A stretch of DNA of 41,320 nucleotides, from positions 172,133 through 213,452 of the forward strand of contig NZ_JALBVB010000055.1 of assembly GCF_022669155.1 (NCBI RefSeq), given 5' to 3'. How positions within the stretch are numbered: position 1 is the stretch's first letter; each line of letters starts with the position of its first letter. Below, piece after piece: positions 1 through 41,320 of this stretch. This DNA comes from Kineococcus sp. TRM81007 (GTDB taxonomy: Bacteria; Actinomycetota; Actinomycetes; Actinomycetales; Kineococcaceae). The position numbers were made by a program, and so were the translations under genes. Under the pieces are notes generated by a model. It did not search any database and had not been told where the DNA came from. It worked only from the letters and a program-made list of their open reading frames with translations.

Positions 1-1
1 G

Positions 2-607
2 GCCGTCCACTCGCGCTTCCTCCCCTCGGTGCTGCGCGACGGTTTCGCGCTCACGTTCGCCGGGGAACCGGCCCCGTTCCGGCGGGTGGCCGAGGGCGTG
101 CTGCGCGCCGAGCTGGGCGCGGCGGGGGTGCGGGAGCGGCTGGAGCGCGACCTCGACGACGCCGTGGAGTTCGCCCTGGGGGCGTTCTCGGAGTTCACCG
201 TCCACCCGGACGTGCCGGACGGGGTCCACCGGCTGGCCGCGGAGGGGTTCGCACTGGTCGCGCTCACGAACGGCTCCGCCGCGGAGTGCGAGGGACTGCT
301 GGAGCGGGCCGGGTTGCGCAGCCGTTTCGGGCACGTGCTGTCGGTGCAGGACGCCGGGCCGTGGAAACCGCACCCGGACGCCTACGCGCACGCGCTGTCG
401 GTGTGCGGTCTCGCGGCGGACGAGTCGCTGCTGGCGGCGGTGCACCCCTGGGACGTGGACGGCGCGGCGCGCGCGGGGCTGCGCACCGCGTGGGTCGACC
501 GCGCGGGGGCGCCCTACCCGTCCACCCACCGCGGTCCGGACCTCGTCGTGCCGGGTGTCGACGCCCTGGCCGACACCCTGGCCGGCACCTCGCCGACCCT
601 TTCCTGA
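2..607 (+). CDS. Haloacid dehalogenase type II-like HAD hydrolase (5' truncated by window edge)
   Basis: The reading frame is open from base 2, so the true start lies to the left of the window and the nucleophile-Asp motif I is not visible. What remains matches the type II haloacid dehalogenase branch of the HAD superfamily. Motif II is LTNGS, the motif III lysine lies in WKPHPDAY, and the characteristic HPWDVDGA-ARAGL-TAWVDR stretch follows. Family members are cytosolic and hydrolyse 2-haloacids or phosphoesters through an aspartyl-enzyme intermediate. Sequence alone cannot separate dehalogenase from phosphatase here. An internal GTG at 29 would give a protein lacking the catalytic Asp and is unlikely to be the real start. 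The gene ends in TGA at 605-607, followed by a short GC palindrome. Confidence 0.85.
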   Translation, partial: AVHSRFLPSVLRDGFALTFAGEPAPFRRVAEGVLRAELGAAGVRERLERDLDDAVEFALGAFSEFTVHPDVPDGVHRLAAEGFALVALTNGSAAECEGLLERAGLRSRFGHVLSVQDAGPWKPHPDAYAHALSVCGLAADESLLAAVHPWDVDGAARAGLRTAWVDRAGAPYPSTHRGPDLVVPGVDALADTLAGTSPTLS

Positions 608-621
608 CCCCGCCCGCGGGG
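608..621 (+). terminator. Short GC hairpin after the HAD gene
   Basis: CCCCGC and GCGGGG flank only two bases directly after the stop codon, so a 4-bp stem with a 6-nt loop is the realistic fold. There is no U-tract. A similar CCCCGCGGGG motif follows the stop at 2925. It is a weak terminator candidate. Confidence 0.3.
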
Positions 622-678
622 CTCGCCGCGCGGAGCTGGGGCCCCTCCCCCGATCGCCCAGGCAGTTGCAGTGTGTCA

Positions 679-708
679 CTGACCCTTGACGCAAAGACAC
701 GATAGGGT
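679..708 (+). promoter_or_regulatory. Candidate housekeeping promoter for the PhyH-like gene
   Basis: CTGACC (679-684) and TAGGGT (703-708) are 18 nt apart, resembling the actinobacterial TTGACN/TAGRRT pattern at four of six and five of six positions. They lie about 28 nt before the GTG at 736. Just upstream is a perfect small hairpin, CAGTG-TGT-CACTG (669-681). The call rests on spacing and sequence only. Confidence 0.35.
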
Positions 709-735
709 TCGGTGATCACCGCAGGGAGGTCGGGC

Positions 736-1521
736 GTGAAGACATCAGCGCACAACCGCCGGTGGACCGGGCACCGCACGAGGCGGTGGTCGTCCGAGCG
801 CACCGTGGTGCTGCCCGAGGCGGGCCGCGTCGTGGCCGCCCTGCGCCGCGACGGCATCACCACCACCAGCGTGGGCGCCCTCACCGGCGACGGCGGCGTC
901 CTGGACGAGGTCCTCGAGTGCGCTCGCGCCCTCGTGGAGCACCGGGCCCGGGAGGTCACCGCGCAGCGGACGCTGCTGACCGCCTCCACCGACGACCCGT
1001 GGGCGCGCCCGGTGGACGCCGACCGCGTCCGCCTGCTGGACGAGGACGTGCCCGCCACCTCCTGCCGGCGGCTGCTGCTGCACCCCGTCCTGGACGGCGT
1101 CGCCGAGGCGTACTGCCGCCGGGCCGTGCGGACCGTGGCCGCCAGCGGGTGGCTGGAGGTCGCCGCCACCACGTCCCCGCCGCCGCGGCGCTGGGAGCGC
1201 GGCCCCGCCGGCAGGCAGCCGACGCTGGAGGTGTGGATCCTCCTCACCGGCGCCCCGGACGGCGGCGGGCCGCTGCACTACGTCAGCGGCAGCCACCACG
1301 CCCGGCGCGGTGAGGGGTCGACGCCCGGCACGTTCGAGGCGCCGGGCGGCCCAGCGGGCACCGTCGTCCTCGCCGACCCGCGCGGGATGCACCGCCGCTC
1401 CCCCGCGGTGGGGCGCGACCGGCTGCTGCTGCACGGGTCGTACAGCACCCGCCGCGGTGCGCCGCGGGTGCGGCGGGCCCCGTGCCCCGCGCCCGAGGCG
1501 TACGCCCTCGCCGGCGGCTGA
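736..1521 (+). CDS. Phytanoyl-CoA dioxygenase (PhyH)-like protein lacking the HxD iron motif
   Basis: 261 aa. The GTG at 736 is chosen because AGGGAGGT (723-730) sits 5 nt before it; an in-frame GTG at 712 has no ribosome-binding site. The C-terminal half reads like the PhyH family of Fe(II)/2-oxoglutarate oxygenases: LEVWILLTGA, GGGPLHYVSGSHH, GPAGTVVLADPRGMHRRSP and a DRLLLHGSY strand. The distal iron-ligand His (GMH) and the oxoglutarate-binding Arg are present. The proximal HxD pair, normally just before the LEVWILL strand, is replaced by RRWERG. It may therefore be a non-catalytic or redirected member. The N-terminal 80 residues are unassigned. It converges on the next gene with one base between the stops. 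The substrate is unknown. Confidence 0.6.
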   Translation: MKTSAHNRRWTGHRTRRWSSERTVVLPEAGRVVAALRRDGITTTSVGALTGDGGVLDEVLECARALVEHRAREVTAQRTLLTASTDDPWARPVDADRVRLLDEDVPATSCRRLLLHPVLDGVAEAYCRRAVRTVAASGWLEVAATTSPPPRRWERGPAGRQPTLEVWILLTGAPDGGGPLHYVSGSHHARRGEGSTPGTFEAPGGPAGTVVLADPRGMHRRSPAVGRDRLLLHGSYSTRRGAPRVRRAPCPAPEAYALAGG

Positions 1522-1522
1522 C

Positions 1523-1843
1523 TCAGCCCCGCCCGAACAGCTTCGCGAGCAGCCGCCCGAACCAGCCCTTCGGCTGCTCGGCGACCGGCTCCTCGACCGG
1601 CGCAGCGATGACCGGCTCCTCGACCGGCGCGGCGGCGACCGGTTCCTCGACGGGCGCGGCGGCGACCGGCTCCGTCACGCGCGACGGGGCGGACAGGGTG
1701 CCCCTGAGCTCGGCCTGCGGCGTGTAGCTGGCCTCCCCCAGGATCGACGCGGCGAACTGCAGCGCCGACGCCTGCACGGGGGCGACGGTCTGGGCACCGC
1801 GCACGGGGGTGCCGGTGGGCTCCGCGGTCTCGTCGGCGGTCAT
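1523..1843 (-). CDS. Small acidic VEEP-repeat protein with amphipathic C-terminus
   Basis: 106 aa, starting at ATG 1843 with GGGGAG about 4 nt upstream. No signal peptide or known domain was recognised. The middle holds nearly perfect 9-residue repeats, VEEPVAAAP, encoded by 27-bp DNA repeats. The C-terminus is the basic aromatic stretch KGWFGRLLAKLFGRG, which would form an amphipathic helix suited to membrane or protein contact. The gene has a FliA/WhiG-type promoter (1895-1922), shared with wall-remodelling and c-di-GMP genes elsewhere in the window, so a motility- or envelope-linked role is plausible. The function is unknown. Strong third-position GC bias, the ribosome-binding site and the promoter support it as real. 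Confidence 0.65.
   Translation of the reverse strand: MTADETAEPTGTPVRGAQTVAPVQASALQFAASILGEASYTPQAELRGTLSAPSRVTEPVAAAPVEEPVAAAPVEEPVIAAPVEEPVAEQPKGWFGRLLAKLFGRG
1583..1673. repeat. 27-bp tandem repeat (about 3.4 copies)
   Basis: GACCGGYTCCTCGACSGGCG-type units begin at 1583, 1610, 1637 and 1664. They lie inside the small repeat protein gene and encode VEEPVAAAP units in frame, so changes in copy number would keep the reading frame. Confidence 0.85.
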
Positions 1844-1894
1844 GGCTCTCCCCGGGGTCCGGACGGCGCCCGGCAGGGGCCGCTGTGGAGGGGG

Positions 1895-1922
1895 CATCGG
1901 CAGCCGCGGTCCCCGCCTTGAG
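1895..1922 (-). promoter_or_regulatory. FliA/WhiG (sigma28)-type promoter, site 1
   Basis: On the minus strand CTCAAG is followed by 15 nt and then GCCGATG. It lies about 50 nt upstream of the ATG at 1843. WhiG/FliA-type promoters of actinomycetes have a GCCGATAA-like -10 with a spacing of about 15 nt. Four further copies of this signature lie in front of other genes in the window. Confidence 0.6.
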
Positions 1923-1971
1923 CGCCCGGTCCCGGCGGGCGCCCCGGCGTTCGTCGCCGTAGGTTCAGCGG

Positions 1972-2925
1972 GTGACCCGGAGCGTGACCGTCCTGGCGCC
2001 GTCCCCCACCCTGCGCGTCCTCGTGGAGCCCACGACGGACGGCCGGGTGGAGATCCACCTGCACCCCGGCGGCCAGGGCGTGTGGGTGGCCCGGATGGCC
2101 GCGCGCCTGCACGCGCGGGTGCGGCTGTGCCTGCCCCTGGGCGGCGAGGCCGGCACCGCGATGGAGGCGCTGCTGACCGAGGAGGGCCTGGAGCCGCGCG
2201 TCGTGCGGACGGTGGGCGCGACCGCCGCGGCGGTGCTGGACCACCGCGGCCACGAGGGTGAGACCGACGCGGAGCAGGCCGAGCGGGTCGCGGAGTCGTC
2301 CTCGCGCCTGACCCGCCACGAGGTCGACGACCTGTGCACCACCGTCGTCACGTCCGCCCTCGACAGCGAGGTGCTGCTGCTGACCGGCCCGGACCGCGAC
2401 GAGGTGCTGCCGGCGGACGTGTTCCGGCGGCTGGCCGCGGACGCGCGCGGGCAGGGCACCACTGTGGTGGCGGACCTGTCGGGGGCGGCGCTGGAGCACG
2501 CGCTGGCCGGCGGCGTGGACCTGCTGAAGGTCGCCCACGACGAGCTGCCCGGCGTGGAGGACGGCGACGGCGAGGCCGAGGCGGAGGACGTGCCGGAGCT
2601 GCTGCGCCGCGCCCGGCGGCTGCGGGAGCGCGGTGCGGGCACGGTGCTGGTGACGCGGGCCGCGCAGCCGCCGCTGGTGGTGACCGCCTCGGGTGCGCAC
2701 CGCCTGGACGTGCCGAGCTTCACGGCGGTGCAGTTCCGCGGGGCGGGCGACTCGATGAGCGGGGCCGCCGCGGCGTGCCTGGCGAACGGCGCGGACGAGC
2801 TGTCGGCGGTCCGCACGGCCGCCGCGGCCGGCGCCGTGAACGTCACCCGGCAGGGTTACGGCACGGGGCACGCCGAAGCGGTGGAGGCCGTCGCGCGGCG
2901 CGTCGAGGTCCACCGCCTCGACTGA
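1972..2925 (+). CDS. PfkB-family carbohydrate kinase (1-phosphofructokinase-like)
   Basis: 317 aa, starting at GTG 1972 with only a weak AGG upstream. The protein has the ribokinase/PfkB layout. An N-terminal substrate-binding GGQGVWVARMAARL resembles the family GGKGxNVA motif, a central ADLSG/LLKVAHDEL segment matches the region where 1-phosphofructokinases read NxxE, and a C-terminal FRGAGDSMSGAAAA provides the anion hole and catalytic Asp. It would phosphorylate a sugar or sugar phosphate with ATP in the cytosol. The usual GGKG lysine is Q here and the NxxE glutamate motif is altered, so substrate and activity are uncertain. The gene stands alone and is divergent from the small repeat protein. 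Confidence 0.8.
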   Translation: MTRSVTVLAPSPTLRVLVEPTTDGRVEIHLHPGGQGVWVARMAARLHARVRLCLPLGGEAGTAMEALLTEEGLEPRVVRTVGATAAAVLDHRGHEGETDAEQAERVAESSSRLTRHEVDDLCTTVVTSALDSEVLLLTGPDRDEVLPADVFRRLAADARGQGTTVVADLSGAALEHALAGGVDLLKVAHDELPGVEDGDGEAEAEDVPELLRRARRLRERGAGTVLVTRAAQPPLVVTASGAHRLDVPSFTAVQFRGAGDSMSGAAAACLANGADELSAVRTAAAAGAVNVTRQGYGTGHAEAVEAVARRVEVHRLD

Positions 2926-2975
2926 CCCCCGCGGGGCTCGCCCCTCCTGCGCGGCAGCGCCGGCCGCGGCGCCCG
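2926..2975. terminator. Intergenic hairpins between convergent genes
   Basis: The 60-bp gap between the convergent stops holds CCCCGCGGGG (2927-2936) and a 5-bp stem GCGCC/GGCGC (2957-2961 and 2968-2972). No U-tract is visible, so it is at best a GC-type bidirectional terminator. Confidence 0.35.
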
Positions 2976-2985
2976 GGACGGGCCC

Positions 2986-5268
2986 TCAGGGCAGTCGCGC
3001 GGTGGCCGGGGTGCCGCGGGGGTCGAGGCGGTCCAGCAGCGTCACCAGCTCCGCGGCGGGCACGGGGCGCCCGTGCAGCCACCCCTGCGTCTCGTCCACG
3101 CCGAGGGAGCGCAGCAGGTGGAGGGTCTCCTCGTCCTCGACGCCCTCGGCGAGCAGCCGCATCCCGAGGCTGTGCGCGAGGTCGGCGGTGCCCGCGACGA
3201 TGGCGGCGGTGCGGGGGTCGTGCGCGACGCGCGCGGTGAAGACGCGGTCCAGCTTCAGCTCGGCCGCGGGCAGGTCCCGCAGGTAGGCGAGGCTGGAGTA
3301 GCCGGTGCCGTAGTCGTCGATGCTGATGCCGGCCCCGACGGCCAGCAGCTCGGCGATCGTGCGGCGGCTGCGCTCGGGGTCGCGCATGAGGGTCGTCTCG
3401 GTGATCTCCACCACGAGCGCACCCGGGTCCAGGCCCGCGGCCGAGGCCGTCCCGCGCACGAGGTCCGGCAGGGCGGGGTCCAGCAGGTCGCCGGCGGCGA
3501 CGTTCACGGCGACGCGCAGGGGCCGGCCGGCGTCGTGCCAGCGCACCGCGTCGGCGACGGCACGGCGCAGCACCACCTCGGTGATGGCGCCCGTCAGGCC
3601 GCGCTCCTCCGCCAGTCCCAGGAAGGCTCCCGGCAGCAGCAGCCCGCGCCGCGGGTGCTGCCAGCGCACCAGCGCCTCCACGCCGACGACGGCGCCGGTC
3701 CGGACGTCGACCTGCGGCTGGTAGCGGGTGACGAGCTGCCCGGCGGCGATGCCGGTGCGCAGCTCCTCGAGCAGCTGCAGCCGCTCCCGCGCGGAGCGGT
3801 CCGCGGCCTCGTCGTAGACGGCGACGCCGCCGCCGGCGCGCTTGGCGACGTACATGGCCGCGTCCGCCTGCCGCAGCAGCTCCGCGTCCCCGCCGGGTTC
3901 AGCCCCGTCGGCCGGGGGCACGGCCCCGGCCGTGGCGACGCCGATGCTGGCGCCGACGTGCACGGCCAGCCCGCCCACGGTGAACGGCTCGGTGAGCGCG
4001 GTGAGCAGGTCGTCCGCGACGCGCCGCGACGCACCGGTGCCCGCGCCGGGCAGGACGAGCGCGAACTCGTCCCCGCCCAGCCTCGTCAGAAGCGCCTCGT
4101 GGGGCAGGCGCGCGGTCAGCCGCGCGGCGACGGCCCGCAGCAGGTCGTCACCGCGGTGGTGGCCGAGGGTGTCGTTGACCTCCTTGAACCGGTCGAGGTC
4201 CAGCAGCAGCAGACCGGTCGCCCGACCACCGGGGCGCGCCAGCCGCTGGAAGAGGGCGCGGCGGTTGGCCAGCCCGGTGAGGTCGTCGGTGACCGCCTGC
4301 CGGTCGCTGCCCAGCAGCCGGGTCAGCTCCGCGAAGGCCAGCAGCACCTTGACCGTGACGCCGCCGACGGCCGAGAACGTCAGGACGACCGCGGCCGCGG
4401 GCAGGGGGCGCCACTGGTCCGCGACCAGCAGCGCGAGGCTGCCGAGGAGGACCCCGACGGGCGCCATCAGCAGCGGCCAGCCCTCCGCGTGCAGGCGCGG
4501 CAGCCGGGGCGCCGGCTGCCGGGCGGCGAGCACCAGCAGGGCGCCCGCGCACAACCGGGCCACGTCCACCGCGACGGACACGGGGGTCCCCACGACGACG
4601 GGACCGGCGGCGCCGGCCAGGCGCAGCAGGTCGGTGACGTCGGCGGCGGCGAGGACGGTGAAGGCGGCGGCGACCAGCGGCAGGCGCGCGTCGGTGCGCC
4701 GGCCCAGCAGCGAGCAGGTGGTCAGCGCGTACACCGCCATGAGCACGTCGAGGGACGGGCGCGCCACCGCGGCGGCGATCGTGGCCGGCCCCATCCCCGT
4801 GGCCCGGTGCAGCGGCTCGAGGAACAGCGCCAGGCACGCGGCGGCCAGCAGCAGCACCGCCAGGGAGCCGTCGAGCCAGGGGCTGCGCACCCGGTGCAGC
4901 CGCCGGCGCAGCAGAGCGACCTGGCCGGCGTAGAAGAGGGGGTAGCCGAGGAGGGTGGCGAGGACGAGCGGCGCGTTGCGCTCGAGCACCGCCGGCTCGA
5001 CGAGGGGGCCGCCCGCGGAGGCGTACAGCGCCAGGCGGCCCAGGACCAGCACGGCGGTGCCGGCCGCGAACAGGCCCCAGACGGCGCGGTCGGCGCCGGA
5101 GCGCGCGGCACCGGTGACGAGGGCGGCCACCACCGCGAGCCACAGCAGGCCCTGCAGCGCGGCGGCGGCCGCGGCGGTGGCCGGGTTCGCGGCCAGGGCG
5201 GCCGACGCGGCGGTCCCCAGCGCGAACGCGGCGGCGGGCAGGGCCGCCGGGCGGCGCACGCCCCTCAC
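2986..5268 (-). CDS. Membrane-bound GGDEF-EAL c-di-GMP enzyme
   Basis: 760 aa. The first ~320 residues are hydrophobic with about eight to ten membrane segments and no recognised sensor family. GGDEF follows (DDLTGLANRR, LDLDRFKEVNDTLGHH, RLGGDEF at about 398-402) with intact metal and substrate residues. No RxxD inhibitory site precedes it. The EAL domain (EAL at 531-533) keeps the E, ITET, DDYGTGYSS, KLDR, AEGVE and QGW motifs expected of an active phosphodiesterase; the family NxS motif reads NVA. It could make or break c-di-GMP at the membrane. Its GTG start overlaps the TGA of the upstream GGDEF gene (GTGA, 5265-5268), implying translational coupling. Confidence 0.92.
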   Translation of the reverse strand: MRGVRRPAALPAAAFALGTAASAALAANPATAAAAAALQGLLWLAVVAALVTGAARSGADRAVWGLFAAGTAVLVLGRLALYASAGGPLVEPAVLERNAPLVLATLLGYPLFYAGQVALLRRRLHRVRSPWLDGSLAVLLLAAACLALFLEPLHRATGMGPATIAAAVARPSLDVLMAVYALTTCSLLGRRTDARLPLVAAAFTVLAAADVTDLLRLAGAAGPVVVGTPVSVAVDVARLCAGALLVLAARQPAPRLPRLHAEGWPLLMAPVGVLLGSLALLVADQWRPLPAAAVVLTFSAVGGVTVKVLLAFAELTRLLGSDRQAVTDDLTGLANRRALFQRLARPGGRATGLLLLDLDRFKEVNDTLGHHRGDDLLRAVAARLTARLPHEALLTRLGGDEFALVLPGAGTGASRRVADDLLTALTEPFTVGGLAVHVGASIGVATAGAVPPADGAEPGGDAELLRQADAAMYVAKRAGGGVAVYDEAADRSARERLQLLEELRTGIAAGQLVTRYQPQVDVRTGAVVGVEALVRWQHPRRGLLLPGAFLGLAEERGLTGAITEVVLRRAVADAVRWHDAGRPLRVAVNVAAGDLLDPALPDLVRGTASAAGLDPGALVVEITETTLMRDPERSRRTIAELLAVGAGISIDDYGTGYSSLAYLRDLPAAELKLDRVFTARVAHDPRTAAIVAGTADLAHSLGMRLLAEGVEDEETLHLLRSLGVDETQGWLHGRPVPAAELVTLLDRLDPRGTPATARLP

Positions 5269-6506
5269 GGGATCCGCACCCCCCGGCGGCCGTGGGCCCG
5301 GGACCGGGTGGCGGGGGTGGACGCGTCGGCCCCGGCGACGACGGCGTCACCGCCGCGCGCCTTGGCGGCGTACATGGCCTCGTCGGCGCGCCGCACCGCC
5401 TCCGCGGGGTCGTCCCCGGCGCGCAGCAGCGTGGAACCCACGCTGGCGGTGACGCCGTGGGCCGCGCCGGCGCGCGCGATCCCCGCGCGCACCGCCTCGG
5501 CCAGCGCGGCCGCGGCGACCGCGTCGGGGGTGCGGCACAGCACGGCGAACTCGTCGCCGCCGAGGCGGGCCACCGAGTCCGCGCCGCACGCGACGCGCCG
5601 CACGGCCTCGGCGACGCGCACCAGCAGGTCGTCGCCGGCGGCGTGGCCGGCGGTGTCGTTGACGGCCTTGAACCCGTCGAGGTCCACCAGGTGCAGCGAG
5701 GACACCGGGTCGGGGTGGTCGATGCCCACCTGCAGGCGGTGCAGGAAGGCGCGGCGGTTCAGGCAGCCGGTGAGGGGGTCGGTGTCGGCCAGGGCAGCGA
5801 GCTCGCGACGCACGGTCCGGTGCTGCTCGCGCAGCTCCTGCCGGCCGAGGGCGGCCCAGGTGGCGACCAGCACTGCGGTGGCGAGCATGCCCACGGGGAC
5901 GACGACGCGATCGGCGGGCACCTGCGTGGCCAGGGCGGTGACGAGGTCGGCGAGCACCGCCGTCCCGCCCAGGACGGCGACCGCGCCCGGCGGGTAGGCC
6001 ACCGCCACGAAGCCCACGGACAGGAAGTACATGAGCCGCACGGGGGTGTCCGTCGTGGAGCCCGCGGGGCCGTCCAGGACGGTGGCGACCACGGTGATCA
6101 CCAAGCTCGCCAGCGTCCAGGTGTACGGGAAGAGCCTCCCGCCGCGGGCGCGGGCCAGGCGGTCCACGGGCAGCAGCAGGACCAGCAGGACGCAGGAGGT
6201 CGCCACGGCGTCGAAGGCGGTGAGGGCCACGCGGTGGGGGTGGAGGGGCTGCACCCAGGCGGAGGCGGTGACGAGGACCCCGCAGATCACGGAGAGCACC
6301 ACGCCGGTGCGGGTGTGCCGGCGCCAGAAGGCGACCTCAGCGGGGTCGGCGGCCAGCGGGCGCAGCAGTTCCTCGCGGGCGCGGTGCACCGCCGCGCGGG
6401 GACCCCGCGGGTCTGCGCTGCTCCGGCCGCCCTCTTCCACCGGGGGGTTGTCGACACCGGCGGCGAGGTGCTTCAGCGTCGGGGCACGTTGCCGACCACG
6501 GTTCAT
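5265..6506 (-). CDS. Membrane diguanylate cyclase (GGDEF)
   Basis: 413 aa from ATG 6506. An upstream in-frame start at 6557 lies inside the csp terminator and is rejected. After a ~60-residue cytosolic segment there are about six membrane helices, a short linker (RQELREQHRTVRRELAAL) and a C-terminal GGDEF domain: TDPLTGCLNRRAF, LVDLDGFKAVNDTAGH and RLGGDEF at about 316-320. These residues predict active synthesis of c-di-GMP from two GTP. No RxxD I-site is seen in the usual place, so product inhibition is not indicated. It overlaps the following GGDEF-EAL gene by four bases, suggesting synthesis and turnover enzymes made as a pair. Confidence 0.92.
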   Translation of the reverse strand: MNRGRQRAPTLKHLAAGVDNPPVEEGGRSSADPRGPRAAVHRAREELLRPLAADPAEVAFWRRHTRTGVVLSVICGVLVTASAWVQPLHPHRVALTAFDAVATSCVLLVLLLPVDRLARARGGRLFPYTWTLASLVITVVATVLDGPAGSTTDTPVRLMYFLSVGFVAVAYPPGAVAVLGGTAVLADLVTALATQVPADRVVVPVGMLATAVLVATWAALGRQELREQHRTVRRELAALADTDPLTGCLNRRAFLHRLQVGIDHPDPVSSLHLVDLDGFKAVNDTAGHAAGDDLLVRVAEAVRRVACGADSVARLGGDEFAVLCRTPDAVAAAALAEAVRAGIARAGAAHGVTASVGSTLLRAGDDPAEAVRRADEAMYAAKARGGDAVVAGADASTPATRSRAHGRRGVRIP

Positions 6507-6555
6507 CCCGTCGGAGCAGCGCACCGGCGTGCTGACGGGGACAGGCCCCGGACGC

Positions 6556-6595
6556 ACCGCGGCCCCCGCTCCCAGGAGGGAGCGGGGGCCGCGGT
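6556..6595 (-). terminator. Strong terminator of the cold-shock gene
   Basis: A perfect 18-bp inverted repeat (6556-6573 with 6578-6595) encloses the loop AGGA, 9 bp after the csp stop codon. It is the longest perfect stem in the window and also separates csp from the downstream GGDEF operon. Confidence 0.9.
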
Positions 6596-6604
6596 GAGGT
6601 TCGA

Positions 6605-6808
6605 TCAGAGGCGGGTGACGCCGCTCGCCTGGGGGCCCTTGGCGCCCTGCGTCACGGTGTACTCGACGCGGTCGTTCTCGTCGAGGCTGCGGAAGCCGCT
6701 GCCGTTGATCTCGCTGAAGTGGACGAACACGTCAGCCGAGCCGTCCTCGGGAGCGATGAAGCCGAAGCCCTTCTCGCCGTTGAACCACTTGACGGTGCCC
6801 TGAGCCAT
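6605..6808 (-). CDS. csp: Cold-shock protein (CspA family)
   Basis: 67 aa, the standard length of a single cold-shock domain. RNP1 (KGFGFI) and RNP2 (VFVHF) are intact, following the family opening [10 protein letters not shown]. It binds single-stranded RNA and DNA in the cytosol and acts as an RNA chaperone. AGGAGG (6813-6818) lies 4 nt before the ATG. The leader contains a small hairpin whose 5' arm could also pair with this ribosome-binding site. A strong terminator follows, so the gene is monocistronic. Confidence 0.97.
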
Positions 6809-6812
6809 GAGG

Positions 6813-6844
6813 CCTCCTGGGTGTAGACGCTCCTGATGAGGAGC
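6813..6844 (-). promoter_or_regulatory. csp leader hairpin with competing anti-Shine-Dalgarno pairing
   Basis: In transcript sense GCUCCU-CAUC-AGGAGC forms a perfect 6-bp hairpin (6829-6844). Ten bases later comes the AGGAGG ribosome-binding site (6813-6818). The CUCCU arm can pair with either AGGAG, so two exclusive folds are possible, one hiding and one exposing the ribosome-binding site. Known cspA leaders use temperature-dependent refolding; that this one does is inference. Confidence 0.45.
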
Positions 6845-6971
6845 TTGCCGCGGAGGGGCTGACCTGATTGGAAAGCGAACTACCCTCGAGCTATCGATCC
6901 CGGGGTGTTATCAGCACAACGAGAACAGCGACTGAGTCGACCGTAGCACGTCCGGGCGACGGTGCGCACGT

Positions 6972-8060
6972 TCAGCTGCGCAGCTGCTGCACCGCGGGGC
7001 AGGTGAAGTTGTTGCGGGCCGCCAGACCCATCTCGTTCAGGTACGAGATGATCGCCCGGTAGGAGCCCAGGAAGGTCGTCTCGGTGTACGTGATGCCGTG
7101 CTCGGCGCAGAACTGCTTCACGAACGGCTGGGCCCGGCGCAGGTTGGGGCGCGGCATGCTGGGGAAGAGGTGGTGCTCCACCTGGAAGTTCAGCCCGCCC
7201 ATGATGAGGTCGACGAACCAGCCGCCGGAGATGTTGCGGGAGGTCAGGACCTGGCGGCGGATGTAGTCCACCTTCTTCTCGCGCGGGATGATCGGCATGC
7301 CCACGTGGTTGGGGGCGAAGGCCCCGCCCATGCAGAAGCCGAAGGCGGCCATGTGCACGCCGAAGAACGCCAGCGCCTTCCACGGCCCCATGAGCAGCAC
7401 CGCCGAGGACGCGTACACCACCCAGTGCGTCGCGATCAGCGAGGTGTCCACCCAGCGGCGCTTGGTGCGCTTGCCGGTCACCAGCGAGCGGGTGCTCTCG
7501 ATGTGCAGCACGAAGCCCTCGAAGGCCAGCAGCGGCACGAAGAACACGCCCTGGTGGCGGGTGAACCAGCGCAGCAGCCCGCGCCGGCTGGCGGCGGCCT
7601 CCTCGTGGAAGGAGATGACGCCCGACTCGATGTCGCCGTCGATCCCGCGCTGGTTGGGCGCCTGGTGGTGGCGGGTGTGCTTGCCCATCCACCAGCCGTA
7701 GCTCAGGCCCGCCACGAGGGCCGCGAAGACGTGCGAAGCCGTCTCGTTGTGGCGGTGCGTGGCGAAGATCTGCCGGTGCGCCGCGTCGTGGCCGAGGAAG
7801 GCGAACTGGGTGATGACGACCGCCAGGGCCACAGCCGGCAGCAGGACCAGCCAGGAGTCGCGCAGCAGGACCGTGGCTGTCGCCACGGCGCCGAAGGCGA
7901 CCGTGGTGGCGGCGATGCGCGTCCAGTAGGTCCCGCGCCGGCGGCGCATCAGACCCGCTTCCTGGACGAGCGCGGTGAGCTTGCCGTACGGGGTGCTGCT
8001 CCGGCGGGGGCCGGGTCCAGTGGTCGCCGCCGGCTTCGCGGCGGGTGTGCTGGTGCTCAT
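6972..8060 (-). CDS. Membrane fatty-acid desaturase (front-end / linoleoyl-CoA desaturase-like)
   Basis: 362 aa from ATG 8060, with GAGAGGA 6 nt upstream. The three histidine boxes of the integral-membrane desaturase/hydroxylase family are all present: HDAAH (91-95), HTRHH (128-132) and QVEHH (293-297), with four hydrophobic stretches between them. The glutamine-initiated third box is typical of delta-6-like acyl-lipid desaturases. It would insert a double bond into membrane acyl chains using a di-iron centre and an external electron donor. No cytochrome b5 domain is fused. It lies upstream of csp on the same strand. Both fit adaptation to low temperature, but a shared transcript is not shown. 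Confidence 0.93.
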   Translation of the reverse strand: MSTSTPAAKPAATTGPGPRRSSTPYGKLTALVQEAGLMRRRRGTYWTRIAATTVAFGAVATATVLLRDSWLVLLPAVALAVVITQFAFLGHDAAHRQIFATHRHNETASHVFAALVAGLSYGWWMGKHTRHHQAPNQRGIDGDIESGVISFHEEAAASRRGLLRWFTRHQGVFFVPLLAFEGFVLHIESTRSLVTGKRTKRRWVDTSLIATHWVVYASSAVLLMGPWKALAFFGVHMAAFGFCMGGAFAPNHVGMPIIPREKKVDYIRRQVLTSRNISGGWFVDLIMGGLNFQVEHHLFPSMPRPNLRRAQPFVKQFCAEHGITYTETTFLGSYRAIISYLNEMGLAARNNFTCPAVQQLRS

Positions 8061-8217
8061 TCGCGTCCTCTCGGGCACGGGCACCGGTGTCCGGGCCGCG
8101 CCAGGTGCTGCGGTGCGGTGCGCCCGGGGGAGGAAGCACAGCTGCGGACCCCTGCGTCTACCTGCAGCGTCCTCAACAAGTTCAACACGACCGCACCTCC
8201 GATCGTTCCCGGGCCCC

Positions 8218-8237
8218 GGGTTCCCGGGCTGGAACCC
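8218..8237 (-). terminator. Terminator of the LOV-phosphatase gene
   Basis: GGGTTCC-CGGGCT-GGAACCC is a perfect 7-bp stem with a 6-nt loop, 12 bp past the stop at 8250, next to further CCCGGG palindromes (8208-8220). The remaining 8061-8200 stretch probably carries the desaturase promoter; I see no confident -35/-10 pair in it. Confidence 0.6.
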
Positions 8238-8249
8238 CAGGGTGCCCGA

Positions 8250-10421
8250 TCACGGCCCGAGGCGCAGCGCGACGAAGGCGACGTCGTCGTCGGTGTCGCC
8301 CAGCCGCTGCAGGAGGTGGTCGCACAGCGCCTCGACGTCCGCGGGGGCGTCGGCGAGGGTGCGCGCCAGGCGCTCGAGACCGGTGGTCAGCTCCTCACCG
8401 CGACGCTCCACGAGCCCGTCCGTGTAGGCCAGGACCGTCGCCCCGGGCGCCAGCGCACGGCGCGCGCCGACGCGCGAGGTGGGCTGCACGCCCAGCATGA
8501 GCCCGTGGACGTCGTCGAGGGCCTCGACGTGCCCGTCCGGGTGCCGCACCAGCAGCGGGGGGTGCCCCGCGGTGGCGTGCTCCAGCACCCACCCGCCGTC
8601 CGCGGACGGGGTGGCGCGCGCGTACGCCAGCGTCGCCATGGTCGTCATGCCCAGGCCGTCGAGGAGGCGGTCCACGCGGTCCAGCACGGTCGCCGGGGCG
8701 GGGTTCGTGGTGTCCCACGCGCTGGCGCGCAGCAGGCCCCGCAGGTGACCCATGGCGGCGGCGGCCATCACGTCGTGCCCGACGACGTCGCCGACGGCCA
8801 GGCCGACGGCGGAGCCGGGCAGGTCGATGAGCTCGTAGAAGTCGCCGCCGACGCGGGCCCCGGACTCGCTGGCGCGGTAGCGCGCCGCCGCGCGCACGCC
8901 CGGGACGGAGGGCAGCTGCGGCAGGAGGCTGTTCTGCAGGGTGGCGGCGATGCGGTGCTGCTCCCCGTACAGGCGGGCGTTGTCGATGATGAGCCCGGCC
9001 CGGCGGCCGAGGTCGACGGCGACGTGCAGGTCGTCGTCGGTGTGCCGGGGGCGCCCGGGCCCGCGCACCAGGGCCAGGACGTCCTCGCTCGCCTGCCGGC
9101 GGGGCAGCGTCACCAGCAGCACGGAGGCGGCGCCGAGGGCGTCGCTGAGCTCGAGGACCGAGGAGTCGTTCACCCAGCTCTCGCGCTCGCGGCGGCGCGG
9201 CTCGCCGTCGTAGTCGCTGATGCGCCGCGCGTGCGCCCCGCCCAGCAGGGTGGAGCGCACCGGCCCCGGCGCGAAGGCGGCGCGCCAGCGCTGCACGTAG
9301 CGCTCCAGGTCGCCGGCGCGCGCGGGGTCGCGGTGCCGGGCGGTGACGCCGGCGACCGAGCCCCGCTCGTCGGTCGTCAGCAGGATCGCCCAGTCCGCCA
9401 GGGCGGGCACGGTCAGCTCCAGGAGGCGCTGCCGGCACTCGTCGACGTCCAGGGTCACGGCGAGCCGGCTGGTCGCCTCCGCCAGCACCTCCAGCCGGGC
9501 GCGGGACTCCTCGGCGTCACGGCGGGCGGCCTCGGCCTGGGCGCGGGCCGTCTCCGCGTCGGCGCGGGCGCGGCGCTCGGCGGCCAGCGCCTCGTCGCGC
9601 TCGGCGTCCGCGGCGACCCGGGGAGTGACGTCGGTCTGGATGCCGACGTAGTGGGTGAGCTCGCCGTCCGCCCCGTGGACGGGACTGAGCAGCAGCTGGT
9701 TCCAGAACGCGGTGCCGTCCTTGCGGTGGTTCAGCAGCGTCGCGGAGACCTCCTCACCGGCGGCGAGGGCGTCCCGCACGGCGGCGACCACCTCCCGGTC
9801 GGTGCCGGGGCCCTGCAGGAACCGGCAGTTGCGGCCGACGACCTCGTCCACCGCGTACCCGGTCATGGCGGTGAACGCCGGGTTCACCCACACCAGGGGC
9901 AGGTCGTCGGCGCGGGCGTCGGCCACGGTGAACGCCATGCCGGTCGCCAGGACCGCCCGGTCGCGCACCCGGACCTGCGCCTGGGCCTGGGCGGCGTCGG
10001 CGGCGGCGCGGGCCGCGGCGCGCCTGCTCAGCGGCAGGAGCACCACGATCGCGTGGCCGTCGAGGGCCGGGGCCCCGGTCGTGGGCAGCGCCACGACCCA
10101 CAGGGGCTCGCGGCGGCGGCCGAGCTCGCTGAGGCGGGCGGCGGAGACGGCCTGCCCGGCCACGGGCTGCGAGCGCGCCACGCGGGACAGCGGGTGCTCG
10201 GTGCCGGAGAGGGCGGCGCCGTCGAGGTCGCGCAGTTCCGCCGCGTCGGACCACTCGTCCAGCCCCACCGGCAGCGGGACGCCGGGGGCGAGCTGCTCGG
10301 CGACGGGGTTGGCGTGCACGACGGCGCGCGCGGTCAGGTCGACCACCAGGACGGCCGCGGGGGCGCCGCCGCTGACGAGCGAGAGGTCGGCCGCGGGGTC
10401 CACCGCCGGCTGCGCCGTCAC
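8250..10421 (-). CDS. LOV-GAF-PP2C (SpoIIE/RsbU-type) blue-light-sensing phosphatase
   Basis: 723 aa from GTG 10421, with GGAGGT 3 nt upstream. An N-terminal PAS-like region (about 10-140) precedes a LOV domain with the flavin-cysteine signature GRNCRFLQGPGTDRE (Cys at about 199). The typical NHRKDGTAFWNQLLLSPV and YVGIQTDVTPR strands follow. Next come a coiled linker rich in Ala, Glu and Arg, a GAF domain and a C-terminal PP2C domain (ARVGGDFYEL at about 525, AVGDVVGHD, TAGHPPLLV, LAYTDGLVERRGE). The family dephosphorylates anti-anti-sigma factors of partner-switching modules. By analogy, blue light would form the Cys-FMN adduct and change phosphatase activity. No anti-sigma kinase or STAS partner is nearby. 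Confidence 0.93.
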   Translation of the reverse strand: MTAQPAVDPAADLSLVSGGAPAAVLVVDLTARAVVHANPVAEQLAPGVPLPVGLDEWSDAAELRDLDGAALSGTEHPLSRVARSQPVAGQAVSAARLSELGRRREPLWVVALPTTGAPALDGHAIVVLLPLSRRAAARAAADAAQAQAQVRVRDRAVLATGMAFTVADARADDLPLVWVNPAFTAMTGYAVDEVVGRNCRFLQGPGTDREVVAAVRDALAAGEEVSATLLNHRKDGTAFWNQLLLSPVHGADGELTHYVGIQTDVTPRVAADAERDEALAAERRARADAETARAQAEAARRDAEESRARLEVLAEATSRLAVTLDVDECRQRLLELTVPALADWAILLTTDERGSVAGVTARHRDPARAGDLERYVQRWRAAFAPGPVRSTLLGGAHARRISDYDGEPRRRERESWVNDSSVLELSDALGAASVLLVTLPRRQASEDVLALVRGPGRPRHTDDDLHVAVDLGRRAGLIIDNARLYGEQHRIAATLQNSLLPQLPSVPGVRAAARYRASESGARVGGDFYELIDLPGSAVGLAVGDVVGHDVMAAAAMGHLRGLLRASAWDTTNPAPATVLDRVDRLLDGLGMTTMATLAYARATPSADGGWVLEHATAGHPPLLVRHPDGHVEALDDVHGLMLGVQPTSRVGARRALAPGATVLAYTDGLVERRGEELTTGLERLARTLADAPADVEALCDHLLQRLGDTDDDVAFVALRLGP

Positions 10422-10510
10422 CGCACCTCCCCGTCGCCCGTCGCGCGGGTCCGCGCGCTCGCGCACCAGCCTAGGGGCGGGCGGCCGGACGTGCTCCGGT
10501 GCGCCGGGCG

Positions 10511-11275
10511 TCAGCCGCAGTACTCGTACGTGTCGACGGTCACGCCCGTGCACGGCGTCCAGTAGAGGGTGCCGCCGGTGAAGTACTGCACGACGACCCC
10601 CGGGTAGTACACCTCGCTGGTGGTCGGGTAGCCCAGGCGCCCGCGCTCGTACCCCTGGGCGGCCCAGTGCGGGTAGAACGCGCCGCTGATCGCGTACGGC
10701 TCGTCCGAGGACGCCTGCTGGTAGATCGCTCCGTGCTGGAACCGCTGGAACGTCCCGCCGGCGGCGGCGGGGGCCGGTTCGGAGGCGGGGTAACCGAGGG
10801 GCCCCTGCTCCCAGCGCAGCGAGTCCCACAGCGTGTAGAAGCGGCCCCGCACCTGGTGGGCGCCGGTGGTGGGCGAGTAGTAGAGCGTCCCGCCCTCGTA
10901 CTGCTGCATGACGCCGCCGCGCAGCCCGGTCTCGTTGGACGCGGGGAAACCGAGCGGGCCGTTCTCCCAGCCCTGCGCGCCCCAGTAGCCGTAGAAGGCG
11001 CCGCCGACGGTGTGGGCGCCGGTGCCGGGGCTCCAGTAGATCGCCTGCCGGGTGAAGTCGTTGTACGCGCCCGTGCGCAGCGGGGTGGGCGTCTCGCTGT
11101 TCAGCGGCTCGCCCGGGGCCCCGCCCAGCCGCAGCCACTCCTGCTCGATGGCGCCGCCCACCCACTGGGGGCCGTTCGGGCCGGGGTACACGGCCGCCTG
11201 CGCCGCGGCCGGTGCCGCCAGCACCGCCAGCGCGGCGAGCGCCGCCGCGGCCTTCGTCCTGGTCCTCGTCCGCAC
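10511..11275 (-). CDS. Secreted LGFP-repeat protein
   Basis: 254 aa from GTG 11275, chosen because GGAGGG lies 9 nt upstream; GTG 11284 directly abuts that site. An Arg/Thr/Lys-rich N-terminus, an Ala/Leu core and AQA cleavage region form a Sec signal peptide. About four LGFP-type repeats of ~50 residues follow (GWENGPLGFPAS, RWEQGPLGYPAS, GYERGRLGYPTT), each with a YW- or YY-containing strand pair. LGFP repeats are thought to anchor proteins to the actinobacterial envelope. No enzymatic domain is attached. Two cysteines near the C-terminus (CTGVTVDTYEYC) could form a disulfide. Two larger proteins in the window use the same repeats. Confidence 0.85.
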   Translation of the reverse strand: MRTRTRTKAAAALAALAVLAAPAAAQAAVYPGPNGPQWVGGAIEQEWLRLGGAPGEPLNSETPTPLRTGAYNDFTRQAIYWSPGTGAHTVGGAFYGYWGAQGWENGPLGFPASNETGLRGGVMQQYEGGTLYYSPTTGAHQVRGRFYTLWDSLRWEQGPLGYPASEPAPAAAGGTFQRFQHGAIYQQASSDEPYAISGAFYPHWAAQGYERGRLGYPTTSEVYYPGVVVQYFTGGTLYWTPCTGVTVDTYEYCG

Positions 11276-11510
11276 AGTCCTCACCCCTCCTCCGGCGGCC
11301 CACGCCGCCCGCCGGGTGGCACCTTACGACCCGGGGCCCACCGTTCCCCCGGAAGGACGAAGGTCGTCACTGAGCAGGCAGAGGCATTCACTCTCAGTAC
11401 CGACGTGGGGAAGGCATGTCCGGGACACAGGTTCTCCACGACGGCGCCGTGTTCCTTGGTCCCAGCGACGGCCCCGGCCCGGGGCCGCACGGAACCTCTG
11501 GACGGGAACC

Positions 11511-13322
11511 TTGCCGAAGAACCAGGGCGCCTCCGCCGAGTACGACTACGCCACCCACGCGCGACTCGCCGGCCCGCTGCGAGAACCACCACCGGGGCCC
11601 TACACGGTCCAGTACGAGCGCCTCCTGCGGCGCGACGGGCGGCGCCTGCCCGCCGCCGTGCTGCTCACCCTGGCCCTGCTGTTCCAGGTGACCTTCCTCG
11701 TCTGGGTGCTGCTGCCGTCGCACTGGCCGACGGACGACGGTTCCTGGCTGTACCGGCTCGGCGTGGCGCTGGTCGGCTGCGTGGGCGTCGTGGAACTGCT
11801 GCGGCTCGTCAACGTGGTCATGCTGGTGCGCACCACCGCCGCCCTCACCGACCCCGTCCCGGTCCGGCCGGAACCCGGCCACCGCGTCGCGTTCCTCACC
11901 ACGATCGTACCGGGCAAGGAACCCGTCGAGATGGCCGAGGAGACGCTGCTCGCCGCCAAGCGCATCCGCTACGACGGCCCGGTGGACGTCTGGCTGCTCG
12001 ACGAGGGCGACGACCCCGAGGTCCGGGCGATGTGCGAGCGCATCGGCGTCAGGCACTTCACCCGCCACGGGGTTCCCGCCTGGAACCAGGAGTCCGGCCG
12101 GCACCGCCGCAAGACCAAGCACGGCAACTACAACGCATGGTTCGACGCGCACGGTCACGACTACGACTACTGGATCTCGGTCGACACCGACCACGTCCCG
12201 CACCCCGACTTCGCCGAGCGCCTCCTGGGGTACTTCCGCGATCCGGACGTCGCGTTCGTCGTCGGCCCGCAGGTGTACGGGCAGAACTACGACAACTTCG
12301 TCACCAAGGCGAGCGAGTCCCAGCAGTACCTGTTCCACGGGGTGCTCCAGCGCTCCGCGAACCGGTGGGGGGTGCCGATGTTCGTCGGCACCAACAACGC
12401 GGTGCGCCTGTCGGCGCTGCGCGAGATCGGCGGCCTGGCCGACTCCATCACGGAGGACGCCGCCACCTCGCTGGTGTGGCACACCAGCCGCAACCGGCGC
12501 ACCGGCCGGCGCTGGAAGTCCGTGTACACCCCCGACGTGCTGTCGGTGGGCGAGGGCCCGGCGAACTGGTCGGACTACTTCACCCAGCAGAACCGCTGGT
12601 CGCGCGGCACCGACGAGGTGATGGTCCGCACGTACTGGAAGTACGCCCTGAAGCTGGGCTGGAAGCGCGCGCTGCACTACTTCCTGCTGATGTCGTACTA
12701 CCCCAGCGCGGCCATCACCTGGGTGCTCGGCGTCTTCAGCCTGAGCACCTACCTGCTCACCGGTGCCAGCGGCGTGCAGGTCGCGGCGAGCACGTGGCTG
12801 GTGCTGTACGCCAACGCCGCCGTCATGCAGGCCGGCCTGTACTTCTGGAACCGCCGCTACAACGTGAGCCCGCACGAGGAGAGGGCCAGCACGGGCGCGC
12901 TGGGGATGCTGGTGTCGATCTTCTGCGCCCCCATGTACGTCGTCGCGCTCGTCGACGCGATCCGCAACCGCACGGTCCCCTTCGCGGTCACCCCGAAGGG
13001 CTCGGAGTCCCTCGGCGACCGCTGGGTCGTGTTCCGCCAGCACGTCCTCTGGGGGTTGCTGCTGCTGGGCTGCCTGGTCGCCTCCTTCCCGCTGCACCAC
13101 GACTACCCGGCGCTGCGGCTGTGGACGCTGCTGGACGTGGCGGTCTGCTTCGCGCCGATCGTGATCTGGAAGGTCACCACCAGGTGGCGCCGCCGCACGG
13201 CCGCCCGGGCCGTCGCACCGGCCGCGGCCCTGCCGGCGCAGCAGCGCACGCTGACCGCGCCGAGCACCGTCGTCGTCCTGCCCGGCACCCGCGCCGCCGA
13301 TCGCGTGGGGGTGGACCGGTGA
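11511..13322 (+). CDS. Cellulose-synthase-like family 2 glycosyltransferase (membrane)
   Basis: 603 aa from TTG 11511, preceded by GGACGGG; no ATG or GTG is available before the first membrane helix, so the start is provisional. Two N-terminal membrane helices lead to a processive GT-A domain with the full D, DxD, D, QxxRW set: VWLLDEGDD (D164), SVDTDH (D225/D227), ITEDAA (D316) and QQNRW (359-363), plus KHGNYNAW. At least five C-terminal membrane segments follow. The protein would polymerise a beta-linked glycan from a nucleotide sugar and extrude it. Its C-terminal tail shows no PilZ domain, so direct c-di-GMP activation as in BcsA is not evident. It overlaps a 37-aa gene that in turn overlaps a GH6 glucanase, suggesting a cellulose-like product. 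Confidence 0.88.
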   Translation: MPKNQGASAEYDYATHARLAGPLREPPPGPYTVQYERLLRRDGRRLPAAVLLTLALLFQVTFLVWVLLPSHWPTDDGSWLYRLGVALVGCVGVVELLRLVNVVMLVRTTAALTDPVPVRPEPGHRVAFLTTIVPGKEPVEMAEETLLAAKRIRYDGPVDVWLLDEGDDPEVRAMCERIGVRHFTRHGVPAWNQESGRHRRKTKHGNYNAWFDAHGHDYDYWISVDTDHVPHPDFAERLLGYFRDPDVAFVVGPQVYGQNYDNFVTKASESQQYLFHGVLQRSANRWGVPMFVGTNNAVRLSALREIGGLADSITEDAATSLVWHTSRNRRTGRRWKSVYTPDVLSVGEGPANWSDYFTQQNRWSRGTDEVMVRTYWKYALKLGWKRALHYFLLMSYYPSAAITWVLGVFSLSTYLLTGASGVQVAASTWLVLYANAAVMQAGLYFWNRRYNVSPHEERASTGALGMLVSIFCAPMYVVALVDAIRNRTVPFAVTPKGSESLGDRWVVFRQHVLWGLLLLGCLVASFPLHHDYPALRLWTLLDVAVCFAPIVIWKVTTRWRRRTAARAVAPAAALPAQQRTLTAPSTVVVLPGTRAADRVGVDR

Positions 13323-13432
13323 ACCGCACGACGCTGCTGAGGCTGCGCAACGCGCTGCTCATCGGCTCCGCCGGGGCGGTCCTCCTGGCGGTGGACGCGT
13401 ACGGGGTGACGGCGTGGCTGCAGGCCTCGTGA
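13319..13432 (+). CDS. 37-aa single-span membrane peptide in the GT2-GH6 operon
   Basis: A tiny frame starts at GTG 13319 inside the GT2 stop (GTGA overlap) and ends at TGA 13432, itself overlapping the next GTG (13429). The product has a short basic N-terminus (NRTTLLRLRN) and one hydrophobic helix (ALLIGSAGAVLLAVDAYGV). No family was recognised. Its double 4-bp overlap argues that it is translated as a coupled intermediate gene. It could be a small accessory subunit of the synthase. The alternative is that it is only a spacer reading frame. Confidence 0.6.
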   Translation: MNRTTLLRLRNALLIGSAGAVLLAVDAYGVTAWLQAS

Positions 13433-14445
13433 GGCGTCAGGTGCTCGCAGCGCTCGCGGTGGGGGCCCTGACCGCCTGCTCCGGCACTGCCGGCAGCACC
13501 TCGAGCGCCGGCGCCGCCACCACCACGGCCGACGCCACCACCGCCGCGAACCCCCTCGAGGGGATGGAGTTCCACGTCCTGCCGGACTCGCCGGCGGCGG
13601 TGCAGGTGGCGGAGTGGACGGCGGCGGGGAACACCGCCGATGCCGAGCAGCTGGCCGTGGTGGCCGAGGCCCCGGTGGCGACGTGGTTCTCCGGCCAGCA
13701 GGCCGACCCGGCGGCCAGCGCGCAGGAGCTGACCACGGCGGCGCAGACCGCCGGCCGGGTGCCCGTGATCGTGGCGTACAACATCCCCGGGCGGGACGCC
13801 GACCACTACTCCTCCGGTGGCGCCGCCGACGCCGACGCCTACGCGGCGTGGGTCGCCGAGGTCGCCGCGGGCATCGGCGACCGGCCCGCGGTGGTGGTGG
13901 TGGAGCCGGACGCGATCGCCCAGGTGGTCTCCGGCGCCGCGACGGACGTGGACGCCGCCGAGCGGTACGCCGCGCTCGCCTCGGCGGTCGGGACGTTCGC
14001 GGCGCTGCCGTCCACGGCCGTGTACCTGGACGCCGGGAACTCCGACTGGGTGAGCGACCTGGACGCCCTGTCCGGCGCCCTGTGGGCGTCCGGCATCGAC
14101 GACGCCGACGGGTTCGCCCTGAACGTGTCGAACTTCCAGACGACGGAGGACTCCCTGGCGTACGGCGAGGAGCTGTCCGCGCACCTGGACGGGGCGCGCT
14201 TCGTCGTCGACACCAGCCGCAACGGTGCCGGGGCGACGTCCCGGGAGGACGACCCCGAGGCCTGGTGCAACCCGCCCACGGCGCGCATCGGGGTCACCCC
14301 CACCACGGCGACCGGCAGCGACCTGGCCGACGCCTACCTGTGGGTGAAGGAACCCGGGACGTCCGACGGCGACTGCCGCGACGGCGCCCCGGCCGCCGGC
14401 ACCTGGTGGCCGCAGTACGCCCTCGTGCTCACCTCCGGCACCTGA
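13429..14445 (+). CDS. GH6 endoglucanase-like lipoprotein
   Basis: 338 aa. The GTG at 13429 overlaps the preceding stop by four bases. VRRQVLAALAVGALTAC is a lipoprotein signal with LTAC lipobox (Cys17), followed by a Ser/Thr/Ala linker. The rest is glycoside hydrolase family 6: LEGMEFHVLPDS, PVIVAYNIPGRD, VVVEPDAIA (putative catalytic acid D161), VYLDAGNSDW, ALNVSNFQ, VDTSRNG (D261), WCNPP and LWVKEPGTSDGDC. The family cleaves beta-1,4-glucans with inversion. It is tethered outside the cell and encoded with the membrane glycan synthase, so it is probably the counterpart of BcsZ-like glucanases that trim or release nascent polymer. Use as a scavenging cellulase is less likely without a carbohydrate-binding module. 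Confidence 0.92.
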   Translation: MRRQVLAALAVGALTACSGTAGSTSSAGAATTTADATTAANPLEGMEFHVLPDSPAAVQVAEWTAAGNTADAEQLAVVAEAPVATWFSGQQADPAASAQELTTAAQTAGRVPVIVAYNIPGRDADHYSSGGAADADAYAAWVAEVAAGIGDRPAVVVVEPDAIAQVVSGAATDVDAAERYAALASAVGTFAALPSTAVYLDAGNSDWVSDLDALSGALWASGIDDADGFALNVSNFQTTEDSLAYGEELSAHLDGARFVVDTSRNGAGATSREDDPEAWCNPPTARIGVTPTTATGSDLADAYLWVKEPGTSDGDCRDGAPAAGTWWPQYALVLTSGT

Positions 14446-14500
14446 CCGAACCACACCTGACCGAACCACACCCGACCGAACCACACCCGACCGAACCACA
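14441..14500. repeat. Four tandem 15-bp repeats
   Basis: Units of CCYGACCGAACCACA start at 14441, 14456, 14471 and 14486; the last two differ from the first two by one base. The GH6 stop codon lies in the first unit and the array ends 30 bp before the next start. Confidence 0.95.
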
Positions 14501-14529
14501 CCGATCCCCACCCCCGAGGAGCAGCAACC

Positions 14530-15153
14530 GTGTCCACCACCCCGCGCAGCGTCCTGGCCGTCGGCTCCCACCCCGACGACATCGAGCTCGGCTGCGGCGG
14601 CACCCTCGCCCGCCACACCGCCTCCGGCGACCGCGTCACCATGCTCGTCGTCACCCACGGGCAGTCCGGTCCCGGCGACGTCCTCGGCCGCACCCGCGAG
14701 CAGGAGGACGCCGCGGCCACCCTCGGCGCGGACCTGGTGTGGGGCGGCCTGCGCGACGGCGAGGTGTCCAACCACGAGCTGGAACTGGTGCACCTCATCG
14801 AGTCGGCCATCCGCGACGTGGCCGCCGACGTCGTCTACACGCACGGCGTGGACGACACCCACCAGGACCACCGCGCCGTCGCCCTGGCGACGCTGGGCGC
14901 GGCCCGGCACTGCCGGCAGGTCCTCACCTACGAGTCGCCCAGCAGCTTCGGCTTCCGCCCGCACCTGTTCGTGGACATCACCGCGGCGCTGGACAAGAAG
15001 ACCGCCGCGCTGGGGTGCCACCGCAGCCAGGTGGCCGACTCGCGGATGGTGGACCTGGAGGTCGTGCGCAGCCAGGCCGGCTACCGGGGGTTCCAGTCCC
15101 GGGTGGGGTGCGCGGAGGGGTTCGTGCCGCACCGCCTGGTGCTGGAGGTCTGA
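14530..15153 (+). CDS. PIG-L/LmbE-family deacetylase
   Basis: 207 aa from GTG 14530 with GAGGAG 8 nt upstream. The zinc-binding motif (SHPDDIELGCGGT) lies at about 13-25 and the distal HxxH motif reads THQDHRAV. It ends in FVPHRLVLEV, typical of the family. Members remove N-acyl groups, usually N-acetyl from glucosamine derivatives such as mycothiol precursors or nucleotide-sugar-linked metabolites. The substrate is not evident from the sequence. No signal peptide is seen, so it should be cytosolic. It follows the GH6 gene after an 84-bp gap containing the 15-bp repeats and is convergent with the peptide transporter gene. Confidence 0.9.
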   Translation: MSTTPRSVLAVGSHPDDIELGCGGTLARHTASGDRVTMLVVTHGQSGPGDVLGRTREQEDAAATLGADLVWGGLRDGEVSNHELELVHLIESAIRDVAADVVYTHGVDDTHQDHRAVALATLGAARHCRQVLTYESPSSFGFRPHLFVDITAALDKKTAALGCHRSQVADSRMVDLEVVRSQAGYRGFQSRVGCAEGFVPHRLVLEV

Positions 15154-15162
15154 CCCCGGTGT

Positions 15163-15177
15163 CGGGCGGGGTGCCCG
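15163..15177. terminator. Small hairpin between convergent genes
   Basis: CGGGC-GGGGT-GCCCG, a 5-bp stem with a 5-nt loop, sits in the 33-bp gap between the stops of the PIG-L and POT genes. There is no U-tract. Confidence 0.35.
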
Positions 15178-15186
15178 GCCGTGCGG

Positions 15187-16647
15187 TCAGCGCACCCCGC
15201 TCATCAGCCGCCGCACCAGGGGGCTGACGAGCAGCAGCACCGCACCGATCGCGATGGCGGTGCCGCCGAGGAACCCGAAGTAGGTGCGCTCGGTCTGCGG
15301 CGAGTAGTACGCGGCCAGCGTCCCGGCCAGGGCGGTGCCCAGCGCGATGGACAGGTAGAACAGCGCGACGAGCTGCGTGCGGTACACGGCGGGGGCGAGC
15401 TTCGTGGTGACCGACAGCCCCACCGGGGACAGGAACAGCTCCGCGAGGGTGAAGACGAGCAGGATGCCGATCAGGCCGAGCAGCGGGGCGCTGCCCGGCC
15501 CCCCACCGGCCATCGGGATGAACAGCAGGAACGCCACGCCCATGAGGGCGGTGCCGACGGCGAACTTCACCGGGGTGGACGGCTGGCGGTTGCCGAGCTT
15601 CGTCCAGACGGCGGCGAACACGGGCGCCAGGGCGATGATGAAGACCGGGTTGATGGACTGCACCCACGCCACGGGCATCTCCCAGCCGGCGATGGTGCGG
15701 TCCAGGCGCTGGTCGGAGTAGACGGTGACCACGGTGAACTGCTGCTGGAACAGGGCCCAGAACATGACGCTGGCCAGGAACAGGGGGATGAACGCCAGCA
15801 CGCGGCGCCGCTCGGTGGTGTCGACGCGCCGGCTGCCGAGAACCATCGCGAAGTAGAAGATCGACGCCACGACGACGAGAGTGGCGACGATCGTGTCGAG
15901 GCGGTCTGCGGTCACCACGCCGACCAGGTACAGCAGCACGACGAGGGCGAGCGCCGCCGCGGTCAGCAGCGCGACGCGCCTGCGGCGGTCGGCGGGCAGC
16001 GGGTCGGGGACCCGGCGGGCCTGCTCGGGCAGGCGGCGGCGCCCGACGGAGTACTGCACGAGGCCGGCGGCCATGCCGATCGCAGCGAGCCCGAACCCGT
16101 AGTGGAACCCGGCGGCGTCGCGCAGCAGCCCGGTGAGCAGCGGCCCGGCGAGCGCCCCGAGGTTGATGCCCAGGTAGAACAGGGAGAAACCGGCGTCGCG
16201 CCGCTCGTCGCCCTCGGCGTAGAGGGTTCCGACGATGGTGGTGGCGGTGGCCTTGACGCCGCCGCTGCCGAACGCGACGAGGACGAGCCCGACCGCGACG
16301 CCGAGCATGCCGGGCAGGACAGCGAGCGCGACGTGCCCGGCGAGGACGACGACGCCGCTGGCGAACAGGACGCGCTCGGGTCCGAGGAGCCGGTCGGCGA
16401 GCCACGCGCCGACGATGGTGGAGAGGTACACCGTCCCGCCGTAGGCGCCCACGATGCTCGTGGCGGTGGCCTGGTCGAGGCCGAGGCCGCCCTCGGCCGC
16501 GGAGTAGTACAGGTAGATCAGCAGGATGCCCTGCATGCCGTAGAAGGAGAAGCGCTCCCACATCTCCACGCCGAACAGGTTGGCGAGGGGCCTCGGCTGA
16601 CCGAGGAAACCGTGGTCGGGACCGCGCTGCTGGAGGGCCTCGCTCAT
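15187..16647 (-). CDS. POT/PTR2-family proton-coupled peptide transporter
   Basis: 486 aa, a usual length for the family, with about 14 hydrophobic helices. The proton-coupling motif ExxERFxxYG is present as EMWERFSFYG near residue 29, and the second PTR2 signature appears as FYLGINLGALAGPL. It would import di- and tripeptides with protons across the cytoplasmic membrane. The ATG at 16647 has GGAGGA 12 nt upstream, rather far. A DeoR regulator lies 62 bp upstream on the same strand, so the two could share a transcript. Confidence 0.93.
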   Translation of the reverse strand: MSEALQQRGPDHGFLGQPRPLANLFGVEMWERFSFYGMQGILLIYLYYSAAEGGLGLDQATATSIVGAYGGTVYLSTIVGAWLADRLLGPERVLFASGVVVLAGHVALAVLPGMLGVAVGLVLVAFGSGGVKATATTIVGTLYAEGDERRDAGFSLFYLGINLGALAGPLLTGLLRDAAGFHYGFGLAAIGMAAGLVQYSVGRRRLPEQARRVPDPLPADRRRRVALLTAAALALVVLLYLVGVVTADRLDTIVATLVVVASIFYFAMVLGSRRVDTTERRRVLAFIPLFLASVMFWALFQQQFTVVTVYSDQRLDRTIAGWEMPVAWVQSINPVFIIALAPVFAAVWTKLGNRQPSTPVKFAVGTALMGVAFLLFIPMAGGGPGSAPLLGLIGILLVFTLAELFLSPVGLSVTTKLAPAVYRTQLVALFYLSIALGTALAGTLAAYYSPQTERTYFGFLGGTAIAIGAVLLLVSPLVRRLMSGVR

Positions 16648-16709
16648 GAGCGATCAGGATCCTCCCCGGGCGACCGTCGTGCACACCGGAGCGCCGGCTG
16701 GTCCCTCGG

Positions 16710-17468
16710 TCAGGTGGCGTCGAGGACGGGGACCCCCGCCGCCCGGAGGTGTTCGAGGACGGGGTGGTCGTGGGGCGCGTCGGTGATGACGCCGCTGACG
16801 GCGGCGAGGGGCAGCACCGCGAAGGGGGACGCGGCGCCGACCTTCTCGCTGCTGGCCATGACGTGCGTCTCGCCGGCGCGGGCGGCCAGCGCCCGCTTCA
16901 CGGCCGCCTCGTCGGGGTCGCCGGTCGTCAGCCCGGCGCGGTGGTGCACGCCGGTGACGCCCAGCAGGAACAGGTCGGCCGTGACGGTGGCGGCCGCTTC
17001 GACGGTGGCCGCCCCGCAGGTCACGGCGGAGTGCTTGAACAGGCGGCCGCCGAGCACGTAGACGTCGACGCCGGGGTGCTCGAGGAGGGCGGCGGCGACG
17101 GTGGGGCTGTGGGTCACGACGGTGGCGCGCAGGTCGGCGGGCAGGGCGCGGGTGACGGCCAGGGCGGTGGTGCCGCCGTCCAGGAGCACGGTGCTGCCGG
17201 GGCGCACCAGCCGGGCGGCGGCGGCGGCGACGCGCTGCTTGCTCTCCGCGGCGATCGCGGTGCGCCGGGTGTGGTCCACCACGGCCGGGCTCGCCGGCAG
17301 CGCGCCGCCGTAGACGCGCTGGCACAGGCCGGCGGCGGCGAGCTCGCGCAGGTCGCGGCGGACGCTGTCCTCGGTGACGCCGAGGTCGGCGGCGACGTCC
17401 TTGGCGACGAGCTTGCCGTCGCGCGCCAGCCGGGCCAGGAGCAGTTCCCGGCGCTCACCCACCAGCAT
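16710..17468 (-). CDS. DeoR/GlpR-family transcriptional regulator
   Basis: 252 aa from ATG 17468, with GGAGGAG 5 nt upstream. The N-terminal helix-turn-helix (RRELLLARLARDGKLVAKDV to VTEDSVRRDLRELAAAG) and the following YGGA match DeoR repressors. The C-terminal DeoRC sensor domain shows TVLLDGGTTALAV, TVVTHSPTVAAAL, VYVLGGRLF and LFLLGVTGVH. Such proteins usually sense phosphorylated sugars and repress sugar or nucleoside genes. The inducer is unknown. It is divergent from nudK, with an inverted repeat in the short shared promoter region, so autoregulation plus control of nudK is plausible. Confidence 0.93.
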   Translation of the reverse strand: MLVGERRELLLARLARDGKLVAKDVAADLGVTEDSVRRDLRELAAAGLCQRVYGGALPASPAVVDHTRRTAIAAESKQRVAAAAARLVRPGSTVLLDGGTTALAVTRALPADLRATVVTHSPTVAAALLEHPGVDVYVLGGRLFKHSAVTCGAATVEAAATVTADLFLLGVTGVHHRAGLTTGDPDEAAVKRALAARAGETHVMASSEKVGAASPFAVLPLAAVSGVITDAPHDHPVLEHLRAAGVPVLDAT

Positions 17469-17485
17469 GCGCACTCCTCCGTATT

Positions 17486-17510
17486 GCTGCACGTTCTTCC
17501 GCGTTGCAGC
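17486..17510. promoter_or_regulatory. Inverted repeat between deoR-type gene and nudK (candidate operator)
   Basis: GCTGCA (17486-17491) and TGCAGC (17505-17510) form a perfect 6-bp inverted repeat with 13 bases between, extended by CG on the inner side with one offset base. It lies in the 56-bp gap between the two divergent starts, where a repressor could block both. Binding by the DeoR protein is inferred. Confidence 0.4.
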
Positions 17511-17524
17511 GTACCGTTCGGTGC

Positions 17525-18217
17525 ATGCCACCCCACTCCTCCACCGGCCGCCCGGGCGCCGACGTGCCCGACGCGCGGGGCCGCACCGGACTGCACCTGA
17601 CCGGCCGGGACCTGACCGGCAACCCGGACGTCGTCGTGCGCGACGTGGAGCTGATCGCCTCCGCCTGGCACGTCCTGCGCCGCACCACGTTCGACCAGCG
17701 CCGGCGCGACGGCCGGTGGACCCGGCAGCAGCGCGAGACGTACGACCGGGGTGACGGGGCCACGGTGCTGCTGCACGACACCGCCCGGGGCACCGTCCTG
17801 CTGACCCGGCAGTTCCGCTTCCCCGCGTACGTCAACGGCCACCCGGACGGGGTGCTCCTGGAGACGGCGGCGGGACTGCTCGACGGGGACGACCCCGCCG
17901 GCGCCGTCCGCCGGGAGGCCGCCGAGGAGCTGGGCGTCCAGGTCGGCGAGCTCGAGCACGTCTTCGCCCTCTGGACCAGCCCGGGCTCGGTCACCGAGCG
18001 CCTGCACTGCTACGCGGCCCCCTACACCCCGGCGGACCGCACCGGCCCCGGCGGCGGCCTGGCGGACGAGGGCGAGGACATCGACGTGGTGGAGCTGCCC
18101 TTCACCGCGGCGCTCGAGATGGTGGGGACCGGCGGCATCGCCGACGCCAAGACGGTCCTGCTCCTGCAGTGGGCCGCGCTGCGCGGCCCGTTCCGGGACG
18201 CCCCGCGGCCCGCGTGA
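17525..18217 (+). CDS. nudK: NudK-like Nudix hydrolase (GDP-mannose pyrophosphatase type)
   Basis: 230 aa from ATG 17525. No ribosome-binding site is seen, so it may be leaderless; TTG 17504 is a less likely alternative. The body matches NudK closely: TFDQRRRDGRWTRQQRE, YDRGDGATVLL, TRQFRFPAYVNG, AAGLLDGDDP, the Nudix catalytic helix RREAAEELG, SPGSVTERLHCY, GGGLADEGEDIDVVEL and IADAKTVLLLQ. NudK enzymes hydrolyse GDP-mannose and related NDP-sugars to sugar phosphate and NMP in the cytosol. The protein could tune nucleotide-sugar supply to the glycosyltransferases in this region, which is only an inference. Confidence 0.92.
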   Translation: MPPHSSTGRPGADVPDARGRTGLHLTGRDLTGNPDVVVRDVELIASAWHVLRRTTFDQRRRDGRWTRQQRETYDRGDGATVLLHDTARGTVLLTRQFRFPAYVNGHPDGVLLETAAGLLDGDDPAGAVRREAAEELGVQVGELEHVFALWTSPGSVTERLHCYAAPYTPADRTGPGGGLADEGEDIDVVELPFTAALEMVGTGGIADAKTVLLLQWAALRGPFRDAPRPA

Positions 18218-18220
18218 GAG

Positions 18221-18239
18221 CGGTGCGCCCGCCGCACCG
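18221..18239. terminator. Bidirectional terminator between nudK and the GAF-GGDEF gene
   Basis: CGGTGCG-CCCGC-CGCACCG forms a perfect 7-bp stem with a 5-nt loop in the 33-bp gap between convergent stops. Confidence 0.6.
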
Positions 18240-18250
18240 GACCGGGACGA

Positions 18251-19690
18251 TCAGGAGGGGACGTCCCGGTCCGGCGCGGGGGCCGCGGGGCCGGGGTCCC
18301 GCCGGTCGCGGGCCACGTGCGGGCCGGTACCGGCGCGCTTGGCGCGGTACATCGCCTCGTCGGCGGCGCGCAGCAGGCCGGTGACGTCGGTGGCGTGCCG
18401 GGGGGCGTGGGCGATGCCGATGCTGGCGCCGGTGCGCACGGTGCGGCCCTCGATCCCGTAGGGCTCCCCCAGCCGCTCGTGGACGGCGCGGGCGAGGCCG
18501 GCGGCGTCCTCGCGGACGGGGCCGGTCAGGGTGACGGCGAGCTCGTCGCCGCCCAGGCGCGCGGCCGTCGCGCCCGCGGGCAGGAGGGCGAGCAGCCGCG
18601 CGGCCACCTGCTGGAGCAGGACGTCGCCGGCGTGGTGGCCGAGGGTGTCGTTGACCCGCTTGAAGCCGTCGAGGTCGATGAGCAGCAGCGCCACCCTGCC
18701 GTCGCCGGTGACGGGGTCGAGGGCGTCGCCGAGGGCACCCAGGAGGGCGGCCCGGTTGGGCAGGCCGGTGAGCTGGTCGTGGAACGCGCGGTGCTCCAGC
18801 TGGTGCAGGTGGGCCCGTTCCAGCTCCCGCAGGCGGGCGTTGTCGACGACCACGGCGCCCTGCAGGGCGATGCGGTGGGCCAGGACGCGGTCGGCCGCGG
18901 TCCAGGTGCGGCGGCGGGTGACGTCCCCGCAGACGGCCGTGCCGACCAGGCCCTCGGCGCTCATCAGCGGCAGCGACACGTAGGAGCACACCCCGAGGGT
19001 CTGCACGAACCCCCCGGGGCGCACGGGGACCACGGCGACGTCGTCGACGAGTTCGGGGCCGCCGGCGCTGACGGCGCGCCACCAGGCCGGCGAGTCGCGG
19101 GCCAGGCGACCCAGCAGGCCCGCCGCCAGCCGCTGCTCCAGCCCCTCGGGCAGCCCGACGCCGAGGACGTGGGTGACGCGGGTGTCGGGGTCCACGAGCA
19201 TCACGGCGGCGCGCTCGGTGCCCAGGACGTCGGCGGTGACGGCGACGAGGAGGCGCCCGGCGGCCTCCACGCTGCCCGCCCGCGCGCCCTCCTCGAACAG
19301 GCGCCGCACGGCGTCGGTGACGCGGTGCAGCTCGGCCTGCTCGCGGGCGGCGGCCACGTCGCGCAGCGCCACGGCGAGGTGGTGGCCGGCCGCGGCACCC
19401 ACGACCGGGTCCACGGCGGACGGATCGCCGCCGTGCAGGTGCAGCAGCCCCAGCTCGGCGCCGCCGTGCCGCAGCGGGAACACCGCGCACGCGCCCGCCA
19501 CGGGACCGGGCTCACCGGCCCGGGCGACGACCACCAGGTCGCCCCCCTCGTGGGCGAGCACCTCGGCGCGGAGCACGCCCGAGCGCCGCGCCAGGGCGGT
19601 GTGCACGAGGTCCAGCGTGCGCTGGAGGGGGGCGCCCTCCTGCTGCGCCAGCTGCACGAGCTGCACCGGCAGGGCGTCCTGCGGGTCCAC
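18251..19690 (-). CDS. GAF-GGDEF protein with GGDEL active-site variant
   Basis: 479 aa from GTG 19690. TTG 19708 and GTG 19669 are alternatives, and none has a clear ribosome-binding site. It is soluble with no membrane helix. Two GAF-like regions cover about 10-270 (LPLMSAEGLVGTAVCGDV is typical GAF), then a GGDEF domain with DQLTGLPNRAAL, LLIDLDGFKRVNDTLGHH and ARLGGDELAV (380-384). The last signature residue is L instead of F; metal-binding residues are kept, so activity is possible but not certain. A FliA/WhiG-type promoter lies upstream (19773-19800) and a strong hairpin lies between it and the start. It would link an unknown GAF ligand to c-di-GMP. Confidence 0.88.
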   Translation of the reverse strand: MDPQDALPVQLVQLAQQEGAPLQRTLDLVHTALARRSGVLRAEVLAHEGGDLVVVARAGEPGPVAGACAVFPLRHGGAELGLLHLHGGDPSAVDPVVGAAAGHHLAVALRDVAAAREQAELHRVTDAVRRLFEEGARAGSVEAAGRLLVAVTADVLGTERAAVMLVDPDTRVTHVLGVGLPEGLEQRLAAGLLGRLARDSPAWWRAVSAGGPELVDDVAVVPVRPGGFVQTLGVCSYVSLPLMSAEGLVGTAVCGDVTRRRTWTAADRVLAHRIALQGAVVVDNARLRELERAHLHQLEHRAFHDQLTGLPNRAALLGALGDALDPVTGDGRVALLLIDLDGFKRVNDTLGHHAGDVLLQQVAARLLALLPAGATAARLGGDELAVTLTGPVREDAAGLARAVHERLGEPYGIEGRTVRTGASIGIAHAPRHATDVTGLLRAADEAMYRAKRAGTGPHVARDRRDPGPAAPAPDRDVPS

Positions 19691-19713
19691 GAGCGGGCCG
19701 CGCGTCAAAGCGC

Positions 19714-19740
19714 CGGGTGCGGGTTCTGCCCCCGCACCCG
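19714..19740 (-). terminator. 10-bp-stem hairpin: terminator of the CWB2 gene or leader attenuator of the GAF-GGDEF gene
   Basis: CGGGTGCGGG (19714-19723) and CCCGCACCCG (19731-19740) pair perfectly around a 7-nt loop. The hairpin is 72 bp past the CWB2 stop, yet inside the predicted 5' leader made from the sigma28-type promoter at 19773-19800. Confidence 0.6.
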
Positions 19741-19772
19741 CCTCGTGGTCCCCGGCCCCGGCACCCCGTCCA

Positions 19773-19800
19773 CATCGGCCCGCGCCGCGCCGCGCTTGAG
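19773..19800 (-). promoter_or_regulatory. FliA/WhiG (sigma28)-type promoter, site 2
   Basis: Minus-strand CTCAAG, 15 nt, GCCGATG. It begins 11 bp after the stop of the CWB2 gene and would drive the GAF-GGDEF gene with a leader of about 75 nt. Confidence 0.6.
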
Positions 19801-19811
19801 CGGGCGGGGCC

Positions 19812-20774
19812 TCAGGACGGGCGGGCTGCACCGACGTGGAGGCGGTCACCGGCGCCGCGGCGGTCCAGTTCGGCGCGCGTGGCGGCGGGGGTGGTGCCGG
19901 CGCCGGTGAGCAGCAGCGGTGCGGCGAGGTCCGCGGCGAGGGGACCGGCGGCCAGGGCGTCGGCGAAACCCGACCCGACGGCGAGGACGGCGGTGCCGGT
20001 GCCGGGGAAGAACCTCCGGCCGACCTCGGCGGCGGTGGCGTAGCGGTCGGCGCCAGCGATCCGCTCGAACACGGCGTCCCCGTAGCCGAGGGCGCGGATC
20101 TCGTCGAGCACGGCGCCGGAGACCGCGTCCTGCCCGCCGAGGACGACGAACCGGCTGGGCCGCAGCGGCAGGTTCGTCTCCTGCGCGGACAGCGCGGACC
20201 GGACGGCTCCGGGCAGCGAGTCCCGGCCGACGAGCAGGACGGGGGCCCCCAGGCTCCCGGCGGCCGCGGCCCCGGCCAGGGCGTCCGGGTAGTTCTCGCC
20301 GGTGGCGAGGAACACCGTGCCCGGGTCGTCGAAGAGGGTGCGGGCGACGCGCACGGCGGTGGCGTAGCGGTCGGGGCCGTCGACGCGCACGACCGCGTGC
20401 CCGAGGCGCTGGAGCTCCGCCTCCACGGCGGTGCCCACCGACGACGTCCCCCCGACGAGGTACACGGCGGTGGGGTCGAGGTTCGCGAGCTCGTCGAGGG
20501 TGGCCCGCGGCACCTCGTCCCGGCCGGTGAGCAGCACGCGGCTGCCGTCGGCGGCCGCGGCGGCGCTCGCGGCGAGCGCGTCGGGGAAGTCCTCACCGGT
20601 CGCCAGGTACACGGGGGCGTAGCGGTCGCCGACGAACGCCCGGGACACCGCGGCGGCGGTGGCGTAGCGGTCCGGGCCGGAGATCACCACGTCGGCCGCC
20701 TGCGCCGGTGCGGCGGTGCCGAGGGCGAGGGCGGCGGTGAGCGCGAGGACCGGCAGGGCGGGGCGGTGGCGCAC
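19812..20774 (-). CDS. Secreted cell-wall-binding repeat 2 (CWB2) protein
   Basis: 320 aa from GTG 20774, with AGGAA 6 nt upstream; a GTG at 20819 lacks a site. A short Sec signal peptide (VRHRPALPVLALTAAL, cleavage near AQA-AD) is followed by three CWB2 repeats, each opening with GxDRYATA (GPDRYATAAAV, GPDRYATAVRV, GADRYATAAEV). Each carries the xxATGENxPDALA and VYLVGG-type strands. In Firmicutes three CWB2 repeats form a trimeric module that binds anionic wall polymers. Here the protein consists of that module alone, so it may be a wall decoration or an adaptor. The related 33838-35487 and 35742-38204 genes add extra domains. Confidence 0.9.
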   Translation of the reverse strand: MRHRPALPVLALTAALALGTAAPAQAADVVISGPDRYATAAAVSRAFVGDRYAPVYLATGEDFPDALAASAAAAADGSRVLLTGRDEVPRATLDELANLDPTAVYLVGGTSSVGTAVEAELQRLGHAVVRVDGPDRYATAVRVARTLFDDPGTVFLATGENYPDALAGAAAAGSLGAPVLLVGRDSLPGAVRSALSAQETNLPLRPSRFVVLGGQDAVSGAVLDEIRALGYGDAVFERIAGADRYATAAEVGRRFFPGTGTAVLAVGSGFADALAAGPLAADLAAPLLLTGAGTTPAATRAELDRRGAGDRLHVGAARPS

Positions 20775-20862
20775 GGCGGTTCCTGACGTCGGGTTCCTCG
20801 GGCGCGACGAGTGTGTCACCGGGACCCGGGCGGCGCAGTTCGGCCGCCCGGCGGCGGTGCGT

Positions 20863-20887
20863 CCGGGCCGCCGCGGCGGCGGCCGGG
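20863..20887 (-). terminator. GC hairpin after the subtilisin gene
   Basis: CCGGGCCGCCG and CGGCGGCGGCCGG form a long GC stem with one bulge immediately past the TGA at 20889-20891. The rest of the gap to 20774 holds the CWB2 gene leader, without a recognisable promoter. Confidence 0.45.
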
Positions 20888-20888
20888 T

Positions 20889-23258
20889 TCAGAGGCGGGT
20901 GACCCGCCCGGTGGCGGCGTTCCACACCAGGGAACCGCCCTCGTAGTCCTGGCGCACCCCGCCGGGCACGGGGTACTCCCCGGTGCGGGGGTAGCCGAGG
21001 GTGCCGCGTTCCCAGCCCTGGCCGGCGTGGTGCCCGGCGAAGGCGCCGTGGACGGCGTGGGCGCCCAGGGTGGGCGTCCAGTACACGAGGCCGCCCTGGA
21101 ACCGCTGCACCCGCCCGCCGTCGCGGACGGCGAACTCCTCCCCCGCCGGGTAGCCCAGCGCGGAACCCTCCCACCCGGCCCGGCCCCACGCGTCGCGGAT
21201 CGCGCCGGTGACCACCTGCGCGCCCGTGGCGGGCGAGAAGTAGATCGAACCGCGCTCGAAGTGGTTGAAGGCGCCACCGCGGATCGCCGTCTCGCCGGTG
21301 GTGGGGTACCCCAGCGCGCCGTTCTCCCAGGACCCGGCGGCGTACCGGCCCAGGATCGCGCCGCGGACCTCGTGGGCACCCAGAGCGGGTGCCCAGTACA
21401 CGAGACCGCCCTGGAACCGCTGCACCCGCCCGCCGTCGCGGACGGCGAACTCCTCCCCCGCCGGGTACCCCAGCGCGGAACCCTCCCAGCCGGCCCGGCC
21501 CCACGCGTCGCGGATCGCGCCCTTGACCACCTGCGCGCCCGTGGCGGGCGACCAGTAGATCGAACCGCGCTCGAAGGGGGCGAACTCCCCGCCGCGCAGG
21601 ACGACCTGGTCGCCGGTGGGGTACCCGAGCTCGGAGCGGGTGGCGCCGTGGCGCACGTACGCGTCGTGGACGGCGCCGCGGACGGTTGCGGCCCGCCCGG
21701 CCGGGCCGGTGTAGGTGACGGACCCGTCGCGGTGGACGACGGGTGCGGGGGCGGTGGTCCGGGTCGGGCTCGCCGAGGGTGCGCGCGTCGGCGCCGTGGT
21801 CGGCGTCGTCGGCTTCGCCGTGGGTTTCGCGGTCGGCGCGGTGGTCGGCGCGGGCGCCGGGGTCGACGGCGGCGCGGGCCTGCTGGTCGCCGTCGGTGCC
21901 GCGGTCGGCACGGGGGTGGCGGTGACCGTCGGGGTCGCCGTGGGGACCGCCGTGGCGGTGGCCGTGGGGGTGGCCGTGGGGGTGGCCGTGGGGGCCGGGG
22001 ACGCGGCCGGCAGCGGCAGGGTCCGCCCGGCGCGCTGCGCGGCCAGTTCGACCGCCCGGTCGGCGCGCACGAGGCCGTGCCCGAAGTGGTCGTCGCGGCC
22101 GGTGGCGCCGAGGTCCTCGGCGGAGGCGACGAGCACCTCCTCGACCTCGTCGGGGGTGAGGGAGCCCGCGACGGCGACGACCGCGGCGGCGACGGCGGCG
22201 ACGTGCGGGGCCGCCATGGAGGTGCCGCTCATGCCCGCGTACCCGGGGTCCCTGCTGTACGTGGAGACGATGCCCTCACCGGGGGCGGCGAGGTCGATCT
22301 GCAGGCCGTGCTGGGAGAAGGCGGCGCGCTGGTCGGTCCGCGTGCTCGCCGACACCCCGATCACACCGGGGTCGGCCGCGGGGTGCAGCACCGGGTTGCC
22401 CTGGGCGCCGGAGTTCCCGGCGGCGGCGACCACGACGACGCCCTTGCCGCGGGCGTACCGGACGGCCTCCTGCACGGCGACGCTGGGGCTGTCCGAGGTC
22501 AGGCTGAGGTTGACGACGTCGGCGCCGTGGTTGGCGGCGTGGGTGATGGCGTCGGCGACGGCGGTCGTGGTGCCGTTCCCGGAGTTCGACAGGGCCTTCA
22601 GCGGCAGGATCCGGACACCGCCGGCCACGCCGTCGACGCCGCCGTTGCCGACGGTGGCGGCGATGGTGCCGGCGACGTGGGTGCCGTGGCCGTTGCCGTC
22701 GGCGCGCTCGGTGCCGGGGTCGGCGGTGAAGTCGGCGCCGGGCAGGACGCCCGGCAGGTCGGGGTGCTCGGCGACGCCGGTGTCGACGACGGCGACGGTG
22801 ACGCCACCGAGGGCGCCGCCGAGCTGCGCGGCGGCCCGCGGGGCGCGGACGCGCGCGGGCCCCCACTGCAGGGGGGTGTGGTCGGTGAGGGTGAACGCCG
22901 CCGGGGCGGTGTCGGCGATGCGCACGGTGCCGGCGGGACCGGCGGCGAGGACGCTGTCGAGGCCGTCGAGCAGGCCGATCACCCCGGCGGCCCCGGCGGC
23001 GTCGCCCGCGCTCACCGTCAGCGCGCGCGGGCCCTCGTCGGTCGCGACGGACACCTCGACGCGGGGGCCGGCGCCGGTGGTGAGCGCCCCGAAGGCGGAC
23101 TCCTGCGCCGCGTCCATCTCCGCCCGCACCGGTGCGGGCAGGACGGCGAGGTCGCCGGCGGCCGAGGCGGTCGCCGTGCCGGCACCGGTGCCGCTCAGCG
23201 CGAGGGAGATCGCCACCGCGGTCAGGACGGCGCGGGGGGCGGGGCGTCGTCGCGTCAC
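20889..23258 (-). CDS. Secreted subtilisin-like protease with C-terminal LGFP repeats
   Basis: 789 aa from GTG 23258. A signal peptide (TRRRPAPRAVLTAVAISLAL, cleavage near ASA) and a ~100-residue propeptide-like region precede an S8 peptidase. Its triad is D159 (AVVDTGV), H194 (GHGTHVAG) and S347 (GTSMAAPH), with AAAGNSG as the oxyanion region. A Pro/Thr/Ala-rich linker (about 425-530) leads to five LGFP repeats, so the protease is probably held at the envelope. Two of these repeats are a recent 315-bp DNA duplication. The -10 of a FliA/WhiG-type promoter ends 8 nt before the GTG, so the mRNA is probably leaderless. It may process surface proteins during motility or development. Confidence 0.93.
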   Translation of the reverse strand: MTRRRPAPRAVLTAVAISLALSGTGAGTATASAAGDLAVLPAPVRAEMDAAQESAFGALTTGAGPRVEVSVATDEGPRALTVSAGDAAGAAGVIGLLDGLDSVLAAGPAGTVRIADTAPAAFTLTDHTPLQWGPARVRAPRAAAQLGGALGGVTVAVVDTGVAEHPDLPGVLPGADFTADPGTERADGNGHGTHVAGTIAATVGNGGVDGVAGGVRILPLKALSNSGNGTTTAVADAITHAANHGADVVNLSLTSDSPSVAVQEAVRYARGKGVVVVAAAGNSGAQGNPVLHPAADPGVIGVSASTRTDQRAAFSQHGLQIDLAAPGEGIVSTYSRDPGYAGMSGTSMAAPHVAAVAAAVVAVAGSLTPDEVEEVLVASAEDLGATGRDDHFGHGLVRADRAVELAAQRAGRTLPLPAASPAPTATPTATPTATATAVPTATPTVTATPVPTAAPTATSRPAPPSTPAPAPTTAPTAKPTAKPTTPTTAPTRAPSASPTRTTAPAPVVHRDGSVTYTGPAGRAATVRGAVHDAYVRHGATRSELGYPTGDQVVLRGGEFAPFERGSIYWSPATGAQVVKGAIRDAWGRAGWEGSALGYPAGEEFAVRDGGRVQRFQGGLVYWAPALGAHEVRGAILGRYAAGSWENGALGYPTTGETAIRGGAFNHFERGSIYFSPATGAQVVTGAIRDAWGRAGWEGSALGYPAGEEFAVRDGGRVQRFQGGLVYWTPTLGAHAVHGAFAGHHAGQGWERGTLGYPRTGEYPVPGGVRQDYEGGSLVWNAATGRVTRL
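21061..21580. repeat. 315-bp internal duplication in the protease LGFP region
   Basis: The stretch around 21085-21265 recurs nearly base for base at 21400-21580. The offset is exactly 315 bp, or 105 codons, which equals two LGFP repeats. Synonymous positions are largely shared, implying recent duplication or gene conversion. Confidence 0.85.
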
Positions 23259-23266
23259 GGCCCCGT

Positions 23267-23293
23267 CATCGGCACGGGGACGCGGGACTTGAG
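23267..23293 (-). promoter_or_regulatory. FliA/WhiG (sigma28)-type promoter, site 3
   Basis: Minus-strand CTCAAG, 14 nt, GCCGATG. The -10 ends 8 nt before the GTG of the subtilisin gene, predicting a leaderless transcript. Confidence 0.55.
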
Positions 23294-23311
23294 CTCGCCG
23301 GGGGCAGCGGC

Positions 23312-23340
23312 CGGGTGATGCTCCTCACGGCGCTCACCCG
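23312..23340. repeat. Inverted repeat in the protease/hipB intergenic region
   Basis: CGGGTGA (23312-23318) and TCACCCG (23334-23340) are perfect arms with 15 bases between. The repeat lies between the divergent protease and hipBA promoters. It could be an operator or a hairpin; nothing else identifies it. Confidence 0.3.
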
Positions 23341-23398
23341 CGCCGCCGGGTCGCGACGGTCCGACTGTCCCCCCACCGCCCACAAAGTGAAGCCAGAG

Positions 23399-23422
23399 CC
23401 TGCAATGTGCGGTTTATGTAGG
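23399..23422. promoter_or_regulatory. Candidate hipBA promoter/operator
   Basis: CCTGCA (23399-23404) and TGTAGG (23417-23422) form an inverted repeat with one mismatch and a 12-bp spacer. It encloses an AT-richer stretch with TATGTA as a possible -10. HipB-type antitoxins bind such palindromes at their own promoter; the assignment here is inferred. Confidence 0.35.
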
Positions 23423-23431
23423 ATCGTGTTC

Positions 23432-23764
23432 GTGAAGAGGACCAGGTCGCTCCTCCCGGCGACGACGCACGCCCTCACGGCCCTCGGCGCCCAGATCGCC
23501 GCGGGCCGCCGCGAGCACGGCTGGAGCGCCGCGGACCTGGCCGGCCGCCTGGGCGTCGCCCCGGCACTGGTGGGCCGCATCGAGAGGGGCGCCCCCGGCA
23601 CCGCCGTCGGCACCGTGCTGGAGGCGGCGATCGTGTGTGGCGTCCCGCTGTTCTCGGTGGACGCCGAGGAGCTGCCCGGCGTCGCCGCGCTGGCCCGGGA
23701 CCGGCTGGCGCTGCTGCCCCGCCGCGTGCACCGGCGCAGGATCGAGATCGACGATGACTTCTGA
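23432..23764 (+). CDS. hipB: HipB-like helix-turn-helix antitoxin
   Basis: 110 aa from GTG 23432, with AGGA 8 nt upstream; GTG 23426 and ATG 23405 are alternatives. A Cro/C1-type helix-turn-helix spans about 15-70: LGAQIAAGRREHGWSAADLA, GRLGVAPALVGRIERG, then TVLEAAIVCGVPLF. The C-terminal third is basic then acidic (RRVHRRRIEIDDDF). The gene overlaps hipA by 11 bp, the classic order of antitoxin before toxin. It should repress its own promoter and neutralise HipA. Confidence 0.85.
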   Translation: MKRTRSLLPATTHALTALGAQIAAGRREHGWSAADLAGRLGVAPALVGRIERGAPGTAVGTVLEAAIVCGVPLFSVDAEELPGVAALARDRLALLPRRVHRRRIEIDDDF

Positions 23765-25046
23765 CGCCCCCCCCGCCCGCGTGTTCGTCTGGGTGTGGCT
23801 ACCAGGGGCCACGAACCCCGTCGTGGCCGGCGTGCTGCAGGACACCGGCGAGCAGGCGCGCGGGCAGGCGGTGCTCGCGTTCCGCTACGCCGCCAGCTAC
23901 CGGGCCCGGGGGAACGCCGTCTCCCTGTTCGACCGCGAGCTACCCCTGGACGGCGAGGTGCACGATCCTCGGGACACTCCCCACCGCGCACCCTCCGCGC
24001 TGGCGGGCTGCCTGCGGGACGCGGCACCGGACGCGTGGGGTCGCCGCGTGGTCAACCTCCGGCTCGCCGCGGACCCGGACGCGGACCTGTCCGAGACCGC
24101 CTACCTGATGGCCTCCGGCAGCGACCGGATCGGCGCCCTGGACTTCCAGGAGGCCCCGGACCGCTACGTCGCCCGCGACGAGGCGGCCACGCTCGACGAG
24201 CTGCTGCACGTCGCCGCGCTCGTCGAGGAGGGGCGCGCGGTTCCGCCGTCGCTCGCAGCCGCCGCCCAGCACGGCACCTCGATCGGTGGCGCACGGCCGA
24301 AGGCGCTCCTCGACGACCCCGGGCGCCGCCTGATCGCGAAGTTCTCCTCCTCCACCGACACCCGGCCGGTGGTCAAGGCGGAGGGCCTCGCGATGCTGCT
24401 CGCCGCGAGGGCGGGGATCTCGGTCCCGGCCGTGGAGGTGGTCCGGGCTGCGGGCAAGGACGTCCTGCTGGTCGAGCGCTTCGATCGGGAAGCGGTCCAC
24501 GCACCGGACGGGACGGCTGCGCACACCCGGAAGTCGATGATCTCGATGCTGACGGTGCTCGGGGTCTCGGAGATGGGTTCGCGCCACACCAGCTACGCGC
24601 AGCTCGCCGACGAGATCCGCTCGGGCCCCTGGACGGACGTCCCCGGAACCCTGCGGGAGCTGTTCACCCGCCTGGTGTTCAACGTGTTCACCGGCAACAA
24701 CGACGACCACCTGCGCAACCACGCGGCGTTCTGGGACGGCGCCCGGCTGACGCTCACCCCGGCGTACGACCTGTCACCGCAACCGCGTTCGTCGCAGACC
24801 TCGACGCAAGCCATCGGCATCACCCGGGACGGGCGCCGCTCCAGCCAGTTGCGCCTGTGCCGGGAGGTCGCCACGGACTTCCTCCTCACCGCCCGGGACG
24901 CTGACGAGATCGTCGAGCGGGTCCGGGCGGCGATCCACGACCACTGGGACGAGGCCTGCGACGAGGCACGACTGACCGGCGGCGAGCGGCGGCTGCTGTG
25001 GGGTCGCGAGTTCTGCAACCCCTACATCGAGTACGACACCCCGTGA
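23754..25046 (+). CDS. hipA: HipA-family Ser/Thr kinase toxin
   Basis: 430 aa, full length for the family. ATG 23754 lies inside the end of hipB. It shows the HipA_N region (VWVWLPGATNPVVAGVL, FRYAASYRARGNAVSL), the ATP-binding part (GTSIGGARPKALL, LIAKFSS, KAEGLAMLLA, VLLVERFDRE) and the catalytic loop FTGNNDDHLRNHA with D317 (equivalent of E. coli D309), followed by LTPAYDLSP with D339. All kinase residues look intact. HipA of E. coli phosphorylates glutamyl-tRNA synthetase and induces persistence; the target here is unknown. It is convergent with the NlpC/P60 gene, 27 bp away. Confidence 0.95.
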   Translation: MTSDAPPARVFVWVWLPGATNPVVAGVLQDTGEQARGQAVLAFRYAASYRARGNAVSLFDRELPLDGEVHDPRDTPHRAPSALAGCLRDAAPDAWGRRVVNLRLAADPDADLSETAYLMASGSDRIGALDFQEAPDRYVARDEAATLDELLHVAALVEEGRAVPPSLAAAAQHGTSIGGARPKALLDDPGRRLIAKFSSSTDTRPVVKAEGLAMLLAARAGISVPAVEVVRAAGKDVLLVERFDREAVHAPDGTAAHTRKSMISMLTVLGVSEMGSRHTSYAQLADEIRSGPWTDVPGTLRELFTRLVFNVFTGNNDDHLRNHAAFWDGARLTLTPAYDLSPQPRSSQTSTQAIGITRDGRRSSQLRLCREVATDFLLTARDADEIVERVRAAIHDHWDEACDEARLTGGERRLLWGREFCNPYIEYDTP

Positions 25047-25073
25047 GAGCGCGCGCGGCCGGGCGGAGCGGCC

Positions 25074-26591
25074 TCAGTTGAACGGGCGCACCACCGTGGG
25101 GGCGAGGGTCTCCGCGCCCCGCTTCCTCGTGATGTCCACCACCCGCACGACGCCGCGCTGGTTGGGCGACTCGATCATCTTCCCGCCGCCGAGGGCGATG
25201 GCGACGTGCACGATCCGGCCGGTGCTGTCGGAGGTGTAGAAGACGAAGTCGCCGCGCTGCACCTGCGCCAGCGGGAGGTGCCGCAGCCCGCCGTGCGCGT
25301 ACAGCTCCGCGGAGGTGCGGTAGTCGGCCAGCGGGTGCTTGTCCACGGTGACCGGCCGCGGCGACAGGCCCGCGGCGAGCATCGACTGCAGCACCAGGCC
25401 GGAGCAGTCGGTGCCGTAGCCGACGGGCCCGGCGCCGCCCCAGACGTACTCGGTGCCGAGGTACCGGTGAGCGACCTCGATCATCTTCCCCACCCGCTGG
25501 GCGGCGACGGCGTTCGGCGCGACCTCGATGGGGTGCTGCCAGCCGTCCATGCAGAAGTCCTCGGCTATGCCGAGGCGTTCCCAGGTGGTGCGGTCGACGA
25601 CGCCGGTCACGGGCAGGCGCGCGGAACGCTGGAAGTCGTGGATCGCCGTGGTGGTGGTGCCCTTGTTCCACTCCACCTCGGTGCCGGGCAGGCCGAGGCG
25701 GCGCTGCACGAGTTTCACGCGCGAGCCGTTGTAGCCGGTGTCGATCGGCCGGCACGACGGGACCGCGGGGTGCCAGGACGTCGGCCGCAGCCAGGGGCCG
25801 GTGTCGTCGGTGATGGTGACCTCGGTGGTCCCGGTGCCGGCGTCCCAGGTGACGTACCCGCGCTGGAAGTCGCTGCGCTTGCCGCCGGGCACGTCGTGCT
25901 CGTCGGTGACGGGGTAGCCGAGCGCGCCGGACTCCCAGCCGCTCCGACCCCACGCCCCCTGGATGGCGCCGCGCACGACCTTCGCGCCGATGCCCTCCAC
26001 CCAGTAGGCGGTGCCGCCCTGGAAGGTCTGCATCCGGCCGCCGTCGGTGGCGAGCGCCACCTCACCGGTGACGGGGAAACCCAGGTACCCGTTCTCCCAC
26101 CCCTGCGCGGCGAACAGGCCGCCGAACGCGCCGCGCACCTCGTGCGCGCCGAGCGCGGGCGTCCACAGCACCAGCCCGCCCTCGAACCGCTGGACGCGGC
26201 CGCCGTCGCGGACCGTGAACTCCGCGCTGGTGGGGAACCCGAGGGGGCCGTTCTCCCAGCCGGTGCGGGCCCACTCCTCGCGGATGGCGCCGAACACGGG
26301 GTGCGCGCCGGTCCGGGCGGACCAGTAGAACGTGGCGCCCTGGAACACCTGGGCCCGGCCGCCGCGGGCGACGCCGAACTCGGCGCTCACGCACGCGCCC
26401 GCGACGGAGCGCTCGGCGCCCATCGCCCGCCAGCGCGCGCCGATGTCGCCGGAAGGAGCGCAGGTCGCGGCGTGCGCGGGGGTGGACAGGCCGGTGCTCG
26501 CGGGGGCGACCGTTCCGAGCAGGCTCACGGAGAGGGCACCCGCCACCGCCAGCGCGGTGCGGGTGGTCCACCGTCGGGTCACGATCCGCAT
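25074..26591 (-). CDS. Secreted NlpC/P60 peptidoglycan hydrolase with LGFP repeats and a PG-binding domain
   Basis: 505 aa from ATG 26591, with AGGAGGAGG about 7 nt upstream. A signal peptide (RIVTRRWTTRTALAVAGAL, cleavage near AHA) leads to one degenerate and three good LGFP repeats (GWENGPLGFP, GWENGYLGFP, GWESGALGYP). A peptidoglycan_binding_1 domain follows (SRVKLVQRRLG to FQRSARLPVTGVVDRTTWERL). The C-terminal NlpC/P60 domain has Cys396 (GTDCSGLVLQ) and His462 (VHVAIALGGGKMIESP). The family cleaves D-Glu-diamino-acid bonds in peptide stems. The FliA/WhiG-type promoter at 26653-26680 suggests wall opening timed with flagellation or a developmental step. Confidence 0.95.
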   Translation of the reverse strand: MRIVTRRWTTRTALAVAGALSVSLLGTVAPASTGLSTPAHAATCAPSGDIGARWRAMGAERSVAGACVSAEFGVARGGRAQVFQGATFYWSARTGAHPVFGAIREEWARTGWENGPLGFPTSAEFTVRDGGRVQRFEGGLVLWTPALGAHEVRGAFGGLFAAQGWENGYLGFPVTGEVALATDGGRMQTFQGGTAYWVEGIGAKVVRGAIQGAWGRSGWESGALGYPVTDEHDVPGGKRSDFQRGYVTWDAGTGTTEVTITDDTGPWLRPTSWHPAVPSCRPIDTGYNGSRVKLVQRRLGLPGTEVEWNKGTTTTAIHDFQRSARLPVTGVVDRTTWERLGIAEDFCMDGWQHPIEVAPNAVAAQRVGKMIEVAHRYLGTEYVWGGAGPVGYGTDCSGLVLQSMLAAGLSPRPVTVDKHPLADYRTSAELYAHGGLRHLPLAQVQRGDFVFYTSDSTGRIVHVAIALGGGKMIESPNQRGVVRVVDITRKRGAETLAPTVVRPFN

Positions 26592-26652
26592 GGTCCGTCC
26601 TCCTCCTGCCGGGGCACCAGTCCCGGCGGGGTGCACCGCGGGCTCCGCACCC

Positions 26653-26680
26653 CATCGGCACGCGGGGCGGTCACCTTGAG
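26653..26680 (-). promoter_or_regulatory. FliA/WhiG (sigma28)-type promoter, site 4
   Basis: Minus-strand CTCAAG, 15 nt, GCCGATG, about 60 nt upstream of the ATG of the NlpC/P60-LGFP gene. It starts 13 bp after the hairpin that ends the beta-helix gene. Confidence 0.6.
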
Positions 26681-26692
26681 GCGGAACGGAGT

Positions 26693-26708
26693 GCGGCGAA
26701 CGGGCCGC
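26693..26708 (-). terminator. Hairpin after the beta-helix gene
   Basis: GCGGC-GAACGG-GCCGC, a 5-bp stem, lies 3 bp past the stop of the beta-helix gene and upstream of the site 4 promoter. Confidence 0.45.
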
Positions 26709-26711
26709 GGC

Positions 26712-27587
26712 TCACTCCTCGGGAGGTTCACAGTCGCCGTGCGGCAGGTCCGGCGCGGGGCCGCCACCGATGAAGGCCGTGCAGCTGACGGTGACGACCT
26801 CGTCGGGGATGCGCTCGGTCTGGATGTGGAAGGTATTGCCCAAGAACAGCGATCGCCGCACGTCGCTGCCCCTGCACTGGAAGAGGTTCGCGCCGACGTC
26901 GTACCGGCTGACGACCGACCTGTCGACGGTGACGAAGGCCTGCGAGCAAGTGATCGCCGATCCGCTGCCGCCACCACGGACGAGGGTGCGGTCGAGGAGG
27001 ACGCGCCCTCCGTTCAACGCCAAGAGCGCAGCACCTTCGACGCTGGATCGATCCAGCGCGACCGCGCCTCCCTCGATCGCGGCGCCGGCGTAACCGCCCT
27101 CGCGGAACGTCGAGTGCTCGACGGTCGCTGATCCGGCCACCACGGCGGCGACTCCGTACCCGTCGTCGATCAGGTGGGCACTCTCCACCTCCACCGACGG
27201 GGCGGGGTCGGCTTCAGCATCACCCGCCGGATCGACGAGCACCCCCGCGTCGAAGCCTCGCAGCGTGCCACCGCGGACCACCACGTCCGGAGCCAGTACC
27301 CGGATACCCACCTGCAGCGGGGCGCCGGCGTCATCGGTCCCCGCCCGCGTCCCGGAGATCGTGTAGCCGTTGAGGTGGACGGTGACCCCCGCAGCGTCCA
27401 CGACAAGCCCGTCACCGGAGGGACAGTTCAGATCACCGGTGAGGTAGACGTCCTCGATGATCGTCCACCCGCAGCGGACGTTGGGCTCGTCGTCGTCAAC
27501 CGCACCGTTCGCTGCAGCAGCTGATCCGGGAACGAGGGCCAGTGCAGCGGCCACCACGCCGGTGGCCGTCCGTGACAACGTCCTCAT
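26712..27587 (-). CDS. Secreted right-handed parallel beta-helix protein
   Basis: 291 aa from ATG 27587, with GGAGGAG 6 nt upstream. A signal peptide (RTLSRTATGVVAAALALVPG, cleavage near AAA) precedes successive short rungs typical of pectate-lyase-like beta-helices: GLVVDAAGVTVHLNGYTISG, VGIRVLAPDVVVRGGTLRGF, GYGVAAVVAGSATVEHSTF, GAAIEGGAVALDRSSV. Four cysteines could make disulfides. No catalytic motif of a polysaccharide lyase is clear, so it could bind or process glycans or be purely structural. The coding sequence has more A/T at wobble positions than its neighbours, hinting at later acquisition or low expression. Its 136-bp upstream gap has no recognised promoter. Confidence 0.7.
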   Translation of the reverse strand: MRTLSRTATGVVAAALALVPGSAAAANGAVDDDEPNVRCGWTIIEDVYLTGDLNCPSGDGLVVDAAGVTVHLNGYTISGTRAGTDDAGAPLQVGIRVLAPDVVVRGGTLRGFDAGVLVDPAGDAEADPAPSVEVESAHLIDDGYGVAAVVAGSATVEHSTFREGGYAGAAIEGGAVALDRSSVEGAALLALNGGRVLLDRTLVRGGGSGSAITCSQAFVTVDRSVVSRYDVGANLFQCRGSDVRRSLFLGNTFHIQTERIPDEVVTVSCTAFIGGGPAPDLPHGDCEPPEE

Positions 27588-27723
27588 CGCCCGCTCCTCC
27601 ACCGTTGGATTCACTGAAGGTATCGATGTGTGTGCCCGATGTCACTGGCTTGGCTTCGGCCTGCCGTCGGCGCCCGAGAGGGGATCGGCGTGCGACATCG
27701 GGGTCGCCAACGCCCACACAGCG

Positions 27724-28887
27724 TCAGGGCCGCAGGTAGATCCGCCAGTGGTGCAGCACCGCGGCCAGCGCCGTCCACGCGAGGACGACCAGGACGGTGA
27801 AGCTCACCTGCTCGTGCCCGCCCACGGCGACCGCGGCGGCGATGCGCTGGGCGAGGGTGCGCCCCTCGGCGTCGGCGTGCTGGACGAGCAGCGACATGAC
27901 GACGTGGGAGCCGAAGTAGACGAGCAGGCTGTTGCGCCCGAGCGCCTCCAGCGGCCAGGCGGCGCGGCGCAGCGCGGCGGGGGTGCGGGCGGAGTCCAGC
28001 AGCAGGTGCCCGGCCAGGAGGGCGAGGCCGGTGCCGGCGGTGACGGCGAGCGCGAACGGCGCCGTCCACAGCCGCTTCATCACGGGCACGTCCACCCCGG
28101 CGAGCAAGCCGGGCGCGGTGGCGGTGAGCCAGGCGAGGGCGGCGAACGCGGCGCAGACCGCGAGGACGGGGCCGACCGCGCGGCGGGGGCCGCCGCCGCG
28201 GGCGCGCACGGTGAGGAGGAGGTGCCCGACGCAGGCGCCGGCGGCGGCGGACACGCACGCGCCGAGGGTCGCCACGAGCCCTTCGGGGTCGTGGCCGGCG
28301 GCGCCCTGCCAGTAGACGTGGGCGGCGCCGAAGACGGCGGTGTCGGCGGCACCGGAGGGGTTGCACTCGCGGGTGAGCGCACCGCCGGGGCAGGTGGTGG
28401 CGTACGCGGCGAGCACGGCGGTGTGGGCGAGCGCGAGGACGACGGTGACGACGAGCCAGCCGCGGGCGGTGCGGGTGATGAGGTGCCCGAGGGCGATGAC
28501 GACGACCACCCCGGCGTACAGCTGCAGCACCCCGGTGAACCGCCAGGTGGCCGGTTCCCAGGACGCCAGGACGACCGCGTTGTACAGCAGCCCGATGGCG
28601 ACGAGGACGAAGACGCGGCGGGCGAGGCCGCGCACGTCGGTGCGGCGGTGCATCGCGAACCCGAGCCCGCAGCCGGTGAGGGCGACGAACACGGGGAACA
28701 CCAGGTCCAGGCCGTTCACCCCGGCCCACTCGGCGTGGTCGAACCAGGCGGGGGTGAGCAGCAGGGAGTTCACGGAGACGCTGACGACGAGCATCAGCCC
28801 GCGCACGACGTCGAGGCTGGTGACGCGCCGCTGCGGTCCCGCGGGGCGCTGCGCCGTGGGCGCGCTCTGCTGGGCCGGTCCGCTCAC
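27724..28887 (-). CDS. Multi-pass membrane protein of the HGSNAT/YeiB-like acyltransferase type
   Basis: 387 aa from GTG 28887. No ribosome-binding site precedes it, so the start is provisional. About ten hydrophobic helices. The opening RRVTSLDVVRGLMLVVSVSVN and the late LEALGRNSLLVYFGSHVV match membrane proteins related to heparan-alpha-glucosaminide N-acetyltransferase (DUF1624/DUF5009-like), which carry acetyl groups across membranes to sugars. It may acylate an envelope glycan. The catalytic histidine cannot be assigned with confidence. It is divergent from the Phd/VapC module, with 151 bp between starts. Confidence 0.65.
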   Translation of the reverse strand: MSGPAQQSAPTAQRPAGPQRRVTSLDVVRGLMLVVSVSVNSLLLTPAWFDHAEWAGVNGLDLVFPVFVALTGCGLGFAMHRRTDVRGLARRVFVLVAIGLLYNAVVLASWEPATWRFTGVLQLYAGVVVVIALGHLITRTARGWLVVTVVLALAHTAVLAAYATTCPGGALTRECNPSGAADTAVFGAAHVYWQGAAGHDPEGLVATLGACVSAAAGACVGHLLLTVRARGGGPRRAVGPVLAVCAAFAALAWLTATAPGLLAGVDVPVMKRLWTAPFALAVTAGTGLALLAGHLLLDSARTPAALRRAAWPLEALGRNSLLVYFGSHVVMSLLVQHADAEGRTLAQRIAAAVAVGGHEQVSFTVLVVLAWTALAAVLHHWRIYLRP

Positions 28888-29010
28888 CCGGCCACTGTGC
28901 CAGCCTGCGCGGACGGCCGGGCGCGACCTCCTCGCCCGCACCGGCCACCCCGGTCGACGAGGCTCGACCGGTCCGCGTCCGGATCGACGGCACCGAAACC
29001 CGGAGCACGT

Positions 29011-29029
29011 CGTAGCAGATCGCGCTACG
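29011..29029. promoter_or_regulatory. Candidate operator overlapping the toxin-antitoxin promoter
   Basis: CGTAGC-N7-GCTACG is a perfect 6-bp inverted repeat. It overlaps TACGCT (29026-29031), a possible -10 lying 7 nt before the antitoxin GTG, which fits a leaderless autoregulated operon. Antitoxin binding is inferred. Confidence 0.45.
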
Positions 29030-29038
29030 CTCTTCGAC

Positions 29039-29359
29039 GTGAAGACCGTGCCCGTGCGAGACGTGCGCAACCACTACGCGCAGATCATGCGCGAAGTGCA
29101 GGACGGCGAGACCTTCACCGTGACCAGCGAGGGGCGTCCCATCGCCACCATCAGCCCCTACAGCCCGCCGCAGCCGACAGGCCCGCAGACCTGGGTGCCC
29201 GTCGGACAGGTCGTCGGCGCCCTGTCCCACCTGCGACCCGGCCTCGCCGGTCGCCTCCGCGCCGACCTCGACGAGCACCTCGACGACGAGGTCGTCGACC
29301 CCTTCGAACGGAACCGGCAGGTGCGGGCCGGAGGCGCGCCGGGAGAACGCACCCCGTGA
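29039..29359 (+). CDS. Phd/YefM-type antitoxin
   Basis: 106 aa from GTG 29039, likely leaderless. The N-terminal half is the Phd/YefM DNA-binding fold: VPVRDVRNHYAQIMREVQDG, then ETFTVTSEGRPIATISPY. The C-terminal half is acidic (LRADLDEHLDDEVVDPFE) and should wrap the toxin. It overlaps vapC by four bases (GTGA, 29356-29359). It would act as antitoxin and repressor of its own operon. Confidence 0.9.
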   Translation: MKTVPVRDVRNHYAQIMREVQDGETFTVTSEGRPIATISPYSPPQPTGPQTWVPVGQVVGALSHLRPGLAGRLRADLDEHLDDEVVDPFERNRQVRAGGAPGERTP

Positions 29360-29760
29360 CCAACCTGCTCCTGGACACCAACGCCGTCATCACCCTGGCG
29401 CAAGCGCCCACCGGCACCTCCTTCCCCGGCGTCCGCGACGACGACGCGGCCGCGATCTCGATCGTGACCGAGATGGAGGTGCGCGGGGGCCTGGCGGCGA
29501 ACCCCGCCGACGACGAGCGCCAGCAGACGTTGTCGTTCCTGATGGGTCACTACGTCCCGCTCACCGTCGATGCCCGTGTCGCCTTCCACTACCACCGGGT
29601 CGCCACCGCCGCCGCCGTCCAGGGGCAGAAACCCCGCAAGCGGTTCGCCGACCTCGTGATCGCTGCGACGGCGCTGGCCCACGGGGCGACCCTCGTCACC
29701 GACGACCAGGGCCTGGCGCGGGCGGTCAGCGGCCTGCTGCCCGTGCGCCCTCTCACGTGA
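29356..29760 (+). CDS. vapC: VapC-type PIN-domain ribonuclease toxin
   Basis: 134 aa. The GTG overlaps the antitoxin stop. The four acidic PIN positions are present: D7 (NLLLDTNAVI), E41 (TEMEVRGGL), D99 (RFADLVIAATA) and D116/D117 (LVTDDQGLA). It should be a Mg2+-dependent endoribonuclease acting on tRNA or rRNA, held inactive by the antitoxin. Its TGA overlaps the GTG of the next gene, unusual for a toxin-antitoxin operon. Confidence 0.93.
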   Translation: MTNLLLDTNAVITLAQAPTGTSFPGVRDDDAAAISIVTEMEVRGGLAANPADDERQQTLSFLMGHYVPLTVDARVAFHYHRVATAAAVQGQKPRKRFADLVIAATALAHGATLVTDDQGLARAVSGLLPVRPLT

Positions 29761-30806
29761 GAGAGCGGTGCCGCCACGTGCTCACCTCGGGGGCCGGCGC
29801 GGTGGGCGTGACGGCGGTCGTGGCGGCGCTGCTGACGGCTTGCACCCCCAGCGCGTCCGAGTCGGCCCCGGCTGCGACGGCCGCCGGGGGCCTGGACCTC
29901 GTGGTGAGCCCGCACCCGGACGACGAGCTGGAGGCGTGGTCCCTGCTCGCGGAGGAGCCGGGCGCCTACACGGTCTTCGTGACGCTGACGCTGGGTGAGG
30001 CGACCGTGAACTGCGACCCCGCGGAGGTGGAGCGCAGCACCCAGACCGCGTGGGGGGAGCTGGCCCCCGCTCCCCCGCCGCAGGGCCCGGGCACGGACTC
30101 GTGCAAGCAGGCTCGCACCGCGAGCTGGAACGCGTTCCTGGACGCGGCCGCCGAGAGCGACCCGCACCTGCCGGTGCTGGGCGACGCGCCGGCCCCCTCC
30201 GTGGAGCTGGCCGGGCACCCGGCGCGGGTACGGGTGGCGGACGGCGGTGCCCGGGTCGCCGTGGACGGCGGCGACGGAGAGCTGACCGCGGACGGGGTGG
30301 TGGAGGTCGTCGAGGCGGTCCTCGACCTGCGCGGGGGGCGGTTGCCGGACCTGCCGCTGCGGCGGGTGGTCGGCGCCTCCTACGCGAACGACGCCCCCGA
30401 CGCGGGGGTGAACCGCGCTGCCGACGGCACCTGCACCTCGCACCCGTGCGAGGGCGATCCCCGTTACGCCGAGTACGAGCACCCGGACCACTGGGCGGTG
30501 CGCGAGGCGCTGCTGGACCACGACCTCGGCGCCCGGGACGGCACCTGCGTGGCCACCTGGCCGAGCGACCCCGCCGCCACCCGCACCGCCGAGGTCCCGG
30601 TGGCGACGTACGAGGCGCTCACCGGGCTCGGGGAGCGCGTGGACCCGGCCGACCCGCAGTCCCTGGCCCGCCAGGGGGCGTTCCAGCGCGCCTACGGCTG
30701 GCTGGCGTTCCCGGAGACGTACTGGCCGCAGACGGAGCTGCCGGTGCCGGACGCGGACGGGAACCCGCTGATCATGGCGCGGGTGCAGACGTTCGCCTGC
30801 CGCTGA
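29757..30806 (+). CDS. PIG-L-family deacetylase-like lipoprotein coupled to vapC
   Basis: 349 aa. The GTG at 29757 overlaps the vapC stop by four bases. A lipoprotein signal with LTAC lipobox (Cys29) is followed by a zinc-site motif SPHPDDELEAWSLL. The later acidic/His-rich segment YAEYEHPDHWAVREALL supplies a second HxxH-like site. Family members deacetylate N-acetylglucosamine-containing compounds; an exported lipidated version would act on extracellular or wall glycans. Several extra cysteines occur. Its coupling to a toxin-antitoxin pair is odd: it may be chance adjacency, read-through expression, or cargo addicted to the module. The stop lies 3 bp from the stop of the convergent DUF2079 gene. 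Confidence 0.8.
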   Translation: MRERCRHVLTSGAGAVGVTAVVAALLTACTPSASESAPAATAAGGLDLVVSPHPDDELEAWSLLAEEPGAYTVFVTLTLGEATVNCDPAEVERSTQTAWGELAPAPPPQGPGTDSCKQARTASWNAFLDAAAESDPHLPVLGDAPAPSVELAGHPARVRVADGGARVAVDGGDGELTADGVVEVVEAVLDLRGGRLPDLPLRRVVGASYANDAPDAGVNRAADGTCTSHPCEGDPRYAEYEHPDHWAVREALLDHDLGARDGTCVATWPSDPAATRTAEVPVATYEALTGLGERVDPADPQSLARQGAFQRAYGWLAFPETYWPQTELPVPDADGNPLIMARVQTFACR

Positions 30807-30809
30807 GGG

Positions 30810-32312
30810 TCAGCAGCCGGCCCGCCACACCGGCTCCGGCAGCGGCGGGTTCCCGCCGGGTTCGGGCAACCAGACGGGTCCTTCGCAGGGCATCCGCACG
30901 GCGGCGGCGGCACCGTGCTGCACCACGGGCAGGCCGGCGGCGCGCGCTTCGGCGAGGAAGGCGGTCTTGGCGCCGCTGGAGGCGCTGGCCCCGTCGATGC
31001 GGGTGTCCACCACCACCCACTCGGCCCGGACGGGTTCGAGGTTGGACAGGACCCGCACGGTGTGGCGGGCGACGAGGTAGGGCCCGGCGCCGTTGTCGGC
31101 GGCGACGAGGGACCCGGCGGGCAGGTCGGCGGAGAGGGCCGCGAGGTCCTGCGCGGCGGCGGAGGGCCGCCAGGTGCCGGGGTCGAGGGGGTCGGCGACG
31201 TAGTTCGCGTCCCGGTACGTGAGGGCGCTGGTGGTGAGGGCGACCACGGCGACGGCGGCGAGCGGGAGCGCCGGGACCCGCCCGGTGGTGGGGCGGGTGG
31301 TGCGGCGCAGCACGTCCACGAGGGCGATCGCCACGACGGGCATGAGGACCGCGTCGTAGTGGTACCCGGTGGACCAGTAGCTCTCGTGGTCGGAGGCCAG
31401 CCGCCAGGCGAGCGTGGGGGCGGCGACGAGGGCCAGCGGTGAGCGCACCCACACGAACCCGCCGGCGGCGAGGACGGTGAGCACCAGCAGGGCACGGGGG
31501 GCACCGTCGGCCGCCCACGTGAACGGGTCGACGGCGGCGGTCTCGGCGGCGAAGCGCAGCGAGAACAGCGGCACCTCGCCGTCGGGGTTGCCGTACCGGA
31601 TGACCGCGAACGCGAGCACGGTCCCGGCGAGGGCCAGCAGCACCGTCAGCACGGCCCGCCGGCGCACCCGCCGGCGGTGAGGACCGCGGGCGAGGAGGAA
31701 CGCGACGGCGGCGACGGCGGCGACCGTGGGCCCCTGGTCCTCCTTGACGAGCAGCAGCGGCAGCGACCACCCCATCGCGGCGGTGAGCCGGCGGTCGGCG
31801 AGCGCCGAGCACGACAGCGCGAGCAGCGGCACCGCGAAGCAGACCTCGTGGACGTCGAGGCGGGTGAGGCTGACGAGGCCGTAGGAGGTGGTGGACAGGA
31901 GGGTGACGACGGCGGCGGCGCGGCTGTCGAGGTGGCGGCGGGCGGTGGCGTGCACGACGGCGACGGCCACCGCCACGGCGGCGGCCTGCGTGACGATGAG
32001 GGAGCGCGGGTCGGGCCACACCCACCAGGCGGCGCCGAAGAGGACGGTGACGGGGCTGAAGTGCTCCCCCAGCAGCATCAGGCCGCGGATGTCGCTGTAC
32101 GGGAGGTTCCCGGCGGCCCAGGACCGGGCGGCCTGCGCGAACACCCCGAGGTCGTAGGCGCCGGAGCGGCCGGCGTTCCAGCGGGCCAGCCCCAGCCAGG
32201 TGTGCAGGGCGAACGCGAGGACACCGGCGAGGACGGGCCCGGGGAGGGGGGTGCGGCGCCGGGCGCGGGCCGGGGGTGCGGGCGGCGTGACGGACGGCGC
32301 GGTGCTGCTCAT
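30810..32312 (-). CDS. DUF2079 multi-pass membrane protein
   Basis: 500 aa from ATG 32312 without a strong ribosome-binding site. It shows DUF2079 landmarks: GRSGAYDLGVFAQAARSWAA, RGLMLLGEHFSPVTVLFGA, LDVHEVCFAVPLLAL and the SYWSTGYHYDAVLMP segment near the middle. About ten membrane helices and a C-terminal extracytoplasmic domain follow. The family resembles GT-C glycosyltransferases and mannosyltransferases, but no reaction is established. It is divergent from a GT39-like gene, separated by 72 bp, suggesting joint work on envelope glycosylation. Confidence 0.85.
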   Translation of the reverse strand: MSSTAPSVTPPAPPARARRRTPLPGPVLAGVLAFALHTWLGLARWNAGRSGAYDLGVFAQAARSWAAGNLPYSDIRGLMLLGEHFSPVTVLFGAAWWVWPDPRSLIVTQAAAVAVAVAVVHATARRHLDSRAAAVVTLLSTTSYGLVSLTRLDVHEVCFAVPLLALSCSALADRRLTAAMGWSLPLLLVKEDQGPTVAAVAAVAFLLARGPHRRRVRRRAVLTVLLALAGTVLAFAVIRYGNPDGEVPLFSLRFAAETAAVDPFTWAADGAPRALLVLTVLAAGGFVWVRSPLALVAAPTLAWRLASDHESYWSTGYHYDAVLMPVVAIALVDVLRRTTRPTTGRVPALPLAAVAVVALTTSALTYRDANYVADPLDPGTWRPSAAAQDLAALSADLPAGSLVAADNGAGPYLVARHTVRVLSNLEPVRAEWVVVDTRIDGASASSGAKTAFLAEARAAGLPVVQHGAAAAVRMPCEGPVWLPEPGGNPPLPEPVWRAGC

Positions 32313-32384
32313 CGTGGCCGTCAACCTACCGGCGGTGAGTCGCTCGGGGTGGTGGCCGCGGGGGCGGTCTAGCGTGTCGGAACT

Positions 32385-33797
32385 GTGCCGACCGCTCCTG
32401 TCGCCCCTCGTTCCCGCGCCGGCCGGGGGGTGGCGCTGCTCGCCGTGGCGGCGGTGGCGCTGTTCGCGTTCTGCTGGCGGCTGGGGGTGGAGACGTCCAG
32501 CGGCGACGAGCTGGTGTACCGGGACACGGCGGCCGCCTACCTGCGCGGGGACTTCACCCGGAACCTGGAGCACCCGCCGCTGGCGAAGCTGCTGATCGCC
32601 GCCGGTCACGCCGCCGGGGGCGGTTCCCTGGTGGCGGACCGGGCGGTGCCGGCGTTGTGCGGGGTGCTGACGGCGGTGGTGCTGTTCGCGGTGGCGCGCC
32701 GGTGCGCGGGGTTCCGGGCGGGGGTGCTGGCGGCGCTGCTGTGGTCGGCGCTGCCGCTGGCGCCGGGTGTGGTGCCCGCCCACCTGGACCGGCGGGCGAC
32801 GCTGGAGGCGCCGCTGCTGCTGTTCTCAGCGTGCGCGGTGCTGGCGGCGCAACGGGTGGCGCAGCGCCCGTCGCCGGCGCGGTGGGCGCTGCTGGGCGCG
32901 GCGGTGGGGGCGGCGACGGCGTCGAAGCTGACGGGCGCGGTGACGGCGGTGGTGGTGCTGGCGCTGCTGTGGGAGGAGCGGCGGCGGTGGCGGCCCGCGC
33001 TGGTGAGGGCCGTGCTGGCGGGTGCGGTGTCGGTGGTGGTGTTCCTGGCGGCGTACCTGCCGTTCGGCGCGGACGCCCCGGCGGCGGTGCGCACGGTGGT
33101 GCTGTGGCAGCTGGACCACGCGGACCGGGGCGCGGTGCAGTCGGTGGCGGGCGAGCAGTACCGGTTCCCGCCGTGGTGGTCGCCGTGGTGGTTCCAGGCG
33201 CAGTACCTGACGTGGCTGGGGCTGGTGGCCCTGTGGGGCACGGCCGCGGTGGGTGCGGTGCTGACGTGGTGGCGGGCCGCGGTGCGGCCGGTGGTGCTGC
33301 TGCTGGTGGCGTTCACGGCGGCGGTGGCGATGAGCCCGTTGAAGCTGCCGCAGTACCACGACGTGCTGGTGCCGCCGCTGTGCGCGCTGGCCGCGGTGGG
33401 CTTCACGCGGCTGCTGCGGCGCCGCGGGGTCGCAGGCGCGGTGGTGGGGTCGGTGGCCGCCGCGCCGCTGCTGGTGGTGGCGGCCGGGCACCTCGCGGAC
33501 GTGGCGGCGACGCGACCGGCGGACTACCGGCTCGCCGCGGACCTGCTGCGCGAGCGGGGCCTGGCGGGGCCGGGGGGCGCGGTGGTGGTGTGGGGGGACG
33601 CCGAGGCGCTGCGCCGCCTGCTGCCGGGAGTGGAGATCGCGACGGGCACGGACGTGGACTGCTCCGCGGCGGCGCTCGTGGTGGACCCGACGGTGGCGGA
33701 CCGGATGACGGGGGCGGACGTTGCCGCGTGGGTCGCGGGGTGCGGGGTGGAGACGGCGCTGCGGGCGGACCGCCTGGCGGTGCACCTGCTGCCCTGA
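32385..33797 (+). CDS. GT39/ArnT-like membrane glycosyltransferase
   Basis: 470 aa from GTG 32385. TAGCGT (32370-32375) lies 9 nt upstream and no ribosome-binding site is evident, so it may be leaderless. About eleven helices. The first loop, ETSSGDELVYRDTAAAYLRG then NLEHPPLAKLLIAAG, is characteristic of dolichyl-phosphate-mannose or polyprenyl-phosphate sugar transferases (GT39/PMT_2), with the acidic catalytic loop residue in SGDE. A Trp-rich loop (FPPWWSPWWFQAQY) and a soluble C-terminal segment follow. It would move a sugar from a polyprenyl carrier to a protein or glycan outside the membrane. The acceptor is unknown; CWB2 and LGFP surface proteins nearby are candidates. Confidence 0.85.
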   Translation: MPTAPVAPRSRAGRGVALLAVAAVALFAFCWRLGVETSSGDELVYRDTAAAYLRGDFTRNLEHPPLAKLLIAAGHAAGGGSLVADRAVPALCGVLTAVVLFAVARRCAGFRAGVLAALLWSALPLAPGVVPAHLDRRATLEAPLLLFSACAVLAAQRVAQRPSPARWALLGAAVGAATASKLTGAVTAVVVLALLWEERRRWRPALVRAVLAGAVSVVVFLAAYLPFGADAPAAVRTVVLWQLDHADRGAVQSVAGEQYRFPPWWSPWWFQAQYLTWLGLVALWGTAAVGAVLTWWRAAVRPVVLLLVAFTAAVAMSPLKLPQYHDVLVPPLCALAAVGFTRLLRRRGVAGAVVGSVAAAPLLVVAAGHLADVAATRPADYRLAADLLRERGLAGPGGAVVVWGDAEALRRLLPGVEIATGTDVDCSAAALVVDPTVADRMTGADVAAWVAGCGVETALRADRLAVHLLP

Positions 33798-33830
33798 CCC
33801 GCCGGCCCACCCCTCGGGCGGACCGGCGGG
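33798..33830. terminator. Bidirectional hairpin between GT39-like and CWB2 genes
   Basis: CCCGCCGG (33798-33805) and CCGGCGGG (33823-33830) form a perfect 8-bp stem around a 17-nt loop in the 40-bp gap between convergent stops. Confidence 0.6.
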
Positions 33831-33837
33831 CCGTGGG

Positions 33838-35487
33838 TCAGCTCCCGAAACGCGGCAGGCCGGGGCAGTGCCACCCGGCGTAGGCGTCGGGCACGTCCCC
33901 GGGGGTGAGGAGTTCGGCGGAGGTGGCGCCGCTGGCCGTCCAGGCGCCGTCCCGGGCGATGTGGTTCTCCGCGGTGCCGAGGAGCCGGTCACCGCCGGTG
34001 TCGGCCCAGTCGGTGGAGCGGATCGTGATGTTGCCGGGTTCCTCGCAGGTGATGCCCTGGTTCAGGGCGTAGGAGGCGTCGACGAACCACTCCTCGCTGC
34101 CGTCCGGGCCGACCGTCGCCTGCAGGGCGCCGTCGCGCCAGGTGAGCACCGCGTTCTGCTCGGCGTGGGCGCCGACGCCGGTGAGGACGACGAGCTCGGC
34201 TCCGGGGCGGTCGTCGAGGGCGGTGGCACCGACCCAGTTCGCGGTGGGCGGGTGGTCGCCGTCGGGGACGTCGAGGGTGGTGACGTCCCCGCGGACCCGC
34301 ACCCGCACCTGGCGGGTGGCGGCGTCCTGCGCGCCGGCGAGGGCGACGTCGTCGGTGGTGCCGTCCCCGTCGACGTCGGTGGAGGTGACGCGGGTGCAGG
34401 CGGTGGTGGCGTCCCAGCACACCAGGTCGGCGGCGGCCGCCCCGACGAACGTGGTGCGGTCGCTGCCTTCGGCGAGCCAGGCGCGCACGAGGTCGGTGCC
34501 GGCGCCGCCGGAACCGGTGAGCAGGGTGGCGCGGCCGAGGGGTGCGGCGGCGAGCGCGTCGACGAGGTGGTTCGCCTCGCCGCTGGTGACGAGCACGTCG
34601 GTGCGGCTGACGCCGCGGTCCACCGCGTCGGCGGCGACCGCGTGGGCGGTGGTCCACCGGTCGTCCCCGCGCACGCGGGTGGCGGCGGGGAACTGGGCGG
34701 CGACGGCGTCACCGACGGCGGCGGCCCCGCCGACGACGGTGGTGCTGGTGATCCCGGCGGCGCGCAACTGGTCGGCGGTGGCTTGCGCGTCACCGGTGAC
34801 GGGGGCGAGGACGAGGGGTTCGGCGAGGCGGGCGGCGGGGCCGCCGGCGGCGAGGGCGTCGACGAGGTGGGCGTCGTCCCCGGAGGCCACCCAGGCGTGG
34901 GTGGCGCCGGGTTGCAGGGCAGCGACGGCGCGGGAGGTGGCGTAGCGGTCCGCGCCCTGGACGCGCCCGACGTCCGTGACGCCTGCGGCGGCGAGCTGCG
35001 CCAGGACGACGGGGGCGACGGCGGCGTTCCCGCCGACGACGAGGACGGTGCTGATGCCCTGGGTCCGCAGGTGCCCGGCGACGGCCGCGGGAAGCGTGTC
35101 GCGGGCCGTGAGTAGGACGGGGGCGGCGAGGCGCCGGGCGAGGGGCGCGGCGGTGAGGGCGTCGACGAGGTGCGCGTCCTCCCCGTTGACGAGGACGGCG
35201 ACGTCGGCGTCGGGGAAACCGGTGCGGGCGGCCTCGACGGCGGTGGCCCACCGGTCGGCGCCGCGCAGTTCTAGGGTGCCGTTGCCGGCGTCAGCGCCGG
35301 GGTAGGTGCGCCCGCACCCGGGGTGCTCGACGGGCAGACCGGGCGGGCAGGTGGCGGTGAGGGTCTCGGCCGGTGCGGCGGCCGACTGCGTGGGGTTCAC
35401 GCCGAGGACGGCGGCGGTCACGGCCGTGGTGGCGGCGAGGCCGCCGAGCAGGAGGGCGGTGGCGCGGGGAGCGGTGCGGTGGGGCAC
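33838..35487 (-). CDS. Secreted CWB2 protein with C-terminal calcium-loop/FG-GAP-like region
   Basis: 549 aa from GTG 35487; an upstream extension reads as non-secretory Arg/Pro-rich sequence and is rejected. The signal peptide is PHRTAPRATALLLGGLAATT. Three CWB2 repeats follow: GADRWATAVEAA, GADRYATSRAVA and GDDRWTTAHAVA, with NGEDAHLVDAL and VLVVGGNAAV strands. The remaining ~220 residues contain DVDGDGTTDDVAL, an EF-hand-like calcium loop as in FG-GAP/VCBS repeats, and ELVVLTGVGA. Cys pairs occur near both ends. It is probably a wall-bound surface protein whose C-terminal domain binds a ligand. Its 5' region (35488-35666) has a GCACC-GA-GGTGC palindrome (35595-35606) but no clear promoter. 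Confidence 0.85.
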   Translation of the reverse strand: MPHRTAPRATALLLGGLAATTAVTAAVLGVNPTQSAAAPAETLTATCPPGLPVEHPGCGRTYPGADAGNGTLELRGADRWATAVEAARTGFPDADVAVLVNGEDAHLVDALTAAPLARRLAAPVLLTARDTLPAAVAGHLRTQGISTVLVVGGNAAVAPVVLAQLAAAGVTDVGRVQGADRYATSRAVAALQPGATHAWVASGDDAHLVDALAAGGPAARLAEPLVLAPVTGDAQATADQLRAAGITSTTVVGGAAAVGDAVAAQFPAATRVRGDDRWTTAHAVAADAVDRGVSRTDVLVTSGEANHLVDALAAAPLGRATLLTGSGGAGTDLVRAWLAEGSDRTTFVGAAAADLVCWDATTACTRVTSTDVDGDGTTDDVALAGAQDAATRQVRVRVRGDVTTLDVPDGDHPPTANWVGATALDDRPGAELVVLTGVGAHAEQNAVLTWRDGALQATVGPDGSEEWFVDASYALNQGITCEEPGNITIRSTDWADTGGDRLLGTAENHIARDGAWTASGATSAELLTPGDVPDAYAGWHCPGLPRFGS

Positions 35488-35666
35488 GGTGGTCCGTCCG
35501 ACGCGGGGACAGGGGCAGCCGCACCCCGTCGGGACGCGGCGGCACCACAGTGGCACGGGCCGGGTCGGTTCTCCGGTCGTTCTGCGGAGTTCGAGCACCG
35601 AGGTGCGGGGCGTCGGTCCCGGCGGGCACCCGCGAGGTGTTCACCGGCCAGTCGGTGCGGAACGTG

Positions 35667-35704
35667 CGAGAGCCCCGACTCCCTCGCGGGAATCGGGGCT
35701 CTCG
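35667..35704 (-). terminator. Strong terminator of the S-layer-like gene
   Basis: CGAGAGCCCCGA (35667-35678) and TCGGGGCTCTCG (35693-35704) pair perfectly over 12 bp. The loop itself contains TCCC/GGGA, which extends the structure. It lies 37 bp past the stop at 35742. Confidence 0.85.
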
Positions 35705-35741
35705 TCCGTCAGTCAGTCAGCGGACTGGCCGGAACCGCGGA

Positions 35742-38204
35742 TCAGTAGGAGAAGGTCACCGGGGTCGTGATGACGGCGCTGTCGTTGCCCGCGACGTCGG
35801 TGAACGCAGCGGCGTCGGCCGTCACGTTGTACGTGATGTTCGTCGGGGCGTCGTCCAGCGGCTGGGCCAGCGTGAGGGTCCAGACGGTTCCGCTCTCGTT
35901 CCGCTTCGTCGCACCGGAGACGGCGATCTCCAGCCCGGCCTGCGTGGAAGGCGAGACGGTGAACGCGGCGGCGTCCACCGAGGCGACGGCCTCGTTGAAG
36001 GTGACGATGAGCTCGGAGGTGCTGCCGACACCGTTGTCGATGTCGTTCACCGTGACGGTGCTCAGGGTCGCCGCCGTGGTGTCGCCGGTGGCGGTGGCGG
36101 TGGCCGCCGTGCTGGTCGCGGAAGCCTCCCCGTCGACCGTCACGACGACGGTGTAGGAGTAGGTGCCCGCCTCCACCGCGTCGGTGTAGTCCAGCACGGC
36201 GTCCGTGAGGGCGTCCTCGTCGTCGTCCGCGTTCAGCGTGGCGACCGAGGCGTACGTCCCGACCACGTCGTCCGCAGTGCCGAGGGTGGTGTCGGCGCCC
36301 GCGGTGACGGTGGCCCGCGACACGACGACGGTGTCGTCGCTGTCGAGGTCGGCCAGCGCCGGGGTGACCGGCGTGATGTCGAGCGTGACCTGACCGGCGC
36401 CACCGGTCGCGTTGACCGTCGGCTGCCCCGGCGTGTCGTCGACGAGCACGAAGTCGGACGGGAGGTCGGCGTTGGGCTGGTAGCTGGTCCCGGTGCCCAG
36501 GCTGTCGCCCTCGGAGAGCTCCGCCAGGAACGTCGCCTGAGTGACCGCAGTGCCGGCGCTGGCGTCGGCACCGATGTAGTAGCGGTCGTTGGCGTCCAGG
36601 TTGTAGAGGTCGCCAGCGGCGATGACGTAGCCGGCCTCCTTGTCGACGTCGGAGATCGCACCGCCGGTGGCCCCCGCGTCCGCCTCGTCGGGCAGCGTCT
36701 GCACGGCACCGCCGACGCCGAACGCCTCGCTGGGCGCACCGTTGTCGTCGATCTCCAGGCGGGTGTTCGCGCCACCGTCCACGTAGACGACGGGGACGAA
36801 CGACTCGATGGCGGCCGCGTCGGTGGTGACCGTGAACGACACGCCACCCTCAGCGGTCGGAGCGATCCCGCCGACGCTCTGGGCGCCGGTCACGCTGACA
36901 CCGTTGACGACGGTGAGGTCGGCCGCGACGGTCCCGGCGAGGGCCAGACCCGTCGCCGCGTCCTCCTCGAAGGAGACCACGCCGTTGGCGTCCACCGTGA
37001 CGTTGTCGGTGTCCACCAGGGTCACGCGGTACTGGGTGTCGGCGTCGAGCCCGGCGACGCTGTACTGGCGCACCTCGCCGAAGCTGAGCGCGACCGCAGT
37101 GTCCGGGGTGACGGCGAGCGTCTGGTTAGTGGCGGGAGCCTCGACGTCACCCACGCCGGCCTCCGTGACGGCCTGGACGACCTCGTTGCTGACGGCCGCG
37201 GTGCCACCGAAGACGACGCCCGTGGCGAGGGTCCCGGAGTTCTCGGTGAGGTACGTCTCAGCGGGGGCGCCGAGCACGCCGTTGCCCTCGGTGAGCAGCA
37301 GCGGGAACTGCTGGGTGCCCAGCCACTGGGAGCTGGTGAGCGCGTCGGCCGCGTTGGTCGGGTCGGTGGTGTCGCCGCGAGCCACGCCCACCCCGGTGTT
37401 CAGGAAGCCCCACTCGGACACGGCGAGGCGCGCCAGCTCGGCGGCGGTCTCCTGGCCAGTCGCACCGTCGATGCGCTCGTTGACGGTGAACTCGGCGTCG
37501 CGGAGGGCGGTCTCCACGGAGGCCGGCACGGCGGCGGTGCCACCGAGGACGGTCAGGGTGGTGATGCCCGCGGCCTGGACGGCCTCGATCCACGCGTCGT
37601 CCACGGCGCCGGCGACCGGCAGGATCGGGATGTCGTTCGCGTAGGCGATCGGGCCGGCGGCCAGGGCGTCGGCCGGGTTGCCGTAGGCGCGGACGACGAA
37701 GGCCTGCGTGGGGCCCTCCTGCGCGGCGGCGAGCTCGGTGAGCACGTCCAGGGCGGTGGCGACGCGGTCGGCGCCTTCCACGCGCTCCACCGCGTAGGCG
37801 GCGTCGAGGGCCGTGTACTGCTCGGCGCTGACGGCGGCGGTGCCACCGACGACGACGACGTTGTCCACGCCCAGGACGTCGAGGGCGTCCTCGGTGTCCG
37901 CGTTCAGGGAGCCCTGGTCGGTGAGGAGCACGGCGGCGTCCAGCGAGCCGGCGAGCGCCGCGGCCGACAGGGCGTCAGCGGGGCTGTAGGCGTTGACGAG
38001 GACGGCGGTGCTCACGCCCTCGGGGAACGTCTCCTGAGCGATGTTGGCGGCCGTCTCGAAACGGTTGTCACCGAAGACGCGCGCCGGGTCGAAGCCCTCG
38101 GCGGCGACGGCGGAAGAAGAGAACCCGACGGTGGTCAGACCCACGAGAGCCGCGACGCCGGCCCCGATACCACGCCGGCGCAACCGGGAGGTTGCTGCGG
38201 TCAC
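35742..38204 (-). CDS. S-layer-like surface protein: three CWB2 repeats plus adhesin-type domains
   Basis: 820 aa from GTG 38204, with GGAGG 6 nt upstream; TTG 38216 overlaps that site and is rejected. The signal peptide runs to about AVA-AE. Three CWB2 repeats (VFGDNRFETAANI, VEGADRVATALDV, IDGATGQETAAEL) cover about 30-330. The rest is Thr/Val/Asp-rich with Ig-like or Big-type strands (SFTVTTDAAAIESF, YSYTVVVTVDGEA, ELIVTFNEAVASVDAAAF) and ends in TPVTFSY. It is acidic and almost Cys-free, the composition expected of an S-layer subunit. Less extreme wobble GC, a structured leader and a strong terminator suggest an abundant stable transcript. The S-layer role is inferred from domain plan, not proven. 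Confidence 0.85.
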   Translation of the reverse strand: MTAATSRLRRRGIGAGVAALVGLTTVGFSSSAVAAEGFDPARVFGDNRFETAANIAQETFPEGVSTAVLVNAYSPADALSAAALAGSLDAAVLLTDQGSLNADTEDALDVLGVDNVVVVGGTAAVSAEQYTALDAAYAVERVEGADRVATALDVLTELAAAQEGPTQAFVVRAYGNPADALAAGPIAYANDIPILPVAGAVDDAWIEAVQAAGITTLTVLGGTAAVPASVETALRDAEFTVNERIDGATGQETAAELARLAVSEWGFLNTGVGVARGDTTDPTNAADALTSSQWLGTQQFPLLLTEGNGVLGAPAETYLTENSGTLATGVVFGGTAAVSNEVVQAVTEAGVGDVEAPATNQTLAVTPDTAVALSFGEVRQYSVAGLDADTQYRVTLVDTDNVTVDANGVVSFEEDAATGLALAGTVAADLTVVNGVSVTGAQSVGGIAPTAEGGVSFTVTTDAAAIESFVPVVYVDGGANTRLEIDDNGAPSEAFGVGGAVQTLPDEADAGATGGAISDVDKEAGYVIAAGDLYNLDANDRYYIGADASAGTAVTQATFLAELSEGDSLGTGTSYQPNADLPSDFVLVDDTPGQPTVNATGGAGQVTLDITPVTPALADLDSDDTVVVSRATVTAGADTTLGTADDVVGTYASVATLNADDDEDALTDAVLDYTDAVEAGTYSYTVVVTVDGEASATSTAATATATGDTTAATLSTVTVNDIDNGVGSTSELIVTFNEAVASVDAAAFTVSPSTQAGLEIAVSGATKRNESGTVWTLTLAQPLDDAPTNITYNVTADAAAFTDVAGNDSAVITTPVTFSY

Positions 38205-38576
38205 GATTGCCTCCAAGGCAGTTGTGAAGTGATGTTCCCCCCCACGGGGGCCGGCTCAGTGCGAGCCTGCTGCCGCCAGCTCCTCCACTACTCAGCGGAG
38301 TGCCCTGGTGACGCTGTCGAACGTACACGAGAGTCACGATGGCAACACGGTGAGTTATGGGGCTTGTGGGACTCGACCCCGCTGTAACGCATCCGACACA
38401 CGGCGTGACCTGCGCTTTTGCCTTGAACGAGGCTAGATAACAGTTTGGTAACGGGACGCCTCACCCGTCCCGCTGACCCCTCCAGACCCGTACGGCCTAG
38501 TCACACCGGACCGGGTCACCACCCACGCAGGGACCCCCACGCCCGTGACTCCTGTGGGTGATCCCCCACCGGCCCC
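38205..38576 (-). other. Long intergenic region with structured leader of the S-layer-like gene
   Basis: This is the longest non-coding stretch in the window and is less GC-rich than its surroundings. Read towards the S-layer-like gene it has three adjacent hairpins: ACTC-AGCG-GAGT (38290-38301), GGCTC-AGTGC-GAGCC (38253-38267) and CCCCC-CAC-GGGGG (38238-38250). A weak promoter candidate on the minus strand is GTGTTG, 17 nt, TACGTT (38320-38348). No small ORF with a ribosome-binding site and no tRNA were found. Confidence 0.45.
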
Positions 38577-38604
38577 GTCAAGGCCGCGCACCGCGGCGCC
38601 GATG
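38577..38604 (+). promoter_or_regulatory. FliA/WhiG (sigma28)-type promoter, site 5
   Basis: GTCAAG, 15 nt, GCCGATG on the plus strand, differing from the other sites only in the first base of the -35. The -10 ends 8 nt before GTG 38613, predicting a leaderless GGDEF-EAL mRNA, the same distance as at the protease gene. Confidence 0.55.
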
Positions 38605-38612
38605 CACACCCC

Positions 38613-40883
38613 GTGACAGCCGCAGCCCCCGCGACCCCGCGCGCCCGCGCCGCGGTCGCCGCCGCCCTCCTGCTGCCGCTGCTCGCCCTCCTCCCCCTCG
38701 CCCACGCCCGCTGGGACGCCGCCGACCGCCTCACCACCGCCGTCGGGCTCGTCGCCCTCCTCGGCGCCGCGCTGCCCCTCGTCGTCCGCTGGGCGCTCGG
38801 CCGGCTGCAGGCCCTCGCCTACGGCGTCGCGGGCACCGTCTGGGGAGCCGGCGTCACCGTCGCCGGCCTGTGGCCGCACGCCACCGTCGGCCCGGCCGGC
38901 CTCCCCCGCCTCGCCCTCACCGCCGCCGTGCTCGGGATGCTCGGCCTCGCCGTGCAGCACGTCCTCGCCGCCCGCTCCGGAACCGACGACCCGCCGCTGC
39001 TCGTCGACGCCCTCATGCTCGGCAGCGCCCTCGCCGTCGCCGGCTGGGAGGTCCTCTCCCGCACCACCCCGCCCGGCGGCACCCCCTGGCCCACGACCGT
39101 CCCCTGCCTGCTCCTGGTGTCCGCCCACGTCGGCATGGCCGCCGCCCTCGCCGTCGAGCACGCCCGCATGCGGCTCACCTGCATCGCCGCCGCGACCATG
39201 ACCGCCGCCACCGCCACCGCCGCCCTCACCCCCCACCAGGGCCTGGCCCACGGCGCGATCGTCGTCGCCCTCGTCGCCGGGAGCACCGCCGCGCTCGTCG
39301 CCCCGACCGCCGCGCCCCGGCACGCCGGCGTCGCCGCCGCCCGCGCCGCCCGCCGCATGGAGATCGCCACCCTCGTGCCCGGGCCGGTGCTGTTCGTCGA
39401 CATCGCGGTCCTCGTCGCCTTCCCCCGCCTCGACCCCGTGCTCTTCGCCCTCTACCTGTGGGTGCTCGCCACCTTCACCGCCCGGCACGTCGTCACCGCC
39501 CGCGCCGTCGACCGCAGCACCGCCCGCCTCACCTCCCAGGCCCTCCACGACGACCTCACCGGCCTCGGCAACCGGGCCGCCCTGCAGCACGCCCTCACCG
39601 GCCCCGACCACGACCAGTGCCTCGTGCTGCTCGAGCTCACCGGCCTCGACGACGTCAACGACGTCCTGGGCGTCAGCACCGGCGACGCCCTCATCCGCGC
39701 CGCCGCCCACGAGGTCCACCGCGCCGCCGCACCGTGGGGCGCCACCGCCCACCGAACCGGCGGCGACGAGATCGCCGTCCTGGTCCCCGGCGACGCCGAG
39801 CGCGCCGTGCGGCTCGCGCACGCCCTCGTCGACGCCGTCGCCGAAGCCCCCGCACAGGTCGACGGCGCCGCCCGCTTCCCCGTGTCCGCCGTCGCCGGCA
39901 TCGCCCCCTGCCCCGCCCGGCCGACCCCCCGGCACCCCGGCGGCGGAACGGGCCAGCAGAGCGGCGAGGGGGCCGGAGATCCCATGACGGCCCTCCTGCG
40001 CGCCGACGTCGCCCTGCGCGACGCCCGCCTCGCCGGCCGCGGCCACGTGTCCGTGTACTCCGGCGACGTCGCCGCCGCCCACGCCCGCCGCACCCTCCTG
40101 CGCGAGCGCCTCACCGCCGCCCTGCGCGACGGCGACCTCGACGTCCACTACCAGCCCATCGTGTCCTTCCGCACCGGCCGCGTGGAGAAGTTCGAGGCCC
40201 TCGCCCGCTGGGACGACCCCGTCCTCGGCCGCATCCACCCCGGCGAGTTCATCGCCGTCGCCGAGGAGTCCAACCTCGTCGTCGCCCTCGGCGAGCACGT
40301 CCTGCGCACCGCCGTGCGCGGCGCCCACAGCGCCGGCGCGTTCGCCGCCGGGGCCGGGCTCACCGTGAACGTCTCCGTCGTGCAGCTCCAGGCACCCGGC
40401 TTCGCCGACACCGTCCGCGACGTCCTCACCCGCCACGGCGTGCCGCCGCACCTGCTCACCCTCGAGCTCACCGAGTCCGTCTTCCTCGACACCGACTCCC
40501 CCGCCGAGCGCGTCGTCACCGAGCTCGCCGGCCTCGGCTGCACCGTCGCCATCGACGACTTCGGCACCGGCTACTCCGCGTTCGGCTACCTCGACCGGCT
40601 GCCCGTGCACGTCCTGAAGATCGACCGCTCCCTCACGAGCTCGATCACGGAGGCCGGCAACGGGCGCTCCGTCGTCACCTGCGTCGTCGACCTCGCCACC
40701 CGCCTCGGCATGGCCGTCGTCGTCGAGGGTGTCGAGACCGAGCGCCAGGCCGCCGCCTGCCGCGAGATGAACGCCCCCCTCGGGCAGGGCTGGCTGTACT
40801 CCGCGGCCGTCCCCCTCGACGCCGTGCCCGCCCAGCTCGCCCGCACCTACCCCGTGCCGGGGCTCGCCGTCCCCAGCGCGTGA
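38613..40883 (+). CDS. Membrane GGDEF-EAL protein: degenerate cyclase, intact phosphodiesterase
   Basis: 756 aa from GTG 38613. About eight to ten membrane helices fill the first ~300 residues. The GGDEF domain is degenerate: the usual DxDxFKxxND loop reads LLELTGLDDVNDVLG and the signature is GGDEI (383-387), so cyclase activity is doubtful and a GTP-sensing role is possible. The EAL domain is complete: FEALARW (EAL 528-530), NVSVVQLQ, LELTES, IDDFGTGYSAF, LKIDRSL, VVEGVETE and GQGW. It should degrade c-di-GMP to pGpG. The lack of a ribosome-binding site agrees with leaderless transcription from the sigma28-type promoter. It would lower c-di-GMP when motility genes are on. Confidence 0.92.
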   Translation: MTAAAPATPRARAAVAAALLLPLLALLPLAHARWDAADRLTTAVGLVALLGAALPLVVRWALGRLQALAYGVAGTVWGAGVTVAGLWPHATVGPAGLPRLALTAAVLGMLGLAVQHVLAARSGTDDPPLLVDALMLGSALAVAGWEVLSRTTPPGGTPWPTTVPCLLLVSAHVGMAAALAVEHARMRLTCIAAATMTAATATAALTPHQGLAHGAIVVALVAGSTAALVAPTAAPRHAGVAAARAARRMEIATLVPGPVLFVDIAVLVAFPRLDPVLFALYLWVLATFTARHVVTARAVDRSTARLTSQALHDDLTGLGNRAALQHALTGPDHDQCLVLLELTGLDDVNDVLGVSTGDALIRAAAHEVHRAAAPWGATAHRTGGDEIAVLVPGDAERAVRLAHALVDAVAEAPAQVDGAARFPVSAVAGIAPCPARPTPRHPGGGTGQQSGEGAGDPMTALLRADVALRDARLAGRGHVSVYSGDVAAAHARRTLLRERLTAALRDGDLDVHYQPIVSFRTGRVEKFEALARWDDPVLGRIHPGEFIAVAEESNLVVALGEHVLRTAVRGAHSAGAFAAGAGLTVNVSVVQLQAPGFADTVRDVLTRHGVPPHLLTLELTESVFLDTDSPAERVVTELAGLGCTVAIDDFGTGYSAFGYLDRLPVHVLKIDRSLTSSITEAGNGRSVVTCVVDLATRLGMAVVVEGVETERQAAACREMNAPLGQGWLYSAAVPLDAVPAQLARTYPVPGLAVPSA

Positions 40884-41026
40884 CGCGGGCGCACCGGCGA
40901 CGCCGCTGCAACTCCGCACTGGACGACAGAAGCCGGGTGACAGATGGTGGTCCCGGCGATCTGCTGACCGTCCACCTGTCTCCCACCGCACTGCGCCGGC
41001 ACCTTCATCCGAGAGGGGCACCGACC

Positions 41027-41236
41027 GTGTCCGCTGAGCAGCGACGGTTCACCACCCCTGTCCACGACGGGGCGCTGGAACTGATCGACGAGGGCGACGC
41101 CCAGCTCACCGAGGAGCAGGAAGCCGCCTACGAGGCTGAATCCGACCGCTACGCGCAGCAGGGACCGCCCTCGGAGGTGCGTGCCGCCATCGACGACCGC
41201 CTGCACCGCACCCCCCGCGCCCCGGCCGGAGACTGA
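41027..41236 (+). CDS. 69-aa acidic hypothetical protein
   Basis: GTG 41027 has GAGAGGGG 8 nt upstream. The product is short, charged and helical (GALELIDEGDAQLTEEQEAA, YEAESDRYAQQGPP, RAAIDDRLHRTPRAP), with no signal peptide or membrane segment. I recognise no family. The 143 bp between it and the GGDEF-EAL gene contain nothing I can identify beyond its ribosome-binding site. Confidence 0.6.
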   Translation: MSAEQRRFTTPVHDGALELIDEGDAQLTEEQEAAYEAESDRYAQQGPPSEVRAAIDDRLHRTPRAPAGD

Positions 41237-41252
41237 GGACGGGAGCCGGGTG

Positions 41253-41320
41253 GTGGAGCGGACGGCGTCCGGAGCTCGCGCTGCGACCACCGCGAGCCGG
41301 GCAGCAGCGGTGACGGCGCG
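41253..41320 (+). CDS. Possible start of a further gene (cut by window end)
   Basis: GTG 41253 (or 41250) follows GGGAG at 41241-41245 with suitable spacing. The frame stays open to the window edge, starting VERTASGARAATTASRAAA. It is too short to assign; chance openness is common at this GC content. Confidence 0.3.
   Translation, partial: MERTASGARAATTASRAAAVTA

Follow-up and report, generated by a model that had tools for sequence, protein, structure and literature searches.

The question raised by this locus is what reads a bipartite motif, TCAAG-N14/15-GCCGATG, that recurs in front of unlike genes, and which programme it serves. The window, i.e. the whole stretch of DNA that was analysed, comprises 41,320 nucleotides (C54:172133-213452) of the genome of Kineococcus sp. 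TRM81007 (G000; 4.22-Mb, 60 contigs, 75.6% G+C). An earlier note on this DNA had listed five sites with coordinates and strands; each of them is present letter for letter, and all five are oriented towards a gene. An exact search with spacers of N13-16 allowed revealed exactly these five matches in the window, in line with the remark that there was no further instance, and no match was found in 100 dinucleotide shuffles of the window. The distance to the start codon, given as 8 to about 80 nt, was measured as 9-83 nt (Table 1). Pfam scans agreed with the gene descriptions and gave no match for the VEEP-repeat protein.

Table 1. The five sites of the window and the genes behind them. Transcription starts are predicted; distances (d) are counted from the last base of GCCGATG to the start codon called by our own gene finder.
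Feature	Coordinates	Strand	Spacer	Predicted transcription start	d (nt)	Remarks
Site 1	1895..1921	-	N15	~1886		TCAAG-N15-GCCGATG
Small VEEP-repeat protein gene, 106 aa	1523..1843	-			52	Behind site 1; no Pfam or NCBIfam match
Site 2	19773..19799	-	N15	~19764		
GAF-GGDEF protein gene	18251..19690	-			83	Behind site 2; Pfam
Site 3	23267..23292	-	N14	~23258		FliA-type or ambiguous; predicted start on GTG
Subtilisin (Peptidase_S8) with five LGFP repeats	20889..23258	-			9	Behind site 3; predicted leaderless; Pfam
Site 4	26653..26679	-	N15	~26644		
Hydrolase with LGFP (4), PG_binding_1 and NLPC_P60	25074..26591	-			62	Behind site 4; Pfam
Site 5	38578..38604	+	N15	~38613		Predicted start on GTG
GGDEF-EAL protein gene	38613..40883	+			9	Behind site 5; predicted leaderless; Pfam

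A second GGDEF-EAL gene (2986-5259, minus strand) and a GGDEF gene (5265-6389, minus strand) adjoin in the window with no exact site upstream of either, so the set does not include every such c-di-GMP gene. An LGFP-repeat protein and two CW_binding_2 (CWB2) proteins, also without exact sites, are encoded at 10511-11275, 19812-20774 and 35742-38144 (all minus strand), and the window is thus rich in wall-associated secreted proteins.

A search of the whole genome revealed 26 exact sites, compared with 2 for a reversed-pattern control. Their spacers are N15 in 23 cases and N14 in 3, and none has N13 or N16 though both were allowed. With up to one mismatch 88 sites were detected, against 10 for the control; this search took N15 only, so that N14 sites with one mismatch are undercounted, and at least one of the listed sites was read solely inside fetched stretches. 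Five of the 26 exact sites lie inside the window and a sixth 5.5 kb to its left. Six sites within 44.1 kb correspond to P ~0.0002 in 20,000 random placements, a value that is not unbiased because the sites themselves drew attention to the window. All 11 genomes of the genus contain more exact sites (12-27) than control matches (1-7). The frequency of the motif, for which the earlier note had asked a genome-wide scan, is therefore above background. Twenty-four of the 26 exact sites precede a gene on the same strand, 23 of them within 200 nt of its start by script; the 24th (L012) lies 39 nt before an MCP gene, where a run of N (an assembly gap) joins two frames. The remaining two are found in sense orientation inside genes of the flagellar cluster, fliH and a gene without Pfam match which we take to be flhF. 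Genes were called by a simple codon-bias gene finder, whose starts may be wrong.

A chance or composition effect was ruled out by the ratio of 26:2, by the absence of matches from the 100 shuffles and by the start geometry described below. The broader explanation, in which the motif is such an effect of a genome with 75.6% G+C or else a coding or repeat element and not a promoter, can point to some matches in other families that lie inside conserved genes; the upstream position of 24 of the 26 sites and the retention of the site before the same genes in relatives speak against it too, and we consider it extremely improbable.

Comparison with the sigma-28 consensus, as given in passages of PMC8325347, showed TCAA in place of TAAA in the -35 element, and a -10 element that is near GCCGATAA but has final bases G, not AA. 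The sites thus combine near-consensus -10 and -35 elements, sigma-28 spacing and starts at the right distance, and their assignment to the sigma-28 promoter class is well supported at the sequence level. ATG or GTG trinucleotides, counted independently of the gene finder, occur at offsets 8-9 after GCCGATG in 10 of 23 upstream exact sites of this genome and in 20 of 56 of the genus, compared with 2 of 36 sites that are not upstream. C stands at the ninth base after GCCGATG in only 1 of 79 upstream exact sites. Removal of those with a start codon at 8-9 leaves 49 sites, of which 1 has C there and 44 have A or G. The peak of start codons at 8-9 nt and the near absence of C from the ninth base suggest that transcription probably begins there, about 9 nt past GCCGATG, and that many messages are probably leaderless. 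For the subtilisin-LGFP and GGDEF-EAL genes of the window, leaderless messages would be the simplest reading. At L051:2597-2663 a PAS-GGDEF-EAL gene and, on the other strand, a class-V aminotransferase gene are each preceded by a one-mismatch site; the two sites stand back to back, and the distance to the start codon is 9 nt in both cases.

Pfam scans of the 55 genes downstream of sites with up to one mismatch revealed 15 GGDEF/EAL proteins; GGDEF domains occur in 14 of the 55 targets, compared with 57 GGDEF matches genome-wide. Eight targets belong to chemotaxis (CheB and seven receptors, one of them, at the end of a stretch, recognised by sensor and HAMP domains only), five are flagellar (fliQ, flbD, flhA, flgB, flgN), four are type IV pilus genes (pilin, PilM, PilB-like, PilT-like) and four encode wall or surface hydrolases (amidase, subtilase, subtilisin-LGFP, NlpC/P60-LGFP). 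No class was assigned to the other 19, which include leuC, a GH9 cellulase, two exopolysaccharide-type genes, two LuxR-type response regulators and small unknowns. This list agrees with the suggestion, made from the window, of a programme that links wall opening, surface proteolysis and c-di-GMP control to flagellation, and adds type IV pili and chemotaxis to it; zoospore-like development, suggested along with flagellation, might also be served. WhiG sites of Rubrobacter radiotolerans (-35 TAAA; -10 GCCGATAA) precede type IV pilus and DGC/PDE genes according to passages of PMC8325347, and sites before both kinds of gene were found here as well.

Targets in the relatives were read at 68 sites among those listed. 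Exact sites precede genes for flagellin, pilin, CheB, receptors, subtilase and four amidases, and all three amidases scanned contain LGFP repeats. In one relative (L132), an exact site stands at the same distance of 9 nt before a homologue of the GGDEF-EAL gene of the window (50.6% over 261 aa). The best match to the window gene at this locus (74%) is the neighbouring gene, not the one behind the site; the window gene and the gene behind the site are likely orthologues, which is not certain. A 317-aa protein without Pfam or NCBIfam match (L059:3285-4238, minus strand) has an exact site at 9 nt, and its homologues in two relatives (L111 and L124; 87% and 95% identical) each have an exact site at 9 nt; it is a predicted conserved member of the regulon.

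Several further observations concern single targets. An exact site at L021:1501-1527 lies 34 nt before leuC, a metabolic gene outside the theme of the regulon, and may be a chance match or belong to a shared promoter region. One 27-nt site with one mismatch is identical at C28:85218, C33:1301 and C59:4743, two of which are near contig ends, and the C59 copy precedes an MCP gene; a duplicated gene or an assembly repeat is possible. The 57 GGDEF matches amount to a very large c-di-GMP network for a 4.2-Mb genome.

The genome encodes one WhiG (NF004935, 432.5 bits; cut-off 343), which is matched by the WhiG of structure 6pfj with E 1.3e-114, and one FliA-class sigma factor, whose gene adjoins flagellin. 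The sites could be plain FliA promoters, all read by the flagellar sigma-28, with WhiG otherwise employed and c-di-GMP entering only via the target genes. The position of fliA next to flagellin would suit this explanation, as would the DNA-contact helices, which by eye are common to both sigmas, and the promoter specificity described as shared by FliA and WhiG in passages of PMC8325347. The distribution of sites in 119 genomes of the order, counted against the reversed control, argues otherwise: eight genomes with flagellin but no WhiG showed no enrichment of exact sites (30:27), whereas nine genomes with WhiG but no flagellin had 53:5. Genomes with both (n=34) had 426:97. The 68 genomes with neither were also above the control (215:150), which indicates that the reversed control underestimates the coding background. 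WhiG was scored as present with a TIGR02479 match of at least 240 bits, our own threshold (43 genomes); a 44th genome above the curated cut-off (G112) carries the gene beside flagellin, and this was counted as FliA. The WhiG signal comes mainly from families f1 and f8. Outside these two it is weaker: 18 genomes with WhiG had 129:59, with P 0.008 against the genomes with flagellin but no WhiG, the genomes not being phylogenetically independent.

Individual loci were read for 30 of the 58 listed sites in eight of the genomes with WhiG but no flagellin (G108 was left out). At ten of 27 loci a gene starts no more than 200 nt past the site, which has N15 in every case; PilT-like (9 nt), PilB-like and GGDEF genes are among them. 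The site lies inside a gene at nine loci and elsewhere at eight. None of six N14 sites at the loci read in these genomes precedes a gene. N15 sites before pilus genes in genomes without flagellin, together with the N14 spacers at flagellin sites described below, likewise count against FliA as the reader of all sites, which we regard as unlikely. The FliA/WhiG-type reading of the earlier note thus stands as to promoter class and can be refined: the N15 sites appear to track WhiG rather than FliA. No site was found within 320 nt upstream of whiG or rsiG. In one genome with WhiG but no flagellin (G107), a gene for a 133-aa helical protein (L184:1052-1453, minus strand) has an exact N15 site 48 nt upstream. 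The protein has no Pfam match and looks, by eye, like an RsiG whose motifs have degraded; self-regulation is possible.

The earlier note had proposed a look at flagellar operons. Sites with 0-2 mismatches precede flgB, fliQ, flhA, flbD-motAB, flgN-flgK and fliC in this genome and three genus relatives, except for one flgN site with 3. In these four genomes the best site has N15 before flgB (4/4), flhA (3/3) and fliQ (3/3), and N14, mostly with TCAGG, before flbD (4/4), flgN (4/4, two of them weak or tied) and fliC (5/6). A convincing site before fliS was found in one of the four genomes, and before fliD in none of them. For chosen rows with up to 2 mismatches, the spacer separates 13/13 late from 10/10 early flagellar sites (P 8.7e-7), a count that leaves out a second 2-mismatch N15 site before flbD (G005), shifted fliC readings and the rows before orfX and a GAF-EAL gene. 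Among flagellins of other families (18 of 20 starts read), all eight sites with up to one mismatch have N14, and the best site has at least 2 mismatches in the other 10. TCAGG-N14-GCCGAT was found before flagellin in two genomes without WhiG, and a good N14 site is missing at 6 of the 8 flagellins read in such genomes. Upstream of fliA we found TCAAG-N16-GCCGAGA in three relatives and TCAAG-N15-CCCGAGA here, each 9 nt before the start; with 2-3 mismatches this site scores low, but its position is conserved in all four genomes read. The split between N15 at basal-body and export genes and N14 at flagellin, together with the fliA site, suggests that WhiG (N15) may stand above FliA (N14).

Both sigmas might instead read N14 and N15 alike, with no ordered cascade, and the spacer split would then reflect operon history. 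Such an overlap would account for the exact TCAAG with N14 at window site 3 and before CheB, for TCAGG with N15 at some GGDEF genes, and for the similar DNA-contact helices; it is difficult to reconcile with the separation of early from late flagellar sites, and we judge it distinctly unlikely. Under an assignment of N14 to FliA and N15 to WhiG, window site 3 may be FliA-type.

A candidate link to c-di-GMP is encoded at L130:1123-1716. The 197-aa RsiG found there (PF22802, 8.5e-24, two stretches) carries two intact E(X)3S(X)2R(X)3Q(X)3D motifs in one chain, and its residues 15-193 align with Streptomyces venezuelae RsiG (6pfj, E 3.4e-28). In the order, RsiG was detected above the cut-off in 31 of 119 genomes, all of which have WhiG; matches below the cut-off occur in four further genomes, of which G063 (62% complete) lacks WhiG. 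RsiG was not detected in G010, a genus genome in 700 contigs. According to passages of PMC8325347, RsiG sequesters WhiG at high c-di-GMP in Streptomyces and Rubrobacter, and by analogy the twin-motif RsiG points to c-di-GMP control of WhiG here. A 2026 paper (PMC13232838) describes the Streptomyces phosphodiesterase RmdB as keeping RsiG off WhiG; the many GGDEF/EAL targets found here could thus feed back on the RsiG-WhiG switch.

We therefore propose, with a probability of roughly 0.7, that the five sites are sigma-28-class promoters of one conserved motility regulon, in which c-di-GMP and RsiG gate WhiG (N15), which in turn feeds FliA (N14). At high c-di-GMP, the twin-motif RsiG would hold WhiG inactive, as extrapolated from Streptomyces and Rubrobacter. 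A drop in c-di-GMP would let WhiG read CTCAAG-N15-GCCGA[T/A]G, with transcription beginning about 9 nt downstream and often at the start codon. Its targets would be type IV pilus genes, the operons for the flagellar basal body and export, the genes for chemotaxis receptors and, as feedback, for many GGDEF/EAL enzymes, those for LGFP, amidase and subtilisin hydrolases of wall or surface and, probably, fliA. The N14 sites that precede flagellin, flbD-motAB and flgN-flgK, typically TCAGG-N14-GCCGATG, would next be read by FliA, and the hydrolases may free motile cells from clusters or matrix. A generalisation to motile simple actinobacteria, to which we give even odds, would make WhiG their motility master, gated by c-di-GMP via twin-motif RsiG; a spacer-sorted cascade of WhiG and FliA (15 vs 14 nt) would be linked by a leaderless fliA, and the same WhiG pulse would make LGFP-anchored wall hydrolases that free motile cells from a sessile cluster.

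The regulon suggests how simple motile actinobacteria may switch motility on, and how two sigma factors of the same family may divide work in one cell. Searches of the open-access literature for RsiG, WhiG, c-di-GMP and flagella detected PMC8325347 and three reviews only; Kineococcus, zoospore and c-di-GMP together gave no match. The parts are of known kinds. Judged from listings, abstracts and passages of this open-access subset, no paper places flagella, pili, chemotaxis and wall hydrolases in a single regulon under RsiG-WhiG, probably followed by FliA. The promoter sequence, predicted starts, target list and candidate c-di-GMP sensor make the question directly testable.

Among known systems, SigD of Bacillus subtilis and FliA of Escherichia coli are held by FlgM. 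As proposed for Kineococcus, a sigma-28 there unites motility with chemotaxis and with some remodelling of the cell wall (passages of PMC4255298); FlgM is reported absent from these actinobacteria in passages of PMC4255298 and PMC2587704. Closer to the present case is the (RsiG)2-(c-di-GMP)2-WhiG system of Rubrobacter radiotolerans, which, in passages of PMC8325347, likewise has flagellar-type sites before pilus and DGC/PDE genes, an encoded RsiG and a proposed feedback. Its RsiG is described there as single-motif and dimeric, whereas the Kineococcus protein is twin-motif; its reported targets are pili and DGC/PDE, whereas flagellar, chemotaxis and wall-hydrolase genes and a separate FliA are added here; and the -10 element here ends in GCCGATG, unlike the Rubrobacter sites. 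With Streptomyces venezuelae, the genome shares clear homologues of WhiG and of the twin-motif RsiG with both c-di-GMP motifs (structure 6pfj, by sequence); in contrast to Kineococcus, RsiG-WhiG there governs sporulation in a non-motile mycelium (passages of PMC8325347 and PMC13232838). In Actinoplanes missouriensis, zoospore flagella and type IV pili are both under WhiG-like flagellar sigmas, as proposed here (passages of PMC8325347 and PMC13293333), but RsiG is described as missing (passages of PMC8325347). The Kineococcus regulon would bridge three published cases: Rubrobacter with pili and c-di-GMP enzymes, Actinoplanes with pili and flagella in the absence of RsiG, and Streptomyces with sporulation.
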